Origin: Betaproteobacteria bacterium
GTDB lineage: Bacteria; Pseudomonadota; Gammaproteobacteria; Burkholderiales; Thiobacillaceae
Direction of reading: 5' to 3'
Length of the DNA stretch: 64,000 bases
NCBI GenBank assembly: GCA_016219425.1
Contig: JACRNB010000004.1
Location: 1-64,000 of the forward strand
This document shows positions 1 to 64,000 of the stretch, piece after piece. Position 1 is the first letter of the stretch. Each line of letters begins with the position of its first letter. The notes beneath the pieces were generated by a model, which was given only the letters and a program-made list of their open reading frames with translations, ran no database searches and was not told the DNA's origin. The position numbers were made by a program, and so were the translations under genes.

Positions 1-1361
1 GCGTCCGGCGTGAAGGTCCAGGTGAAGTTGCCGTTGTCGCTGAGCGTGCCGTGGTTTGCCGTCAGGTTGAGCACGGCCATCAGGTCGCCGTCGGCGTCGG
101 TGATGCCCGCGATCAGGGCCGCTGTGGTGAGCAGGTAGGGGACGTCCTCCTGGCCGTCGGGGAGGGGGCCAGGATCTCCTGTCGGGACAACGTTGGCGAT
201 GCCATAGCGCCGGGCGTACACGTTGTAGTGGCTGCCGTCCTGGTCCAAGGACTCCCAACTCACTACGAAGCTGCCGTCCGACAGGGTAGTCAGGCTGGAA
301 TCCCACGGAGAGCCCGAAGTGTAGGTATGGATCCGGAACTCGCCACCCACCACTTGGCCCTGGGCATCGTAGCGCTGGGCGTACACGCCGTAGTCACTGC
401 CGTCCTGGCCGGAGGACGTCCAACTCGCCACAAAACCGCCGTCCGACAGCGCGGTCAGGATGGGGTACCGCTGAGAGTCCGTAGTGTAGGTATTGACCCG
501 GAACTCGCCCCCCGCCGCTTGGCCCTTGGCGTCATAGCGCTGGGCGTACACGCCGTTGCCACTGCCGTCCTGGCCGTAGGAATACCAACTCGCCACAAAA
601 CCGCCACCCAACAGGGCGGTTAGACTGGGGTGCACCTGATCACCCGCAGTGTAAGTATTGACCCGGAACTCGCCACTCACCGCTTGGCTCTGGGCGTCGT
701 AACGCTGGGCGTACACGCCGAAACCGCTGCCGTCCTGGCCGTAGGAATGCCAACTCGCCACAAAGCCGCCATCCGACAGAGCGGTCAGGCTAGGGGCGCT
801 CTGACCGTCCGCAGTGTGGGTATTGACCCGGAACTCGCCACCCACCGCTTGGCTCTGGGCGTTGTAGCGCTGGGCGTACACACCGAAGTCGCTGCCGTCC
901 TGGCTGTAGGAATGCCAACTCGCCACAAAGCCGCCGTCCGACAGGGTGGTCAGGCTGGGGGCGTACTGATCGCTCGTGATATGAGTATTGATCCGGAACT
1001 CCCCCCCCACCATTTGGCTCTGGGCATCGTAGCGCTGAGCGTACACACCGTAGCCGCTGCCGTCCTGGTCGTAGGACTCCCAACTCGCTACAAAGCCCCC
1101 GTCCGGCAGGGCGGTCAGGCTGGGGTCGTACTGAGCATACGTGGTGTAGGCATTGACCCGGAACTCGCCGCCCACCGCCTGATCCTGGGCGTCGTAGCGC
1201 TGGGCGTACACCCCCTCACCGCTGCCGTCCTGATTGAAGGACTGCCAACTCGCCACAAAGCCGCCATCCGACAGGGCGGTCAGACTGGAGTGCAACTGAC
1301 TGCTCCCAGTGTAAGTATTAACCCGAAATTCACTCCCAACAGCGATGAGTTCGTGAGCCAT
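1..1361 (-). CDS. Giant repeat surface protein (adhesin-like), N-terminal part, runs off left edge
   Basis: An open frame runs leftward from an ATG at 1361 to the window edge (453 codons seen, no stop). AAAGAGG lies 8 bases before the ATG. After MAHELIAVG come seven repeats of exactly 55 residues (165 bp), at residues about 14-68, 69-123, 124-178, 179-233, 234-288, 289-343 and 344-398. Each has the pattern VNTYT...SLTALSDGGFVASW, then QDGSG.GVYAQRYDAQ and VGGEF. A linker with EDVPYLLTTA (from residue 405) then leads into a cadherin-like or tandem-95 type module ending DNGNFTWTFTPD at the edge. No signal peptide is seen, which fits export of a large RTX-like protein by type I secretion, but the C-terminus that would prove it is outside. 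Seven equal repeats could form one seven-bladed propeller. It lies downstream of the Slam-like gene on the same strand. The forward-strand frames here are shadows. Confidence 0.8.
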   Translation of the reverse strand, partial: MAHELIAVGSEFRVNTYTGSSQLHSSLTALSDGGFVASWQSFNQDGSGEGVYAQRYDAQDQAVGGEFRVNAYTTYAQYDPSLTALPDGGFVASWESYDQDGSGYGVYAQRYDAQSQMVGGEFRINTHITSDQYAPSLTTLSDGGFVASWHSYSQDGSDFGVYAQRYNAQSQAVGGEFRVNTHTADGQSAPSLTALSDGGFVASWHSYGQDGSGFGVYAQRYDAQSQAVSGEFRVNTYTAGDQVHPSLTALLGGGFVASWYSYGQDGSGNGVYAQRYDAKGQAAGGEFRVNTYTTDSQRYPILTALSDGGFVASWTSSGQDGSDYGVYAQRYDAQGQVVGGEFRIHTYTSGSPWDSSLTTLSDGSFVVSWESLDQDGSHYNVYARRYGIANVVPTGDPGPLPDGQEDVPYLLTTAALIAGITDADGDLMAVLNLTANHGTLSDNGNFTWTFTPD

Positions 1362-1524
1362 GGCGCAGCCTCTTTTTTGGTGTGGTAAATCGGAATGTGT
1401 GAAGGTGAGATAACAGGGGGGCGATGACGCCGTGAGCATTTTCAGGCTCGGTGCGTGTGGTCATCCATGTCGTTGTGAGCCCCTGGCGGCAAAGTGTGGG
1501 TTTATCGAACGGGGGTCTGCACGC

Positions 1525-2910
1525 TCAGTAGATCCAGGTCAGCATCGCCGTGCCCTGGTGGCGGGAATAGTCATACAGCCCCACGTTGGAATCGTTGCGC
1601 GTGTAGGTGTAGCCCAGGGCGGCGGTGAGGCCGGTCTTGCCGATGGGCTTGGAGAGGTTGGCAGTGATGGCGTACTGCCAGTCGCGCCGGGCGTGTTCAC
1701 AACCGTTGCAGGCGCCGGCGAGGAAGGGGTCGGGGATGGCGTACACGGTGCGGGTGACGCCGGGTTGCAGGTAGAGGCTGAACCCTTCCGGCAGGGGAGT
1801 GCTGACCCCCAGGCTGAGACCCTGGCTCTGGTTGTTGAATTGCCGCTCGTAGGCGTGTTCCCGCCCGAAGCGCAGGGTGGGCTGCAACTGTAGGGATTCC
1901 CCCGCCTTGATCCGCGCCCCCGCGGTCACGCCGCTGACTTGCCCGTTGCGGGTGAGGCTGGCAACCCGATGGTATTTGCGGCGCGAGTTGGAGAACCCGC
2001 CCGTGAACTGCACATCCGTGGAGTAGCTGTACTGAAGCTGGGGCGCGATCCCCTTGGAGTGGCTGTAGGGGTCATGGCCGACCACGATGTTGTCGTAGAC
2101 CAGCGGGACGGACAGTACGAACTTGTCCACCGCCACCGTGGGGCCGGTGGAAGCGGAGAGGATGAGCAGGTCGCTGGCCTGCTCCTGGATGTAGTCCAGG
2201 CTGTTGACGCTGACTTCGGACTGCCAGGCGAACTGGTTGTTCACGGTATGCACATGGTTGACGCTCACCACCGCATTCCAGGCGTTGTCGGAACGGTTGG
2301 TGATGGTCTCGGAGGTGGGAGCCACGGTGAGGATGGAGGCGGAACCGGGGCCGGTGTTGACGTTGGAGTCCGACATCATCGCCACCGACAGACGCAGGTG
2401 CAGGGGACGCTGGGCGTCCATCATGCTGAAGAACTTCTGGATGTTGTCGCCCACCTGGGGCGGCGGGTTGCTGGCGATGACCTGATTGAACTGCTCCCGC
2501 GCCAGATCGAAACGCCGTTCCGCCACATAGGCGCGGCCCAGGTCCAGGCGCACCCTGGGCAGGTTGGGGTTGGCCGCCAGCATGGCCTCGAACAGGGCGA
2601 TGGCCTCGGCGGGGCGGTTCAGTTCCATGGCGCAATGGCCGAGCAGAAAGCGCACATCCTGGTCGGCGGGGGAGTCCACCAGGGCCAGCTTGAGGATCTC
2701 GTAGGCCTCGGTGAACTTGCCTGCATTCATGAGGAACACGGCGCGTTTGCGGGCGGTGAGGGAGGTGGGTGTGGCAGGGCGAGCGGATGCGCCAACCGTG
2801 GCCAAAGGAACCTGTTGAGCGGCAACGGGAAATGCCTGCATGCAGGCAAAAAAGAAAAACAGGGGGGAAACGTACTTCACTCGCCCTGGCAGGATGCGCC
2901 CGTAACTCAC
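1525..2910 (-). CDS. TPR plus outer-membrane beta-barrel protein, Slam/DUF560-like (type XI secretion)
   Basis: The 461-residue protein starts with a signal peptide (FFFFACMQAFPVAAQ). TPR-like helices follow at about residues 50-165 (KRAVFLMNAGKFTEAYEI; RVRLDLGRAYVAERRFDLA; then NPPPQVGDNIQKFF). From DSNVNTG (about 181) to the end there are alternating strands typical of an outer-membrane barrel, and the last residue is aromatic (TWIY). TPR, the NPPP..V..NI hinge and the DSNVN entry into the barrel are the layout of the Slam (surface lipoprotein assembly modifier, DUF560) family, which moves surface proteins with TbpB-like barrels across the outer membrane. The gene just upstream encodes such a protein, 45 bases away. 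The frame opens with GTG at 2910; an internal GTG at 2880 gives a neater signal peptide (VKYVSPLFFFF) and has AGGGCGA just before it, so the true start may be 2880. Family assignment is from motif recall, not a search. Confidence 0.72.
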   Translation of the reverse strand: MSYGRILPGRVKYVSPLFFFFACMQAFPVAAQQVPLATVGASARPATPTSLTARKRAVFLMNAGKFTEAYEILKLALVDSPADQDVRFLLGHCAMELNRPAEAIALFEAMLAANPNLPRVRLDLGRAYVAERRFDLAREQFNQVIASNPPPQVGDNIQKFFSMMDAQRPLHLRLSVAMMSDSNVNTGPGSASILTVAPTSETITNRSDNAWNAVVSVNHVHTVNNQFAWQSEVSVNSLDYIQEQASDLLILSASTGPTVAVDKFVLSVPLVYDNIVVGHDPYSHSKGIAPQLQYSYSTDVQFTGGFSNSRRKYHRVASLTRNGQVSGVTAGARIKAGESLQLQPTLRFGREHAYERQFNNQSQGLSLGVSTPLPEGFSLYLQPGVTRTVYAIPDPFLAGACNGCEHARRDWQYAITANLSKPIGKTGLTAALGYTYTRNDSNVGLYDYSRHQGTAMLTWIY

Positions 2911-2955
2911 TGATTATGTGTGCTGATGTAAACGAGGGGGATTAAATCACGGCGG

Positions 2956-5900
2956 CTAGCGCTTTCCTACAAAAATGCCGACGCCCTTATCCGATCCCTT
3001 GTCGATGTACCAGTTGCCGCCGGCTTCTTGAGCCTGGGGGCCGAAGAACGCGCCATTCACCTTGCCGCCACCTCCCGTGACGGTAGTGGCGAGGCCCGTA
3101 AAGGGCAAGCCGGGGGAACCGGTATTGATTGAATGGGCGCCTGTATAGCTCGCCGAGGCCCAGGATGACCCGCTGCTGTTGTTCAAGGCAAGGTTCAGAC
3201 TGGTGATTTGCTGAGTGCCAAAATTGACGCCCATGTTGAACGTTCCCTGAACAAAGCCCGCTCCCGTGGCCTGCCCCATGGCAAGACCGCTATATGTGAC
3301 GGAGCCAAGTGGTTGGATGTTGGTGGAATAGTTGGCATTGGGTGTTGGGTTGCCTGCTACCCACATGGAGGCAGGGCTTACTGTGCGGTTGCGATCGCTT
3401 GTGGTCTGGTCATAGTCATGCCCCCAAAATCCCCAGGTTGTGTAGCTGTAATTGGTGTCTGCAGAACTGTTGACTTGCTTGATGGCCTCGGGAGCCGCCG
3501 CAATAAAGGTGGGGGTGTCGTTGGTCAATCCGCTGTCTTTTACGATGGCAAAGGCATGGGCATTGACATAAGCGGTATCTGTCCCGGTATTCAAATTGAT
3601 GGTGGGGGTATTGCTCCCTGTGCCGGTGCCATCGGCTTTTTTGTCGGTGGTAATGGTTCCCGTGGGCGTTCCCGTGAGTGTGTTTCCAGTGGTCCCTGGG
3701 AGATTGATTTGAACGTCGTCGAGACTCTGGTTCACAAACAGATCGGCGCTGCCCGAGGTGGTGCGGGTTGCGACGACGGCGGTGGCAAAACCCTTCCAGG
3801 TTTCCGCCCCGGTTGGAGTAGGCCCTGTGACCGAATTGGAGGAGCGCATCCCGGTAATTGCTGCGCTGGCTCCAGTGGCCGGGGCGTCATTGACTGTGTT
3901 GTCCTGCCAGTTCATGCCGAATACGCCACCGATGCCTGACGGCATGCCCGAGTTGGAGCCATACATGACCAATTTTGTTTTACTGGTGTCGCTCAGATAT
4001 CGGGGTGTGGAAACGTCGTTGTATAGGTTGTCTGTTTTTACGATGTAATCACCATTGATCTCGAAATTGTTGCCCAAGCTGCCTACAAAAATGCCCATGC
4101 CGCCGTTGCCAATACCCGGGAGAATGTCGTAGCCGTAGACCTGATTGGTCGCCCAGTTGACATACATGCGGCCAGGGAAATTGCCGCTGCTGCCTGTTTT
4201 CGTGCTGCGATAACTCTGACCGTCGTAGAGAGTGGATTGGTGGAAATCAAAACTGGTGACGCCTGTTGTTGGTTTTGTGGTGCTGCGAATTCCGTAATAG
4301 CCCTCCACCACGGCATTATTGACGGCGTTAGTCAGGAAGTAGCGGTAGAAATCCTTTTCCTGGGTGTACTGGATATAGGAGCCAGTGGTTTTGAAATCGA
4401 TACTGGCATAGCTGGTGGTGTTGTAATTGATCTGGAAGGAGCTGTCGGAACCATTTAAATCCCATTGCCTGTAGTTCTTGCCAGAAACCAAGCCTACGTT
4501 TGTGGTGTCGCCTGTGGTGAATGAACCAAGGGCCTGAGGCACCAGAAATGAAGCCTTGAGACGTTGGGCATTGGCGCTGTCTGTGTAGTTCTCTACCATG
4601 ACCGAGAGCGGATTGTCGGTGGAGTAAACGCCGGAGGTGTTCATGTCCGACAGCACCCCTGCGCCCCAATCCAGCCCGGTACGGTCCTTGCCGGAAAATA
4701 TGCCGAAAACCTGCTCAGTGCCGGTCATGGTCATGCCCCAGCGCCCCCCGGTTTCCTGGGCGGAGGAGCCGTAGAACTTGCCAACCACTTCGGCAGTGGT
4801 GTAGCCGCTACCACTCGGGCCAGTCAGACCAGTGAAGCTGTAGGCGTTGGACAAAACCCATGAGTTGTTGACAAATTCGAACCCGGAGGCTGACAGGTTG
4901 TTGGTTGCCTTTTCCGGGGTCAGGTTGCTGATTCGGCCAGTTATCTTGCCAGGTCCGCCTGTTCCGAAATCCACCTTGAGGTCAAACAGCCCGGAGATGT
5001 AATCGACGCCTCCGGTGCCTGTAATGATCAGACCGGTGGCAAAGCCCGAGTACGACACGGAACCCAGGGCGTTGGTGATGTTAGGGCTGCTGGTGACCGC
5101 TCCCGCCACCCAGTTGGACATGGGCATGACGGTCTTGCTGCTGGTGTCTCCAGACCAGGAGCCGACATAGTGGTACGCCAGCTTTCCCATGTATTTGTTC
5201 AGCACCGAGGAATGCATGGTTTCCCAGTCCGTGTAGGTGCTGCGGGTGGAGTAATAGAAGAGATTGGCGCCCCCATCCGTGACTTTGGAAGCGCCGAAGG
5301 CACTGGTGGCGAGGAAGGCGTTGGGGTCCGTATCCGTGTTGGCGAAGGAATCGCCAATGCCATTCGTGAAGGAACCGGTCACCTTGCCCGTGGAGGGGGT
5401 GAGGGTGATGGAGGTTGTGCCATTGCTGGTACTGAGCGTGCCGGTGCTGCGGTTCTTGATCAGATTGCTGCTGAAGCCTTCCCAAAGGGTGTTGTCACCG
5501 GGGGTGACCTGGCTTTGGTAGATCGAAGCGCCGTTGGTATGCCCGGCCAGCACGCCCTGGCCTGTGGTACTGACGGCGCCGCTGGCATTGTGTCCTTCCA
5601 CGTTGAAGGAGCCGCCGAGGACGTTGGCGCTGGAACCAAAGAGCTCAAGGCTCATGCCGGAGGTGGTGACCCAATTCCAGTTGCTGGTGGTGCTTCCGGT
5701 ATTGCCCTGTTTTTCCCAGGCCTGGGCGTTGATGGACGTGTTGCTGCGGTCCAGGCTGCCCAGGGTGAGCGGGATGGAGTCGCCGTTCGGATTGATGCGC
5801 GTAGGCATGAATACCTTGTTGGTGGCGAAATCCACGGTGAGTTGGCTGCTGTTGGTGAACGGTTTGTTGTCGTTTGTATTCGTGTTGCTGTCGGTGGCCA

Positions 5901-7641
5901 GGATGTCGATGAAGTAGGTTCTCTGGCCGCTGCTGAGTAGCTGGCTGGTGCTGGTGCGGTTGCCGCCGTAGGCGATCAGGTTGACGTCGCTGGAGGTGGC
6001 GGCGGCCTTGTTGGTGTACGTCAGGTGGAACGCGTCCGTGCCCTGAGCGTAGGCGCTGCCGTCTGCGGAGCCGCTGACGTCGGACCAGATGGACTGGTTG
6101 TAGTAGTAGTACTCGGTGCTGCTTCCGGTTTTTGCGCGGTATTCCAGTTGGCCGGGGGCATAGCCATCCCGTTTCAGCCGGAAGATCAGATCCGCCACGC
6201 TGAGGCTGCCGTTGCGGTTGTCGGTGGCGTAACTGTTGGTTCCGCTTTTGAAGTTGCTGCCGAAGGTGCCGTTCCAGTTGTAGGGGGCGCTGAACGCGTT
6301 GGCATCCGTAGTGGTCGTGGTGACTGTGGTGGTGTTAGTGGTGGCTTGGGTGCGCAGGATGTCCTGGTTGGAGGTGTTGTTGGCCGTAGTGATCAGCGTG
6401 GCAGGGGGCGGGAGCGCGCCCGGTTCCGTTGCGCCGAAGAAATTGTTTGGCGGGGGCGGGGGGGGGGCTGCGGCGCCGGTGGCTGGCGCGTTGCTCATGG
6501 AGTCGGCAAAAACAATGGGGTCGAGCAGTGAATTGCTCAGCCCTGAAGGTTGGTCGGGCGCTGAAGCGCCCTCACTCCGTGCGGGAGCCGAGAGTTCCCG
6601 TCCCCGAGGCCGGGTGTCCGGGAGGTCTCCGGTGGCGGCATCGGTCCCGGTATCGGCGGGTTTTCCTACTCCCGTTGGAGCGTTCTCTGTCCTTTCGTTG
6701 ATGTTGGGGGCGGCAGTTTGAGGCTTGCGCTCTTTGGGGCCGGGCGGGGCGTCTACATCCCCAGCAGCGCCGCTGGGCTTGGTTTCAGGTGATTTTGCTG
6801 CCGCGTTGTCGCCCGTCTTTCCCTCTGCGGGTTTGTTGCCTGCCGCCGGCTCGTTGGGCTTGGGGGCGCCGCCTTGCTCTGCGCCGGATTTTCCGGGGTC
6901 ATTGGCTGGCGGAGGCGGCTCCAGCTTGCTGGTCTCACCCTGGTCGCTCATGCCCAGGGCATTGAGCTGTTTTTTGAGGCTGCCAGCTTCCTTGTCTTCC
7001 TGTCTCTTTTCGGGGGCGTCGCCCGAGGCCAGCGATGCGAGTTTTTTCTTGGTCTGATCGCCGCCGCCCTGCTGACCGCCGATGCTCTGGTCCTTTTTAT
7101 CCTGGGCGCCCACCAGGGTTTCCGAGGACTTGCGGGCGTCTTCCTTGACCTCTTTCTTCATTTCCTGGACGGCTTGTTTGCCGCCGCCGGGGGCGATGTC
7201 CACTGGCGGCATCATGCGTTCCATGCCCTTGGCCAGCTTGAAATCCGGATCGAGTTTTCCGGCTTCCTTGAACAGGGTGGCGGCCTGGGCAAACTGACCC
7301 TGGTCGGCCTTGTCGAGGCCCTTGGCAAAGGCGAGGAAGGCCTGGGGATTGGTGGTCTGGGGCTTTTCCAGTTCCGTGCGGATCTTGGGAGGCAATTCAT
7401 CCACCTTGACGCCAAGATGCTGGAGGGCGGCGAAGACCATGTCTTTCTGAAGCTTGTGGAAACTCCCCATGGGGCTTTGGCGCGACTGGTTGCCCAGGGC
7501 GTTGCCGGAGACGGCATCCATGGTGATGCTGTTGACGGAAAGGGTCTGCGCCCCCGCATCCGCGGACAGCCATGCAGCCAGAGCGAAGGCGAGCGGGCGC
7601 AGAGGGGGGAGATGGAAGGGGGCGTTTTGCTCAGTTGCCAT
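2956..7641 (-). CDS. Large secreted protein with TbpB-like barrel motifs, probable Slam cargo
   Basis: The 1561-residue protein has a signal-like N-terminus (PLAFALAAWLSADAGAQ, residues 16-32) with no lipobox cysteine. Residues 32-146 resemble the C-terminal half of CsgG-like/TPR proteins (LGVKV..LPP, QTTNPQAFLAFAKGLD, KEAGKLDPDF). Residues about 150-390 are a charged, then Pro/Ala-rich, low-complexity linker. The rest is beta-rich with two related modules: WVAG...LGSVSYSGFATG...DLKVDFGTG (from about 837) ending GKFYGSSAQETGGRWG (about 951), and WVAG...LGSVTYSGLAMG...NMGVNFGTQ (from about 1423) ending GAFFGPQAQEAGGNW (about 1530) and VGIFVGKR at the C-terminus. The G.F(Y/F)G..AQE.GG motif is the mark of TbpB/FHbp-type barrels, the usual cargo of Slam proteins. 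The ATG overlaps the end of the upstream gene by 11 bases, with AGGACG before it. Cargo status is inference. Confidence 0.75.
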   Translation of the reverse strand: MATEQNAPFHLPPLRPLAFALAAWLSADAGAQTLSVNSITMDAVSGNALGNQSRQSPMGSFHKLQKDMVFAALQHLGVKVDELPPKIRTELEKPQTTNPQAFLAFAKGLDKADQGQFAQAATLFKEAGKLDPDFKLAKGMERMMPPVDIAPGGGKQAVQEMKKEVKEDARKSSETLVGAQDKKDQSIGGQQGGGDQTKKKLASLASGDAPEKRQEDKEAGSLKKQLNALGMSDQGETSKLEPPPPANDPGKSGAEQGGAPKPNEPAAGNKPAEGKTGDNAAAKSPETKPSGAAGDVDAPPGPKERKPQTAAPNINERTENAPTGVGKPADTGTDAATGDLPDTRPRGRELSAPARSEGASAPDQPSGLSNSLLDPIVFADSMSNAPATGAAAPPPPPPNNFFGATEPGALPPPATLITTANNTSNQDILRTQATTNTTTVTTTTTDANAFSAPYNWNGTFGSNFKSGTNSYATDNRNGSLSVADLIFRLKRDGYAPGQLEYRAKTGSSTEYYYYNQSIWSDVSGSADGSAYAQGTDAFHLTYTNKAAATSSDVNLIAYGGNRTSTSQLLSSGQRTYFIDILATDSNTNTNDNKPFTNSSQLTVDFATNKVFMPTRINPNGDSIPLTLGSLDRSNTSINAQAWEKQGNTGSTTSNWNWVTTSGMSLELFGSSANVLGGSFNVEGHNASGAVSTTGQGVLAGHTNGASIYQSQVTPGDNTLWEGFSSNLIKNRSTGTLSTSNGTTSITLTPSTGKVTGSFTNGIGDSFANTDTDPNAFLATSAFGASKVTDGGANLFYYSTRSTYTDWETMHSSVLNKYMGKLAYHYVGSWSGDTSSKTVMPMSNWVAGAVTSSPNITNALGSVSYSGFATGLIITGTGGVDYISGLFDLKVDFGTGGPGKITGRISNLTPEKATNNLSASGFEFVNNSWVLSNAYSFTGLTGPSGSGYTTAEVVGKFYGSSAQETGGRWGMTMTGTEQVFGIFSGKDRTGLDWGAGVLSDMNTSGVYSTDNPLSVMVENYTDSANAQRLKASFLVPQALGSFTTGDTTNVGLVSGKNYRQWDLNGSDSSFQINYNTTSYASIDFKTTGSYIQYTQEKDFYRYFLTNAVNNAVVEGYYGIRSTTKPTTGVTSFDFHQSTLYDGQSYRSTKTGSSGNFPGRMYVNWATNQVYGYDILPGIGNGGMGIFVGSLGNNFEINGDYIVKTDNLYNDVSTPRYLSDTSKTKLVMYGSNSGMPSGIGGVFGMNWQDNTVNDAPATGASAAITGMRSSNSVTGPTPTGAETWKGFATAVVATRTTSGSADLFVNQSLDDVQINLPGTTGNTLTGTPTGTITTDKKADGTGTGSNTPTINLNTGTDTAYVNAHAFAIVKDSGLTNDTPTFIAAAPEAIKQVNSSADTNYSYTTWGFWGHDYDQTTSDRNRTVSPASMWVAGNPTPNANYSTNIQPLGSVTYSGLAMGQATGAGFVQGTFNMGVNFGTQQITSLNLALNNSSGSSWASASYTGAHSINTGSPGLPFTGLATTVTGGGGKVNGAFFGPQAQEAGGNWYIDKGSDKGVGIFVGKR

Positions 7642-8959
7642 CGTCCTGCACCTTGTAATCGCCGATCAGCAATTTCTCCGCCCGCAACATGCGCCCGGCG
7701 CGCACGGAGCTTTGCGCGTCCACCAGTCCGCTTTGGGACAGGGCGATCTCATCCGCCAGCATTTGTAGTTTGGAGCGTTCCAGCACGCGCAGGTTGGGCA
7801 CCTTGCTGAGGTCTGAAATCATCATGGCGGCCAGCCCTTTGGAGAGGATGGCCTGGTTGGCGTCGCCCCGGTTGGCGAAAGGCAGAACGGCTACGGTGCC
7901 GGGCTCGGGTGCGGCCTGGCTGAGGGTGGATTCCAGCTTGAGCGCCTTTTCCACTTCGGCGCGCATTTCCTGATTGATCAGCAGGGTGAGGCGCTCCGGT
8001 ACGCCCTTGGTCGCCGCGCCATTGGGGTCGGTCTTGATGAATTGCTGCCACTGGCGAATGGTTTCGAAGTGTTCGCCGCGCTCCAGGGCAATGGCGCCCA
8101 GGTAGTAGGCCGTCTGGGCATTGCCGGGGAAGGCGGTCTGAATCTGGAGCAGGCGGTTGCGGGCCTGCTCTACCTGGCCTTTGTCAAAGGCCACCACGGC
8201 CTCGCGCAGGGCTTCCCCCTCCGGGCTGGTGAGGAAGGTCAGGTCTACCTCGATCTCCGGGCTGAACCGGTCGATGCGGGCGCCTTCTTCATAGAGGCGC
8301 AGCATGTTGCCGGCAGAGAGGGAGACCGCTTCGCCGACCTTGCCCTTCCAGGCGGCGTCCACGCTCCAGTCCTGGCTGGCGCTGTTGAGGCGGAACTGGG
8401 CCTCTTTTTCCTTGGCGTCCCAGGCGCGCCAGTTGTTGAAGGCGTAGACGGTGAGGCCGGGGCGGTCGCCGGGGACAATCACGCCCAATTTGCCTTCGCC
8501 CGCTGCCAGGACGCCGAAGGGGGTTTCCAGGCGACCCTGCCCTTGGGCGTTAGGTGCGGCATAGAGGGTGACGGCGCCCTCCCAAATCTGCACCAACCAG
8601 TTGGCATCCGCCTGCTCCGAGACAGCCAGGGTGGAGCCTTCGCCGATGTGGAGCGCATCTCCGTTGGGCAGTTTCAGGCGCAGGCGCGCGTCTGCGGGGG
8701 TATGGATGACATCATCCAGGCCAAAGGTCTGGTTCTCGCGTACCGGGAAGGCTGTCCGTCCGCGCACGAGCAGCGGCGTTCCCACCATCAACTGGGTCTT
8801 GGCCAGCACCTTGCCGGGTTCCTCAGCGAGGGGGGCGGCGCTGATTTCCTTCGGGATGAACGGCTTCTCCCCCATGTCCGACCACGCCGGGGCGATGAGG
8901 CACAGCGACAACATCCCTGCGAGCAAATGGCGCGTAACGCTGTAAAAATGAGATAACAC
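7631..8959 (-). CDS. FecR-domain, TPR and truncated CsgG-like envelope protein
   Basis: Numbered from a GTG at 8971, the frame has 446 codons; GTG at 8959 (residue 5) is preferred because GGAG lies six bases before it. A signal peptide ends near APAWSD (about residue 31). A FecR-like region covers about 55-160 (VGTPLLVRGR...FGLDDVIHTPADARLRLKLPNG, then GRLETPFGVLAAGEGKLGVIV), a TPR-like stretch 255-320, and a CsgG/TolB-N-like region from VAVLPFANRGD (360) through NLRVLERSKLQ to GDYKVQDDGN, where it stops. Relatives continue past this point with a strand and a D(V/L)ETG segment; here that continuation appears at the start of the next gene. The 16153-16836 protein shows the uninterrupted version (VFGDFTLFGGVLRVDVRV). 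The gene is first in the leftward set, divergent from the FHA-cyclase gene. Confidence 0.75.
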   Translation of the reverse strand: MLSHFYSVTRHLLAGMLSLCLIAPAWSDMGEKPFIPKEISAAPLAEEPGKVLAKTQLMVGTPLLVRGRTAFPVRENQTFGLDDVIHTPADARLRLKLPNGDALHIGEGSTLAVSEQADANWLVQIWEGAVTLYAAPNAQGQGRLETPFGVLAAGEGKLGVIVPGDRPGLTVYAFNNWRAWDAKEKEAQFRLNSASQDWSVDAAWKGKVGEAVSLSAGNMLRLYEEGARIDRFSPEIEVDLTFLTSPEGEALREAVVAFDKGQVEQARNRLLQIQTAFPGNAQTAYYLGAIALERGEHFETIRQWQQFIKTDPNGAATKGVPERLTLLINQEMRAEVEKALKLESTLSQAAPEPGTVAVLPFANRGDANQAILSKGLAAMMISDLSKVPNLRVLERSKLQMLADEIALSQSGLVDAQSSVRAGRMLRAEKLLIGDYKVQDDGN

Positions 8960-9115
8960 GGGGCGCTCCACACGGGTTCAGACTGATGCGCTCGGACAGA
9001 CCAACGCCAGATTCGGCTTCCTTTCCAGCGTGGCTAAAATTTACCATGCGCCGCAAGCGCTCCGATGTGACGAGTAGCACTGGAAATACGAAGTATTCAT
9101 CTGGATGGAGAAGGC

Positions 9116-10009
9116 ATGAGTGATGCGTCGATCAGTTGGCAGGCGTGGGTCGAAAACCGCCAGGGGGAGAAGACTCCGGTGCGTGGTTCGTGCAGCCTGG
9201 GGCGCGCTCCGGCCAATCACATCGTCATTCCGGATACGCGCGTGTCCCGACGTCACGCCACGATCCAGCTTCAGGGTGAAGGGGAATACTGGCTGGTGGA
9301 TTTCGGCAGCAGCAACGGCACCTATCTGAATGGCGCTCGCATCACCCAGCCCACCCGCCTGCATTCCGATGACGTCCTGCAAATGGGGGGCGCCGATGAG
9401 TTCGTGTTTCGCCAGGCGTCCGTGACCGCCGAGGCGGCGCCGGCGGCGAATTTTTCCGACCGGACCATCTTCGATGTGCGTCAGGTGCAGTGCTGGCTGC
9501 TGGTGGCGGACATCATCAATTCCACCCATCTGGTCAATGAACTGGCGCCGGACGAGCTTCCTCTGGTGACCGGCGGTTGGCTGCGCGAGTGCCGCGAGAT
9601 CATCGAAGCCACTGGTGGCCGCATCAATCAGTTCATGGGCGACGGATTTTTTGCTTACTGGCGTGACGGTCCCGCCATGGACACGGAGATCCTGCGTTCC
9701 ATCCAGGCCCTGCATGGTCTTCAATCCCAAGCCAAGCCGGCCTTCCGCTTTGTTCTGCATCTCGCCCCCGTGGTGTTCGGCGGCGTTGCCATCGGTGAGG
9801 AAGAGCGCATCTCCGGCAGCGAAGTGCATTACGTTTTTCGCATGGAAAAGCTGGCGGGAAAGCTCAAGGTTCCGGACCTGATCAGCGCGCCGGTGTGGGA
9901 TCGGCTCTCCGGCGCGGTCCAGGCGCGGGATATGGGACGTCATCCCTTGCAGGGGTTTACCGAGGACTTTTCCTTCTTCAGTCTGACCGCCGGTCCCGCC
10001 GGGGTGTGA
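9116..10009 (+). CDS. FHA domain fused to class III adenylyl/guanylyl cyclase-like domain
   Basis: The 297-residue protein has an N-terminal FHA domain (about residues 20-95) with the full phosphothreonine-binding signature: LGR at 28-30, VSRRHA at 43-48 and SSNGTYLNG at 65-73. A cyclase homology domain follows (about 124-290). Metal-binding aspartates are present as D132 (VADIINST) and D176 (FMGDGFF). The position that usually holds the purine-recognising lysine is Q172, and the usual VN.A.R motif reads VHYVFR, with H238 for Asn and R242 kept, so activity or substrate is uncertain. DRTIF at 115-119 in the linker is a possible kinase target. GGAGAAGG precedes the ATG. It opens the rightward operon ahead of the phosphatase and kinase, and probably reads kinase output. 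No transmembrane segment is seen. Confidence 0.85.
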   Translation: MSDASISWQAWVENRQGEKTPVRGSCSLGRAPANHIVIPDTRVSRRHATIQLQGEGEYWLVDFGSSNGTYLNGARITQPTRLHSDDVLQMGGADEFVFRQASVTAEAAPAANFSDRTIFDVRQVQCWLLVADIINSTHLVNELAPDELPLVTGGWLRECREIIEATGGRINQFMGDGFFAYWRDGPAMDTEILRSIQALHGLQSQAKPAFRFVLHLAPVVFGGVAIGEEERISGSEVHYVFRMEKLAGKLKVPDLISAPVWDRLSGAVQARDMGRHPLQGFTEDFSFFSLTAGPAGV

Positions 10010-10076
10010 TCTACATCCTAATGGGCCGGGTTTCGCCTCATTCACCATCACGACATGTCGGTAGGGGGACATCTCC

Positions 10077-10871
10077 ATGGAAGTAGTCAGTCAAACGCAT
10101 CAGGGCATGATTCGCGATCACAACGAGGACAGTTTTCTGGTCGATGAATCTCTCGGTTTGTACATTGTGGCGGATGGCATGGGCGGACATCGCGCGGGCG
10201 ATGTGGCCAGCCGTATCGCCGTGGACGCCGTGCGCAAGCGCCTGCAGAACGCCCTCGCCGGCAGTCCTCTCAGCGATGCCGATCTGGCCCTTGAAGTCAG
10301 CAGCGCGGTCGAGTTCGCCAACCAGGAGATTCGCTCTGCCGCCCTGCGAACCCCGGACCAAAAGGGCATGGGTACGACCATCGTCCTGATTCTGGTGCGG
10401 GGGGGGAAAGCGGTCCTGGCCCATGTGGGCGATTCCCGCGCCTACCGTTGGCGCGGGGCCGACTTTGCCAAGCTCACCCAGGACCATTCCCTGTTGCAGG
10501 AACAAGTGGGGGCCGGCGTCCTGACCAACCGCGAGGCGAAGTTCTCGCATAACCGCAATCTGGTGACCCGCGCCCTGGGCGTGGAACCTCGGGTCGAGGT
10601 GGAGGTGCAGCCCATCGACATCCGGCAGGGGGACACCTTCCTGCTTTGTTCAGATGGCCTCAACACCATGGTGGATGACATCGACATCCACCACACCATG
10701 CGCGAGGTCGGCGCCAACCTGCCCTTGGCTGGGCGCTGCCTGGTGGAGATTGCCAACGACAACGGCGGACACGACAACGTCACCCTGCTCCTGTTGCGGG
10801 TGAACGAGGTCAAGCCCCCTGAGGAAGAGGCGGGTTTCGGTCGCCGCCTGATGCGCATGTTCGGTCTGTGA
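10077..10871 (+). CDS. PP2C-type Ser/Thr protein phosphatase (Stp/PppA-like)
   Basis: The 264-residue cytoplasmic protein has all main PP2C metal and phosphate motifs: T..G..R..NED at the N-terminus (HQGMIRDHNED), VADGMGGH around residue 31, GMGTT, AHVGDSRAYRW, TQDHS, LLCSDGL and HDNVT near the C-terminus. It would remove phosphate from Ser/Thr residues placed by the kinase encoded four genes on (12743), and is the same length and layout as Stp/PrpC phosphatases. It lies 67 bases after the FHA-cyclase gene and 12 bases before the double-FHA gene, so the three are probably cotranscribed. Confidence 0.93.
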   Translation: MEVVSQTHQGMIRDHNEDSFLVDESLGLYIVADGMGGHRAGDVASRIAVDAVRKRLQNALAGSPLSDADLALEVSSAVEFANQEIRSAALRTPDQKGMGTTIVLILVRGGKAVLAHVGDSRAYRWRGADFAKLTQDHSLLQEQVGAGVLTNREAKFSHNRNLVTRALGVEPRVEVEVQPIDIRQGDTFLLCSDGLNTMVDDIDIHHTMREVGANLPLAGRCLVEIANDNGGHDNVTLLLLRVNEVKPPEEEAGFGRRLMRMFGL

Positions 10872-10883
10872 GGGAGAGGCGAA

Positions 10884-11576
10884 ATGGCCAAACTGGTAGT
10901 GAACAACGGAGAAACCCTGGTGGCGCAGCTGCATCTGGATGCGCCGCGTGTGGTGATCGGTCGCGGCGAGCAGTGCCAGATCCGCCTTGCCAGCGCGTCG
11001 GTGAGCAAGGAGCACGCAGCGGTGCTCTCCATCGGCAATGACCACATCCTGGAAGACCTCAAGAGCACCAACGGCACCAAGGTCAACGGCGCGTCGGTCT
11101 CCCGCCATGTCCTGCAGAATGAAGAAATCATTGAGATCGGCGAGTTCCGCATTCGCTACATGAACCACCGCGCGCTGAAGGACATGGATTTCGACCGCAC
11201 CATGATCTTCTCCGGCGATCCCAACCTGGGCGTCGCCTTCAGCGAGGATGCGGCGGCGGCGGCGGCCAACACCGATCAGGTGTCCACTGCGCGGGCGGTG
11301 CGGGTGTCTTTCCCCCTGGGCGGCGTGCGCGGCCTCAAGGGCGCTCATGCCGGCAAGGAGATCTCGCTGGAGCCGGTGCTGCGTCGGTTCGGCCAGCCGG
11401 GCCGGGCGACTGTGGCCATCATGCGGCGTCCCCAGGGCTATGTCCTGATGAATGTGGAGGGCAACGGCGCGGTGCTGAACAGCCGGAATGTCGGTGCGGA
11501 ATGGCCGATGTTGCAGCACAAGGATCTGATCGAAATCGCCGGCGAGCAGTACACGTTCTTCCTCGTGGGGAAGTAA
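10884..11576 (+). CDS. Double FHA-domain protein
   Basis: The 230-residue protein carries a canonical FHA domain at about residues 5-93 (VVIGRGEQCQIRL, VSKEHA, LEDLKSTNGTKVNG). A second, worn FHA-like fold covers about 138-228 (KEISLEPVLRRFGQ...VAIMRRPQGYVLMNVEGNGAVLNSRNV...LIEIAGEQYTFFL), in which the GR, S..H and NGT residues are not kept, so it probably does not bind phosphothreonine. DRTMIF at 104-109 follows the first domain and resembles DRTIF in the FHA-cyclase protein, a candidate phosphorylation site. An Ala run (AAAAAA) links the domains. GGGAGAGGCGAA precedes the ATG. It is likely an adaptor bringing phosphorylated partners together. Confidence 0.88.
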   Translation: MAKLVVNNGETLVAQLHLDAPRVVIGRGEQCQIRLASASVSKEHAAVLSIGNDHILEDLKSTNGTKVNGASVSRHVLQNEEIIEIGEFRIRYMNHRALKDMDFDRTMIFSGDPNLGVAFSEDAAAAAANTDQVSTARAVRVSFPLGGVRGLKGAHAGKEISLEPVLRRFGQPGRATVAIMRRPQGYVLMNVEGNGAVLNSRNVGAEWPMLQHKDLIEIAGEQYTFFLVGK

Positions 11577-11597
11577 ACGGTGACGCAGGGGGCGCCC

Positions 11598-12773
11598 ATG
11601 CCTGAGGCGGTCGGAAAAGGGGCGCCGGCCTTCTTCGGTCCCGCCCTGGCAGCCCTCGTCGGCAGTCTGGTCCTGATGGGAGGTGCGCGGGCGTCATCCG
11701 GCATTACCCAGAACTACGAACCCGTAAGCGCCCAGGTGGTGTGTATCGAGACCGCCAATACGGATCGCAGCCGCGCCGTAGGCACTGGCTTCTTTGTGCG
11801 TCCCGGAGTGATCGCCAGCGTGCGGCATCTGGTGACCGGGGCCCGGCGGATCAAGGTCCACCTGCCGGATGGCGGCGTGCAGGAGGCAAAGGTCATGGCG
11901 CAGGAGAAGGCTACGGATCTGGCCTTGCTGCGGGTGCCTTTCAACAAACTTTCCGGTCTTCCGGTCAGTCGCGCCGTGGCTCGCATGGGCGACGAGATCT
12001 TCACCGTGGGCTGCCCGCTGGGTCTGTCGCGCACCCTGGCGCGGGGCATGATCAGCCAGCCGCAGCGAGTGATCGACGGCAAGCGCCTGCTCCAGACCGA
12101 TCTCTCCACCAGCCAGGGCAACAGCGGCGGCCCGCTGGTCAACCGCGAGGGCGAGGTGGTGGGCATCGTGCATGGGCAGATGCGCGAGGCGAGTGAGATC
12201 AATTTCGCCATCCTTGCCGCCGACCTCAACGAGCTTATGGCGGCCAACGGTCTGGCGGTCGCCGCCCTCACGCCCGAGCAGGAGGCCAGACTGTCGTCCC
12301 TGTGGGGTGAGGCGCGCAACGCGGGCAGCCATGACGCCCGCATTGCCGGTTATCAGCGTGTGCTCATGCTCGCGCCGGAGATGGCGGAGGCCTACTACAA
12401 CATGGGTTTGGCCTATCTGGCCAAAGGGGACTACGAACGCGCCAGCGAGATCTTCGAAACCGCCAGCCTGAAGCGACAGGATTACGTCGAGGCCCTCAAC
12501 AACCAGGGGTTGGCCCTGCTGCTGCTGGGGCGTCACAAGCAGGCGCGGGATGTGTTGGTGCGAGCGTTATCGATCCAGGCCGACTATGCTCTGGCCTATC
12601 TGAATCTTGGCGTGGTGTATGCGCAGGGCTTGAAGGATCATGAGTCAGCAGACAAGAATTTCAGACGTTATCTGCAACTAGAACCCAATTCCGCTCAAGC
12701 CCCGGCGCTGCGGCGCTGGCTCGAAGCCAGGTCCAATACACCATGTCCGATAGCACTGATCTGCAACAACTAG
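11598..12773 (+). CDS. HtrA-like trypsin-fold serine protease with C-terminal TPRs, exported
   Basis: From the ATG at 11598 (AGGGGG eight bases upstream; a GTG at 11580 in frame lacks a good site) the product is 391 residues. A signal peptide or anchor is at 11-33 (AFFGPALAALVGSLVLMGGARA). The protease domain follows with the catalytic triad visible as H77 (VRHLV), D107 (ATDLAL) and S176 (QGNSGGPL). There is no PDZ domain. Instead about three TPRs occupy residues 240-380 (AYYNMGLAYLAKGDYERASEIF; ALNNQGLALLLLGRHKQARDVL; AYLNLGVVYAQGLKD). It probably acts in the periplasm on envelope substrates. Its last 31 bases overlap the start of the kinase gene in another frame, which suggests tight translational coupling. 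Confidence 0.88.
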   Translation: MPEAVGKGAPAFFGPALAALVGSLVLMGGARASSGITQNYEPVSAQVVCIETANTDRSRAVGTGFFVRPGVIASVRHLVTGARRIKVHLPDGGVQEAKVMAQEKATDLALLRVPFNKLSGLPVSRAVARMGDEIFTVGCPLGLSRTLARGMISQPQRVIDGKRLLQTDLSTSQGNSGGPLVNREGEVVGIVHGQMREASEINFAILAADLNELMAANGLAVAALTPEQEARLSSLWGEARNAGSHDARIAGYQRVLMLAPEMAEAYYNMGLAYLAKGDYERASEIFETASLKRQDYVEALNNQGLALLLLGRHKQARDVLVRALSIQADYALAYLNLGVVYAQGLKDHESADKNFRRYLQLEPNSAQAPALRRWLEARSNTPCPIALICNN

Positions 12774-14146
12774 GCAAATACAGCATCCTGGGCGAACTCG
12801 GGCGGGGCGCAATGGGCGTCGTCTACCGCGGGCTCGACCCCTTCATCAAGCGCGAGCTGGCCATCAAGGTTCTGCGCGCCGACCTGCTGGACAAGAACGA
12901 GCGCGGCCCCATCCTTGATCGCTTCCGCCAGGAGGCCCAAGCCGCAGGGCGGCTCAACCACCCCCACATCGTAGCCATCTACGAATACGGCGAGGACGGC
13001 GACCAGGTCTTCATCGCCATGGAACTTCTGCGTGGGCGCGAGCTGAAAGAGTATGTGCAGGATGGCGAGTATTTCGATCCCGCCGATGCGATCCGCATCG
13101 TCCTGCAATTGCTGGACGCCCTGGGCTACGCCCACGCCAACGGCGTGGTGCACCGGGACATCAAGCCGGCCAACATCCTGGTGCAGCCGGACAACAACAT
13201 CAAGGTCACGGACTTCGGCATTGCCCGGCTGGAGTCCTCCAGCCTGACCCAGGCGGGAACCATGCTTGGCACCCCCAGCTACATGTCTCCCGAGCAGTTC
13301 ATGGGGCAGCGGGTGGATGGGCGTTCCGACCTGTTCTCTGTCGGCGTCATGCTCTACGAGCTGCTCACTGGAGAGAAACCTTTTGCCGGCAATTCCTTCG
13401 CCACCATCATGCACAAGGTGCTGAAGGAGCCGATCACACCGCCTTCCAATCTGAATCTGCTGGTTACCCCGGAACTGGATGCCGTGATTCTCAAGGCCCT
13501 GTCCAAGCGCCCGGATGATCGTTTCCAGGACGCCAAGGCCTTCGCCGAGGCCCTGACCCTGGCGAAGGCGGGCCGCCCCATGCCAGCGCCTGCTCCGGCG
13601 AGCGACCTGGACGCCACGGTGGTGCAAGGCGCCGCCCCGGCCCGCCCGGCCCGCGGCCAGGCGCCCCAGGCCGTGGAGGAGGCCACCGTGGTCGTGGCGC
13701 CTGCCGGCGCTGCAAACGATTCCACCCAGGTGATCTCCCCCACGGCCAAGACCCAGGTGGTAACACCCGCTGCGTCGGCCACCCCGGCGTCCGCCGCTGC
13801 CGGTCGCAAGCCCCTGCTCCTGGGCGGAGCCATCCTGCTGGCGCTGGCCCTGGGCGGCGGCGTTGTGATGCTGGGGAAAGGAGGCGAATCCTCCGCCCCC
13901 GTCGCTGTGGAGGCCAAGCCTGCGGCGGACGCCGGCTGGATATTGATCAACTCCACCCCTCCCGGCGCGGTGGTGCTGGTGGATGGCGGGCGTTACGGCG
14001 GGGTCGCCCCGGTGCGTCTGGAAGTCCCCGCCGGGGCGCACCAGATCGTGCTGCGCAAGGATGGGTTCCACGAGATCGAAGCCAGCGTGGAAGTGCCCCG
14101 CGGCGCCCTCATTCCTTTCGATGCGGAACTGGTCTCCAGCCAGTGA
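12743..14146 (+). CDS. Membrane Ser/Thr protein kinase with C-terminal PEGA domain
   Basis: The 467-residue protein has a complete PknB/Hanks kinase domain at about residues 13-272: glycine loop GELGRGAMG (17-25), K42 (AIKVL), HRDIKPAN with D139, DFG at 157-159, a Thr/Ser-rich activation loop (SSSLTQAGTMLGTPSYMSPE) and RSDLFSVGVMLYELL. A low-complexity linker (280-355) contains repeated acidic-x-Thr-Val type motifs (DATVV, EATVV, STQV, KTQV), possible autophosphorylation and FHA docking sites. A membrane segment (LLLGGAILLALALGGGVVML, about 358-377) follows, then an extracytoplasmic PEGA domain (WILINSTPPGAVVLVDG...LEVPAGAHQIVLRKDGF). The PEGA domain faces the periplasm, where the FecR, CsgG and protease products of this cluster are found, and may sense envelope state. 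The start lies inside the protease gene. Confidence 0.93.
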   Translation: MSDSTDLQQLGKYSILGELGRGAMGVVYRGLDPFIKRELAIKVLRADLLDKNERGPILDRFRQEAQAAGRLNHPHIVAIYEYGEDGDQVFIAMELLRGRELKEYVQDGEYFDPADAIRIVLQLLDALGYAHANGVVHRDIKPANILVQPDNNIKVTDFGIARLESSSLTQAGTMLGTPSYMSPEQFMGQRVDGRSDLFSVGVMLYELLTGEKPFAGNSFATIMHKVLKEPITPPSNLNLLVTPELDAVILKALSKRPDDRFQDAKAFAEALTLAKAGRPMPAPAPASDLDATVVQGAAPARPARGQAPQAVEEATVVVAPAGAANDSTQVISPTAKTQVVTPAASATPASAAAGRKPLLLGGAILLALALGGGVVMLGKGGESSAPVAVEAKPAADAGWILINSTPPGAVVLVDGGRYGGVAPVRLEVPAGAHQIVLRKDGFHEIEASVEVPRGALIPFDAELVSSQ

Positions 14147-14225
14147 CGCATCGCATAGCGATACACCACAAGTTCAACGATTCTGGGCCGCGTACCCAGC
14201 CCTTTTTGAAATGCAGGAGGCAATG

Positions 14226-16151
14226 ATGGCGACACGTTTCAAGGTTCTGTTCCTTTCCATGCTGCTGGCCGCGGCCCAGGCCGACGCCGCCCCGCGCAAG
14301 GGCGACAAAGTCACCCCGTTTGCCCTGGATTCCACCTCCGGCGTCAAGGTCACGGAGAAGACCCTGCAAGGGGCAGACCTGGGCGTGATGTACTTCTTCT
14401 CCACCGAAAAATGCGCGGTCTGCCTGGATGGCCTGGAGCGGCTGCGCCAGGTGGCCAGCCAGTATGGCGATGACCGCATCAGCCTGGTGGCCGTGGGCAA
14501 GCAGGATCTGGGTACGCTGAAGAAACTGCCTGTCGCCGAGCGCCCCCTCGTGCTGCTGGCCGGCAACACGCAGACCCTGGCCAACTACAACGCCCAATAT
14601 GTGCTTCCCGTCACCTACGTCACCGGCCCCGGCGGCGAGGTGCTGGGCGTCTTGCAGGGGGGCGGCGCATCCACCGAGGCGATGCTGATCTCCCTGGCCG
14701 AGAAGCAGATCCAGCGCAAGAAGACCAAGTCAGCCAAGGGCATCTTCGAGATGGCCGACAAGGCCGGCGGCGGCTCCCTGGCCAAGGCCGGCATCGGCCA
14801 CAGCCTGCTCAAGGAAGGCCGTCTGGATGAGGCCGAGGGCGTATTCCGCGCCCTCACCAAAGACAAGGACAAGCAGACCGCCGTGCGCGGGCTGGAAGGG
14901 CTGGCGGAGGTCTACCTGGCCAAGGGACAGACGGACCAGGCCATCAAGTACGCCAACGACGCGTTGGCCATGATTCCGGGACGCAGCACCGCCAACCTGA
15001 TTCTGGCTCGCGCCCAGCACAAGAAGGGGCAGGGCAAGGAAGCCGAGCAGTCCATCGCCCGCGCCACCCAGGATGGCGCCCAGAGCGACTTCTCCTTCCA
15101 GCGTTCCGACGCCCACCTGATCAAGGGCAACCTGCTGCGCAACAAGGAGCCCAGCATCGCGCTGACCTCGTTCAAGATTGCCGCCCGGGAAAACCCCCAC
15201 TCCGTCGAGGCCCTGAGCAACCAGGGCGCGCTGCTGCAAGCCGCGGGCGACCCGAAGCAGGCGCTGGAAGTGCTGAAGAAGGCGGGCGGGCTGGACCCCA
15301 CCGACAAGCTGCTGCACGGCCTTGTGCGTCAGGCCGAGGCGGCCATCGGCCAGAGCAAGGATCTGGAGCGTCAGCGCTACATCGACCAGACCGTGAAGGA
15401 CTTGGCTGCCCGCTTCCGCGAGAACCAGGCCAAGACCCCCGCCAACGCTGACGACTGGACCAGCCCGCCCATGGTGGTGAGCATCCTCAACCTTCAGGAA
15501 GAAGCGGGCGACCCGCTCACCGCGCGCCTGGGCGTGGCGGGCGTACTGCACCACGACCTCCAGATCGCCCTCGCAGGCAAGGGCGTCCAGGTGGTCGAAC
15601 GCGCCGTGATCGACAAGTTGCTGGCCGAACTCAACCTGGGTTCCTCCGCCCTGGCGGACCCGGACACCCAGCTCAAACTGGGCCGCGTCATGGCCGCCCG
15701 CCTCATGGCCACCGGCGGCGTACATCCCAATGCCGGCAACCAATCCCTCGCCACCCTGCGTCTGGTGGACGTGGAGACCACCGGCATCGCCATGTCCGCC
15801 AGTGAGCGCATGAGCGCCAACCCGGATCTGGCCCAAACCGCCGAGAGCCTGGCTGCCGCCATCGCCAAGACCATTCGTGACAAGTACCCGCTGAAAGGCC
15901 GTCTGGCCCTGGTGGAAGGCGAAACGGTGATCCTCAACCTGGGCAAGAAGCACGGCGTGGCCATGGGCCAGGAATTCAGCGTGCTGGGCAAGCCCGAACC
16001 CATCGAACTGAACGGCAAGGTGCTGGGCCAGCGTGAGACCAAGCTGGGCAGCCTGCGCGTCACCAAGGTGGAAGACGGCCTCGCCTACGGTGCGGTGGTT
16101 GCCCGCACTGCCGCCTGGGACAAGAACCAGCGCATCGTGCAAAAGGATTGA
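14226..16151 (+). CDS. Secreted thioredoxin-like/TPR/CsgG-like fusion protein
   Basis: AGGAGG at 14215-14220 supports the ATG at 14226 (an adjacent ATG at 14223 is too close), giving 641 residues. A signal peptide ends near DAAP (residue 22). Residues about 25-160 resemble a thioredoxin-fold AhpC/TlpA domain with a C63-A-V-C66 pair in FFSTEKCAVC. Six or so TPR-like helices pairs cover about 165-390. A CsgG-like segment (GVQVVERAVIDKLLAELNLGSSAL..LKLGRVMAARLMATGGVH..LATLRLVDVETTG) covers about 450-545, and the C-terminus (GRLALVEGETVILNLGKKHGVAMGQEFSVL) is like FlgT-C or a small beta domain. The combination of a redox motif with CsgG is unusual. It lies 79 bases after the kinase gene and one base before the next CsgG-like gene. 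Role unknown; probably periplasmic assembly or envelope sensing. Confidence 0.75.
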   Translation: MATRFKVLFLSMLLAAAQADAAPRKGDKVTPFALDSTSGVKVTEKTLQGADLGVMYFFSTEKCAVCLDGLERLRQVASQYGDDRISLVAVGKQDLGTLKKLPVAERPLVLLAGNTQTLANYNAQYVLPVTYVTGPGGEVLGVLQGGGASTEAMLISLAEKQIQRKKTKSAKGIFEMADKAGGGSLAKAGIGHSLLKEGRLDEAEGVFRALTKDKDKQTAVRGLEGLAEVYLAKGQTDQAIKYANDALAMIPGRSTANLILARAQHKKGQGKEAEQSIARATQDGAQSDFSFQRSDAHLIKGNLLRNKEPSIALTSFKIAARENPHSVEALSNQGALLQAAGDPKQALEVLKKAGGLDPTDKLLHGLVRQAEAAIGQSKDLERQRYIDQTVKDLAARFRENQAKTPANADDWTSPPMVVSILNLQEEAGDPLTARLGVAGVLHHDLQIALAGKGVQVVERAVIDKLLAELNLGSSALADPDTQLKLGRVMAARLMATGGVHPNAGNQSLATLRLVDVETTGIAMSASERMSANPDLAQTAESLAAAIAKTIRDKYPLKGRLALVEGETVILNLGKKHGVAMGQEFSVLGKPEPIELNGKVLGQRETKLGSLRVTKVEDGLAYGAVVARTAAWDKNQRIVQKD

Positions 16152-16152
16152 G

Positions 16153-16836
16153 ATGGGCTGGCTGCGCCGTTTTCTCGCCGCCGCCCTGTTCTGCCTCGCG
16201 CACGGGCAGGCGCTGGCTGCGCCCCAGACCCTTGCGATCTGGGACTTCGACAACAACACCCCCGGCGCCATGGGCGTCATCCAGTCCGTGGAGCACCTGC
16301 GCCGGGTGTTGCCGGAGATGTTGCTGGCGCGGCTGGTGCAAGCCCCCGGACTGAAGGTGGTGGAACGGGTGCGACTGCGCGAGGCGCTGGAAGAGCAAAA
16401 ACTGGGCAGCAGCGTCCTGGCCGAACAGGACTCGCGCGTCCGCCTGGGGCGCATCCTCGGGGCCAAACGCATGGTGTTCGGCGACTTCACCCTGTTTGGC
16501 GGCGTGTTGCGCGTGGACGTGCGCGTGGTGGATGTGGAGACCTCCCAGGTGCTCATGTCCGAGCCGATCAACGGCCAGATCGCGGATGTCCTGGAAAACA
16601 TGCTCTACATGGCGGACCTCATCGCCATGAACCTGGAAACCAAGCTGGGCGATGCCGGCAGCGTGGGCGCCGACCCCGTGGTCTGGGCCGAGTACGACAA
16701 GGGCCTGGTGCAGATGGACGCACGGCGCTTCGATCTGGCGGTGGACACTTTCAAGGCCCTGCTTACGAAACACCCGGATTTCACCCCGGCGGAACGCCAG
16801 ATCAAGCTCGCGCTGGAGCGGCTCGCGCGCATGTAG
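16153..16836 (+). CDS. Small CsgG-like periplasmic/outer-membrane-associated protein
   Basis: The ATG at 16153 lies one base after the preceding stop with AAAAGGA ahead, giving 227 residues. A signal peptide (FLAAALFCLAHGQALA) is followed by a compact CsgG/TolB-N-like domain: LAIWDFDNN, VVERVRLREALEEQKLGSS, RLGRILGAKRMVFGDFTLFGG, RVDVRVVDVETSQVL. A TPR-like tail (EYDKGLVQMDARRFDLAVDTFKALL) closes the protein. This is the intact single-chain version of the module that is divided between the 7631-8959 and 2956-7641 genes on the other arm, and the closest relative in the window of the CsgG segment in the preceding gene. No lipobox cysteine is seen, unlike true CsgG. Confidence 0.75.
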   Translation: MGWLRRFLAAALFCLAHGQALAAPQTLAIWDFDNNTPGAMGVIQSVEHLRRVLPEMLLARLVQAPGLKVVERVRLREALEEQKLGSSVLAEQDSRVRLGRILGAKRMVFGDFTLFGGVLRVDVRVVDVETSQVLMSEPINGQIADVLENMLYMADLIAMNLETKLGDAGSVGADPVVWAEYDKGLVQMDARRFDLAVDTFKALLTKHPDFTPAERQIKLALERLARM

Positions 16837-16846
16837 GCACACCGCC

Positions 16847-17257
16847 ATGAATACCCTGTGCGCGCGCCTCTCCTGCTCTTTCAAGGGTGAGATCCACGAC
16901 CTCCATACGGTCATTGATCTGGATTCCCTCCCCCTGGATGCCGAAGAGCCGCCCGATTTTCATCGCCTCCTGGCGCAGGCGGCAGCCATCGACCCCTACT
17001 CCTATCTATATGAGGTGGTGGAATCTCACGACATCGAGTTCTCCGCGGCCACGGGGGTGGCGGCGCAGTGCTGCGAGTTGGGGCAGTTCGACTGGCGGCG
17101 TTATGTGCGACTTCAGCGGGAGGAGGGCGAGCTGGTCGCTCTGCGGGCCATCGCAGCCCGGACCCTGGGCGTTTCCGACCTGGATCAGCACCCGGATCTG
17201 AAAGCGGCCATGCTGGCGGCGTACCGGGCGGGCAAGGGAGAGCAGACTGACGGGTGA
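16847..17257 (+). CDS. Conserved-looking hypothetical protein, last gene of the FHA-kinase operon
   Basis: I do not recognise this 136-residue protein. It starts at ATG 16847, ten bases after the preceding stop, and has no signal peptide or membrane segment. The N-terminus (CARLSCSFKGEIHDLHTVIDLD) looks like two beta strands, and the rest is mostly helical and acidic (PDFHRLLAQAAAIDPYSYLYEVVE, then FDWRRYVRLQREEGELVALRAIAAR). A conserved-looking CC pair is at AAQCCELG. Its position suggests a cytoplasmic accessory to the kinase system, but it could be unrelated. Confidence 0.6.
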   Translation: MNTLCARLSCSFKGEIHDLHTVIDLDSLPLDAEEPPDFHRLLAQAAAIDPYSYLYEVVESHDIEFSAATGVAAQCCELGQFDWRRYVRLQREEGELVALRAIAARTLGVSDLDQHPDLKAAMLAAYRAGKGEQTDG

Positions 17258-17280
17258 TCTGCCCCCCCGTTGGGGCCAGG

Positions 17281-17307
17281 TCGTTCTTGGGGCGGCCCTG
17301 CGAACGA
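17281..17307. terminator. Possible hairpin between convergent genes
   Basis: TCGTTC at 17281-17286 pairs with GAACGA at 17302-17307, with a further GGGGC/GGCCC pairing inside. It lies between the convergent ends of the FHA-kinase operon (17257) and the tas-like gene (17333). No T-tract follows on either strand, so a terminator role is only possible. Confidence 0.25.
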
Positions 17308-17332
17308 CTTGAAAGGCGCGGCAACGCCGGTG

Positions 17333-18367
17333 TTACGGCGCAGGGTTCATGTAGCGCAGGTGCAGATCGTCAATCTCCGCCAGGACGGCCTCGGGCAGGG
17401 GCTTGTCCCAGGCATCCAGGTCTTCCCGCAACTGTTCCATGCTGGTAGCGCCGACAAGGGTGCTGGCCACGAACCAGCGGCGATAAACGAAGGAGAGGGC
17501 CAGTTGCGCCGGGCTGAGGCCATGGCGACGGGCCAGATCGGCATAGGCGGTCACGGCGGGCGTGACATTGGGCTTCTCGTACCGCTGGCCGAAACCCTTG
17601 AACTGGGTCATGCGCCCGCTGCCCTCCGGCGTCAGGTACTTGCCGCTCAACAGGCCGAAGGCGAGAGGGGAGTAGGCCAGCAGCCCCAGATTTTCCCGAA
17701 ACGCGACTTCCGCCAGGCCGTGCTCGAATACCCGGTTGATAAGGCTGTAGGCGTTCTGGATGCTGACCACACGGGGCAGGCCGTGCGCTTCGGCCTCGCG
17801 CAGAAACTGCATCACCCCCCAGGGAAATTCGTTGGAGAGCCCGATATGGCGCACCTTGCCTTCCCGAACCAGTTCCGCCAGCGCCTCCAGTTGCTCAAGG
17901 ATGGGGACAGCGCGGGTCTCCTGGCCGGGTTCGAACAGGTATTTGCCGAACATGGGTACGTTGCGTTCCGGCCAGTGCAGTTGATAGAGGTCGATGTAGT
18001 CCGTGCGCAGGCGTTGCAACGAGCCTTCAACCGCTGCGCGGATATTGCTGCGGTCCAGGGCCGGCGGGCCGCCGCGTATCCAGGGCATGGCGCGGCGCGG
18101 CCCGGTCACTTTGGTGGCGACGATGACCTTGTCGCGCGGCTGCCGGTGCAGCCAGTTGCCGACAATGCTCTCGGTGCGATGCACCGTGTCGGCCTTGGGT
18201 GGTACGGGGTACATCTCCGCGGTGTCGAGAAAGTTGACCCCTCGTGCAAACGCGTAATCCAGTTGCGCGCACCCCTCCGCTTCCGTGTTCTGCTGCCCGA
18301 AGGTCATGGTGCCCAGGCAGATCGCGGAGACCTGGAGGTCGCTGTGGCCGAGGCGGCGGTAGTCCAT
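17333..18367 (-). CDS. tas: Aldo/keto reductase, Tas family
   Basis: The 344-residue protein is a TIM-barrel NADPH-dependent aldo/keto reductase that follows E. coli Tas closely along its length: LGTMTFGQQNTEAE near the N-terminus, FLDTAEMYPVPPKADT (with the catalytic Asp and Tyr), VATKVTGPRR carrying the Lys, DLYQLHWPER, SNEFPWGVMQFL and QNAYSLINR. The final VGATSMEQL segment is the coenzyme-binding tail. It probably reduces aldehydes or ketones; the natural substrate of Tas is not known. It stands alone, read toward the end of the FHA-kinase operon. Confidence 0.9.
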   Translation of the reverse strand: MDYRRLGHSDLQVSAICLGTMTFGQQNTEAEGCAQLDYAFARGVNFLDTAEMYPVPPKADTVHRTESIVGNWLHRQPRDKVIVATKVTGPRRAMPWIRGGPPALDRSNIRAAVEGSLQRLRTDYIDLYQLHWPERNVPMFGKYLFEPGQETRAVPILEQLEALAELVREGKVRHIGLSNEFPWGVMQFLREAEAHGLPRVVSIQNAYSLINRVFEHGLAEVAFRENLGLLAYSPLAFGLLSGKYLTPEGSGRMTQFKGFGQRYEKPNVTPAVTAYADLARRHGLSPAQLALSFVYRRWFVASTLVGATSMEQLREDLDAWDKPLPEAVLAEIDDLHLRYMNPAP

Positions 18368-18389
18368 GGCGGATGACGCGAAGAACGCG

Positions 18390-18731
18390 TTACACCTTCT
18401 TCAGGTAACAGGCCTTGAGCAGGAAGTTGCCCGCGTCCATGCGGCAATCCACCTCGTGGTCGCCGCCGATGAGGCGGATGCTTTTCACCTTGCTGCCCAC
18501 CTTGAGGGTGATGGATGAACCTTTGACCTTGAGATCCTTGACCAGCACCACGGAATCACCGTCCGCCAGGACGTTGCCGTTGGCGTCCCTGATTGGGGCG
18601 TCGGCATCGTCCTCCGTACTGGCCTGGGCGCTCATGGACCATTCGTAACCGCAATCGGCGCAGACGTAGCGCTCGCCATCCGGGTAAACATTTTCCAGGG
18701 TGCATTGCGGGCAGGCGGGGAGGGCGGTCAT
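18390..18731 (-). CDS. yjdM: Zinc-ribbon protein YjdM (PhnA family)
   Basis: The 113-residue protein has an N-terminal zinc ribbon (CPQC at 8-11 and CADC further on, in LPACPQCTLENVYPDGERYVC) and a C-terminal PhnA-type SH3-like domain (DGDSVVLVKDLKVKGSS, GSKVKSIRLIGGDHEVDC). Length and order match YjdM, formerly called PhnA. The family has no well established enzyme activity despite the old phosphonate name. It lies 22 bases upstream of the tas-like gene on the same strand. Confidence 0.92.
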   Translation of the reverse strand: MTALPACPQCTLENVYPDGERYVCADCGYEWSMSAQASTEDDADAPIRDANGNVLADGDSVVLVKDLKVKGSSITLKVGSKVKSIRLIGGDHEVDCRMDAGNFLLKACYLKKV

Positions 18732-18921
18732 GTCGTGGGGCTCGTGCTGGGATGAGGCTGTCTGGCAGCTTGCACGCCGGATTTCGCGGGGTCAAGGCGT
18801 TCTCTGCGCGGGGTCGACGTTGCTGCCTATGCTTAAAGCGGACATCCGGGGCGAATTAGGGTTCGCGCCGAGAGGTGGGGCGGATGCGCTCGCCAAGGTT
18901 GGTTTTGCAAGGAGCAACACC

Positions 18922-19284
18922 ATGAAAAAATTTCTGGTACTAGCGATTACGACAGGATTGGCTCTCGCCGCCCCCAATGTCGCTGCGTTCAGCGGCAGTT
19001 GGGGCGGGAAGGGCGGTACGGTCAAAGGCGCCAATGAACATGCCGCCGTCACTCCGCAGGCCAAACCAAATTGCGTGAAATCCACCGGCGCAGCTGGCGG
19101 CCAGACGGGCGGGGCGGCGGGTGGGGTAGGGTCCGGTTCGTCGGAACACAGTTCGGTTCGCGGCACCATCAACGGCGGCGGCGATTTCATCGCTCCCAAG
19201 CTTCAGCCCAAGGTGCAGCAACCCCGCAGCGTGTCGCCCAAGCTGAGGGCTGAGCCGCCCCCCACTGCCGCCGACTGCCGGTAA
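18922..19284 (+). CDS. Small secreted Gly/Ser/Pro-rich protein of unknown function
   Basis: The ATG at 18922 has AAGGAG seven bases before it. The 120-residue product has a clear signal peptide (MKKFLVLAITTGLALAAPNVAA) and a mature part of low complexity: SGSWGGKGGTVKGANEH, GGQTGGAAGGVGSGSSEHSS, GTINGGGDF, then a Pro- and Arg-rich tail. Two cysteines (in PNCVKS and at the end, ADCR) may form a disulfide. I do not recognise the family. No operon partner is visible. Confidence 0.6.
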   Translation: MKKFLVLAITTGLALAAPNVAAFSGSWGGKGGTVKGANEHAAVTPQAKPNCVKSTGAAGGQTGGAAGGVGSGSSEHSSVRGTINGGGDFIAPKLQPKVQQPRSVSPKLRAEPPPTAADCR

Positions 19285-19480
19285 ATCCGGGGCGTTCGTC
19301 CTGACGGGTGGTGCTCTGCATGGCGGCGTTCGAGCGCCGGATGTGCGGGTCCGTGTCCGTCACGGCGCGCGGGAGGTCCGCTGTGATGTCGTCGCGGGAA
19401 GCCTGCGGCACATCCTGAGAAAGCGGGGGGGGTTCTGCGTTGCGGATGCACACCCTGCAAGGCGCGGCATATTTGATGGC

Positions 19481-19573
19481 TGGCGGAGACGAAGGGATTC
19501 GAACCCTTGATCCAGTTTTTGACCGGATGCTCCCTTAGCAGGGGAGTGCCTTCGACCTCTCGGCCACGTCTCC
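19481..19573 (-). tRNA. tRNA-Ser, anticodon GCU
   Basis: Read on the minus strand, the acceptor stem GGAGACG (19573 downward) pairs with CGTCTCC before G and an encoded CCA at 19481-19483. The anticodon loop is CTGCTAA, giving GCT between CTCCC and GGGAG. A long variable arm (class II tRNA) and the TTCGAATC T-loop are present. The length of 93 bases is usual for tRNA-Ser. Confidence 0.96.
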
Positions 19574-19594
19574 ATTTGACGGACTGTGACGCCC

Positions 19595-19628
19595 GAAAAA
19601 AAGCCGCGCAAGGATACCTGCGCGGCTT
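19595..19628 (-). terminator. Rho-independent terminator of lysC
   Basis: On the minus strand the arms AAGCCGCGCA (19628-19619) and TGCGCGGCTT (19610-19601) form a perfect ten-base-pair stem around an eight-base loop, followed by a T-rich run down to 19595. It starts 22 bases after the lysC stop and ends the transcript before the tRNA-Ser gene. Confidence 0.9.
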
Positions 19629-19650
19629 GGCAATAGCAACGAAAACGCAG

Positions 19651-20889
19651 TCAGGCCGCGGCTTTTTCCAGTTCGAACGCCTGATGCAGGACGCGCACGG
19701 CAAGCTCCATGTATTTGTCCTCCACCACGACGGAGATCTTGATCTCGGAGGTGGAGATCATCTGGATGTTGATGTTTTCCCCGGCCAGGCTGCGGAACAT
19801 CTTGCTGGCGATGCCGGCGTGGGTGCGCATGCCGACGCCAACGATGGAGACCTTGGCGATCTTGTCGTCGCTGGTCACTTCCCGCGCGCCGATCTCTTCC
19901 TTCACCTGGGCCAGCACTTCCAGAGCCTTTTTCATCTCGCTGCGGTGTACGGTGAAGGTGAAGTCGGTGGTGTTATTGGCGCCTACGTTCTGCACGATCA
20001 TGTCCACATCGATATTGGCGTCGGCGATGGGGCCCAGGATGGCGGCGGCAATGCCGGGACGGTCAGGTACGCCCAGAACCGTGAGTTTGGCTTCGTCGCG
20101 GTTGAAGGCGATGCCGGAGATGATGGCTTGTTCCATGGAGTCTTCCTCGAAAGTGATGAGGGTGCCTTCGCCTTCGCTGCCATTGATGTCAACGAAGCTG
20201 GAAAGCACGCGCAGTTTGACCTTGTATTTGCCGGCGAATTCGACCGAACGGATTTGCAGCACCTTGGAGCCCAGGCTGGCCAGTTCCAGCATCTCCTCGA
20301 AGGTGATGGCGTCGAGCTTGCGCGCCTCGGGCACGATGCGCGGGTCGGTGGTGTAGACGCCGTCCACATCGGTGTAGATCTGGCATTCGTCCGCCTTGAG
20401 CGCTGCCGCCAGGGCCACGCCGGTGGTGTCGGAGCCGCCCCGGCCCAGAGTGGTGATGTTGCCGGTCTCATCCACACCCTGGAAACCCGCCACCACGACC
20501 ACATGACCGGCATCCAGATCGGCGCGCAGGTTTTCTTCGTCGATGGAGAGGATGCGGGCCTTGGTGTAGGCGTCGTCGGTGACGATGCGCACCTGACTGC
20601 CGGTATAACTCTTGGCCTTGAGACCCAGGTCTTTCAGGGCCATGGCCAGCAGGGCAATGGTGACCTGTTCTCCGGTGGAGACCAGCACATCCATCTCGCG
20701 CGGGTCCGGCACGGTTTGGATTTCCTTGGCCAGGGCGATGAGCCGGTTGGTCTCGCCTGACATGGCGGAGAGCACCACCACAACCTGATGCCCCAGCATC
20801 TTGAATTTGGCCACACGCTGCGCGACGTTGCGGATGCGGTCGATGGTCCCCACTGAGGTGCCGCCGTACTTCTGAACGATTAACGCCAT
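19651..20889 (-). CDS. lysC: Aspartokinase
   Basis: The 412-residue protein phosphorylates aspartate, the first step to lysine, threonine and methionine. KYGGTSVG at residues 7-14 is the amino-acid kinase signature; [21 protein letters not shown] and the substrate segment [12 protein letters not shown] are also present. Two ACT regulatory domains fill the C-terminal part (from about 265), consistent with feedback control by Lys and/or Thr. The length matches the stand-alone alpha-type aspartokinase of Betaproteobacteria. The next pathway gene, asd, is at 42193. Confidence 0.97.
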
Positions 20890-20919
20890 CTTCTTCGCTA
20901 TCTCGTTGAAAAGAGGGCG

Positions 20920-20925
20920 ATTCTA
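20920..20925 (-). promoter_or_regulatory. Possible -10 element of the lysC promoter
   Basis: TAGAAT (minus strand, 20925-20920) lies about 30 bases upstream of the lysC ATG. TTCAAC 17 bases further upstream is a poor -35 match. A forward TTGAAA at 20944-20949 overlaps it and could serve the divergent BI-1 gene. Confidence 0.35.
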
Positions 20926-21003
20926 CTGGAACGTCCCCGCCCGTTGAAACCAAAGCCGACTCTGGTAGTCTTACCGCCGTTTTCACCCACGGGAGCTTCC
21001 CCT

Positions 21004-21693
21004 ATGCGATTCGATACCGTTCTCCAGCCCGATACCTCTGTAGCCGCAGGCCAGGGCAACCGGGTTCTGCGCAACACCTACCTGATGCTGGGCCTGACCA
21101 TGATTCCCACGGTCATCGGCGCTTTCCTCGGTTTGAGCATGAATTTTGGCTTCATGGCGGAACACCCGATCATGTTCGCCTTGGGCAGTCTGGCTGTGAT
21201 GATGGGGCTGTTTTTTGGCATCAATGCCACCCGTAACAGCGCCATGGGTGTGGTCCTGCTCCTGATCCTCACCGGTTTCATGGGCGTGATGCTGGGGCCG
21301 ATCCTGCAAGTGGCCCTGGGGTTCTCCAATGGCGGCCAGATCGTCGGTCTGGCGGCGGGCGGTACCGGCGCGATCTTTCTGACTCTGGCGGGCGTTACTA
21401 CCACCACCAAACGGGATTTCAGCTTCCTGGGCAAATTCCTGATGATTGGGCTGGTTCTGGTGATTCTTGCCTCTCTGGCGAATCTGTACTTCCAGATTCC
21501 CGCCCTGGCCCTGACCATTTCCGCTGTGTCCGTGCTGATCTTCTCCGGCTTCATCCTGTTCGATGTGCAGCGCGTGGTAAGCGGCGGCGAGACCAACTAT
21601 GTGATGGCCACCCTGGCGATCTATCTGGACATCTACAACCTGTTCGTCAGTCTGCTGCAACTGCTGATGGCCTTTATGGGCGAGCGGGACTGA
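21004..21693 (+). CDS. Bax inhibitor-1/YccA family membrane protein
   Basis: From ATG 21004 (GGGAG upstream) the product has 229 residues and seven hydrophobic segments from about residue 25 to the end. The order and the motifs (NTYLMLGLTMIPTVIGA, LTLAGVTTTTKRDFS, GFILFDVQRVVSGGETNYV, LDIYNLFVSLLQLL) are those of the BI-1/YccA/YbhL family. YccA modulates the FtsH membrane protease; other members act as pH-sensitive Ca2+ leaks. The family here is the YccA-like branch, exact role not shown. It is monocistronic and ends at a shared terminator. Confidence 0.9.
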   Translation: MRFDTVLQPDTSVAAGQGNRVLRNTYLMLGLTMIPTVIGAFLGLSMNFGFMAEHPIMFALGSLAVMMGLFFGINATRNSAMGVVLLLILTGFMGVMLGPILQVALGFSNGGQIVGLAAGGTGAIFLTLAGVTTTTKRDFSFLGKFLMIGLVLVILASLANLYFQIPALALTISAVSVLIFSGFILFDVQRVVSGGETNYVMATLAIYLDIYNLFVSLLQLLMAFMGERD

Positions 21694-21711
21694 TCGCTTC
21701 TCGCCAACGAC

Positions 21712-21740
21712 AAAAAAGGCGGCCTTGAGCCGCCTTTTTT
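21712..21740. terminator. Bidirectional rho-independent terminator
   Basis: AAAAAAGGCGGC (21712-21723) and GCCGCCTTTTTT (21729-21740) form a perfect stem around CTTGA. T-runs occur on both strands, so it can end both the BI-1 family gene (stop 21693) and the converging nap operon (napB stop 21762). Confidence 0.93.
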
Positions 21741-21761
21741 GTTTGCAGGAATCCGTGAGGA

Positions 21762-22241
21762 TTACTTGGTCTTTTTGGCGCCGGGCACCTTGAACGTGCT
21801 CTTTACCAATACATCCACCTTGGCCTGGGGCGCATGGCACTGGATGCAGTTCCAGCGGCCCATGTAAAGCTGGCCCTCCTTCAGGTTTTCGTAGTGGCTG
21901 ACCGGAGCCGGAACGGGCATGCCCTTGGTGAGCTTTTCGCCAATCAGAGCGGGCTGCACATGGCAGTCCTTGCACAGGTTGGCGTCTCGGGTGATGGGCA
22001 CCATGTCCTTGGTGGTGTGCGGGATCATGGGGGGGGCCGTCATGTAGGAGCGCTCGGCGCGTTTTCCCACGCTGCCTGCGTCCGCGTTACCGTATTCCGT
22101 GATGGCGGGGGTAGGTACGTCATAGACACTGGTCTTGGACAGTCCGATGGCGTCATCGGGAATCGCCTGGTCTTGCACCGCGGCAGCGGGCAGCGACAAC
22201 ACGGAAGCCAGGAGCATGCTCAGCAATACACTCTTCCTCAT
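21762..22241 (-). CDS. napB: Periplasmic nitrate reductase small subunit, diheme cytochrome c
   Basis: The 159-residue protein has a Sec signal peptide (LLSMLLASVLSLPAAA) and two heme-binding motifs, CKDCH (C90, C93, H94) and CIQCH (C132, C135, H136); H75 and H116 are likely distal ligands. PPMIPH and the segment around the hemes are typical of NapB. It passes electrons to NapA in the periplasm. It is the last gene of the operon and overlaps napH by four bases. Confidence 0.96.
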   Translation of the reverse strand: MRKSVLLSMLLASVLSLPAAAVQDQAIPDDAIGLSKTSVYDVPTPAITEYGNADAGSVGKRAERSYMTAPPMIPHTTKDMVPITRDANLCKDCHVQPALIGEKLTKGMPVPAPVSHYENLKEGQLYMGRWNCIQCHAPQAKVDVLVKSTFKVPGAKKTK

Positions 22242-23167
22242 TTCGTCCTCCTTTGAACGTCAATGGCGTCCGCGTGCGCAAGGGCTTGCGCATTGTGAGT
22301 GCGGATCAGGGGTTTGAAATCAAACTTGAGACTTCCTTCGGGGCAGATGGGGGTGCAACGACCGCAATTGCTGCACTCCCCGGAAAACACATAACCGCGT
22401 TCTTCCAGCTTTTTCAGATTGAGAACCTGGGGTTCCGGGCAGACCCGGGCGCATTCACCGCAACTGGTGCAGGTGGTCTTGTCGAAGCGCACCCGTAGCA
22501 GGGCGGTGCGTCCGATCAGGCTGTAGAACGCCCCCAGCGGGCAAAAATGGCCGCACCAGCCGTTCTTGAGGATGAGCAGATCGAACAGGAAGATGGCCAG
22601 CAAGGCGGTGAAGCCCATGCCCAGGCCAAAGATGATCTCCCGGTGCGCCATGCCGACGGGGCTGACCCACTCGAAGGCGGCGAGTCCGCTGATGACGGTG
22701 ATGATGAGGGAAGCCGCCAGCACGAAATAACGCAGGCTGCGGGGCAGGTGCATGATGGGCTGGATCTCCAGCCGACTGCGCAGCCAGCCTGCGCCGTCCG
22801 TGACCATGTTGACGGGGCAGACCCAGGAACAGAACACCCGGCCTCCCAGCAACAGATAGAAACCAAGCACGATGGCCGCGCCGATCACGCTCTCTTGGGC
22901 CAGCACATGGCCGGTCAGGAAGATCTGCAGGGCGGCGAAGGGGTCAGTCAGCGGGATCAGGCCGATGAACTTGGAGGCGGACAGGTTGCCGGACAACAAG
23001 GGCGTGTCCTTGGCCACATGCCACGCCCAGTGGAAGCTGCCGAAGAACATCAGCAGGATGCCCGCCTGGCTGATGCGGCGCAGGATGAGGTAGCGCCAAG
23101 CCATCAGCCCGGTGGGGATGGAATGGTTGTCCTGGGTGGCGTGGCGGCGGGTTTCAGGCGCGCTCAT
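22238..23167 (-). CDS. napH: Quinol dehydrogenase membrane component NapH
   Basis: The 309-residue protein has about four membrane segments and NosR/NapH-type cysteine pairs (CSWVCPVN and CGHFCPLGA), then two 4Fe-4S clusters in the cytoplasmic C-terminal part (CTSCGECARVCPEP and CSNCGRCTPICPEG). With NapG it moves electrons from quinol to NapB/NapA. It overlaps napG and napB by four bases each (ATGA type). Confidence 0.95.
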   Translation of the reverse strand: MSAPETRRHATQDNHSIPTGLMAWRYLILRRISQAGILLMFFGSFHWAWHVAKDTPLLSGNLSASKFIGLIPLTDPFAALQIFLTGHVLAQESVIGAAIVLGFYLLLGGRVFCSWVCPVNMVTDGAGWLRSRLEIQPIMHLPRSLRYFVLAASLIITVISGLAAFEWVSPVGMAHREIIFGLGMGFTALLAIFLFDLLILKNGWCGHFCPLGAFYSLIGRTALLRVRFDKTTCTSCGECARVCPEPQVLNLKKLEERGYVFSGECSNCGRCTPICPEGSLKFDFKPLIRTHNAQALAHADAIDVQRRTK

Positions 23168-23979
23168 AGGCCACCGCTATTCAGGTAATCCATGCCGGGA
23201 GCCTTGCCGCCCGGTGGCACGACGGAGCCGGGGGCGGCAGTGGGTGCGGCGGCGGGGGGAGCGCCCGCGCCGGGCTTGAAGTCTTGGGTGATCTGGGTGT
23301 CGAAGGTCCAGCCCAGGCGGTAGTGGTCGCCGATCTTGCCCTGCACCAGATGGTGCGGAAGGATGCGGATGGCGGAGATCTGGGTGGGACAGGCCTTCTC
23401 ACAGATGCCGCAGCCGGTGCAGGAATCGGAATTGACGATGGGTTTGAACACCGTGTGCCTGGACAGACCCCGATCTTCCATCTGCAAGGTGATGGCCTTG
23501 CCCTTGAGGGGGCAATCCCGGTGGCAGATCTCGCAGCGCAATCCCTTCCAGGACAGGCAGTTCTCGATGTCGATCACCGCCAGACCCATGCGGGCGTTTT
23601 CTATCTTGGTCAGCTTGGGCGACAGGGCGCCGGTGGGGCAGGCTTTCACGCAGGGGATGTCCGGACACATGATGCAGGGGCCGGTGCGCGCCACGAAGGA
23701 GGGTGTGCCGATAGGCAGATCGCCCCCCGCCGGTTCCATCTTCAGGATCACGGGCGGACAGGACACGGCGCACTGCCCGCACTTGATGCAGGCGGCGTTG
23801 AAGTCATTCTCGGGGAGTGCGCCAGGGGGGCGCAGGGCATAGGGGGCGGCGCGGGCCTCCTGGTGTAGCAGGTGGTCCCAAAGCAGACCGCCGGTGCCGG
23901 CGATAGCGGCGCCCTGGGCCATCTTCACCAGGAAATCCCGCCGGTTGGGGTTCAGGCCGCCAGGGCCTTGCTCGGACAT
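23164..23979 (-). CDS. napG: Ferredoxin-type protein NapG
   Basis: The ATG at 23979 has AGGTGA five bases before it and is preferred to a GTG nine bases earlier; it gives 271 residues. The N-terminus has a twin-arginine signal (NRRDFLVKMAQGAA). Four 4Fe-4S motifs are visible (CIKCGQCAVSCPP, CIMCPDIPCVKACP, CEICHRDCP with an upstream Cys, and CTGCGICEKACP). NapG works with NapH as a quinol oxidase on the periplasmic side. A Pro/Ala-rich tail (APPAAAPTAAPG) is extra. Confidence 0.95.
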   Translation of the reverse strand: MSEQGPGGLNPNRRDFLVKMAQGAAIAGTGGLLWDHLLHQEARAAPYALRPPGALPENDFNAACIKCGQCAVSCPPVILKMEPAGGDLPIGTPSFVARTGPCIMCPDIPCVKACPTGALSPKLTKIENARMGLAVIDIENCLSWKGLRCEICHRDCPLKGKAITLQMEDRGLSRHTVFKPIVNSDSCTGCGICEKACPTQISAIRILPHHLVQGKIGDHYRLGWTFDTQITQDFKPGAGAPPAAAPTAAPGSVVPPGGKAPGMDYLNSGGL

Positions 23980-24011
23980 CGTGTTCACCTATCGAAACAT
24001 GGGGGCTTTTC

Positions 24012-24073
24012 GGGCCGGGGTGAGGGAACCGTTCGCCATTCCCTCACCCCGGCCCTCTCCACGGGGGAGAGGG
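24012..24073. repeat. Two hairpins in the napA-napG gap
   Basis: GGGCCGGGGTGAGGGA (24012-24027) is a perfect inverted match of 24040-24055, and CCCTCTCC (24053-24060) pairs with GGAGAGGG (24066-24073). There is no T-run. They lie in the 116-base gap between napA and napG and may stabilise the napA part of the mRNA or lower expression of napGHB; similar GC-rich hairpins at 34303 and 56327 suggest a repeat family. Confidence 0.6.
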
Positions 24074-24095
24074 GACGGGTTACATCAGCAGGTCA

Positions 24096-26864
24096 TCAGG
24101 CCTTGTAGATCTTCACCGAGCACTTCTTGTAGTCGGTTTCTTTCGAGAGCGGACAGGTGGAATCCAGGGTCACTTTGTTGATCAGCACGCCCTCGTCGAA
24201 CCAGGGCACGTAGACCATGCCGCGCGGCATCTTGTTGCGACCGCCGGTCTCCAGACGCACCTTGACCTTGCCGCGGCGGGACTCGACCCAGACCAGATCG
24301 TTACGCTTCAGGCCCTTGGCGTCGGCGTCCTTCTGGTTGATCCAGCACACGGCGTTGGGCACCGCGCGGTGCAGTTCGGGCACGCGCCGGGTCATGGTGC
24401 CGGAGTGCCAGTGTTCCAGCACGCGACCGGTACACAGCCACAGGTCGTAGTTGGCGTCCGGCTTCTCTACCGGGGAGGCGTAAGGACGGAAGTAGATCTT
24501 GGCCTTGCCGGAGATGTCCACGGTGGTCTTGCCGTCCCCCGCCTTGTCCAGATCGCCCATCACCATCTTGTTGCCGTTGTTGCCGTAGAAGTCGAAGCCC
24601 GAACCCGCTTTGACATAGGGGTCGTACTTCTCGTTATTACGCCAGGCGGTTTCCACCCACTTGCCGTCTTTCTCCATCACCGGCCACTTCAGGCCGCGCA
24701 CCTTGTCGTCGTGATACACGTCGAAGGGGGCGAGATCGTGGGCCTTGCCGGTGCCGAACTTGCGGTATTCCTCGAACAGCGCCTTTTCCGGGAACCAGCC
24801 GTCCTTGAGCAGATCGGCGGTGATGTTGCCGTGGCCCTTGGCGATGGGGTCGGGCCAGGCCACCTTCTTGTTGTCCGGGGTGGCGTACAGCACCTCGTAC
24901 AGCGTGGTTTCCGGGGTGTAGCCCATCTTCACGGCGTCATCCAGCACGCTGGGCAGTTTGCCGTCTTCAAAGCCGGGGGCCTTGAGGCCGGGGATCTTCT
25001 GCTCGCCCCACACGTCCTTCAGTTTGAAGCGCTTGGACAGCTCCATCATCATCCAGATGTCGGGCCGGGCCTGGCCGGGTGGCAGGATCTGCTGACGCCA
25101 GACCTGGGTGCGACGCTCGGCGTTGCCGTAGGCGCCCCACTTCTCATTGATCATGGCGGCGGGCAGGATCAGGTCGGCCACCTTGGCGGACACACCCGGA
25201 TAGATCTCGGACACGACGATGAAGTTGTTCATCTCGCGCGCGCCCTTGATCCAGTGGTTCACGTTGGCGGTGTTCTGCCAGGGGTTATTCACGTGGGTCC
25301 AGGAGAACAGCATGGCGCCGTCTTCCAGATCGCGCATCTGCTTGACGAAGTGGCTGCCGATGGCTGGGTTGAGGGTCTTGGCGGGCAGTTTCCAGATTTC
25401 TTCGGATTTGGCCCGGTGTTTCGGGTTCATCACCACCATGTCGGAAGGCAGGCGGTGGGCGAAGGTGCCCACTTCCCGCGCTGTGCCGCAGGCGGAGGGC
25501 TGGCCGGTGAGGGAGAAGGCGCCGTCGCCGGGCTTGCACTGACGTCCGGTGAGCAGGTGGTTCATGTAGGCCTGCTCGTTGACCCAGGTGCCGCGCTGGT
25601 GCTGGTTGAAACCCATGGTCCAGTAGGACACGATCTTGCGGCTGCGGTCGCAGTACAGATCAGCCAACTGCTTGAGCTTGGCCTTGAAGGCGTCCAGGGA
25701 TTCGTCCGGATCACCCTTGGCCACTTCGGCCACGAAGTCCAGGGTATAGGGGGCCAGGGCCGCCTTGAAGTCGTCGAAGCTGATGGCCCAATCCTTCATG
25801 GGCAGCAGGCCGGCGGTGTGTTTCTGCTCCACCACCTCGCCTTCCTTCTTGCGCTGGGCGATGGCTTCCCACTTGTCGATGACGTGAGCCTTCTCGTTCT
25901 TCACGATCTCCATTTCGGCGGGGGAGTTGAACTTTTCCGCGTTGGCGGGGCGGAAGCCGTAGCCGATGTCATAGGGACCGGTGGCGAACTGGGTGTGCTT
26001 CTTGACGAAGTCGTGGTCGATGACGTCCCGTGCCACGATTTCATGGGCGATGTAGTTCTGGATCGCCAGGTCACCGCTGGGGGAGAAAATGATTTCCAGG
26101 TCGGCGATGTCGGAGGACATGTTGCCGTACACGGACAGGTTCACCACCTTCATGTCCTTGTGGGTCAGGCGGCGGTTGGTGATGCGGGACCAGAGGATGG
26201 GGTGCATCTCGGCCATGTTCGCACCCCACAGGATGGCGGTATCGGTGTGCTCGATATCGTCATAGTTGCCCTGAGGCTCGTCGATGCCGAAGGTCTGCAT
26301 GAAGGCCACCACGGCGGAGGCCATGCAGTGGCGGGCGTTGGGGTCGATGTTGTTGGAGCGGAAGCCGGCCTTCATCAGTTTGACGGCGGCATAGCCCTCA
26401 TGGATGGTGTACTGGCCGGAACCGAAGATGCCGATGCCGGTGGGGCCTTTTTCTTTCAGCGCCCAACGCATCTTCTCTTCCAGGACGTCGATGGCCTGTT
26501 CCCAGGAGATGGGGGTGAACTTGCCCTTCTTGTCGAACTTGCCGTCGGTCATGCGCAGCAGAGGCTGGGTCAGACGGTCGGCGCCGTAGTTGATCTTGCC
26601 GTTGAAGTAGCCCTTGACGCAGTTCAGACCCCGGTTCACGGGGGCGTCCGGGTCGCCCTTGGTGGCGACGATCTGGCCGCCCTTGGTGGCCACCATGATG
26701 CCGCAGCCGGTGCCGCAGAAGCGGCACACGCCCTTGTCCCACTGCCAGTCCTTCTCGCCGGCCAGAACGGCGGCCTCGGCTTCCTTGGATAACGGCATAC
26801 CCACCGTGGCAGCGGTGGCCCCGGCAATACTGGTTTTCAGAAAATCACGACGTGAAATGCCCAT
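24096..26864 (-). CDS. napA: Periplasmic nitrate reductase catalytic subunit
   Basis: The 922-residue protein reduces nitrate to nitrite in the periplasm. A Tat signal ([16 protein letters not shown]) is followed by the 4Fe-4S cysteines C47, C50, C54 and C82, and by the molybdenum-ligating C180 (NARHCMASA). Molybdopterin-binding and C-terminal DMSO-reductase-fold segments are intact ([31 protein letters not shown]). It is longer than the about 828-residue E. coli enzyme because of insertions in the middle ([20 protein letters not shown] and the [17 protein letters not shown] region), a length and sequence feel nearer to epsilonproteobacterial NapA. It lies between napD and napG. Confidence 0.97.
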
Positions 26865-26882
26865 CTCAGCCTCCTAGCTCGA

Positions 26883-27206
26883 TCAACTGTTCAGATATGC
26901 CGGTACGGCACAGGTTTCGAACCCATCCTGCTGCTCTTGCAACTCCGGCGGTAGGGATTCGTACGTACGTTCATCCTCGGCGAGATAGTGGTAGACCATC
27001 TCGGCGACGATGACATGGGGAAGCGCCTTGATCCGTTTGACGCCCTCGATCTCGGCGTGGATGTTTTCGGCCTCCTGCACGGCGATGATGCGACCGCTGG
27101 CCTCGTCCACCTGATGCACCTCCACCCCTTCCAGGGCGTTGAGCGCATCGACCACATGACCACGCCACTCGGGCTTGGCCACCACCAGAATTCCTGACAG
27201 ATTCAC
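26883..27206 (-). CDS. napD: NapA signal-peptide chaperone NapD
   Basis: GTG at 27206, with GGAGGAAG six bases before it, gives a 107-residue product beginning VNLSGILVVAKPEWRG. The small ferredoxin-like fold of NapD (SGILVVAKPE, VDALNALEGVEVHQVDEASGRIIAV, IKALPHVIVAEMVYHYL) is complete. NapD binds the Tat signal of NapA and holds back export until the cofactor is in. It is the first gene of the operon, directly behind the Fnr-type box. A longer in-frame reading upstream of this start is not supported. Confidence 0.93.
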   Translation of the reverse strand: MNLSGILVVAKPEWRGHVVDALNALEGVEVHQVDEASGRIIAVQEAENIHAEIEGVKRIKALPHVIVAEMVYHYLAEDERTYESLPPELQEQQDGFETCAVPAYLNS

Positions 27207-27264
27207 AGTCTTCCTCCTCGGGTTAGACTGGGACGAATCCTGATGAGCGGGTCTTGTTTGCGCT

Positions 27265-27278
27265 TTGACAAGAATCAA
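27265..27278. promoter_or_regulatory. Fnr/Dnr-type operator upstream of napD
   Basis: TTGAC-AAGA-ATCAA (forward), or TTGAT-TCTT-GTCAA read toward napD, matches the Fnr consensus TTGAT-N4-ATCAA in nine of ten defined bases. It lies 59 bases upstream of the napD start and 55 bases upstream of the Crp/Fnr gene start, a suitable place to activate nap and control the regulator itself. Confidence 0.8.
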
Positions 27279-27332
27279 GTTTTGCCGAAGGCTTGAATGC
27301 GCTAATCGCTCGCCCCCAGATAGGAGCCGCCC

Positions 27333-28022
27333 TTGATCCAGGAAACCCGTCACTCCATCGTCGAGATCCTCTCGCGCCAGCCCTTGTTCAGCGTGTTGTC
27401 GGACGCCGAATTGCAGCCCATCGCCGCCGAAACGCGGGAATTCAGGGCGCGCAAGAACGAAATGGTGTTCCTCAAGGGAGACATGCCTGTCGGCATGCAT
27501 GTGGTGGTGATGGGGCAGGTCAAGCTGTTCATCCCCTCGTCCAGCGGCGCCGAGAAGGTGGTGCATATGTGCGGACCCGGAAGCACCTTCGGCGAGGCGG
27601 TGGTGTTCCTCGACAAGGCCTACCCGGTGAGCGCCCAGGCGACCCAGGACAGCATCGTCCTGCTGGTGTCCAAGACCGTCCTGTATGAGTCCATGGAGGC
27701 CAATACGGTGCTGTGCCGCAAGATGTTGGCGAGCCTGTCCATGCGTCTGCACACGCTGCTGGAAGACATGGAAACCTGCACCATGCGCACCAGCGCGCAG
27801 CGGGTGATCTGCTTCCTGAATCAGTTGGCCCCCGCCGACGCCCACGCCCCTTTCGAGATCGCCCTGCCCACCAGCAAGCAGACCATCGCCTCCCAGCTCA
27901 GTCTGGCGCCGGAGACCTTCTCCAGGGTTTTGGGGCACCTCACCGAGGCGGGTCTGATCGAGGTCAGAGGCCGCTCCATTCTGGTCATGGATGCGACCAA
28001 GCTGCGCAACTACGCAGTCTGA
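27333..28022 (+). CDS. Crp/Fnr family transcriptional regulator, probable nap activator
   Basis: TTG at 27333 with TAGGAG six bases before it gives 229 residues. A cyclic-nucleotide-binding-fold sensor domain (about 15-125, with GHVVVMGQVKLF-like strands and GSTFGEAVVFLD) is followed by a winged helix (from about 150). The recognition helix reads PETFSRVL: E194, S197 and R198 match the E..SR of Fnr, which reads TTGAT half-sites. The N-terminal cysteines that hold the Fnr iron-sulfur cluster are absent, so it is more like Dnr/NnrR and may sense NO or act through another signal. It is divergent from napD and shares the Fnr-type box. Confidence 0.9.
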   Translation: MIQETRHSIVEILSRQPLFSVLSDAELQPIAAETREFRARKNEMVFLKGDMPVGMHVVVMGQVKLFIPSSSGAEKVVHMCGPGSTFGEAVVFLDKAYPVSAQATQDSIVLLVSKTVLYESMEANTVLCRKMLASLSMRLHTLLEDMETCTMRTSAQRVICFLNQLAPADAHAPFEIALPTSKQTIASQLSLAPETFSRVLGHLTEAGLIEVRGRSILVMDATKLRNYAV

Positions 28023-28035
28023 AGGGGTCGGCGCA

Positions 28036-29205
28036 TCAGCCGAGTCCGCGCTCCAGGTCGCGCTTCAGGTCTTCCACGTTTTCCAGTCCCACGGCGATGC
28101 GGATCAAGCCATCGCCGATGCCCGCAGCCGCCCTCTGTTCCGGGCTCATGCGGCTGTGGGTGGTCGAAGCGGGATGCGTGATGGTGGTGCGCGTATCCCC
28201 AAGATTGGCCGTGATGGACATGAGTCGCGTGGCGTCGATGACTCGCCAGGCGGCATCCCGCCCCCCCGCCACTTCAAACGCCACGATGCCGCCGCCGGTC
28301 CTCTGCTGGGCCGTGGCCAGGGCGTATTGCGGGTGTGAGGGCAGGCCGGGGTAGAGCGTTCGCGTGACGGCGGGATGTTCCTCCAGCCAGCGCGCCAGTT
28401 CCAGCGCATGGGCGGAATGCGCCTGCATGCGCACTGGCAGGGTCTCCAATCCCTTCAACAGCACCCAGGCATTGAATGCGGAAAGCGTGGGGCCGGCGGT
28501 GCGCAGGAAGGTGTAGACCCCCTCCATCAACGTCTTGTCGCCCAGCACCGCGCCGCCCAGCACCCGCCCCTGGCCGTCCAGATACTTGGTGGCGGAGTGA
28601 ATGACGATGTCCGCGCCCAGTTCCAGGGGGCGTTGCAGGATGGGGGTGCAGAAACAGTTGTCCACCGCAAGCCAGACGCCGTGGGCGTGGGCGATCTCCG
28701 CCAGGGCGCGGATATCGCTCACCTCGGTCAGCGGGTTGGAGGGGGACTCCACGAAAAACAGGCGGGTCGATGGCCGTACTGCGGCGCGCCATTCCTCCGG
28801 GTCCGTGGGGGAAACGAAGGTGGTTTCCACCCCAAAGCGGGCCAGGATGTTCTGGAACAACTGCACCGTGGAACCAAAGATGGAACGGGAGGCCACCACA
28901 TGCTCACCCGCCTTCATCAGGCCCATTACCGTGGCCAGGATGGCCGCCATGCCGGAGGCGAAGGCGACGCAACGCTCCGCCTTTTCCAGGGCCGCCAAGC
29001 GCTGCTCGAACATGGTCACGGATGGATTGGTGAAGCGCGCGTAGATGTTGCCCGGCTCCGCCCCGGAGAAGCGGGCCGCCGCCTCCGCCGCGCTGCGGAA
29101 GACAAAACTGGAGGTGAGGAACATCGCCTCGGAGTGTTCCTGGAACTCGGTGCGCAAGGCGCCGGCGCGTACTGCCAGGGTGTCGGGATGCAGGGTGTCA
29201 GTCAT
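28036..29205 (-). CDS. metZ: O-succinylhomoserine sulfhydrylase
   Basis: The 389-residue PLP enzyme makes homocysteine from O-succinylhomoserine and sulfide. Motifs of the Cys/Met metabolism family are clear: YARFTNPSV, ASGMAAI, ESPSNPL, DNCFCTP, and the PLP lysine in HSATKYLDGQ. The position next to purF and cvpA, and the sequence type (AVRAG..RTEFQEHSEAMFLTSSFVF), point to MetZ and not MetB or MetC. It is the last gene of the purF side of the block. Confidence 0.92.
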   Translation of the reverse strand: MTDTLHPDTLAVRAGALRTEFQEHSEAMFLTSSFVFRSAAEAAARFSGAEPGNIYARFTNPSVTMFEQRLAALEKAERCVAFASGMAAILATVMGLMKAGEHVVASRSIFGSTVQLFQNILARFGVETTFVSPTDPEEWRAAVRPSTRLFFVESPSNPLTEVSDIRALAEIAHAHGVWLAVDNCFCTPILQRPLELGADIVIHSATKYLDGQGRVLGGAVLGDKTLMEGVYTFLRTAGPTLSAFNAWVLLKGLETLPVRMQAHSAHALELARWLEEHPAVTRTLYPGLPSHPQYALATAQQRTGGGIVAFEVAGGRDAAWRVIDATRLMSITANLGDTRTTITHPASTTHSRMSPEQRAAAGIGDGLIRIAVGLENVEDLKRDLERGLG

Positions 29206-29223
29206 GACGGAAAGCGGGGTCTG

Positions 29224-29309
29224 GTAGCGCAGGCGCCCTCGCCTGCATGGTGGATTGCACGTTTCCCGCGGGCCTTCAGCCCGCTTGCAGGCGAGGGCGC
29301 CTGCGTTAC
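29224..29309. repeat. Inverted repeat between purF and metZ
   Basis: Arms of 24 bases at 29224-29247 and 29286-29309 (GTAGCGCAGGCGCCCTCGCC type) match with one mismatch, around a 38-base middle with its own small palindrome (CGCGGGCCTTCAGCCCGC). The right arm includes the purF stop codon. It could slow transcription between purF and metZ; there is no T-run. Confidence 0.75.
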
Positions 29310-30826
29310 GAGTTTCCCGCCAGATTCAGATCCATCTGCCGGGTGGAAGGCGAGGTGGTCACCGGAATCTGGCCGTTGCGCTGTCCTTCCAGACGCGCCA
29401 GATAGTCCTCGGTCACATCGCCGGTGATGTAGCGGCCATCGAAGCAGGACGCGTCAAACTGGGTGAGGAGGGGATTCACGCTTTGCACCGCCGCCATCAG
29501 GTCTGGCAGATCCTGATAGATCACCGCGTCAGCGCCGATCTCGGCGGCGATCTCCTCGTCCGTGCGGCCATTGGCCAGCAGTTCGCCGCGGGTGGGCATG
29601 TCGATGCCATAGACGTTGGGAAAGCGCACCGGCGGGCTGGCGGAGGCGAAGTACACCGCCGTGGCGCCAGCGTCCCGCGCCATCTGGATGATCTCCTTGC
29701 TGGTGGTGCCGCGCACGATGGAATCGTCCACCAACAGCACCGCCTTGCCTTTGAACTCCAGGGGCATGGCGTTCAATTTCTGGCGCACCGACTTCTTGCG
29801 CACCGCCTGCCCCGGCATGATGAAGGTGCGACCGATGTAGCGGTTCTTGATGAACCCCTCCCGGTAGGGCAGGCCCAGGCGCTGGGCCAGTTGCATGGCG
29901 GAAGGACGGCTGGTGTCGGGGATGGGGATCACCACATCGATCTTGATGTCGCCGCACTGGCGCCGCATCTTCTCCGCCAGGAATTCGCCCATCTTCAAAC
30001 GGGTTTCGTACACCGAAGTGCCGTCGATGATGGAGTCCGGACGCGCAAAGTAGACAAACTCGAAGATGCAGGGCGCATAGGGCATGGCCGGGGCGCAGAG
30101 CTGGCTGTGGAAGCGACCGTCCCGGGTCACCAGCACCGCCTCGCCGGGGGCCACATCCCGCACCACGCGGAAACCCAGGGCCTCGATGGCCACGCTCTCG
30201 GAGGCCACCACCCAGTCCGTACCGCTCTCCGTATCCATGCGCCCGATCAGGAGGGGACGGATGCCATACGGGTCGCGGAAGGCCAGCAAGCCGAAGCCGG
30301 CGATCATGCTCACTACCGCATACGCGCCGCGACATCGCCGATGCACCCCGGCCACCGCCACGAACACATCGTTGGGGATCAGGCGATGACCCTGCACCGC
30401 GTTCTGCAACTCATTGGCCAGGACATTGAGCAGCACCTCGGAATCCGAACTGGTGTTGATGTGGCGCAGGTCGTCGCGGAACAGTTCGTCCTGCAAGGCC
30501 TCGGTATTGGTCAGATTGCCGTTGTGGCCGAGAACGATGCCGAAGGGCGAGTTGACATAGAAGGGCTGAGCCTCGGCGGGGCTGGCGGCGGACCCGGCGG
30601 TGGGGTAGCGCACATGGGCGATGCCGACGTTGCCGATGAGGTTGCGCATGTCCCGGGTGCGAAACACATCCCGCACCATGCCCAGACTCTTGTGCATGTG
30701 GAACATGCTGCCGTCCATGGTGACGATGCCGGCGGCATCCTGCCCGCGGTGCTGGAGCAGTTGCAGGCCGTCATACAGAAACTGGTTGACGGGGGATTGG
30801 GAGACGATGCCGAGGATGCCGCACAT
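29306..30826 (-). CDS. purF: Amidophosphoribosyltransferase
   Basis: The 506-residue enzyme carries out the first committed step of purine synthesis, PRPP plus glutamine to phosphoribosylamine. The N-terminal nucleophile Cys2 (MCGILGIV), the glutaminase motifs (HRGQDAAGI, AHVRYPTAG, GHNGNLTN, SDSEVLL) and the PRPP site (VLLVDDSIVRGTT) are complete. The C-terminus GQRNGQIPVTTSPS is a somewhat variable tail. It follows cvpA, as in most Proteobacteria. Confidence 0.97.
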   Translation of the reverse strand: MCGILGIVSQSPVNQFLYDGLQLLQHRGQDAAGIVTMDGSMFHMHKSLGMVRDVFRTRDMRNLIGNVGIAHVRYPTAGSAASPAEAQPFYVNSPFGIVLGHNGNLTNTEALQDELFRDDLRHINTSSDSEVLLNVLANELQNAVQGHRLIPNDVFVAVAGVHRRCRGAYAVVSMIAGFGLLAFRDPYGIRPLLIGRMDTESGTDWVVASESVAIEALGFRVVRDVAPGEAVLVTRDGRFHSQLCAPAMPYAPCIFEFVYFARPDSIIDGTSVYETRLKMGEFLAEKMRRQCGDIKIDVVIPIPDTSRPSAMQLAQRLGLPYREGFIKNRYIGRTFIMPGQAVRKKSVRQKLNAMPLEFKGKAVLLVDDSIVRGTTSKEIIQMARDAGATAVYFASASPPVRFPNVYGIDMPTRGELLANGRTDEEIAAEIGADAVIYQDLPDLMAAVQSVNPLLTQFDASCFDGRYITGDVTEDYLARLEGQRNGQIPVTTSPSTRQMDLNLAGNS

Positions 30827-30835
30827 GGGGGGATC

Positions 30836-31324
30836 TCAGGAGTATTGGAGCAAGGCCGCCAGATCAGCGGGCAGCCACGGAAGCAACCTGGCCGCCGCCA
30901 GTTCCAGATAGGGGCGGCTGATGGCCTGAAGCCAGAAATCGGTCTTGGGCAGAGCGGTAAGGCCTGCCACGATGGTCAGGCCCGCCAGGGCGATGCCGCC
31001 CCGTGCAATGCCAAAAATTCCTCCCAGCAGGCGATCCTGAACGCCCAGCCCGGCCTTCTTCATGGCCCCGGAGAGCAGGCCGCCGACGAAGCCTGTTGCC
31101 AGCAGCAGAACGATGAAGGTGAGCACCAGGGCCGCCGCGTGGCGCAGACCGGGGGCGTCGGCGCCGGGGAGCCAGGCGGCCACTGCGGGCGCGAACTGGC
31201 GCGCGCCAAGAAAGGCCATCCCCCAGGCGGCCAGGGAAAACGTCTCCCGCACCAGACCGCGCATCAGACCCAACACCATGGAGCCTGACAGGATGCCCAG
31301 CACGGTGATGTCCAGTGAATTCAT
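30836..31324 (-). CDS. cvpA: CvpA family inner-membrane protein
   Basis: The 162-residue protein has four hydrophobic segments (ILSGSMVLGLMRGLVRE; AAALVLTFIVLLLATGFVGGLL; ARGGIALAGLTIVAGL and the first residues) and the CvpA/colicin V production pattern LD..V..I...S...G..RG. It overlaps dedD by four bases and precedes purF by nine. CvpA affects envelope integrity; the exact action is not known. Confidence 0.92.
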   Translation of the reverse strand: MNSLDITVLGILSGSMVLGLMRGLVRETFSLAAWGMAFLGARQFAPAVAAWLPGADAPGLRHAAALVLTFIVLLLATGFVGGLLSGAMKKAGLGVQDRLLGGIFGIARGGIALAGLTIVAGLTALPKTDFWLQAISRPYLELAAARLLPWLPADLAALLQYS

Positions 31325-32076
31325 TGCGTCACGAGGACCGCAGGCAGGCCCTTGGATTTCAGCTCACCCTGTTTCGCCATGGCCTTGTCGAGGTCGCCCA
31401 GAGGGCCGACCCGCACCCGGTACTGACCATTGGCCGAGACCAGAATGGCCTTGATGCCGGCAGCCTGGGCGCGGCTTTGCAACTGGTGCGCATTGTTCTC
31501 GCTGGAGAAAGCGCCCAATTGCAGGAAATAGGTCTTGCCGGAAGCGGGCTTGGCATCTGGCTTGGTTTCAGGTTTTGGAGCGGGTTTCGCGGCGGCCTTG
31601 TCCACTGGTTTCTCTGCGGGCTTGGCCGGCTTCTGGGGCGGCGGCGATGCCTTCATGGGCTCGGCGGGTTGAGGCGCCGGGGTGGCCGCGTGGACGGCAG
31701 GCTTGGCGATGGGTTTGGCCGCCGGGACGGGAGCAGGAGAAACCGGCGGAGCCGCAGGCGTTGCTGGCGCCACGTCTGCGGCGGCAGCGGGTTCGGAAGG
31801 CGTGGCGGGCGGCGTGGCAGGTGGCGTTATGGGTGTGGCCGGCTGGGGTTCCAGCGTCACTGGCGCGGCGGGGGCAATGCGGGTGGCCGGTTCGAAGGAA
31901 GTGGTTTTGCCGGGGATGCGGACGTCGATATCCGCACCGAGGGGTTTCGGGTCCGGATCGAAGACCATGGGCAGGACGACGATGGTGAGCAGGGCAATCG
32001 CTACCGCGCCGACCAGACGCCGGCGCGCACGCCGACGTAGCGCCTGTTCTTCCGTACTTGCAGGGGATTCAGCCAT
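31321..32076 (-). CDS. dedD: SPOR-domain cell-division protein DedD
   Basis: The 251-residue protein has a short cytoplasmic, Arg-rich N-terminus (RRRARRR), one membrane segment (LVGAVAIALLTIVVLPMVF, 22-40), a long Pro/Ala/Lys linker and a C-terminal SPOR domain (TYFLQLGAFSSENNAHQL...YRVRVGPLGDLDKA). SPOR domains bind denuded septal peptidoglycan. The gene order folC-dedD-cvpA-purF is the standard one. Confidence 0.9.
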   Translation of the reverse strand: MAESPASTEEQALRRRARRRLVGAVAIALLTIVVLPMVFDPDPKPLGADIDVRIPGKTTSFEPATRIAPAAPVTLEPQPATPITPPATPPATPSEPAAAADVAPATPAAPPVSPAPVPAAKPIAKPAVHAATPAPQPAEPMKASPPPQKPAKPAEKPVDKAAAKPAPKPETKPDAKPASGKTYFLQLGAFSSENNAHQLQSRAQAAGIKAILVSANGQYRVRVGPLGDLDKAMAKQGELKSKGLPAVLVTQ

Positions 32077-33325
32077 GAGGGGGAGTCTCGGACAACACAG
32101 ATGCCGCAGTGAGGAAGGAGCCGAAGGCCAGGATTGTATCAGCCGCCTTCGCCTCGCCGCATGCCGCGCGCCAGGCCGCTACGACGTTGTCATGGCAGCG
32201 GCAGACGCCCCCGGCGGCCTCCACGCGCCGGGCCAGATCGGTGCAGGCGAGGCCGCGCGGCGCATCCAGGCCGGCGAGATGCCAGTGATGGATGCGCCCC
32301 TTGAGCGCCGCGATGACCCCATCCACATCCTTGTCCGCGAGCATGGCGAGGACGCCGATGACCCGCCCGGTCGGCGGCAGGTCGGCCAGCATGCGCGCCA
32401 GCGCCCGCGCGGCATGGGGGTTGTGGCCGACATCGACCACGCGCAGGGGTTCATGCCCGATGACCTGGAAGCGCCCCGGCTGGCGCGCCCGGCCCAGGCC
32501 GATGCGCAGGGCCTTGAGCGCCACGGGCAGGCGCTCGCGCAGGCTCCAGAGCGCGGCGATGGCGCAGGCCGCGTTGCCGAACTGGTGCGCCCCCGCCATG
32601 GCCGGGCGCGGCAGGGCGGGGTAGACCGCGCCGCGCACGCGCAGGGTCCAGCTCGCCGCCTCGGTCTCCCACTGGAAGTCCTGGCCGGCGCAGAGCAGGT
32701 TGGCGCCGATGCGCTGCGCGTGTTCCAGCAGGCTGTGCGGCGGTGCGGCATCGCCGCACAGGGCCGGGCGTCCGGTGCGGAAGATGCCCGCCTTCTCGAA
32801 GCCGATGGTCTCGCGCGTGTCGCCGAGAAAGCCCTGGTGGTCCAGGTCCACGCTTACCACCACGGCGCAATCGGCATCCCAGACATTGACCGCATCCAGG
32901 CGTCCGCCCAGGCCGACCTCCAGCACCGCGACATCGAGCCTGGCGCGCTGGAACAGCCACATCGCCGCCAGCGTGCCCTGCTCGAAATAGGTCAGGGGGG
33001 TGTCTTCCCGCGCCGCCTCCACCGCTGCGAAGGCGGCGCACAGGTCGGCATCGACCACCTCGCGCTCGTCGATGCGCACGCGCTCGTTGTAGCGCAGCAG
33101 GTGGGGTGAGGTGTAGAGGCCGACGCGGTAGCCGGTGTCGGCCAGCATCGCCTCCAGACAGGCGCAGACGGAACCTTTGCCGTTGGTGCCGCCGACGGTG
33201 ATGAGGGGGAAATCGGGGTTCAGCCCCAGGCGTTGGCGCACCGCCTGCACCCGCTCCAGGCCCAGGACGATGGGCTCGCGGTTGCGGGCCTCCAGGCGGG
33301 CTAGCCAGTCGGAAAGGCAGTTCAT
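32069..33325 (-). CDS. folC: Dihydrofolate synthase / folylpolyglutamate synthase
   Basis: The 418-residue Mur-ligase-family enzyme adds glutamate to dihydropteroate and to folates. The ATP loop (VGGTNGKGSVCA), YTSPHLLRYNER, TYFEQGTLAA, EVGLGGRLDAVN and the C-terminal DVGHNPHAA and GVLAMLADKD motifs are intact. The end overlaps dedD by eight bases. Confidence 0.95.
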   Translation of the reverse strand: MNCLSDWLARLEARNREPIVLGLERVQAVRQRLGLNPDFPLITVGGTNGKGSVCACLEAMLADTGYRVGLYTSPHLLRYNERVRIDEREVVDADLCAAFAAVEAAREDTPLTYFEQGTLAAMWLFQRARLDVAVLEVGLGGRLDAVNVWDADCAVVVSVDLDHQGFLGDTRETIGFEKAGIFRTGRPALCGDAAPPHSLLEHAQRIGANLLCAGQDFQWETEAASWTLRVRGAVYPALPRPAMAGAHQFGNAACAIAALWSLRERLPVALKALRIGLGRARQPGRFQVIGHEPLRVVDVGHNPHAARALARMLADLPPTGRVIGVLAMLADKDVDGVIAALKGRIHHWHLAGLDAPRGLACTDLARRVEAAGGVCRCHDNVVAAWRAACGEAKAADTILAFGSFLTAASVLSETPPHG

Positions 33326-33336
33326 GGAACGGAACC

Positions 33337-33388
33337 TGTAGGAGCCCGGCTATGCCGGGCGATCGCCCGGCGCAGCCGGGCTCCTACA
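33337..33388. repeat. REP-like palindrome, copy 1
   Basis: TGTAGGAGCCCGGCTATGCC...ATC followed directly by the reverse arm CGCCCGGCGCAGCCGGGCTC...ACA, in the gap between folC and accD. The same arms occur at 48229-48304 and 57813-57888 with longer middles. Confidence 0.9.
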
Positions 33389-33393
33389 AGGGT

Positions 33394-34260
33394 TCAGACC
33401 GGCGCGGGCTTGCGCTGGAACTGGGCGCACAGGCGCGCCAGGGTCTGCTTCAGCTCGCGCCGGTCCACGATCATGTCCACCGCGCCGTGGGCGAGGAGGA
33501 ATTCGGCGCGCTGGAAGCCTTCCGGCAGTTTCTCGCGCACGGTCTGTTCGATCACGCGCGGGCCGGCAAAGCCGATCAGGGCGTTGGGCTCGGCCACGAT
33601 CACGTCGCCCAGCATGGCGAAGCTGGCGGAGACGCCGCCCATGGTGGGGTCGGTCAGGATCGAGATGAAGGGCAGGCGGTTGCCGGACAACTGGGTCAGG
33701 GCGGCGCTGGTCTTGGCCATCTGCATGAGCGAGGTGAGGCCTTCCTGCATGCGCGCGCCGCCGCTGGCGGCCACGCAGATGAAGGGACGCTTGCCCTTGA
33801 TGGCGGACTGCACCCCGCGCACGAAACGCTCGCCCACCACGGAACCCATGGAGCCGCCCATGAAGCGGAACTCGAACGCGGCGGCGGTGACCGGGAAACC
33901 GTGCATGCGCCCGTCCATCACCACCAGGGCGTCTTTCTCGCCGGTCTCCGTTGTGGCGTCATCCAGCCGGTCCACATAGCGGCGGCTGTCCTTGAATTTG
34001 AGGGAGTCCACCGGTTGCACCGTGGCGCCCACTTCCACCCGGCCTTCTTCATCCAGCAGGATGTCCAGGCGCTTGCGCGCGCCGATGCGGTGATGGTGGC
34101 TGCACTGAGGGCAGACGTGCTGGTTGTTCTCCAGGTCGGCGGCGTAGAGCACGGCATCGCAGGCCGGGCATTTGCTCCACAGGCCCTCGGGCACCACCTT
34201 TTTGGCGGCCTCCACGCGGCGCTTGATCTTGGGGGGGATGATTTTTTGGAACCAGCTCAT
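33394..34260 (-). CDS. accD: Acetyl-CoA carboxylase carboxyltransferase beta subunit
   Basis: The 288-residue protein has the N-terminal four-cysteine zinc finger (CPACDAVLY and CPQC) and the crotonase-like carboxyltransferase domain ([60 protein letters not shown]). With AccA it transfers carboxyl to acetyl-CoA, the first step of fatty acid synthesis. It lies between trpA and folC, as is usual. Confidence 0.97.
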
Positions 34261-34302
34261 GTCGTTTCATCCTTTCTGCACGCCGCTCGCGGCGCTTGAT
34301 GC

Positions 34303-34330
34303 TCCCCTCTTCCGCAGGCGGGAGAGGGGA
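34303..34330. repeat. GC-rich hairpin between trpA and accD
   Basis: TCCCCTCTTCCGC (34303-34315) pairs with GCGGGAGAGGGGA (34318-34330) apart from one wobble. No T-run. It resembles the CCTCTCC hairpins at 24053 and 56327. Confidence 0.6.
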
Positions 34331-34344
34331 TGGGGGAGAGGGAT

Positions 34345-35154
34345 TTACTTGTCCAGGGCGGCGCGAACGCCAGCCACGAAGCGCTTTACGTTTTCCAGCA
34401 GGGCCTCCGGGGCGGAGGCCTCGATCTCCTGCACGATGCGGGAGCCGATCACTACGGCATCCGAGACATCCGCCACCTGGCGCGCGGTATCGCCGTCGCG
34501 GATGCCGAATCCGACGCCGATGGGCAGGCGGATGTGGCGGCGCAGTTGCGGCATCTTCTCGGCGATGGCGGCGATATCCAGGTGGCCGGCCCCGGTCACG
34601 CCCTTGAGCGAAACGTAATAGACATAACCCCGCGCCAACTGCGCCACCTGCTGGATGCGCGCCTCGTTGGTGGTGGGGGCGAGCAGGAAGATGGGGGCGA
34701 TGTTGTGGCGTTGCAGATGTTCGAAGGCCTCGTGGCTTTCTTCGGGCGGGAAATCCACGGTCAGTACGCCGTCCACGCCCACTTCCGCACAACGTTGCGC
34801 GAAGGTCGCCCAGCCCATGGCCTCGATGGGGTTGCCGTAGCCCATCAGCACCACCGGGGTGACGCTGTCCTGCTGGCGGAACTCCGCCACCATGGTCAGC
34901 ACGCCGCGCAGGGTCATGCCGTTCCTCAGCGCCCGCTCGGAGGCGCGCTGGATGGTGGGGCCGTCGGCCATGGGGTCGGAGAAGGGCACGCCCAGTTCGA
35001 TCACATCGGCCCCGGCCTGCACCAGGGTGTGCATCAGGGGTACGGTCCGGTCCTGGGCGGGGTCGCCGGCGGTGATGAAGGGGATCAGCGCCTTGCGCCC
35101 TGCCTGGGCGAGGCGCTCGAAAGTGGTCTGGATACGATTCACTGCGTGGTTCAT
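34345..35154 (-). CDS. trpA: Tryptophan synthase alpha chain
   Basis: ATG at 35154 overlaps the trpB stop by four bases and gives 269 residues; a longer frame reading back into trpB is a shadow. The TIM barrel carries the catalytic Glu53 ([16 protein letters not shown]) and Asp ([10 protein letters not shown]), with PFITAGDP and the phosphate loop GFGIRDG. It splits indole-glycerol phosphate and passes indole to TrpB. Confidence 0.97.
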
Positions 35155-36365
35155 AGCGTGATGCCCTTGATGCGGGCGACGGTGTTCATGTCCTTGTCGC
35201 CGCGTCCGGAAAGGTTGACCAGGAGGATCTGGTCCCGGCTCAGGCCGGGGGCGATCTTGATGGCGTGGGCCAGGGCGTGGCTCGACTCCAGCGCGGGGAT
35301 GATGCCTTCGAAGCGGCACAGGGCGTCAAACGCGGCCAGGGCCTCGTCGTCGGTGGCGGCCACATACTGGGCGCGGCCCAGGTCTTTCAGTACGCAATGC
35401 TCGGGACCGACGCCGGGGTAGTCGAGACCGGCGGAGATGGAGTGGGTCTCGATGATCTGGCCGTCCGCATCCTGCATCAGGTACACCTTGTTGCCGTGCA
35501 GCACGCCCACCTTGGCGTTGCCGGTGAGGGGCGCGGCGTGCTGGCCGCTGGCGAGGCCATGGCCGCCCGCCTCAACGCCGATGATCTGCACCCCGGCCTC
35601 CTCGATGTAGGGGTGGAACAGGCCGATGGCGTTGGAGCCGCCGCCGACGCAGGCGATCACGGCATCCGGCTGACGTCCCGCCATCTCCAACATCTGCACC
35701 TTGGCTTCGTTGCCGATGACGCACTGGAAGTCCCGCACCATCATGGGATAGGGGTGGGGGCCGGCGGCGGTGCCGAAGATGTAGAAGGTGGTCTCGACGT
35801 TGGTGACCCAGTCGCGGATGGCTTCGTTGCAGGCGTCCTTGAGGGTGCGGGAGCCGCTGACCACGGGCACTACGGTGGCGCCCAGGAGCTTCATGCGGAA
35901 CACGTTGGGGGCTTGGCGCTGGATGTCGTCGGCGCCCATGTAGACGATGCATTCCATGCCGAAGCGCGCCGCCACGGTGGCGGTGGCGACGCCGTGCATG
36001 CCGGCGCCGGTCTCGGCGATGACGCGCTTCTTGCCCATGCGCTTGGCCAGCAGGGCCTGGCCGATGGCGTTGTTGATCTTGTGGGCGCCGGTGTGGTTCA
36101 GGTCTTCCCGCTTCAGGTAGATCTGGGCGCCGCCCAGGTCGTCGGACAGGCGTCTGGCGTGATAGATGGGGCTGGGTCGGCCCACGTAGTGCTTCAGTTC
36201 GTACGCGAACTCGGCCTTGAACTCCGGGTCGTCGCGGAAGCGCAGGTATTGGTCGCGCAATTCCTCTACCGCGGGAATCAGGGTTTCGGCCATGTAGACG
36301 CCGCCGTAGGGGCCAAAGTGGCCGGTGGCGTCAGGCAGGTTATAGGGTGACGGCGACATCTGCAT
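35151..36365 (-). CDS. trpB: Tryptophan synthase beta chain
   Basis: The 404-residue PLP enzyme joins indole and serine. The PLP lysine K96 is in the [12 protein letters not shown] signature, and the phosphate loop [10 protein letters not shown] is present, as are [12 protein letters not shown] and [14 protein letters not shown]. The start overlaps the end of trpF by 26 bases, and the end overlaps trpA by four, so trpFBA are coupled. Confidence 0.97.
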
Positions 36366-36969
36366 GCTTCACTTCCTTGATGAGGGCGGCGATCTTTTCG
36401 GCGTCCTTGATACCGGGGGCGGCTTCCACGCCGCTGGAGACATCCACTGCCCAGGGTCTGACGGCATGCACCGCTTGCGCGATGTTGTCGGGGGTCAGTC
36501 CTCCCGCCAATACCACCGGCAGGGGCAGGTCGGGCGGGATCAGCGCCCAGTCGAACCGTTCGCCGGTGCCGCCGTGGGCCGCAGCGCTCCAGGCATCCAG
36601 CAGCAGGCCCTGCGCCCCGGCGTACAGGGCGGCGGATTGTAGCAAATCGACCCCCGGCCTTACCCGTAGCGCCTTGAGCCAGGGCAGGCCGAACCCGGCG
36701 CAGAACTCGGGGGGTTCCTCGCCGTGGAATTGCAGGCAGTGCGGGCGCATGGTCTCGATCACGCGCGCAACTTCATCTACAGCGGGGTTTACGAACAGGG
36801 CGACGGTGGTAATGAAGGGCGGCAGGGCGGCGGCAATGGCGCAGGCCTGTTGCGGCGTCACCCGGCGCGGGCTGTTGGCGAACACCAGGCCGATGGCGTC
36901 GGCCCCGGCGTGTGCGGCGGCAAGGCCGTCTTCGATGCGGGTGATGCCGCAGATCTTGATGCGGGTCAT
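36340..36969 (-). CDS. trpF: Phosphoribosylanthranilate isomerase
   Basis: ATG at 36969 overlaps the truA stop by four bases and gives 209 residues. The catalytic Cys7 (IKICGITR) and Asp (LLLDAW) are present, with [16 protein letters not shown] and [12 protein letters not shown]. It converts PRA to CdRP in tryptophan synthesis. Confidence 0.96.
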
Positions 36970-37760
36970 GGGGTGCAGGGCGTAAGCAGGAAAGGAGCGG
37001 GCGGGGGGAGATCGTGGCGGGGGTCGTACTGTACCCCCGCCAGATAGAGGCCGTCCGGGGCGAAAGTGGCCGCCGCCTGCGAGCGGTCGCGCAGGGCCAG
37101 AAGTTCCGTGATCCACTCCGGCGGGCGGCGTTGCAGACCTACACGGACCAGGGCGCCCACCATGTTGCGTACCTGGTGATGCAGGAAGGCGTTGGCGCAA
37201 AAATCAAACAGCACCCACTCGCCGTGGCGTTGGACCTCCGCTCGACGCAGGTCTCGTACCGGGGTTTTGGCCTGACATTCGGCGGCGCGGAAAGAGGTGA
37301 AATCGTGGACGCCGACCAGGGCTTGTGCGGCGGCCTGCATGGCCTCCAGATCCAACTTTCCGTGCATCCAGCCGACTCGGCCCGCCAGCAAGGCGGGGCG
37401 GACATCCCGGTTGAGCAGGAGATAGCGGTAATGACGCTCCAGGGCGCTGCGACGGGCGTCGAAGTCTGGCGCCACTTCGCGCGCCCAGAGCACGGAGATG
37501 TCGGCGGGGAGGTGGGCGTTGACGCCGCGGACCCAGGCGGTCAGGGGACGCGGTTCGCCACAGTCGAAGTGCACCACCTGAAAGGCGGCGTGGACCCCGG
37601 TGTCCGTGCGCCCTGCCGTGACGGTGCGGACAGGAGCGCCCTGAATGATCGCCAGCGCGGCTTCCAGCCGGTCCTGTACGGAACAGCCCTGCGGCTGCGT
37701 CTGCCAGCCGCAGAAAGCGCGTCCGTCATATTCCAGGCCCAGGGCTATGCGCTGAACCAT
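36966..37760 (-). CDS. truA: tRNA pseudouridine(38-40) synthase
   Basis: The 264-residue enzyme has the catalytic Asp53 in AGRTDTGVHA and the TruA segments LGLEYDGRAFCGWQ, VNAHLPADISV, HYRYLLLN and FLHHQVRNMVGAL. It modifies the anticodon arm of several tRNAs. It overlaps the preceding membrane-protein gene by 16 bases and trpF by four. Confidence 0.96.
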   Translation of the reverse strand: MVQRIALGLEYDGRAFCGWQTQPQGCSVQDRLEAALAIIQGAPVRTVTAGRTDTGVHAAFQVVHFDCGEPRPLTAWVRGVNAHLPADISVLWAREVAPDFDARRSALERHYRYLLLNRDVRPALLAGRVGWMHGKLDLEAMQAAAQALVGVHDFTSFRAAECQAKTPVRDLRRAEVQRHGEWVLFDFCANAFLHHQVRNMVGALVRVGLQRRPPEWITELLALRDRSQAAATFAPDGLYLAGVQYDPRHDLPPPAPFLLTPCTP

Positions 37761-38341
37761 AGTCCGAATGCGCCGACGAACAGGCTCAGGGCGATGCAGC
37801 GGTCTCGCAGCGACCAGGGGGTGAGCGAGAGGTTGACCCGATCAGGCAGATCCTGGCCCGCATCAGGCGCGAACAGCTGTGACAGGTTGCCGCGCCCCCG
37901 CTCCATGCCCTCTATGGCAGCCAGGGTGAGCCCCAGGCGCAGGGCAATCCGCTCGACATGCAATCCCACGCGCCGGAGTGGCCGCAGCAGGGTGTATAGC
38001 GCGCCGATGAGTGCGTCGGCGGGCAGGCGCAAAACCAGAAGGTCCAGCCAGGCCAGCAGAGTCAGCAGGCGCATGACCTGCAAGGCCCCCTGGCGCAGGC
38101 CGGGCAGCGATGGAGAGTATTGCGCCAGTGCGGGCCATAACGCCGCGCCCGGCAGGGTGTAGGCATAGCCCGCCAGCATCACCAGTAACAACCAGCGGGT
38201 GCGCCAGAACAGACGCAGGAGGGGACGCCGCCAGCCCAGGGTCAGGCCCAGGGCCAGCACAATCGGCAGGATGAAAAAAGGCAGCCCCGGTAGAACCAGG
38301 GCTGCGATGAGGTAGGCGAGGAGTCGAACTGCCGGATGCAA
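37745..38341 (-). CDS. Membrane protein, CbiQ/EcfT-like
   Basis: The 198-residue protein begins with TTG right after the fimV stop, with no other good start, so it is probably read by coupling. Four or five hydrophobic segments are visible (LLAYLIAALVLPGLPFFILPIVLALGL; WLLLVMLAGYAY; LLTLLAWLDLLVL; the C-terminal LSLFVGAFGLWF) with an Arg-rich loop (LLRPLRRVGLHVERIALRLGLTL). The loop resembles the coupling helices of EcfT/CbiQ transporter subunits, but no ATPase or substrate-binding partner is nearby, so transport function is uncertain. Confidence 0.7.
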   Translation of the reverse strand: MHPAVRLLAYLIAALVLPGLPFFILPIVLALGLTLGWRRPLLRLFWRTRWLLLVMLAGYAYTLPGAALWPALAQYSPSLPGLRQGALQVMRLLTLLAWLDLLVLRLPADALIGALYTLLRPLRRVGLHVERIALRLGLTLAAIEGMERGRGNLSQLFAPDAGQDLPDRVNLSLTPWSLRDRCIALSLFVGAFGLWFSA

Positions 38342-41161
38342 TCAACCGGCCTCGGCCAGGAGTTTTTCCGCGTTGGCCTTCTGTCCGCTGTCGCCTTCGG
38401 AAAGCACCTCTTCCAGGATCTCCTTGGCGCCCTCCCTGTCTCCCATCTCGATATAGGCGCGCGCCAGATCCAGCTTGGTTTCCACTTCTTCCCGCAGGGA
38501 TGGGTCGATTTCTTCGCCCAGGGCCGGGGCGGCTTCGGGCGCTGGCGTCCCCTCCAGAGCCGCGGGCGCTTCCGGAAGATCGAAATCAAGGGTGGGGGCG
38601 GCGGGCGCGGGCGTTGGTGCGAAGTCCAGCCCGAAATCCGGGGCGGGGGCCGGTTCTTCAAACGCGGGGGGCGCATCCGGGGCGGCGGCGTCCGACACGG
38701 AGAAGCCGAGCGAATCAAAGTCAACCGAGGCTGAGTCTGGCGCCAGATCAGGCTCGCCCTGGGTCAGGTCGAGGTCAATGCCGCTGAGATCCAGGCGAGG
38801 GGCCGGGGTCAGCGGCAGGGTCAAGTCCTGTTCTGCAAAATCATCCAGGCTGAATTCGGGGACGGTTTCCGTTTCCGGCGTGACTTCAAGACTGCCCGTC
38901 GGGCTTCCGGAGGGGGCGCTGGGGGCGAAATCAAAATCCAACCCGTCATTCGGCATCGTTTCCGGTGCGCTGAAATCCAGGTCGGCCTCCGGTTCCGGCT
39001 GCGGGGCGGCGGGGATGGGGACGGGGTTGGGGTCGGGGAACGAGAAGTCCATGGCCGGTGCGGCAGGCAGGGTCTTCGGGCCATCGGTTTTTTCTTCGCC
39101 AAAGCCTTCCAGCGAACTCAGGTCAAAGGGATTGGAACCGAAGTCGTTGCCGGGGGTGGAGGCAAAGGGCCCCAGGTCCGCTGTGTCAGGCATGGAGAAG
39201 TCATCCGCCGCGCTGAATGCAGGGGCGGCGGTCCTTGCTGCGGGGGCGGAGCGCGGTGCGGCGTCGCTGACCCCGGTACGGTAGAGGGGGTTGTCCGCAT
39301 CAATGGAGCGGCCCATCTCGGCAGCCCGCTGCCAGGTCTGGGTGTTCTCGCCGCCGAGGGAGGCATAAAGCTCGCTGGCGGTGGTTTCAAAGGCCATGCG
39401 GTCCTTGCGGGAGGCGTAGATCTCCAACAGCTTGAGGGCCAGTTCATGCCGGTTGGGGTCTTTGCTGAAGGCTTCACGCAGGATCTCTTCCGCTTGGGCG
39501 TCGCGTCCGTAGGCCAGATACACCTCGGCTTCGGCAATCGGGTCCACTTCGTGGGTGTCGATGGCGCCCAGCCCCATGCGGCTGAAGTCCGTGAGCAGCA
39601 TGCTGCCCTGGGTGGAGGGGCCGCTGGCCTTGGGAGAGGTGCCGAACACGGAGTTCGACTTGAGTTCTCCTCCCGTCAAAATGTTGTCTTCAAACTGGTT
39701 CAGCCCCTGCTTGCGTCGGCTGCCTACCATCATCATCCACAGCAGGCCGGAGAGCAGGAGGGCTGCCACCAGACCGCCGATGTACAGCGGGTTGCTGAGG
39801 AATGCGGAGAGCCAACTGGTTTCGCTCGACGGGGGCGGCGCAGCCGGGGCGGGAGCCTTGGCCGCCGCAGCAACTGCGGGTTTGGGGGCCGCCGGGGCGG
39901 GTTGGGCCGGTGCAGCAGCGGCAACAGGGGCGGCGGCGGGTGCGGGGGGGGCTGCCTCAGCCGGGGCCGGTTTTGCCTGCTGCTGGGCCTTTAGCTCCAT
40001 CAGCTTCTGCATGTCCTTGACGGTGCGCTCAAGCTGGGCGGCGCGATCCTTGGATTCCGCCAGGGCGCGATTCTTGGCGGTCAGTTCCTCTTCCGCCGCC
40101 TGGAGCTTGGCCGCGGCCTTCGCGTCCGCCTTGCCGGCGCCGACGGGTTCGCCCTTGGACAGTTTGAGTACGTCCTTGGCGGAGGGGGCCGGGGCGGGAG
40201 CCTTGCCGGCGTCCTTGGCGGTGACTTTGCCGGTTGCCGCCTTTTCCGCGGGTTTGGCCTCTGCAACCTCGGTCGGAGTCTGCGCAAGTTTGCTGCGATA
40301 GGCATGCCAGGCATCGGCATGGCCACGGATTGTCTTGGCCGCTTCGCGTTGGGAGATGTCGCCCACGGTTGCCGCGTCGGGCACGTTCAGAACCTGATTC
40401 TTACGCAGGCGGTTCATGTTTGCGCCGACAAAAGAGTCCTTATTCCCTTGATACAGACCCACCATCATCTGCTCGACGGTGATCTCGGGTTCTCTCAGTT
40501 TGGCGGCAATGCCATGCAGGGTTTCCCCGGATTTCACCGGGCCGTATTGCTTTGCATCGGCGGCGGCAGCCGGCTTGGCCTTGGGCGGAGGTTCAGCCGG
40601 GAGCGGTTTGGCGGCAGCCGGGCGTACCGCGGATTTCGCCGCGGGGGCTGCTTCCACGGGGGGCTTTGGGGGTTCCGCGAGCCTTGGGGTTTCGACTACG
40701 GGGGCGCGCGGAGCCGCTTCGGGCGGTGCGATCGGGATCGTTTCGGCCTCAAGCCGGGGGGGGCCGCTCGGCGGGTCCAGCAGGATGGTGTATTCGCGGA
40801 TGACCCGGCCCGAACTCCAGTTCAGTTCAATCAGCAGATCCAGAAAGGGGTCGGAGACGGGGGTGGGGGAGGTCATCAGGATGACGGGTTGGCCATCCGG
40901 TCGCTGCTCCACCTTGAAATTGAGGTTGTTGTAGCTGGCGGGACGTTCGATGCTGGCCTGGGCGAAGGCCTCCCGACTGGCAAGGCGGGCGATGATGCCG
41001 GGCAACTCGTCGCGGTTGACGGAGAGCAGTTCGATTTCCGCCTTCAGTGGCTGGCCCAGAGCGGAACTTACCGATAGCTTGCCCAGCCCGGCTGCGTCGG
41101 CGTTCCCCCATGCCAGCAGCAGGCCCACCATCAATCCGCTGAATCGTCTCGATCCTGTCAT
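38342..41161 (-). CDS. fimV: FimV-type peptidoglycan-binding hub protein
   Basis: The 939-residue protein has a signal peptide (LMVGLLLAWGNADA), the FimV N-terminal domain (LGKLSVSSALGQPLKAEIELL...ELPGIIARLASREAF), a LysM-like domain around 205-262 (YGPVKSGETLHGIAAKLRE...QVLNVPD), a coiled-coil stretch, a membrane segment near 450 (IGGLVAALLLSGLLWMMMV), a long acidic low-complexity region with TPR-like parts (AEVYLAYGRDAQAEEILREA) and the conserved FimV C-terminal domain (TKLDLARAYIEMGDREGAKEIL). In Pseudomonas and Neisseria FimV organises type IV pili at the cell pole. No pilus genes are in this window. Confidence 0.92.
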   Translation of the reverse strand: MTGSRRFSGLMVGLLLAWGNADAAGLGKLSVSSALGQPLKAEIELLSVNRDELPGIIARLASREAFAQASIERPASYNNLNFKVEQRPDGQPVILMTSPTPVSDPFLDLLIELNWSSGRVIREYTILLDPPSGPPRLEAETIPIAPPEAAPRAPVVETPRLAEPPKPPVEAAPAAKSAVRPAAAKPLPAEPPPKAKPAAAADAKQYGPVKSGETLHGIAAKLREPEITVEQMMVGLYQGNKDSFVGANMNRLRKNQVLNVPDAATVGDISQREAAKTIRGHADAWHAYRSKLAQTPTEVAEAKPAEKAATGKVTAKDAGKAPAPAPSAKDVLKLSKGEPVGAGKADAKAAAKLQAAEEELTAKNRALAESKDRAAQLERTVKDMQKLMELKAQQQAKPAPAEAAPPAPAAAPVAAAAPAQPAPAAPKPAVAAAAKAPAPAAPPPSSETSWLSAFLSNPLYIGGLVAALLLSGLLWMMMVGSRRKQGLNQFEDNILTGGELKSNSVFGTSPKASGPSTQGSMLLTDFSRMGLGAIDTHEVDPIAEAEVYLAYGRDAQAEEILREAFSKDPNRHELALKLLEIYASRKDRMAFETTASELYASLGGENTQTWQRAAEMGRSIDADNPLYRTGVSDAAPRSAPAARTAAPAFSAADDFSMPDTADLGPFASTPGNDFGSNPFDLSSLEGFGEEKTDGPKTLPAAPAMDFSFPDPNPVPIPAAPQPEPEADLDFSAPETMPNDGLDFDFAPSAPSGSPTGSLEVTPETETVPEFSLDDFAEQDLTLPLTPAPRLDLSGIDLDLTQGEPDLAPDSASVDFDSLGFSVSDAAAPDAPPAFEEPAPAPDFGLDFAPTPAPAAPTLDFDLPEAPAALEGTPAPEAAPALGEEIDPSLREEVETKLDLARAYIEMGDREGAKEILEEVLSEGDSGQKANAEKLLAEAG

Positions 41162-41264
41162 TGCTCTCTACCTGTTCCTGGTCCCGTCACAAGATTTCCG
41201 TCATCCGAAAACCCATTTTTTCCAGAAGTCTCATGGGGTTAGGTGATTTACTTGAAGCATTGCT

Positions 41265-42191
41265 CTACGTTAGCACTGAATCTGACGGAATATCAATCCA
41301 ATTTTCCACCGCAGCGGCCAGCTGAGCGGCCTCCAGGCGGAGCGGATCGAATACCAGCCAGAGGCGCACACCGTTTCCCGAAGCGGCGATCTGGCCGACG
41401 AATACGTCGTCGCTGTCTGCCGCGTCGGTGGCCGGGGTGGGTAGGCCGGCGGCGAGTTCGGATTCCATCAGGGTGACGTCATCCCGGTGGCGCAGCGCCT
41501 CGCGCAGGGCCTCGGCGTCCACCGGTTTGCCGGCGCGGGCGTGCAGCATGACGCTGGCGCCGTAGAACACCGGCGACCACACCGCGCTGAACTGCACCTC
41601 GGCGTCCTTTGCTTCCGCCTGGCAGGCCTGGACGCACCGTTCCAGGTAGGCGTCGGTCAGGCATTGGCCCTGAGGCAGGAGGTTGAAGGCGAGTTGCAGG
41701 GGGAAACACTCGGATTCCGGCGTTTCCAGGTTGAACAGGGCCTTGGACTGGTTGGCCAGTTCGTCGATGCCCGCCTTGCCGGCCAGGGAGGCGGGCAGGG
41801 TGCAGAAGGCGTCGGCGCGCACCGGGCCGGCGACGGCGACCAGCGCCTTGAGCACCCGCGCCACGGCTACGGCGGGGGCGGGAGTGATGTCCTCCGGGCC
41901 GACCTGGGGCATGTGCGGCCTGGCCTCGCGCCAGAGCTTGGTCTGGCGGGCCGCTGTTGCGGAGGCGTTGGCGCAGACCACCGCCTGAACCTGGGCGGGG
42001 TCAAACCCCGCCAGGCCCTCACAGGGCCAGTCGCTGCCCTGCCAAGTGGTGCCGGACTCGGTCTCCTCTCCCAGGGTCAGGGGGCGCAGACGTCCGATGG
42101 GGATTTCCTTTTCCTCCAGCGCGCGCAGGAGGGCTTCGCCCAAGGGGTCATCCGCCCCCAGCACGGCGAGGTCAAACTTTGATGAGGTCAA
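41265..42191 (-). CDS. usg: USG-1-like protein, inactive Asd paralogue
   Basis: A TTG at 42191, one base after the asd stop and with GGAG upstream, gives 308 residues (MTSSKFDLAVLGADDPLG). The frame is open further back into asd but that part is a shadow. The fold is that of aspartate-semialdehyde dehydrogenase, with an N-terminal Rossmann start (DLAVLGADDPLGEALL) and a dimerisation domain (LAFNLLPQGQ, FYGASVMLHARAG), but the catalytic NC motif is replaced (ALVAVAGPVRADAF). Usg proteins next to asd are known from Pseudomonas and E. coli; their job is not known. Confidence 0.85.
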   Translation of the reverse strand: MTSSKFDLAVLGADDPLGEALLRALEEKEIPIGRLRPLTLGEETESGTTWQGSDWPCEGLAGFDPAQVQAVVCANASATAARQTKLWREARPHMPQVGPEDITPAPAVAVARVLKALVAVAGPVRADAFCTLPASLAGKAGIDELANQSKALFNLETPESECFPLQLAFNLLPQGQCLTDAYLERCVQACQAEAKDAEVQFSAVWSPVFYGASVMLHARAGKPVDAEALREALRHRDDVTLMESELAAGLPTPATDAADSDDVFVGQIAASGNGVRLWLVFDPLRLEAAQLAAAVENWIDIPSDSVLT

Positions 42192-42192
42192 A

Positions 42193-43305
42193 TCAGGACT
42201 CCAGCAGGATGCGCAGCATGCGGCGCAGGGGCTCGGCGGCGCCCCACAGGAGCTGGTCGCCCACGGTGAAGGCGGACAGGTACTCCTTGCCCATGTTGAG
42301 CTTGCGCATACGCCCCACCGGCACGGTGAGGGTGCCGGTGACGGCAGCGGGGGTGAGCTGTTCCATGGTGATCTGGCGGTCGTTGGGAACCACCTTAACC
42401 CATTGATTATGTTCGGCGATGATGCTGTGAACCTCATCCATGGGGACGTCCCTGGTCATCTTGATGGTGAGGGCCTGGGAGTGGCAGCGCATGGCGCCCA
42501 CCCGTACGCAGAGACCGTCGATGGGGATCTGGCGGTCGGAGCGACCGAGGATCTTGTTGGCCTCCACCTGGGCCTTCCACTCTTCCTTGGACTGGCCGGA
42601 TTCCAGTTGCACGTCGATCCACGGGATCAGGGAGGCGGCCAGGGGCACGGGCCAGGCGTCCAGGGGGTAGCGGTCGGAACGGATGAAGTCGATCACCTTG
42701 CGGTCGATCTCCAGGATGGCGGAGGCGGGGTCGTCCAGCAGGGACTTCACCTCGGCGTTCACCGCGCCCATCTGTTGCAGCAGTTCCCGCATGTTGCGGG
42801 CGCCGGCGCCGGAGGCGGCCTGATAGGTCTGGGGGGCGATCCACTCGATCAGGCCCCGGTCGAACAGACCGCCGATGGCCATGAGCATGAGCGAGACGGT
42901 GCAGTTGCCGCCCACGTAGGTTTTGACGCCATTTGCTATCCCGTCCTGGATCACGCCCTTGTTCACCGGGTCGAGGATGATGATGGTGTCATCCTTCATG
43001 CGCAGGGTGGAGGCGGCGTCGATCCAGTAGCCCTTCCAGCCGGCGGCCATGAGCTTCGGGTACACCTCCTTGGTGTAGTCGCCGCCCTGACAGGTGAGGA
43101 TGACGTCCATCGCCTTCAGTTCGTCGATGCTGTTGGCGTCTTTCAGTGCCGGGACATCCTTGCCGATGGCAGGCCCCTTGCCGCCGGGGTTGGAGGTGGT
43201 GAAGAACACCGGCTCGATGTGATCGAAATCGTGTTCTTCCTTCATGCGGCCCATGAGCACCGAGCCCACCATGCCGCGCCAGCCGATCAGTCCTACTCGT
43301 TTCAT
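42193..43305 (-). CDS. asd: Aspartate-semialdehyde dehydrogenase
   Basis: The 370-residue enzyme reduces aspartyl phosphate to the semialdehyde for Lys, Thr, Met and diaminopimelate. The N-terminal [18 protein letters not shown], the catalytic Cys in [17 protein letters not shown] and the C-terminal [15 protein letters not shown] with the active-site His are complete. It lies between leuB and usg, the standard beta/gammaproteobacterial position. Confidence 0.97.
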
Positions 43306-43325
43306 TTGTTCACCTTTTGCTTTCC

Positions 43326-43402
43326 GTAGGGTGGGTTGGACGCGCAGCGTCGTAACCCACCAATCTTGTCGGGTTACGCGGCAAGCCGCTAACCCGACCT
43401 AC
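43326..43402. repeat. Double palindrome between leuB and asd
   Basis: Two hairpins stand side by side: GTGGGTT (43331-43337) with AACCCAC (43354-43360), and TCGGGTTA (43369-43376) with TAACCCGA (43390-43397), flanked by GTAGG and CCTAC. It fills the gap after leuB and may be an extragenic repeat of the GTGGGTT family seen in many Proteobacteria. Confidence 0.7.
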
Positions 43403-43406
43403 AAAA

Positions 43407-44468
43407 TCACATCGCCGCCACAACGGCGTCGCCCATGCCGGTGCAGGACACCTTGGTACAGCCTTCGGTCCAGATGTCGCCGGTGCGGTAGCCCTGGGCG
43501 ATGACCTTCTTCACCGCGGCCTCGATGCGGTCCGCCGTGACGGCGTCGGCGAAGGTATAGCGGTACATCATCGCCACCGAGAGGATGGTGGCCAGGGGGT
43601 TGGCGATGTCGCGCCCGGCGATGTCCGGGGCGGAGCCGTGGATGGGCTCGTACATGCCCTTGTTGTTCGCATCCAGGGAGGCGGAGGGCAGCATGCCGAT
43701 GGAGCCGGAGAGCATGGAGGCCTGGTCCGACAGGATGTCGCCGAAGATGTTGCCGGTGACGATGACGTCGAACTGCTTCGGGTTCTTCACCAACTGCATG
43801 GCGGCGTTGTCCACGTACAGGGTGGAGAGTTCCACCTCCGGGTATTCCTTCGCCACCTCGGCCACCACGTCGCGCCACAGCTCGGAGCACTCCAGCACGT
43901 TGGCCTTTTCCACCGAGCACAGCCGCTTGCCCCGCTTCATGGCGATGCCGAAGGCCACATGGGCCACCCGGCGCACCTCGGATTCGGAATAGATCATGGT
44001 GTTGAAACCCACGCGCTCGCCATTGCGAATCTCGATGCCGCGCGGCTGGCCGAAGTACACGTCGCCGGTCAGTTCCCGCACGATCATGATGTCCAGGCCC
44101 GCCACCACCTCGGGCTTGAGCGAGGACGCCGCGGCCAGTTCCGGGTACAGCAGGGCCGGGCGCAGGTTGGCGAACAGGTTCAATTCCTTGCGGATGCGCA
44201 GCAGGCCGCGTTCCGGACGCAGGGGACGGTCGAGCTTGTCGTACTGCGGGCCGCCCACAGCGCCCAGCAGCACGGCATCGGCGGCCTTGGACAGCTTCAG
44301 GGTGGTCTCGGGCAGCGGGTCGCCTTCGGCGTCGTAACCCGCGCCGCCGATGTTGGCGTATTCCATTTCGATGCTGGCGCCGTCCTTCTTCAGAACGTCC
44401 AGCACCTTCACCGCTTGCGCGACGATCTCCTTGCCTATGCCGTCACCCGGCAACACTGCGAGTTTCAT
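43407..44468 (-). CDS. leuB: 3-isopropylmalate dehydrogenase
   Basis: The 353-residue enzyme oxidises and decarboxylates 3-isopropylmalate in leucine synthesis. [11 protein letters not shown], the substrate-binding [13 protein letters not shown], the metal-binding Asp residues in [14 protein letters not shown] and [14 protein letters not shown] are intact. It is separated from leuD by a toxin-antitoxin pair. Confidence 0.97.
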
Positions 44469-44502
44469 AAAACAGCTTCCTGTTCAACAAGTTAACCAAA
44501 AA

Positions 44503-44919
44503 TCACACCGATTCGACCCGCAATCCGGCGCGGGTTGCCGCTTCCCGCTGGCGTTTGTCGGCGGAAACGAAGACATCCGCCTGCAGGGCCATGGCGCTGC
44601 CGATGTGGATGGCATCCATACCGCGCAGCGCGTTGTTTTCCAGGCTGGAGACCGCATCCGCCAATACCCTGGGGGTCAGGTCACAGATGGCCGCATCCTC
44701 AATGTCCGCCAGCAACAGGGTCTTGAGTTGCCGGTATTGGGAGTCGGTGATCCTTTCCTCCCGACGCAGACGGCAAAACGCGGAAACGATCTCCGGCAAG
44801 GCGATGCCGGACAGACCGATTTCCGTGGCCCGATCACACCATTCCAGCACCGCATCGGTGCCGGGTTCGCTGACATAGCGTTTGACGAAGGCGGAAGAAT
44901 CGAAAAAGACCCGCATCAC
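44503..44919 (-). CDS. PIN-domain toxin (VapC-like) between leuD and leuB
   Basis: The 138-residue PIN-domain protein starts MRVFFDSSAFVKRY with the first acidic residue (FFDSS), then LPEIVSAF with Glu and MDAIHIGSAM and VSADKRQREAA with Asp, as expected for a VapC-type RNase. Its ATG overlaps the antitoxin stop by four bases. It sits inside the leu operon and looks intact. Confidence 0.88.
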   Translation of the reverse strand: MMRVFFDSSAFVKRYVSEPGTDAVLEWCDRATEIGLSGIALPEIVSAFCRLRREERITDSQYRQLKTLLLADIEDAAICDLTPRVLADAVSSLENNALRGMDAIHIGSAMALQADVFVSADKRQREAATRAGLRVESV

Positions 44920-45143
44920 ACACCGACTTCGCGTTCTTCGAGAATCATGCGGCTGACGGACACGCCATCCAGCACCAGCGGTTGCGCCTGGCGTCGCTTC
45001 CAGGAAGGCAGGTCCGGCTGGATCGGGACGATGTCGGCGATGGGCTTGCCATTGCGCAGGACGCGCACGGATTCACCCAGTTCCACGATGTCGAAGAACT
45101 GCTTGGCGTGGTTGCGGACTTCGGTGAAGGTGGCCTGTCTCAT
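44916..45143 (-). CDS. Phd/YefM-type antitoxin
   Basis: From ATG 45143 (MRQATFTEVRNHAKQFFD) the product has 75 residues; a start further upstream would add an unlikely MHHSVHFERV. ATFTEVRNHAKQFFDIVELGES and VRVLRNGKPIADIVP are the prevent-host-death fold pattern, which binds DNA and the toxin. The C-terminal arm (PLVLDGVSVSRMILEEREV) would cover the partner PIN toxin encoded next. Confidence 0.85.
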   Translation of the reverse strand: MRQATFTEVRNHAKQFFDIVELGESVRVLRNGKPIADIVPIQPDLPSWKRRQAQPLVLDGVSVSRMILEEREVGV

Positions 45144-45184
45144 GACGCGCTCAAAATGTACAGAATGGTGCAATTATAGGTGCA

Positions 45185-45823
45185 TCACAGGAACAGCCAC
45201 GCCGCTTCCTGCCGCCGGCGCGCTTCGTAGGCCTTGATCTGATCCGTGAGTTGCAGGGTCAAACCGATGTCGTCCAGGCCATTGAGCAGACGATGCTTGC
45301 GCTCACCATCCACCTCGAAGGCGATGACCTCGCCGCCGGGGGTGGTGAGGGTCTGAGCCGCCAGATCCACGGTCAGGGCGTAGCCCGCGCTGGCCTCGGT
45401 TTCCTGAAACAGGCGATCCACCGTCTCGGCGGCCAGCACGATGGGCAGGACGCCGTTCTTGAAGCAGTTGTTGAAAAAGATGTCGGCGTAGGACGGCGCG
45501 ATGATGACGCGGAAACCGTAGTCCTCCAGCGCCCAGGGGGCGTGCTCGCGGCTGGAGCCGCAGCCGAAGTTCTCCCGCGCCAGCAGCACGGAAGCGCCCT
45601 GGTAACGGGCGTGGTTGAGCACGAAGTCCGGGTTGACCGGGCGATTGGTGCAATCCATGCCCGGCTCGCCCCGGTCCAGATAGCGCCACTCGTCAAAGGC
45701 GTTGGGGCCGAAGCCGGAACGCTTGATGGATTTCAGAAACTGCTTGGGGATGATGGCGTCGGTATCCACATTGGCGCGGTCCAGGGGCGCCACCAGGCCC
45801 TTCAGGGGGGTGAACGGTTTCAT
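45185..45823 (-). CDS. leuD: 3-isopropylmalate dehydratase small subunit
   Basis: ATG at 45823 gives 212 residues starting [26 protein letters not shown]. The swivelling-domain motifs [30 protein letters not shown] and [18 protein letters not shown] are complete. The start overlaps the small lipoprotein gene by four bases. With LeuC it isomerises 2-isopropylmalate. Confidence 0.97.
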
Positions 45824-45981
45824 TTGTTGCCCGCCTTCTTGATCGCCTCGCCGGCCTTTTCGATGTCCTGGCCGATGCCATGCACGGTGTTGCAGCCGTA
45901 GATCGAGAACACCACGCCCACGGCCACGGCGATCACCGCCAGCTTCACCACGCCAATCACGATAAGTTTTTTCGCAGTCAT
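45820..45981 (-). CDS. Entericidin A/B-like small lipoprotein
   Basis: This 53-residue gene lies between leuC and leuD and overlaps both by four bases (ATGA type). [19 protein letters not shown] is followed by a hydrophobic stretch, then a lipobox-like SIYGC, so the mature lipoprotein starts at Cys30. The mature part [19 protein letters not shown] is the entericidin EcnA/EcnB pattern (C.T..G.G.D...AG..I..A). In E. coli EcnAB is an antidote/toxin lipoprotein pair; here a single member travels with leucine genes. It is too short for most automatic calls, and a longer leuD frame has been read over it. Confidence 0.85.
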
Positions 45982-47426
45982 TGCAGCACCTCAATGGTCA
46001 ACGCGTTGGCCAACGCCCGAATATCAACAAAGTGGCCGAACACGGCAGCGGCGGCGGCCATGGCCGGCGACACCAGATGGGTGCGCCCGCCCTGTCCCTG
46101 CCGCCCCTCGAAGTTGCGGTTGGAGGTGGAGGCGCAACGCTCGCCCGGCTCCAGCCGATCCGCGTTCATGGCCAGACACATGGAACAGCCCGGCTCACGC
46201 CACTCGAAGCCGGCGGCGACGAAATCCTTGTCCAGCCCCTCGGCCTCCGCCTGGGCCTTCACCAGACCGGAACCCGGCACCACCATGGCCAGCTTCACGT
46301 TCGCGGCCACCCGACGACCCTTCGCCGTAGCCCAGCGCGCCACGGCAGCGGCCTCGCGCAGGTCTTCGATGCGGGAGTTGGTGCAGGAACCGATGAAGGC
46401 CTTGTCGATGGTGATCTCGTGGATGGGCGTACCGCCGGTGAGACCCATGTAGGCCAGGGCGCGTTCCCAGTCCGCCTTCTTCACGGCGTTGGGGGCGTCG
46501 GCGGGGTTGGGCACCCGGTCCGTCACCGCCACCACCATCTCGGGGGAAGTGCCCCAGGTGACCTGCGGCGTGATCTCGGCGGCAGCCAGTTCCAGCACGG
46601 CATCGAACTGAGCGCCCGCATCGGAATGCAGGGTGCGCCAGTAGGCCGCGGCCTGATCCCAATCCGCGCCCTTGGGGGACTGGGGACGGCCTTCCATATA
46701 GCGAATCGTCTTCTCGTCCGCCGCCACCATGCCGGCCCGGGCGCCCGCCTCGATGGCCATGTTGCACAGGGTCATGCGCCCTTCCATGGACAGGGCGCGG
46801 ATGGCGGAACCGCCGAACTCCACCGCATAGCCCGTACCGCCCGCCGTACCGATGCGACCAATCACCGCCAGAGCGATGTCCTTGGCGGTGACGCCGGCGG
46901 GCAGATCGCCTTCCACCCGCACCAACATGGCCTTGGATTTCTTCTGCCACAGGCACTGGGTCGCCAGCACATGCTCCACCTCCGAGGTGCCGATGCCGAA
47001 GGCCAACGCGGCGAACGCGCCGTGGGTGCTGGTGTGGGAATCGCCGCACACCAGGGTGGACCCCGGCAGGGTGAAGCCCTGCTCCGGGCCGATGACGTGG
47101 ACGATGCCCTGGCGCGGGTCGCTCATGCGGAACTCGTTCAGACCCAGTTCGGCGCAGTTCGCGTCCAGGGTCTCCACCTGGGTGCGCGAGACCGGATCGA
47201 CGATGCCGGCGGCGCGGGCGGTGGTGGGTACGTTGTGGTCCGGCGTCGCCAGGATGGTGGAGCCGCGCCAGAGCGCGCGTCCGGACAGCTTCAGACCCTC
47301 GAAGGCCTGGGGGCTGGTGACTTCATGGACCAGATGGCGGTCGATGTAGATCAACGCGGTGCCATCCGCCTCCTGGTGGACGACATGGTCGTCCCAGAGC
47401 TTGTCGTACAGGGTGCGTGCGCTCAT
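45978..47426 (-). CDS. leuC: 3-isopropylmalate dehydratase large subunit
   Basis: ATG at 47426 ([16 protein letters not shown]) is preferred to a TTG five codons earlier; the product has 482 residues. The aconitase-type iron-sulfur ligands are in [25 protein letters not shown] and [10 protein letters not shown]. It is the first gene of the leuC-ecn-leuD-TA-leuB run. Confidence 0.97.
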
Positions 47427-47478
47427 GGTGTTGCGGTGCAATAGAGAAAGGGGCGAATTATTTCACGCCCAGGCCCTC

Positions 47479-47901
47479 TCAGGCACCCGCCCATGGATTC
47501 AGGGTGGTCACTCCGGAAGAGGCAAAGTCCGTCACGTTGCGGGTGACGACGGTCATGCCATGGACCAGAGCGGTGGCGGCAATCAGGCCATCACGGATCG
47601 GGTGCGGGTCCGGCACATGGAGTTGCGCGCTACGCAAGGCCACCGCCTGATCCACCGGGAGGATGCGGCCTCGGAATGCGGGTATCACATGTTGGTTCAG
47701 CCATTTTCGCAGCACGGCTCCCTGGGAAGGATCCCGGCGCTCCGCCAACAGAACGCCGATCTCCAGTTCTTGCAGGGTGATGACGGATAGGAACAGGTCA
47801 TCGGCCTCCACGCTGTCGGCCCACCGCACCACGTTGGCATCCGCTCGCCCCAGGCGGACCTTGCGCAGTTCAGACACCACATTGGTATCCAGCAGATACA
47901 T
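47479..47901 (-). CDS. PIN-domain toxin (VapC/FitB-like) upstream of leuC
   Basis: The 140-residue protein begins MYLLDTNVVSELRK (first Asp), with Glu in ITLQELEIGVLLAERRD, and Asp residues in IRDGLIAATALVHGMTVVTRNVTDF, the PIN RNase set. The C-terminal TLNPW is also usual. It shares its start base with the antitoxin stop, 1-base overlap. Confidence 0.9.
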   Translation of the reverse strand: MYLLDTNVVSELRKVRLGRADANVVRWADSVEADDLFLSVITLQELEIGVLLAERRDPSQGAVLRKWLNQHVIPAFRGRILPVDQAVALRSAQLHVPDPHPIRDGLIAATALVHGMTVVTRNVTDFASSGVTTLNPWAGA

Positions 47902-48155
47902 CAGCCCAACTCCGCCGCCCGTGCGGGTTCAGCCCACTGTGGAATTTCCAGTTCCACTTCCTCCGCGCCGGGCATGGCCAGCAGGTCAGCGATCCTGGTG
48001 TGCGCCCCGGTGAGTCGTTTGTAGTCATCGAAGGTCAGCAGGACATGGGCGGGCCGCCCCCGGTCGGTAATGACCACCGGACCTTCCTGGGCGGCCTTCT
48101 TGGCCTTGCTGGCATCCTGATTGAACTGGCGACTGGAGAGGGTGGTGATGGTCAT
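47901..48155 (-). CDS. Phd/YefM-type antitoxin
   Basis: The 84-residue protein has the Phd pattern SSRQFNQDASKAKKAAQEGPVVITDRGRPAHVLLTFDDY, which folds and binds operator DNA, and an acidic C-terminal toxin-binding tail (ADLLAMPGAEEVELEIPQW). It is the partner of the PIN toxin just downstream. Confidence 0.9.
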   Translation of the reverse strand: MTITTLSSRQFNQDASKAKKAAQEGPVVITDRGRPAHVLLTFDDYKRLTGAHTRIADLLAMPGAEEVELEIPQWAEPARAAELG

Positions 48156-48228
48156 GGCGTTCCCTCGCTGGGGCGGAAATGTAGGTACGTTACCACATGG
48201 TTTGCCGGGGATACGCCCGTGCGCCCCT

Positions 48229-48304
48229 TGTAGGAGCCCGGCTGTGCCGGGCGATCAGCCTCGCGCCGCCCAAAGGCATCGCCCGGCACAGCCGGGCTCC
48301 TACA
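48229..48304. repeat. REP-like palindrome, copy 2
   Basis: TGTAGGAGCCCGGCTGTGCC at the left and the reverse arm ending GGGCTCCTACA at the right, around a 24-base middle, in the gap between the antitoxin at 48155 and cimA. Confidence 0.9.
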
Positions 48305-48334
48305 GAGGGGTGTTTGGGCGCTACGAAACACCCG

Positions 48335-49903
48335 TCATGATCGAGCCTCCCCCAACCGCACCAGCGCGTACTCCATGCTGTCCGACAGCGCGCGCCAGCT
48401 GGCGTCGATGATGTTGGCGCTGGCGCCCACCGTGGTCCAGCCTTCCTCGCCCGCCTGGAAGTCAATCAGCACGCGGGTGTTGGCGGCGGTGCCGGCGACG
48501 CCGTCGAGGATGCGCACCTTGTAGTCCGTCAGACGCACGGAGCGCAGCACCGGGTAGACGTCCACCAGTGCGTTTTGCAGGGCGGTGGCCAGGGCGTTGA
48601 CCGGGCCGTTGCCTTCGGCGGCGGTGAATTTCACCTCGCCGCCCACCTTCACCTTCACCGTGGCCTCGGCCAGCAGGCCGCGCCCGTGGCGGCGTTCGGT
48701 GATGACGAAGTAGTCCATCAGCTCGAAGGGGCGCACATAGTCGGCGTTGAGGCGGTGGAACATGAGTTCCACGCTGGCCTCGGCGGCCTCGAAGGTGAAA
48801 CCCTCGTGCTCCAGGCGCTTGATCTGGGAGAGGACGTGCTGGGCTGCCTCGTTGTTCAGGTCCAGGCCCATGCGTTGCGCCTGCAACTGGAGGTTGCCGC
48901 GCCCGGACAATTCGGAGGTGACGGAGCGCATCTCGTTGCCCACCCGCTCCGGGTCGATGTGCTGGTAGGTGTCGGGCGATTTGAGGATGGCGGCGACGTG
49001 GATGCCGCCCTTGTGGGCGAAGGCGGAATGGCCGGTGTAGGGCTGATGGTCATCGTGCTTCAGGTTGGCCACCTCGGCCACGAAGCGGGACAGGCCGGTA
49101 AGGTCGCGCAGGCGCTCCTGCGGCAGCACGTCGAAACCCATCTTGAGTTGCAGGTTGGGCAGAAGGGTGACCAGATCGGCATTGCCCACCCGTTCGCCGT
49201 AGCCGTTGATGGTGCCCTGCACCATGCTGGCCCCGGCGCGCACGGCGGCCAGGGAGTTGGCCACGGCGCAGCCGGTGTCGTTGTGGCAGTGCACGCCCAG
49301 CTTCGCGCCGGGCAGGCGCTCCGCCACGGTGCGGGTGATGGCCTCCACCTCCCAGGGCAGTTTGCCGCCGTTGGTCTCGCACAGCGCCAGCCAGTCGGCC
49401 CCGGCTTCATGGGCGGCGGCCAGGGCGGCCAGGGCGTAGTCCGGGTGGGCGTTGTAGCCGTCGTAGAAGTGTTCCGCGTCGAAGATCACCTCGCGCCCCC
49501 GCGCCTTCATCCAGGCCACGCTGTCGCGGATCATGGCCAGGTTTTCCTCCAGGGTGGCGTTGAGGACGTGGGTGACGTGGTAGTCCCAGGTTTTGCCCAC
49601 CAGGGTGACGGCAGGCGTGTCGGATTCGATCAGGGCGCGCAGGTTGGCGTCGCTGTCGCAGGTTGCGTTGGCGTGGCGGGTGCGCCCGAAGGCGCACAGG
49701 CGCGCGGGCAGGTTCATGCGCCGGGCGCGGGCGAAGAACTCCGCGTCCTTGGGGTTGGAGCCGGGCCAGCCGCATTCGATGTAGTGCATGCCGAAGGCGG
49801 CCAGACGGTGCGCGATGGTCAGCTTGTCTTCAACGGAAAGGGAGATGTCTTCGCGCTGCGTGCCGTCGCGCAGGGTGGTGTCGTACAGAAAGAGGGGGGT
49901 CAT
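48335..49903 (-). CDS. cimA: (R)-citramalate synthase
   Basis: ATG at 49903 (MTPLFLYDTTLRDGTQ) gives 522 residues; upstream in-frame sequence is not supported. The DRE-TIM signature YDTTLRDGTQ, the HCHNDTGCAVAN segment with metal His, and a C-terminal LeuA-type allosteric domain (DYKVRILDGVAGTAANTRVLIDF) are present. LeuA has different start and substrate residues; this longer layout with GWPGSNPKD is CimA. It makes citramalate from pyruvate and acetyl-CoA for isoleucine. Confidence 0.93.
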   Translation of the reverse strand: MTPLFLYDTTLRDGTQREDISLSVEDKLTIAHRLAAFGMHYIECGWPGSNPKDAEFFARARRMNLPARLCAFGRTRHANATCDSDANLRALIESDTPAVTLVGKTWDYHVTHVLNATLEENLAMIRDSVAWMKARGREVIFDAEHFYDGYNAHPDYALAALAAAHEAGADWLALCETNGGKLPWEVEAITRTVAERLPGAKLGVHCHNDTGCAVANSLAAVRAGASMVQGTINGYGERVGNADLVTLLPNLQLKMGFDVLPQERLRDLTGLSRFVAEVANLKHDDHQPYTGHSAFAHKGGIHVAAILKSPDTYQHIDPERVGNEMRSVTSELSGRGNLQLQAQRMGLDLNNEAAQHVLSQIKRLEHEGFTFEAAEASVELMFHRLNADYVRPFELMDYFVITERRHGRGLLAEATVKVKVGGEVKFTAAEGNGPVNALATALQNALVDVYPVLRSVRLTDYKVRILDGVAGTAANTRVLIDFQAGEEGWTTVGASANIIDASWRALSDSMEYALVRLGEARS

Positions 49904-49931
49904 GCCGGAAGCCGAGGGTGGGTGTCGAGAA

Positions 49932-52802
49932 TCAGGGGCCAAGGTACACGAAAGGCGCCCAGTACAGCGGATGCCCGCGCCCGGGTTTGCTGCGCAGGAC
50001 TTCACGCGCTTCCGCCAGCGCATCCACCGGCTTGGCGCCCGTGCGCAGGCGCTTGAAGGCCTCGATCATCAAGTCCCGCGTGGCCAGGCTCTCCACGCTC
50101 CAGTGGGAGACATACAAGCCCCGCGCCCCGGCGAACATGAAGCCGCGGGTCATGCCGGAAAACCCTTCGCCGCCGCCGGGTCGGCCCCCTTCGCCCGCTG
50201 TGTTGCAGGCGGAGAGCACCACCAGTTCGGCATCGGTGCGCAGGTGCTGGATGACTTCGGCCAGGGTCAGAAGGCCGTCTTCGCCGTGCAGGTCGCCTGC
50301 CAGGGTCAAGGCCAGGGCGGGCTGTCCCTCGGCGCGGACGGGGGGCGCGTCCTTCGCGTCGGTCTCGTCCTCCGCGACCACGCCCAGGCTGCGGGTCAGC
50401 GGGCCGGGGTGGGGCATGGGCGCCCGTTCGGCCTGGAGTTGCAGGAACTCGCCCCCCAACAGGCCGTGGGTGGCGAAGTGCAGGTAACGCGCCTCGCCGC
50501 GTTGCAGGCCCTTGGCGCGGGATTCCTGCGCCGCCTGGCGCAGGAGCAGGCTGGATTTGCCGCCCAGCAGGCTGGAGATGGCCTCGGCTTCCTCGGCGGT
50601 TTCCTGCAAACGGGCCAGCCGCACGCCCCGCACGGACGGGGATCGGTCCTGCTCCGAGGGGGAAAAGACCGGGTCGGCGAAGGACACCAGCTCGTTGCGG
50701 TATCCCCCAGGCCGGGACGGCGCTTCCCGCGCGGCGACCAGCGCCGCCAGACTGGGCAGGTAGGAGAAGCGCCAGCGGCTGCCGGCATAGGCCAGCCGCG
50801 AATAGGGGTCGTCGCCGCGTTGCTGATCCTGTTTGAACGCGGTTTGCTGCGCAGCGTCCCACTGCGTCAGCAGCATTTCCAGGGGCAGGGCGTGCAGGGG
50901 GCCATCGCCCACCACCGTGACGCGTTGGCCCATCACGTCCGCCACCGGTTCCAGCAGCAGGCGGTACAGGCGATGCAGGTCCGCCGGTTCCAGTCGTTGC
51001 TCCTGGCTCATGGCCTGACGCACCCGCTGCACCAGGGTCGCCACTTCCTGTTCCCCCTGGGCCACGCTGCGCACCAGGAAACGGTCGCGCTGCACCAGGA
51101 AAAGGACGACGCGGTTCGCTTGCAGGTAGTAGCTGAGGAGGGTCTCGTCCGCCCTCAGGATCTTGCCCTGGAGTGCCTGAAGCCGCACCGGGCGCGGTTC
51201 GGCCAGTTCCATGGGACGCGGGTGTTCGCGCCAAAGGCGGGCATTGGATTCGGCCAGGGCGCTGCGTGCGGTCTCCCTCTCCGCGCGCAGATCGGCGGCC
51301 ATGCGCGCCACCCGTCCCGCCAGGATCTCGTCATCGCCCGCCTTGGGCAGGCGCAGCAGGCGTTCGGCCAGACGGTCGATGCGGCTCTGGGCGGCATCCC
51401 TTGTCTTCACCTGCGCCTGGAAGGCGGCATCGCCCGCGGACTGTCCCGCCAGGGAGAGTCGCAGCAATTCGGAAAAGATCCGGCTCTGCATGCGGGAGAC
51501 GGTTTCCAGGGCGCGCGCGCCCTGTCCTGCATTCGGCGCTGCGGCTTCCCGTTCCAGCAGGAACTCCACGCCCTCGTGGTAGTAGGGCAGATAGCGCTCC
51601 AGCAGGCGTTGGCGCTGGCCTTCCGCCAGACCGCGGGTGGAGGCGAACAGGGCGTCGGCTTGATCCAGGGCCTCCAGGTAATGCGCCTCGGCCTCCCCGT
51701 CCTTACCCGCCTTGCGCAGCAGGCGGGCGAGCTCGCGCGCGGCATCCGCCTGCTCCGCACGCACCCCGACGGTACGGAAGATGTCCAGGGCGGCAGCCAG
51801 GTCGGCGCGGGCGGCTTCCGTTCGGCCCCGTTCCAGGGCGTCCATGGCGCGCAGGCGGAGGGCCTGGCCGGTGAGCAGATCCTGGGGGCCCAGGGTGCGC
51901 AGGGCCATGTCTGCGGCGCTCCGGGCCAGCTCCCCGGCCTCCTTGCGCCGGTCCCCCGCCTGCAACAACTGCGCCAGGAACAGGGTTCCCTGGACCGTCG
52001 ATCCGGAGTCGGGGTCCGTGCGGCGGCGCAGCGACAGGGCTTCGCGGGCCTCGCTTGCCGCTTCTTCCCAGCGGCCCCGTTGTTGCTGCAGGAGGGCTGC
52101 GAGTTCGTGCATCTTCGCCCGCTCCCGCTGCACCGCCTTGTGGCGGGAGCGCTCGGAATCCCGGCGCAGGGCGGCAATGGCTTCCTCCGCCTCCTGCATG
52201 CGCCCCAACTGGAGCGCCGCCAGGGCCGGCCAGTAGCGCGCATCCAGCACCGCGGCGATGCGTTCCTCCTTTTCGGCATCCCCTTCGGCCTGGGCGGGCA
52301 GGGCGCGCGCATGGCTCAGACATTCGGCCAGACGGCCCTGGCGCAGGCGAATCTCCTGCTGCCGCGCCAGCACCCAGAGGGTGTGGATGTGGGCCTCGCC
52401 CTGCTGCTGCTCCAGCGCCCGGTAGGCCCGCTGCAGGATCGGCTCGGCCTCGCGGTAGCGCGACTGCTGCACCAGGGCGGTGCCCAGCAGGGCGTCGGCC
52501 AGGGCCAGGCGGCCCGCGTCATGGGCGTTCTCCGCCATCAGTCGCGCCTTGCGCGCGGCGTCCTCGGCGGCGCTCCAGTCGTACTCCAGGCGCGCCGCGA
52601 GAAAGGCCGTGCGGGCTTGGTCGAACTGGTCGCGCAGGAGTTTTTCCACCTGCAAATCAAAGCGCTCGGCGATGTTGGCGGTGACGTCGGCGCTGTCCAG
52701 CATGTCCGCCGGGCCGGGCATGCCAAAGGCCAGATGCGTCGGCGCGGCCCAGGCGGGGGTGGAGAGGAATGCGACGAGGCAGACGGTGCGGGCGAGGTTC
52801 AT
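49932..52802 (-). CDS. Exported TPR-CHAT protein (caspase-like peptidase fold)
   Basis: The 956-residue protein has a signal peptide (ARTVCLVAFLSTPAWAA). Residues about 50-560 are TPR-like helices (ADALLGTALVQQSRYREAEPIL; YLEALDQADALF and others). A CHAT domain fills the C-terminal part, about 640-956, with the catalytic His near 779 (LHFATHGLL) and Cys near 866 (VVLSACNTAGE), then GARGLYVSHWSVES and WAPFVYLG at the end. CHAT proteases are known in bacterial and CRISPR-linked defence and in eukaryotic separase relatives; most bacterial ones are cytoplasmic, so export is notable. It lies four bases after the M20 peptidase gene. Confidence 0.88.
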   Translation of the reverse strand: MNLARTVCLVAFLSTPAWAAPTHLAFGMPGPADMLDSADVTANIAERFDLQVEKLLRDQFDQARTAFLAARLEYDWSAAEDAARKARLMAENAHDAGRLALADALLGTALVQQSRYREAEPILQRAYRALEQQQGEAHIHTLWVLARQQEIRLRQGRLAECLSHARALPAQAEGDAEKEERIAAVLDARYWPALAALQLGRMQEAEEAIAALRRDSERSRHKAVQRERAKMHELAALLQQQRGRWEEAASEAREALSLRRRTDPDSGSTVQGTLFLAQLLQAGDRRKEAGELARSAADMALRTLGPQDLLTGQALRLRAMDALERGRTEAARADLAAALDIFRTVGVRAEQADAARELARLLRKAGKDGEAEAHYLEALDQADALFASTRGLAEGQRQRLLERYLPYYHEGVEFLLEREAAAPNAGQGARALETVSRMQSRIFSELLRLSLAGQSAGDAAFQAQVKTRDAAQSRIDRLAERLLRLPKAGDDEILAGRVARMAADLRAERETARSALAESNARLWREHPRPMELAEPRPVRLQALQGKILRADETLLSYYLQANRVVLFLVQRDRFLVRSVAQGEQEVATLVQRVRQAMSQEQRLEPADLHRLYRLLLEPVADVMGQRVTVVGDGPLHALPLEMLLTQWDAAQQTAFKQDQQRGDDPYSRLAYAGSRWRFSYLPSLAALVAAREAPSRPGGYRNELVSFADPVFSPSEQDRSPSVRGVRLARLQETAEEAEAISSLLGGKSSLLLRQAAQESRAKGLQRGEARYLHFATHGLLGGEFLQLQAERAPMPHPGPLTRSLGVVAEDETDAKDAPPVRAEGQPALALTLAGDLHGEDGLLTLAEVIQHLRTDAELVVLSACNTAGEGGRPGGGEGFSGMTRGFMFAGARGLYVSHWSVESLATRDLMIEAFKRLRTGAKPVDALAEAREVLRSKPGRGHPLYWAPFVYLGP

Positions 52803-52806
52803 GGCG

Positions 52807-53967
52807 TCATGCCCCGGCCAGCCAGGTCTCCGTCAGCCGCACCCAGTAGCTCGCGCCCAGAGTGAGGATGGCGTCGTTGAAGTCGTAGTGCGCGTTGTGC
52901 AGCATGCAGCCGCCTTCGCCGGGGCCGTTGCCGATCCAGAGATAGCAGCCGGGGCGTTCGCGCAGCATGTAGGAGAAGTCCTCCGCGCCCATGGAGGGCG
53001 GTGCGTCCGTGCGCACGTTCTCGTTGCCGACCAGACCTGCCAGCACCTGTCGGCTGAACGCCGCCTCCGCCGCCGTGTTGACCGTGGGCGGGTAGCCGCG
53101 CCGGTACTCCAGCACGATCTGCACGCCGTGCGCCGCGCCGATGCCGGCGCACAGGCGCTCCATGGCGGACTCGACCTGATCCTGCACCTCGCCGCGGAAG
53201 GCGCGCACGGTGCCGCCGATGCGCGCCTCGGCGGGGATCACGTTGTAGGGCTCGCCGCCGGCGAAGAACCGGGTGATGGAGAGCACCGCGCTGTCGAGCG
53301 GGTCCAGGCTGCGGCTGACCACGCTTTGCAGCGCCTGCACCAGCGCCGCGCCCGCCAGCAGCGGGTCGCGTCCCTGATGCGGCATGGCGGCGTGGGCGCC
53401 GTGGCCCTTCACGACGATGTCGAACTGGTCGGCGCAGGCCATCACCGGGCCGCTGTGCACGGCGAAGGTTCCCGCCGCCAGGCCGGGCCAGTTGTGCATG
53501 CCGAACACCGCGTCCACCGGGAAGCGCTCGAACAGGCCCTGCTCGATCATCACCCGTGCGCCGCCGTCGGCCTCCTCGGCGGGTTGGAAGATGAACGCTA
53601 CCGTGCCGTCGAAATTGCGCGTCGCCGCCAGGTATTCCGCCGCGCCCAGAAGCATGGCGGTGTGGCCGTCGTGGCCGCAGGCGTGCATGCGCCCGTCGTG
53701 GCGCGAGCGGTGCGGGAAGGCGTTGCCCTCGTGGATGGGCAGGGCGTCCATGTCGGCGCGCAGGCCGATGCGTTTCGCGCCGCCGCCGTTGCGCAGCACC
53801 CCCACCACGCCAGTACCGGCCAGGCCGCGATGCACCTCGATGCCGCGCGTCTCCAGAAAGGCGGCCACCACGTCGCTGGTGCGCTGTTCCTGCCAAGCCA
53901 GTTCCGGGTGGGCGTGGAGGTCGTGGCGCAGGGCGATGAGTCGTTCCCGGTTGGCTTCCAGGTTCAT
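52807..53967 (-). CDS. M20D-family amidohydrolase (hippurate/N-acyl amino acid hydrolase type)
   Basis: ATG at 53967 overlaps the preceding stop by four bases and is preferred to a GTG at 53979; the product has 386 residues. Metal-binding motifs are clear: RADMDALPI, HACGHDGHTAMLLGAA, QPAEEADGGA, GMHNWPGL and the late MGAEDFSYML. The family removes acyl groups from amino acids (hippurate, N-acetyl or IAA conjugates); the substrate cannot be told from sequence alone. Confidence 0.92.
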   Translation of the reverse strand: MNLEANRERLIALRHDLHAHPELAWQEQRTSDVVAAFLETRGIEVHRGLAGTGVVGVLRNGGGAKRIGLRADMDALPIHEGNAFPHRSRHDGRMHACGHDGHTAMLLGAAEYLAATRNFDGTVAFIFQPAEEADGGARVMIEQGLFERFPVDAVFGMHNWPGLAAGTFAVHSGPVMACADQFDIVVKGHGAHAAMPHQGRDPLLAGAALVQALQSVVSRSLDPLDSAVLSITRFFAGGEPYNVIPAEARIGGTVRAFRGEVQDQVESAMERLCAGIGAAHGVQIVLEYRRGYPPTVNTAAEAAFSRQVLAGLVGNENVRTDAPPSMGAEDFSYMLRERPGCYLWIGNGPGEGGCMLHNAHYDFNDAILTLGASYWVRLTETWLAGA

Positions 53968-54350
53968 GCGCTCATCCACGGCATCACCTGTTTGGTCAGC
54001 GCTACGGCGACGATGTAGCCGAAGACGGCCAGCGCCCCGGCCAGGGCGGCAATGCGGACGGGCTTGGTGCGGCCCCGTTTGAGGGCGATGGAACCCAGCA
54101 CGATGTAGGCCAGCAGCCCGCCGATCTTGGCCAGCAGCCAGGGTTGCTCCAGTGGGGTCAGTCCGCCCGCCGCGAGCAAGGCAAGGGCGGCGGCCAGCAG
54201 GATCGCGTCATTGCCGTGGGGGACGATGCGCAACCAGCGCGCCTGCAAGCGGGGAGCGTCCATCAGCATCCAATACCCCCGCAGCAGAAACAGGGCCAGG
54301 GTGACGACCACGGCGCACACATGCACCGCGCGCAAAAGGCTGTAATCCAT
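53964..54350 (-). CDS. SirB2-like membrane protein
   Basis: The 128-residue protein has four hydrophobic segments (LLRAVHVCAVVVTLALFLLRG; DAILLAAALALLAAGG; LLAKIGGLLAYIVLGSIAL; ALAVFGYIVAVAL) and the SirB2 pattern with VHV near the start, LLRGYWML and LKRGRTKPVR. SirB family proteins were linked to invasion-gene regulation in Salmonella but the mechanism is unknown. It is coupled to the M20 gene. Confidence 0.8.
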   Translation of the reverse strand: MDYSLLRAVHVCAVVVTLALFLLRGYWMLMDAPRLQARWLRIVPHGNDAILLAAALALLAAGGLTPLEQPWLLAKIGGLLAYIVLGSIALKRGRTKPVRIAALAGALAVFGYIVAVALTKQVMPWMSA

Positions 54351-54383
54351 ACGGCAAAAGGGGGGTGGGGAACCCCCCGGATG

Positions 54384-54671
54384 TTACCCCGGGGAAAGGG
54401 CGAATCCCTTGATCAGGGTTGTGCCGCCTTCTTCCTGATGTTTGCGCTCGATGGCCCCCACCAGCACCCGCACGTCCGCAGTGGTGAGCTGCGGATAGGC
54501 TTCGTGGATGAGACGGTGGGCCAGGTAGTCGATGGGACTGCCGGCCCACTCGTGGGTGTTGTGGAAGAAGTGGTCGATGCGCCCGCGCGCATCCGGATAG
54601 ATGGCGCGCAGGTGGGGGTGCTGACGACGCTCGCGCTGGGCAATCCCCTGGGGTTCGGTATGGCTGTCCAT
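54384..54671 (-). CDS. Small hypothetical protein
   Basis: ATG at 54671 with AGGAG eight bases before it gives 95 residues (MDSHTEPQGIAQRERRQ). I do not recognise the family. It is hydrophilic and His-rich, with HPHLRAIYPDARGRIDHFF, NTHEWAGSPIDYLAHRLIHEAYP and a helical VRVLVGAIERKHQEEGG. No signal or membrane segment. Confidence 0.65.
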   Translation of the reverse strand: MDSHTEPQGIAQRERRQHPHLRAIYPDARGRIDHFFHNTHEWAGSPIDYLAHRLIHEAYPQLTTADVRVLVGAIERKHQEEGGTTLIKGFALSPG

Positions 54672-54763
54672 GGTAAGTCTCCTCATGTCATCGACCGGGA
54701 TGAGCCCGGTTTTTCCATGCTAGACCCGAAGGCATGGTTTACCAATGAACGCCTCCGGCAGGG

Positions 54764-55711
54764 CTATTTCAGCAGGGTGATCCAGAGCGGCAAGGTGAGG
54801 AGAAAGCCCAGGCTGGTCCAGCTGGCAGTGAGCGCGGCGGCGCGCACGTCCAGGTGGAAGCGGTCGGCGAAACTGGCGGCCATGATCATGGTGGGCATGG
54901 CGGATTCGATCACGGCGGCGTATTGGGCCTCGCGCAACTCGCCCACCGTGACGCGGGCCAGCGCCAGCACCAGAAAGGGCATCAGCAACAGTTTCACCAG
55001 CACGGCGGCGAGCACCGGCGGGGTCGGGCGCAGATTGCCCCAGGGGATGGACAGCCCCAGGGTGAACAGCATGATGGGGATGGTGGCCTGCCCCATGAAC
55101 TTGGCGGCCTTGATCAGCGGCGCCACGTCGATGCCGGCGAGGTTCACGGCAAAACCCAGCACAAAGCCCCAGATGGGGGGCAGGGTCAGCACGGTGCGCA
55201 GCAGGCTCTGGCCGTGGCCGCCTTCATGCCCCAGGCGCGTGGCGATCCACACCCCGAAGACCCACAGCACCGGCGTGGAGGCGAGCACGTCCGCAAACGC
55301 GGCGTAACTCCCGCCCAGGTCGCCGTAGAGGAAGGTGAGGGTGGGGTAGCCCATGAACAGCACGTTGCCGAAGCAGCCCGCCAGCAGGATGGCGGCGCGG
55401 GTCTCGCGCGCCAGGCCGCGCCCGAGGGGGGAGTGGAACAGCAGGGGATAGAGCAGGGCGAAGCCGATGCCGATGCTGGCGATGAGCAGCATGGGCACGG
55501 TAAGAAGTTCGGCGCTGATCTGCGCCTGGGCCGAGAGGGCGAACAGCAGGGGCGGGGCGAACACATCCACCACCAGGCGGTTCAGGTTGATCCGCAGCGG
55601 GTCCGGCGGAAACTGGGGCCGGAAGCGCACCCACAAGCCCCCTGCCGCGACCAGCAGGGCGATGGGCAGCCAGACCTGGAGTAGGAGTTGAAGGAGGAAG
55701 GCGGTGGTCAT
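54764..55711 (-). CDS. AEC-family transporter (auxin/malonate efflux carrier type)
   Basis: The 315-residue protein has about ten hydrophobic segments spread evenly, with the AEC features LNRLVVDVFAPPLLFALSAQ, a glycine-rich break at GCFGNVLFMGYPTL, and AALVKLLLMPFLVLAL and VIESAMPTMIMAASFADR near the end. The family moves small carboxylates or auxin-like acids; the substrate is not known. Confidence 0.9.
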   Translation of the reverse strand: MTTAFLLQLLLQVWLPIALLVAAGGLWVRFRPQFPPDPLRINLNRLVVDVFAPPLLFALSAQAQISAELLTVPMLLIASIGIGFALLYPLLFHSPLGRGLARETRAAILLAGCFGNVLFMGYPTLTFLYGDLGGSYAAFADVLASTPVLWVFGVWIATRLGHEGGHGQSLLRTVLTLPPIWGFVLGFAVNLAGIDVAPLIKAAKFMGQATIPIMLFTLGLSIPWGNLRPTPPVLAAVLVKLLLMPFLVLALARVTVGELREAQYAAVIESAMPTMIMAASFADRFHLDVRAAALTASWTSLGFLLTLPLWITLLK

Positions 55712-55789
55712 GGAGGGCTGGGATGGCTGTTTGTCACCCCGGCGAACGACTTGAGAGGGCCTGTATCGGAATGACGAATCGGGGCTGGG

Positions 55790-56119
55790 TTAACGGTTTG
55801 AAGCGGCGCGACGCTTCGTCGCAGGGACGGCCTGGGTGGAGAGGTCTGCGCGCTCCGCCAGACGACCAGTTACATATTTGTGCAGAACACTGGCAATCAG
55901 AGTTTGGTAAGGCACTCCTTCTTCCAGTGCCTTCACTTGAATGTCGTTCAGGTCGCCAGAGGAGAGCCGGATGTTGACCCTTCGGTCTTTGATGGCCGTG
56001 GCGCGAGCCGCAGCCTTGAGGCGCGCGAGTTCTTCCTTGGTGGCCACGGATTTCAGTTCCCGGCGCTCGTAGGCTTCCAGGATTTCGCGTTCTTCTTGGT
56101 CCAGTTCAGGCATCGGCAT
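55790..56119 (-). CDS. Antitoxin, CopG/BrnA-like
   Basis: ATG at 56119 (a GTG at 56122 is also in frame) gives 109 residues. An acidic helical N-terminus (LDQEEREILEAYERRELKS) is followed by a ribbon-helix-helix pattern (DRRVNIRLSSGDLNDIQVKALEEGVPYQTLIASVLHKY). This is the layout of CopG-type antitoxins paired with BrnT-like toxins. It overlaps the decayed toxin gene by 14 bases. It looks intact, so it may persist as a free regulator. Confidence 0.82.
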   Translation of the reverse strand: MPMPELDQEEREILEAYERRELKSVATKEELARLKAAARATAIKDRRVNIRLSSGDLNDIQVKALEEGVPYQTLIASVLHKYVTGRLAERADLSTQAVPATKRRAASNR

Positions 56120-56318
56120 CACCTTGTTTCAAATAGTCCCTGGTCGCTTTGCGACTCGGGATGATTGTCTTCAGGAAGAAATATCCTTCTTCTTCCACAT
56201 AGGGCGCCAAGTAAGCGTAACCGTCGCAGTCCACCACCATCACCTGCTGCCGTGGATATTTCTCCTGGTTAGGGTGGGGCAGGAGGTCCAACAATCCTCC
56301 GGACTCAATGGCGTCCTC
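56106..56318 (-). pseudogene. 5'-truncated BrnT-like toxin
   Basis: The open frame from 56318 gives EDAIESGGLLDLLPHPNQ, then YPRQQVMVVDCDGYAYLAPYVEEEG and FFLKTIIPSRKATRDYL, which is the C-terminal part of BrnT-like toxins. A stop (TGA at 56321-56319) lies just before ED, and the usual N-terminal strand (a WD..KN..L....ISF segment) is missing. A GC hairpin takes its place upstream. A TTG at 56294 could start a short product, but a working toxin is unlikely. Confidence 0.7.
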
Positions 56319-56326
56319 TCACCAGT

Positions 56327-56344
56327 CCTCCCCGGCGGGGGAGG
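56327..56344. repeat. GC-rich hairpin at the broken toxin end
   Basis: CCTCCCC (56327-56333) pairs with GGGGAGG (56338-56344). It lies between gcvPB and the truncated BrnT-like gene, and resembles the hairpins at 24053 and 34303. Confidence 0.5.
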
Positions 56345-56351
56345 GGGCCGG

Positions 56352-57800
56352 TCAGCCTGGCTTCCAGGCCAGATCCAGCTCCCGCGCCGCCTTCACATCA
56401 TCCATGCGCCGCGCCGGCAGGGTATGCGGCGCGGTCTTCACCCGTTCGGCGTTGCCTTCCGCTTCCCGCTTCACCGCCACCATGGCGGCGACGAAGGCGT
56501 CCAGGGTGGCCTTGCTCTCGGTTTCGGTGGGCTCGATCAGCAGGCACTCGGGCACCAGCATGGGGAAGTAGGTGGTGGGGGCGTGGAAGCCGTAGTCGAG
56601 CAGGCGCTTGGCGAAGTCCATGGCGGAAACGCCGGTCTCGTCCTTGAGTTTCTTTAGCGTGACGATGAACTCGTGCGAGGCGCGGCGCTGCGGGAAGGCG
56701 AGGTCGAAGCCCGCCTTTTTCAGTTCCGCCGCGAGGTAGTTGGCGTTGAGCGCGGCGTATTCCGCTACCCGATGCATGCCGTCGCGCCCGAGCATGCGGG
56801 CGTAGATGAAGGCGCGCATCAGCACACCCATGTTGCCGCCGAAGGCGCTCATGCGTCCGATGCTGTGCGGGCAATCCGCCTCTTCCGCCCAGCGGTAGGC
56901 GCCGTTTTCCTCCAGCACATAGGGGATGGGCAGGTAGGGGCGCAGGCGCTCCGAAACGCCCACCGGGCCGGCGCCGGGACCGCCGCCGCCGTGGGGGGTG
57001 GAGAAGGTCTTGTGCAGGTTCATGTGGATGACGTCAAAACCCATGTCGCCGGGGCGCACGCGCCCGAGGATGGCGTTGAGGTTGGCGCCGTCGTAGTAGG
57101 TGAGGCCGCCGGCCTGGTGCACGATCTTCTGGATCTCGCCGATGGCCGGTTCGAACACGCCCAGGGTGGACGGGTTGGTGAGCATGATGCCGGCGGTCTG
57201 CGGGCCGACGGCGGCGCGCAGGGCGTCGAGATCGACGTTGCCGTCGCGGTCGGTGGGGATCTCTTTCACCGCGTAGCCGCACATGGTGGCGGTGGCGGGG
57301 TTGGTGCCGTGCGCGGCGTCCGGGACGATGATCTCGGTGCGGGCGGCATCGCCGCGGGCGTCGTGGTAGGCGCGGATCATGGCCACGCCGGCGAACTCGC
57401 CGTGCGCGCCGGCCATGGGCGCCAGGCATACGGCGGCCATGCCGGTGACTTCTTTCAACATCTCCTGCAACTCGTGCATGGAGGCGAGGAAGCCCTGGCC
57501 CGTCTCCACGTCCGCCAGGGGGTGGCGCGCGAGGAACTGCGGCAGCATGGCGAGCGTGTTGCAGGCGCGCGGGTTGTATTTCATGGTGCAGGAACCCAGC
57601 GGGTAGAACTGGGTGTCGATGCTGAAGTTCTTGCGCGAGAGGCCGGTGTAGTGGCGCACCACGTCCAGTTCGGAACACTCCGGCAGCAGCGGGGGGAGGG
57701 CGCGCAACTGGTCGGCAGGCAGGTCGGCGGCAGCGGGGGCGGAGACAGGGGCCTGCGCAAAGGCGCGGCGACCGGGACGGGAGTGTTCGAAGATGAGCAT
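56352..57800 (-). CDS. gcvPB: Glycine dehydrogenase (decarboxylating) subunit 2
   Basis: ATG at 57800 ([14 protein letters not shown]) gives 482 residues. The PLP lysine is in [18 protein letters not shown], with [22 protein letters not shown] and [12 protein letters not shown]. This is the C-terminal half of the split P-protein; the other half is gcvPA at 58433. Together they decarboxylate glycine onto lipoyl-GcvH. Confidence 0.96.
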
Positions 57801-57812
57801 GGCGGCGGTGGG

Positions 57813-57888
57813 TGTAGGAGCCCGGCTGCGCCGGGCGATTTCGGGTGGAGGGGGCGCAGAGGTCGCCCGGCGCAGCCGGGCTCCTACA
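57813..57888. repeat. REP-like palindrome, copy 3
   Basis: TGTAGGAGCCCGGCTGCGCC at the left, and the reverse arm ending GGGCTCCTACA at the right, with a middle of about 25 bases, between tpx and gcvPB. Confidence 0.9.
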
Positions 57889-57895
57889 GGGCGTT

Positions 57896-58405
57896 TCAGG
57901 GTTCGCCGACAGCCGCGTCCAGTGCGGCCTGGTAGTTGGGTTCCTGTTTGATCTCGGGGACCAGTTCGGAATAGACCACCTTGTCGTTCTCGTTCAGCAC
58001 CACCACGGCGCGGGCGGTGAGGCCGCCCAGGGGGGGCTCGGTGATGAGTACGCCGTAGTCGCGGTGGAAGTCGCGTCCGCGCAGGGTGGAGAGGGTGATG
58101 ACGTTCTTCAAACCCTCCGCGCCGCAGAAGCGGTTCTGGGCGAAGGGCAGGTCGGCGGAGATCACCAGCACCACGGTGTTGTGCAGGGCGCCGGCGGCCT
58201 CGTTGAACTTGCGCGCGGAGGCCTGGCACACCGGGGTGTCCAGGCTGGGGACGATGTTGAGCACTTTCTTCTTGCCCCAGAAACTGGACAGGGAGACGTC
58301 GTTCAGATCCTTGTCCACCAGCATGAAGGAATGCGCGGTGTCGCCGGGGCGGGGGAAGTTGCCGGCGACGGTGACGGGCTCGCCGCCAAGGGTTACGGTT
58401 GCCAT
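57896..58405 (-). CDS. tpx: Thiol peroxidase Tpx
   Basis: The 169-residue atypical 2-Cys peroxiredoxin has the peroxidatic Cys60 ([11 protein letters not shown]) and resolving Cys94 (NRFCGAEG), matching the well-studied E. coli positions, with [11 protein letters not shown]. It reduces hydroperoxides with thioredoxin. It lies between gcvPA and gcvPB in the glycine cleavage run. Confidence 0.97.
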
Positions 58406-58432
58406 GAGAGTTGCTCCTTGGTTGGGGTTACT

Positions 58433-59821
58433 TCACTTGTACGCACAGGGAGGCGCTTCTCGTCTCCGACTCAGAATCCGTTCCAACTGTTGCGCATAGG
58501 CCGCGAGGTCTTCGTCGGTCTTGGTCTCGGTAGCGCAGACCAGGATGCAGTCCTTCAATTCAGGGTAGTCCGCGCCGAGATCGTAGCCGCCGAGGATGCC
58601 CTGGGCGCGCAGGGCGCGCAGCACGTCGGCCACCGGGGCGTTCACCCGGATCACCGTCTCGTGGAAGGCGGGGCCGGTGAAGACGCGCTCCACGCCAGCA
58701 ATGGCGGTGAGCCTTTCCACCAGGGCGCGGGTGTTGGCGTGGCTGGCGAGGGCGACGTTCTTCAGCCCCTCCGGCCCCAGCAGCGCCATATGAATGGTGG
58801 CGGCGGTGACCAGCAGGCCCTGGTTCGAGCAGATGTTGGAGGTGGCCTTGGCGCGGCGGATGTGCTGTTCGCGCGCTTGCAGGGTGAGCGCGAAACCGGG
58901 GTTGCCGTCGGCATCCAGGGTGCGTCCGACGATGCGGCCCGGCATCTGCCGCACCAGCGCCTGTTTTGCGGTCATGAAGCCGAAGTACGGGCCGCCGGAA
59001 GAGAGCGGCGCACCCAGCGGCTGGCCGTCGCCCACACAGATGTCCGCGCCCTTGTTTCCCCACTGGCCGGGCGGCTTGAGCAGCGCCAGCGCGAGCGGGT
59101 TGACCACGGCGATGGCGAGCATGTTGTGCGCGTGCGCCCAGTCGGTAAGGGCGTCCACGGGTTCCAGTACACCGAAGAAGTTGGGCTGCGGGATCACCAG
59201 GGCGGCGGCGGTTTCCGCCGCGTAGCGTTCCAGGCTGGCCGGGATGGTGTGGCCGCATTCCGTGCACCAGGGCACGCTCACCATCTCGATGCCCTGGTTT
59301 CTGACCGTGGCTTCGGCCACGGCGCGGTAACGCGGGTGCAGCGTGGCGGGGACCAGTACGCGACGGACATTGGCCTTGTTCGCGCGCACCGCCATGAGGA
59401 TGGCTTCGGCCACGGCGCTGGCGCCGTCGTAGAGGGAGGCGTTGGAGACATCCAGCCCGGTCAGGCTGGTCATCATGCTCTGGTATTCCCACAGCAGTTG
59501 CAGCGTGCCCTGGCTGGCCTCGGCCTGGTAGGGGGTGTAGGCGGAGTAGAACTCGCCGCGACCGACGATCTGCCACACCGCCGCCGGGATGTGGTGCTCG
59601 TAGGCGCCCGCGCCGATGAAGGTGCTGTAGAAGCCGTCCTGCGCTGCGCGGTTTTGCATCAGGCGGCTGACCGCCATCTCGCTCATCCCCTCGGGGATGC
59701 TGGCGAGGCCGCCGCAGTTGAGTTCCGCCGGGATCTCGTCGAACAGGGCCGCGAGGGACGGTGCGCCAATGCTGGCCAGCATCTCGGCGACGTCGGATTC
59801 GGTATGGGGATTGAAGGGCAT
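58433..59821 (-). CDS. gcvPA: Glycine dehydrogenase (decarboxylating) subunit 1
   Basis: The 462-residue protein is the N-terminal half of the split P-protein: [61 protein letters not shown], and [18 protein letters not shown] are characteristic. It starts three bases before the end of gcvH's neighbour gap and pairs with gcvPB across tpx. Confidence 0.96.
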
Positions 59822-59824
59822 GGC

Positions 59825-60208
59825 TTAGTGGGCTTCGGATTCCACCAGCGCCGTGTAGGCGGCGGCGTCCATCAGGGCGGACAGGTCGCCCGCAGGTTGC
59901 ATGCGGAACATCCAGGCGGCGTAGGGATCCTGGTTGATGCCCTCGGGGCTGGCTTCCACCGCCTCGTTCACCGCCACCACTTCACCCGCCACCGGGGCGT
60001 AGACGTCGGACGCGGCCTTGACCGATTCGACCACGGCGCATTCCTCGCCTGCGACCAGGGTGCGGCCCACCACGGGGTTTTCCACGAACACCATGTCGCC
60101 CAGCAGGTCCTGGGCGTGGTGGGTGATGCCGATGGTGACCGTACCGTCGGCTTCGAGGCGCGCCCATTCGTGGGACTTGGTGTATTTCAGATCGGCGGGG
60201 ATGGACAT
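59825..60208 (-). CDS. gcvH: Glycine cleavage system H protein
   Basis: The 127-residue lipoyl carrier has the lipoylated Lys64 in VESVKAASD, with [10 protein letters not shown] at the start and [15 protein letters not shown]. It shuttles the aminomethyl group between P and T proteins. It is followed by gcvPA after three bases. Confidence 0.97.
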
Positions 60209-60224
60209 GAGGACTCCTGCTGAG

Positions 60225-60250
60225 GGTTAAGCGTTGAGGTTAAGCGTTGA
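60225..60250. repeat. 13-bp tandem duplication at a toxin gene end
   Basis: GGTTAAGCGTTGA occurs twice in a row (60225-60237 and 60238-60250), across the stop codon of the PIN toxin and the short gap to gcvH. Confidence 0.85.
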
Positions 60251-60635
60251 ACGGATTGAAAACGGGGATGCCGCAGCCGTCGAAATCACGGGTGTTGCGG
60301 GTGACGAGGGTGAGGCCGTGGGCCTTGGCGGTGGCGGCGATGAGCATGTCGGCCTGGTGGCGGACAACGCCGCGTTTGGAAAATTCGCCGCGCATCTGAC
60401 CCGCGCTGCGGGCGATCTCTTCATTGACGTCGAGCACCTGATGACGCGCCAGGTAAGCCTCCATCCAGGCATGCAACTGCGGCGATGGGCGACGGGCAAT
60501 GCCGTAGCGGAGTTCTTCCACGCTGATGGCGGAGACGAGGTGCGTCTCAACCCCCTCCGCCCAGAACGTGACCTGCGGGTTGGGCCGAGGGCGGCTCAGT
60601 TCGCTGACGATGTTGGTGTCCAGCAGATAACTCAC
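60240..60635 (-). CDS. PIN-domain toxin (VapC/FitB-like) in the gcv operon
   Basis: The 131-residue protein starts [16 protein letters not shown] (first Asp), with Glu in [15 protein letters not shown] and Asp in [26 protein letters not shown], the PIN RNase acidic set. Its ATG overlaps the antitoxin stop by four bases. It stands between gcvT and gcvH in the direction of the operon. Confidence 0.92.
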
Positions 60636-60946
60636 TGACCTGCCCCGGTGGGGTATTCCTGCTCCAGCATCTCATCGAAGGCGTTGGGGCGGGTGGTGCG
60701 GGGGGGCAGTTCCAGGCCGTCTTCGCAGCCCGCGTCGATGAGCAGCTTGCGCAACTCTGCGAACTCCTCCGCCATGCTGCGCGGGCGGGTCTGTTCCGCC
60801 TTCCAGGCCTGGTAGTGCGCGAACTCCTCGGCGGCGATCAGCGCGGCCACGGGCTGGCTGCGGTTGTAGATCATCTGCGGTTCCTGCACGGCGAACTTCA
60901 CCACTTCGGAAAAGCGTTGCTTGGCTTCGGCGATGTTCCAGTCCAT
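60632..60946 (-). CDS. Phd/YefM-type antitoxin in the gcv operon
   Basis: ATG at 60946 with AAGGAG seven bases before it gives 104 residues; a longer frame (MKMSIIAMQCGH) is not supported. MDWNIAEAKQRFSEVVKFAVQEPQMIYNRSQPVAALIAAEEF is the Phd fold with its DNA-binding segment. The C-terminal FAELRKLLIDAGCEDGLELPPR would bind the PIN toxin. Confidence 0.9.
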   Translation of the reverse strand: MDWNIAEAKQRFSEVVKFAVQEPQMIYNRSQPVAALIAAEEFAHYQAWKAEQTRPRSMAEEFAELRKLLIDAGCEDGLELPPRTTRPNAFDEMLEQEYPTGAGQ

Positions 60947-61000
60947 GGTGCGCTCCTTATGTCCACATTGCATGGCAATTATAGACATCTTCATGAAGCC

Positions 61001-62080
61001 TCAGACCAGGCCTTTGCCGTTGCGGGCAAAGGGGGCCTTCACCACCTCCGCCTTCATGCGTTTGTCGCGAATCTCCACCTCCACCGCGTCGCCCAGGTTC
61101 ACGCCGACCGGCACTCGCGCCAGGGCCACGGAAAACCCGAGGGTGGGGGAGAAGGTGCCGCTGGTGATCTCGCCTTCGCCCTGGGGCGTGAACACCTTCT
61201 GGTGGCCGCGCAGCACGCCCTTGTCGATGAGCTTCAGGCCCACCAGCTGGCGCGAGCGCGGCAGACGCAGCAGGGCGTCCTTGCCGATGAAATCGCGTTC
61301 GGCCTTGAGGTCCACGGTCCAGGCCAGACCGGATTCCAGCGGCGTGACGGTGGCGTCCATGTCCTGTCCGTAGAGATTCATGCCCGCCTCCAGGCGCAGG
61401 GTGTCGCGCGCGCCCAGGCCGCAGGGCGCAACACCCGCCTCCAGCAGGGCTTGCCACAGGAAGGGCGCGGCCTTGGCCGGCAGCATGATCTCGAAGCCGT
61501 CCTCGCCGGTGTAGCCGGTGCGGGCGACGAACATCTCGCCCACCACCACGGCGTTGAAGGGTTTCAGCGGCGCAGCCAGCGCCTCCGTGCCGGGCATGGC
61601 CTGCCACAGCTTCGCGGGTCCGTTGGGGCCTTGCACGGCGATCATGGCCAGATCGCGGCGCGGGGTCAGGGTGAGATCCGGGCCGTAGGCGGCGAGTTGG
61701 GTCTCCATCCAGGCGATGTCCTTTTCGGCGCAGCCGGCGTTGACCACGATGCGGAACCAGTCCTCGCGCATGAAGTAGATGATGAGGTCGTCCACCACGC
61801 CGCCGCCCTCGTGCAGCATGCAGGAGTAGAGCGCCTTGCCGGTGGTTTGCAGCTTGTCCACGTTGTTGGCGACCAGACGGCGCAGGAAGGCGCGCGCGCC
61901 GTCCCCCTTCAGATCCACCGGCAGCATGTGGGAGACGTCGAACATGCCCGCATCGCGGCGCACGATATGGTGTTCCTCGATCTGGGAGCCGTAATGGATG
62001 GGCATTTCCCAGCCGGAGAAATCCACCAGTTTGGCGTTGGATTCGCGGTGCTTGGCGTTGAGGGGGGTCTGATTCAGCAT
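61001..62080 (-). CDS. gcvT: Aminomethyltransferase (glycine cleavage T protein)
   Basis: ATG at 62080 ([27 protein letters not shown]) gives 359 residues. Folate-binding and catalytic motifs are complete: [33 protein letters not shown] and [20 protein letters not shown]. It releases ammonia and passes the methylene group to tetrahydrofolate. The long frame reading upstream of the ATG is not coding; it holds the riboswitch. Confidence 0.97.
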
Positions 62081-62133
62081 GGGGCGTGGGTTCCAGGTCG
62101 GGTGTGGCTGAAATTCGCGGCTTGCGCCGTGAT

Positions 62134-62300
62134 CACCCCGCTGTCCGGTTACCTGAGAGATTTGCCCCATCGGTGGCCGCGTGGATGGAAATCCAGCGGC
62201 GCTCTCCAGCGTTGCCCAATTCTCGCGGTCCTTGATGCCTGAGCGGTTGCGGGTGGCGTTGCGCCTTCGGCGGCCAGTGAACTGGCGCTCTCCCGCGAGA
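62134..62300 (-). promoter_or_regulatory. Tandem glycine riboswitch upstream of gcvT
   Basis: Read on the minus strand, the first aptamer has GGGAGAGCGCC, GCCGAAGG, GCAA, then CTCAGGCATCAAGGACCG. The second (from about 62212) has GGAGAGCGCC, CACCGATGGGGCAAA, then TCTCAGGTAACCGGACAGCG. These blocks in this order are the two-aptamer glycine riboswitch. It ends about 54 bases before the gcvT ATG, so glycine binding would turn on the cleavage operon. Confidence 0.92.
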
Positions 62301-62315
62301 ACGATAGCGGGCCGG

Positions 62316-62345
62316 ACTATACCGGAGGCCGCCAAGAGGCGGCAA
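62316..62345 (-). promoter_or_regulatory. Likely promoter of the glycine cleavage operon
   Basis: TTGCCG (62345-62340) and TATAGT (62321-62316) on the minus strand, 18 bases apart, stand about 16 bases upstream of the riboswitch and just after the stop of the DUF3426 gene. The -10 box is a good match and the -35 is fair. Confidence 0.55.
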
Positions 62346-62348
62346 ATC

Positions 62349-63350
62349 TCACGGGTAGAGCAGGTCCAGCGCGTAGCCCGAGGCGTCCAGGTTGCCGATT
62401 TCCAGGTCCAGGCGTATCTCCCACTCGCTCTCGGGCGGCATGCCGGCGGCGGGATGGACGCCCTTGGGAAGGTAGGCGTTCGGCTTGAACGGGGTCTGGC
62501 CCACCGGGCTGTCGCGCACGTCGGTGAGGGTGAGCACGACGTCCGGCCAGGCCTGGGCCTGACCGGTGCGGTTGGCGAGCAGCAGGGTGAGGCGCACGCG
62601 GGATTTGTTCTCCGCGTCATGCTCCAGCGAGGAGGAAATGATGGCGTCCTTGCCCAGGGTGCGGGGCAGGGCCACGGTACATCCAATCGCCGCGCAGGCC
62701 CGGTTCAGCGCCGGGCGCGCGGCAGGCCAGGTTTGGGCGATCTCGGCGCGCAGGAACCCGATCACTTGCAGGCTCAGGAGCGCCAGCAGCAGCAGGGTGA
62801 GCAGCGCATACAGCGCCGTGAGCCAGGCGCGGGCGCGGGGGCTGTCTTCCTGCCGGGCGGTCGGGAGTTCGGACAGAAGGATGGAATCCGAGGTTTCCTC
62901 CGCCGCCTGCATCAGCGCAGGGTCGGTGGCGGGTGAGAGGTCCGCTTGCGTCTCCGGAGGCTCTGCAAGTCCTCGCGCCGCCCTGATGTCCGGTGAATCC
63001 GGCTTGTCCGCCGCGGACTCTTCCCCAGGCAAGGCGTCGTCGGGGTTGTCTGCGGGGGCGCTTACAAGGGGAAGGGGGGGCGCGTCGTCCGCCGGAACTT
63101 CCGATGCGGGGCGCACGACCTCGGTGAGGGAGGCGGGTTCCTGGTCCGATGCGTAGTTGCGCGGAAGCACCCTGGCCGGGGTGCGCGGAACGGGGGCCGG
63201 GGTCGGTTCCGCATTCAGATCCGGCAACAGGCTGTCGTAGGCGTTGAATACCGTGTTGCAGTGACCGCAGCGCACCAGGCCGCGACGCAAAGACAGTTGC
63301 GTCTGGGCGATGCGGTAGGTGGTCCGGCATTCCGGGCAGGTGGTCTGCAT
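62349..63350 (-). CDS. Zinc-ribbon and DUF3426 membrane protein
   Basis: The 333-residue protein starts with a MJ0042-type zinc ribbon ([14 protein letters not shown]...[13 protein letters not shown]), followed by a Pro/Asp-rich linker, one membrane segment near 180 ([23 protein letters not shown]) and a C-terminal DUF3426 domain ([42 protein letters not shown]). The family commonly follows prmA in Betaproteobacteria. Function unknown. Confidence 0.9.
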
Positions 63351-63370
63351 GCGCTAGGCCGTGCGGCGAA

Positions 63371-64000
63371 TCACGTTTTCTTGCCTTCCAGACACACCCA
63401 GCCTTCTTCTTCCTGCCACAGGCGCATGGTGAAGGACTGACCATAAAGACGCATGACCTCGTCCGCCTGGGCGGCGAGGATGCCGGACAGGGCGATGCGC
63501 CCCCCCGTCTTCACGCGCGCGGCGAGCAGGGGCATGAGCGCCTTCAGCGGGTTGGTGAGGATGTTGGCGACCAGGATGTCGTATTGGCCCGGGGCCAGGT
63601 CATTCGGCAGGTGGAAATCCGCTTCGGTGTGATTGCGCCCGGCGTTGTCGCGCGCGGCGGTGACGGCCTGGGGGTCCAGGTCTGCGCCGGTGACGCGGCC
63701 CGCGCCCAGCTTCCTCGCGGCGATGGCGAGGATGCCGGAACCGCAGCCGTAGTCCAGAAGGCGCTCACCGCCTTGCACGTTGGCCTCCAGCCATTGCAGG
63801 CACAGGCGCGTGGTGGGGTGGCTGCCGGTGCCGAAGGCGAGGCCGGGGTCGAGTTCGATGCAGATTGCCGTCGGGTCTGGTGCGATATGCCAGGAAGGCA
63901 CGATCCAGAGGCGCTGGGAGATGCGGATGGGGTCGAACTGGGATTGGGTGAGGCGCACCCAGTCCTGATCTTCGATGCGTTCGCACTGGTGTTCGCGCTC
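63371..64000 (-). CDS. prmA: Ribosomal protein L11 methyltransferase, 5' part beyond the window
   Basis: The frame is open to the right edge (210 codons seen), so the N-terminal recognition domain is cut off. [60 protein letters not shown] and [14 protein letters not shown] are the PrmA SAM-binding motifs. A GTG at 63958 is internal and not the start. It methylates ribosomal protein L11. Confidence 0.95.

Follow-up and report, generated by a model that had tools for sequence, protein, structure and literature searches.

Does a gene cluster that sets a Slam-like surface export unit back to back with a kinase, phosphatase and FHA operon encode one system or two, and what could join its halves? 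The question is raised by the start of a 64,000-nucleotide stretch of DNA (the window) from a Betaproteobacteria bacterium of the Thiobacillaceae (contig JACRNB010000004.1, positions 1 to 64,000). A first-pass annotation had read this cluster as phosphorylation control of surface-protein export or assembly. Its open reading frames and coordinates agree with our ORF re-check and Pfam searches, and the genes are real.

Gene content of the two arms

1..1439, minus strand: 5' part of a giant repeat protein that runs off the contig, with a cadherin-like domain after 55-aa repeats
1525..2910, minus strand: slam, TPR plus SlipAM (DUF560) outer-membrane barrel of Slam/T11SS type (Pfam)
2956..7641, minus strand: cargo, 1561 aa; signal-like start, CsgG-like C-half with TPR, linker, TbpB-like barrels
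7204..7548, minus strand: N-terminal module of cargo, CsgG C-half plus TPR, residues 32-146 (alignment, HMM)
7631..8971, minus strand: fecR; signal-like start, FecR, TPR, N-half of a CsgG-like domain (Pfam, HMM)
7634..7900, minus strand: last segment of fecR, N-half of the divided CsgG-like domain (CsgG profile 10-96 of 210; HMM end 251)
8972..9115, no strand: intergenic region between the divergent arms (sequence)
9116..10009, plus strand: fhaCyc, FHA plus class III cyclase-like protein (Pfam, solved cyclases)
10077..10871, plus strand: PP2C phosphatase (PP2C_2 7.2e-20, Pfam)
10884..11576, plus strand: fha2, one FHA domain (7.1e-19, Pfam), perhaps followed by a degenerate FHA-like half
11580..12773, plus strand: trypsin-like protease plus TPR, probably exported (Trypsin_2 8e-27; hydrophobic start)
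12743..14146, plus strand: Ser/Thr kinase, linker, one hydrophobic span, then PEGA (Pkinase 3.3e-55, PEGA 8.9e-12)
14223..16151, plus strand: csgG1, AhpC/TSA, TPR, CsgG-like and FlgT_C (Pfam; CsgG 7.7e-5)
16150..16836, plus strand: csgG2, CsgG-like plus TPR in one chain (CsgG 4.1e-12, Pfam)
16838..17257, plus strand: small protein, no Pfam family at E<=0.01

From its sequence, the left arm is a surface export unit of Slam/T11SS type, the export itself being predicted. Both the Slam-like barrel and the TbpB-like cargo called earlier are borne out: SlipAM in slam reaches E 4.8e-19 (69.4 bits against a curated cut-off of 22) next to an N-terminal TPR region (TPR_19, 4.3e-17; TPR_Slam, 2.1e-7, below its cut-off), while in cargo TbpB_B_D scores 2.8e-6 (28.3 bits against a cut-off of 26) and FHBP_C 1.3e-4, below cut-off (all Pfam). 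The cargo linker is long and by composition rich in Ala, Pro and Gly. A lipobox is absent from cargo, with no Cys among its first 40 residues, though its start is signal-like; such starts were judged by hydropathy and by eye. The fecR gene, which could begin at GTG 8971 or GTG 8959, matches CsgG (1.5e-7) and FecR (9e-5; 23.3 bits, just under the cut-off of 24) in Pfam. No sigma-70-like promoter was called by a simple scan in 8960-9115, or in all of 1-18500 (3.2 expected in shuffles).

Directly downstream of slam lies the start of the giant repeat protein (1439, leftward), which the earlier annotation did not include. Its open frame spans 3-1439, with a 165-bp repeat in 6.8 copies at 205-1325 (TRF) and a Cadherin_5 match of 1.5e-12 (Pfam).

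On the right arm, the kinase with its PEGA domain is upheld, as are the CsgG-like modules on both arms. The kinase has its hydrophobic maximum at residue 359, and its linker carries repeated DATVV-type motifs; alignment shows a D-x-T-hydrophobic motif common to this linker, to fhaCyc (as DRTIF) and to fha2, where it is conserved after the FHA domain. The kinase's likely partners are the PP2C phosphatase and the two FHA proteins. In the protein at 9116, described as an FHA-cyclase, the FHA domain is clear (1.2e-22, Pfam, with matches to GarA and relatives), but the cyclase domain is weakly supported: Pfam makes no call for it at E<=0.1, and residues 124-207 reach an E of about 6e-4 against solved class III cyclases. 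In class III cyclases a particular Asn has a catalytic role, and the aligned residue is His in the window and in genome G003. Similarly, the supposed double FHA protein has a first FHA domain that is detected and a second that Pfam does not call. The FHA stretches of both proteins also match Yop-YscD_cpl (Pfam).

Linkage between the arms

A genome scan with the left-arm fecR as sole bait yielded five betaproteobacterial MAG loci besides those of genomes G003 and G027. Four of the five extend past cargo, and in all four (L058-L061) csgG1 lies at most 21 nt from cargo, in convergent or same-strand orientation. Since csgG1 adjoins the left arm in these MAGs, and its orthologue stands in the kinase arm of the window, csgG1 and csgG2 bridge the two arms. 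The cargos of L058, L059 and L061 are 73-80% identical, so these close relatives do not count as three independent cases. Within the genus, the kinase has csgG1, csgG2 and the protease as neighbours in 3/3 genomes; the kinase part together with csgG1/csgG2 was seen in these three genomes only, and KSB1 shows a looser echo of it. Across 23 same-genus genomes, those with the left arm and those with full-length csgG1 are the same three; among the matches listed for 399 genomes of the order, they are the same two. Neither count is corrected for kinship.

The order-wide matches come from three to four candidates scored per genome, by which weak cases may be missed. The co-occurrence counts leave out partial matches to A1 and A2, whose coordinates mark them as pieces of FecR, TPR, CsgG or thioredoxin; at E<=0.001, A1 has a match of some kind in at least 147 and A2 in at least 242 of the 399 genomes of the order, and A2 in 17 of the 23 of the genus. 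SlipAM was seen near FecR matches in at least nine genomes, a lower bound because the places were read by eye; Pfam was applied to chosen ORFs of four of these loci (L118-L121), and the other five rest on A1 matches. ORF maps of fetched loci were drawn with a simple GC3-filtered caller, by which some genes were called wrongly (e.g., VipB on contig C6), and claims on these loci rest on tblastn, HMM and Pfam where cited.

Could the cluster nevertheless be two systems side by side, with the export unit independent of the kinase/PP2C/FHA signalling operon and only the csgG-type proteins shared, by ancestry? In L058-L060, tblastn found no match to kinase, PP2C or FHA by the left arm, which is accompanied only by csgG1/csgG2 (plus, in L059, a weak match to the cyclase); the L061 locus breaks off within csgG1 and is therefore uninformative on the kinase. 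The arms lie on separate contigs in G027 and about 20 kb apart on one contig in G003, and PP2C-FHA pairs occur without the remaining genes in G025 and on contig C13 of G027. Against two independent systems stand the double linkage of csgG1 relatives, to the left arm in four MAGs and to the kinase in three genomes of the genus, as well as the presence of both arms in the same 3/23 genomes, and we regard this reading as a serious but rather unlikely one. The earlier claim that the halves are joined is partly supported. If the arms were unrelated, relatives should keep one without the other as often as both; the fecR-bait scan and the genus and order counts do not refute the arms as partners. Overall, chance probably does not account for the two arms lying side by side, and their linkage suggests that csgG1 and csgG2 share one envelope assembly with the left arm.

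A CsgG-like domain divided between two genes

What distinguishes the left arm is that one CsgG/LpoB-like domain is divided between fecR, which stops mid-domain, and cargo, which resumes it after a signal-like segment. This split-domain architecture is well supported and is described here as new. Unsplit proteins, too, match the Pfam CsgG family only in its first half, so a partial match is no proof of a split; a dedicated HMM of 381 positions was therefore built from 18 unsplit TPR-CsgG-TPR proteins. Across eight assemblies, all eight fecR proteins map from HMM positions 47-70 through 250/251, and all eight cargos, with starts that look signal-like by eye, from 243-259 through 361-369, the cut position being identical in 8/8 proteins on either side. 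In the window, fecR covers positions 70-251 and cargo residues 33-153 correspond to positions 255-361. The fecR stop lies inside the cargo gene, with an overlap of 11 nt in the window, 4 nt in G003, L058, L059 and L060 (also in G027, provided that the gene there begins at its GTG) and 1 nt in L061.

An unsplit counterpart is found in a Desulfonema MAG (L071), where slam (SlipAM 6.5e-12) is followed by a single 691-aa ORF that has TPR and CsgG (2.2e-9), ends in a TbpB_B_D-like region (3.3e-4, below cut-off) and matches a G027 cargo at 5.8e-8; this fusion is one MAG, present in one of 18 distant genomes searched. In L120, FecR (1.9e-10) is fused to a TbpB-like region (TbpB_B_D 3.4e-4, below cut-off) with 31% identity to the window cargo. 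In G027 one fecR adjoins two cargos whose N-terminal module is identical over 480 nt, with passengers only 33-67% identical.

Structure models were calculated with AF2 on single chains (mean pLDDT about 60). In the L071 fusion (mean 60.8) the cut, at about residue 243 via the HMM, falls between strands 235-244 and 248-256 (local pLDDT 58-85), and the barrel part, residues 411-691, is mostly below 50 and unfolded. With this model of mean pLDDT 60.8, the best Foldseek match is the CadC periplasmic domain (4.6e-4), not LpoB or CsgG, the LpoB C-terminal domain (4q6z) standing at rank 9 (E 4.5e-3, TMt 0.63). The L058 cargo forms an 8-strand C-terminal barrel at pLDDT 84-94 except for one block at 61, for which the best 50 Foldseek matches listed are HphA, TbpB, LbpB, haemophores, fHbp and NHBA (best E 5.3e-7, the criterion used, with rmsd of 5-16 A over aligned columns); its lone CsgG half stays below 50, a low confidence that the 5-sequence alignment could cause. 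The CsgG-TPR protein profile run against PDB sequences gave TPR matches among the best 60 of 344.

A curli-type pore can be ruled out: its trait is a full 210-position CsgG domain in one chain, whereas fecR matches 10-96 with the continuation in cargo, so that each left-arm chain holds half a CsgG, and the scanned genes include none of curli.

A model for docking or anchoring

We suggest that the unit is made as two chains, the FecR-TPR protein ending with the first CsgG/LpoB-like half and the cargo opening with the second, followed by a flexible linker and TbpB-like barrels that Slam would export. As the two genes overlap, both halves are likely co-produced, and the domain could be re-formed in the periplasm. 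The re-formed joint might (i) dock the cargo for export, or (ii) hold its N-terminus in the periplasm after the barrels have left via Slam, replacing a lipid anchor. Judging from linkage, csgG1 and csgG2 would belong to the same assembly, which in this genus seems wired to the kinase, whose PEGA domain lies outside the membrane, to PP2C and to the two FHA proteins, of which fhaCyc has the cyclase-like domain. Most likely, the kinase would read the periplasmic assembly state and signal inward via its FHA partners, rather than control export. Domain reassembly, anchoring and signal direction are what we infer, and we give an even chance to the reading as a whole, in which FecR docks or anchors the cargo in the periplasm by completing its half-domain, and envelope assembly is what the kinase reads. 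Its most specific form is tentative and on balance improbable: a Slam-exported surface protein held by non-covalent CsgG-like completion with FecR-TPR, with interchangeable passengers, and a kinase reading the occupancy of the joint through PEGA and the CsgG-TPR partners.

Equally doubtful is that the CsgG joint serves as a transient chaperone dock, not a lasting anchor, with FecR-TPR capturing the cargo, handing it to the slam TPR and being released. The holdase Skp is reported, in passages of PMC9090332, to serve Slam export of TbpB; TPR domains on slam, fecR and cargo, and the presence in G027 of one fecR next to two cargos that share their N-terminal module, would suit such a role. Yet the cargo's own half would then need export too, and in L071 the module is a covalent part of the cargo-like protein, so that there is no separable chaperone there.

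The signal-like starts (by hydropathy) of slam, cargo, fecR, the protease-TPR protein, csgG1 and csgG2 also bear on the original proposal, since a cytoplasmic kinase domain should not reach such proteins; phosphorylation control of export fits poorly and is unlikely in that form. A further possibility is that the kinase/PP2C/FHA trio regulates a T6SS encoded elsewhere in the genome, as T6SS use a PpkA-PppA-Fha trio. The statement that no T6SS structural gene is present holds for the scanned genes of both arms, among which Pfam finds no T6SS family, but contig C6 of the genome carries genes for VipB/TssC (E 2.7e-117) and, next to it, Hcp (1.3e-18), the two T6SS parts sought. Against T6SS regulation, neither FHA protein matches a T6SS-specific Pfam family, and csgG1, csgG2 and the protease are what adjoin the kinase in 3/3 genomes; we consider it distinctly improbable. 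The short overlap of the two reading frames in the window might suggest that the split is artefactual, one FecR-CsgG-TPR-barrel gene having been broken by a frameshift in annotation or assembly. This is refuted to near certainty, because seven assemblies holding both genes are cut at this same point and have a signal-like start on the downstream one.

Significance and relation to known systems

The locus bears on how a non-lipidated Slam/T11SS cargo stays at or leaves the surface, and on how export and cargo are matched. A domain cut between the cargo and a partner from an overlapping gene would provide a concrete mechanism for docking or anchoring, and the G027 arrangement, with identical tags on different passengers, points to a modular tag. 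The locus would also link the Slam/T11SS export family to a kinase/FHA pathway; if the split-domain anchor is true, it would amount to surface-to-cytoplasm phospho-signalling built on domain complementation. In the open-access literature searched, no paper joined FecR with DUF560, CsgG with TbpB and TPR, or a PEGA domain with kinase and FHA.

FecR is part of ferric citrate signalling, with which the locus shares a FecR-type domain adjoining an outer-membrane protein gene; here, in contrast, the FecR domain belongs to an exported protein that also has TPR and half of a CsgG domain, and no sigma factor family occurs among the scanned genes of both arms (Pfam), nor is there an adjacent ECF sigma gene. 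With Slam/T11SS systems (cargo of TbpB, fHbp and HphA type) it shares the TPR plus SlipAM barrel and a neighbouring cargo with a C-terminal TbpB-like barrel, whose fold in the L058 model matches TbpB, fHbp and HphA, but here the cargo has no lipobox, bears a CsgG half-domain and is partnered with a FecR-TPR protein. Soluble T11SS cargo is already described in passages of PMC12282271, and a term search of the main text of PMC12282271 and PMC8406197 returned no mention of FecR, CsgG, kinase or FHA. The CsgG/LpoB/FlgO-FlgT proteins have in common with the locus the CsgG-like alpha/beta domain, with the LpoB C-terminal domain among the fold matches and FlgT_C in csgG1, whereas here, as in unsplit relatives, the CsgG profile is matched in its N-half alone. 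Finally, Hanks kinase/PP2C/FHA modules, which include GarA-type FHA switches and the T6SS trio, likewise place kinase, phosphatase and FHA in one gene run; here the kinase carries PEGA and the run takes in a protease-TPR protein and two CsgG-TPR proteins.

Gene content and genomic setting

The genome carrying the window comprises 3.1 Mb in 16 contigs, and the window is the start of contig C1. An ORF check found the genes listed in the first-pass annotation at their coordinates, and most of the labels given to them there agree with Pfam; the gene to the right of csgG2 matched no Pfam family at E ≤ 0.01. A giant repeat protein, absent from that annotation, begins directly downstream of the Slam-like gene (slam) and is cut by the contig end. 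Ahead of the slam-like gene, the betaproteobacterial locus L060 has a giant ORF with YDG repeats (Pfam on 998 of its residues); by reading of the sequence, the congeneric genome G003 and the betaproteobacterial locus L061 have ORFs similar to it there. Positions 1-1439 of the window and the start of contig C6 of the same genome (locus L125:3-527) are nearly the same sequence, which encodes the cadherin-like portion of this giant protein; with two contigs starting in it, repeat genes of this type are probably where the assembly breaks. Contig C6 also holds two type VI secretion genes, VipB/TssC and Hcp (C6:7360-9234, within L125), flanked by genes that by eye resemble phosphofructokinase and MutS. 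Two RNA features lie in the remainder of the window:

19481-19573 (-), tRNA-Ser(GCT)
62216-62305 (-), glycine riboswitch

A CsgG-like domain divided between fecR and cargo

Behind a signal-like segment at its start, the cargo's N-terminus aligns with the part of the CsgG-like domain that follows the point at which the FecR-TPR protein (fecR) stops. To locate the division, fecR/cargo pairs were searched with an HMM of 381 positions built from 18 TPR-CsgG-TPR proteins that are unsplit. The window's genome (G000) and its congeners G003 and G027 each supplied one paralogue, a natural fusion from a MAG labelled Desulfonema limicola (locus L071) supplied its first 375 residues, and 14 proteins, two of them incomplete, came from distant loci of a fecR-baited scan. 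All eight fecR proteins end at HMM position 250 or 251, and all eight cargos start at positions 243-259; both genes are present in seven assemblies, G027 contributing two cargos, while the contig of L063 ends after fecR. fecR and cargo share 11 nt in the window, 1 nt in L061, and 4 nt in each of G003, L058, L059, L060 and, probably, G027. Judging from these alignments, the division is a conserved gene split to which a putative export signal has been added. Sequencing error as its cause is ruled out by the same cut point recurring across the seven assemblies with both genes.

In L071, slam is followed by a single 691-aa ORF comprising TPR, an unbroken CsgG-like domain, TPR and a TbpB-like end, where the TbpB_B_D match is below cut-off. 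The AF2 model of this fusion (18 sequences) has a mean pLDDT of 60.8, with the barrel part unfolded; the fecR/cargo cut, transferred through the HMM, falls at about residue 243, in a turn between two neighbouring strands, and the LpoB C-terminal domain appears as a fold match at rank 9, after CadC and TPR proteins. Among 18 distant genomes searched, this type of fusion was found in L071's own genome only. In G065, of the window's family, a single 1152-aa protein (L120) joins a FecR domain to a TbpB-like region; over 523 columns it shares 31% identity with the window cargo. Of the 92 SlipAM-bearing genomes in a sample of 399 from the order, at least nine, not counting that of the window, have FecR matches within 4 kb of SlipAM matches (read by eye), and Pfam confirmed FecR in all four such loci checked. 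The fusions and this proximity indicate that the Slam export family is accompanied by FecR modules and, less often, by CsgG modules. At the level of sequence, the fecR half and the cargo half belong to one unit.

A CHASE2 cyclase-like gene (by eye; L071:4162-6468) adjoins slam and the fused CsgG-cargo gene in L071, and weak cyclase matches occur also in L059 and locus L116.

Linkage of the two arms

The two divergent arms had been read in the first-pass annotation, from their position, as one probable unit. Within the genus (23 genomes, 15 with completeness ≥90% and contamination ≤5%), fecR occurs in G000, G003 and G027 (E ≤ 4.7e-47), and full-length csgG1 and an unsplit CsgG paralogue are found in the same three; for two markers, the hypergeometric chance of this coincidence is 1 in 1771, uncorrected for kinship. 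Across the 399 genomes of the order, full-length fecR and csgG1 markers share the same two, G000 and G003. Counting against such a unit, the arms are about 20 kb apart on one contig in G003 and on different contigs in G027.

A scan baited with fecR outside the genus gave five further betaproteobacterial loci, four of which extend past the cargo, and in all four csgG1 is within 21 nt of it (convergent in L058, L059 and L061, on the same strand in L060). csgG2 comes next after csgG1 in three of these; L061 ends inside csgG1. Also counting against one unit, no kinase, PP2C or FHA match was found near the left arm in L058, L059 or L060. In three of the five genomes behind these loci (G419, G420, G423) a kinase, PP2C and FHA gene stand together on another contig. 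G000, G003 and G027 all have the run PP2C, FHA, protease-TPR, kinase-PEGA, csgG1, csgG2; the FHA-cyclase gene has the opposite orientation in G003, and in G027 none was found next to the run. With the left arm standing by csgG1/csgG2, and these by the kinase, the linkage takes the form of a chain.

Far from the window's genus, a kinase/CsgG association is seen in a KSB1 MAG, where one stretch (L064:683-11155) holds FtsW/RodA, PP2C, a kinase with four PEGA domains and three TPR-CsgG-TPR proteins. Relatives of csgG1 in L058:4850-7699 and L060:12453-14810 have at their N-terminus a caspase-like Peptidase_C14 domain, which is missing from csgG1 of the window. The position after csgG2, occupied in the window by a small gene unrelated to these, holds an FHA protein in G027 (L018:7638 onward) and an FHA-EAL protein in G003 (L044:11532 onward); the EAL piece is truncated where the locus ends and scores below cut-off.

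Direction of signalling

Phosphorylation control of surface-protein export or assembly, as first proposed, fits poorly: by hydropathy, the export-side proteins have signal-like starts, so direct action on them by a kinase domain in the cytoplasm is not expected. The kinase could plausibly partner with PP2C and with both FHA proteins. A D-x-T-hydrophobic motif is common to the kinase linker, the region behind the FHA domain of fha2, and fhaCyc of the window and G003; in fha2 it is kept in seven of eight aligned sequences and degenerate in L097. The threonines of these motifs may be phosphorylated. With moderate confidence we suggest that signalling runs inward, from the envelope assembly to the kinase and its partners.

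One fecR in G027 has a cargo on either side; the two cargos are 100% identical across eight successive 60-nt windows of the N-terminal module and 33-67% identical in the passenger. Given the fusion, this shared N-terminal module, the long linker and the missing lipobox, the split CsgG joint could serve as a dock or anchor for the cargo.

Relation to known export systems

T11SS and Slam export are treated in PMC12282271, PMC8406197 and PMC9090332; the main texts of the first two contain no occurrence of FecR, CsgG, kinase or FHA. Searches of main texts, mainly of open-access papers, found no paper on FecR with DUF560, CsgG with TbpB and TPR, or PEGA domain with kinase and FHA, and among the matches listed for related topics (in one case the best 15 of 72) no title was on point.

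By Pfam, the window cargo and the two from G027 contain TbpB_B_D, and those of G003 and L060 match no barrel family. For a relative of the latter two, the L058 cargo, AF2 predicts an eight-strand C-terminal barrel at pLDDT 84-94 except for one block; its lone CsgG half stays below 50, as expected for a half domain or from a shallow five-sequence alignment. Domain matches and model together indicate that the cargo is of the Slam/T11SS kind: the best 50 of 67 PDB fold matches of the L058 cargo at E ≤ 0.001 were to TbpB, LbpB, fHbp, HphA/haemophore and NHBA, entries which we take to be Slam or T11SS substrates.
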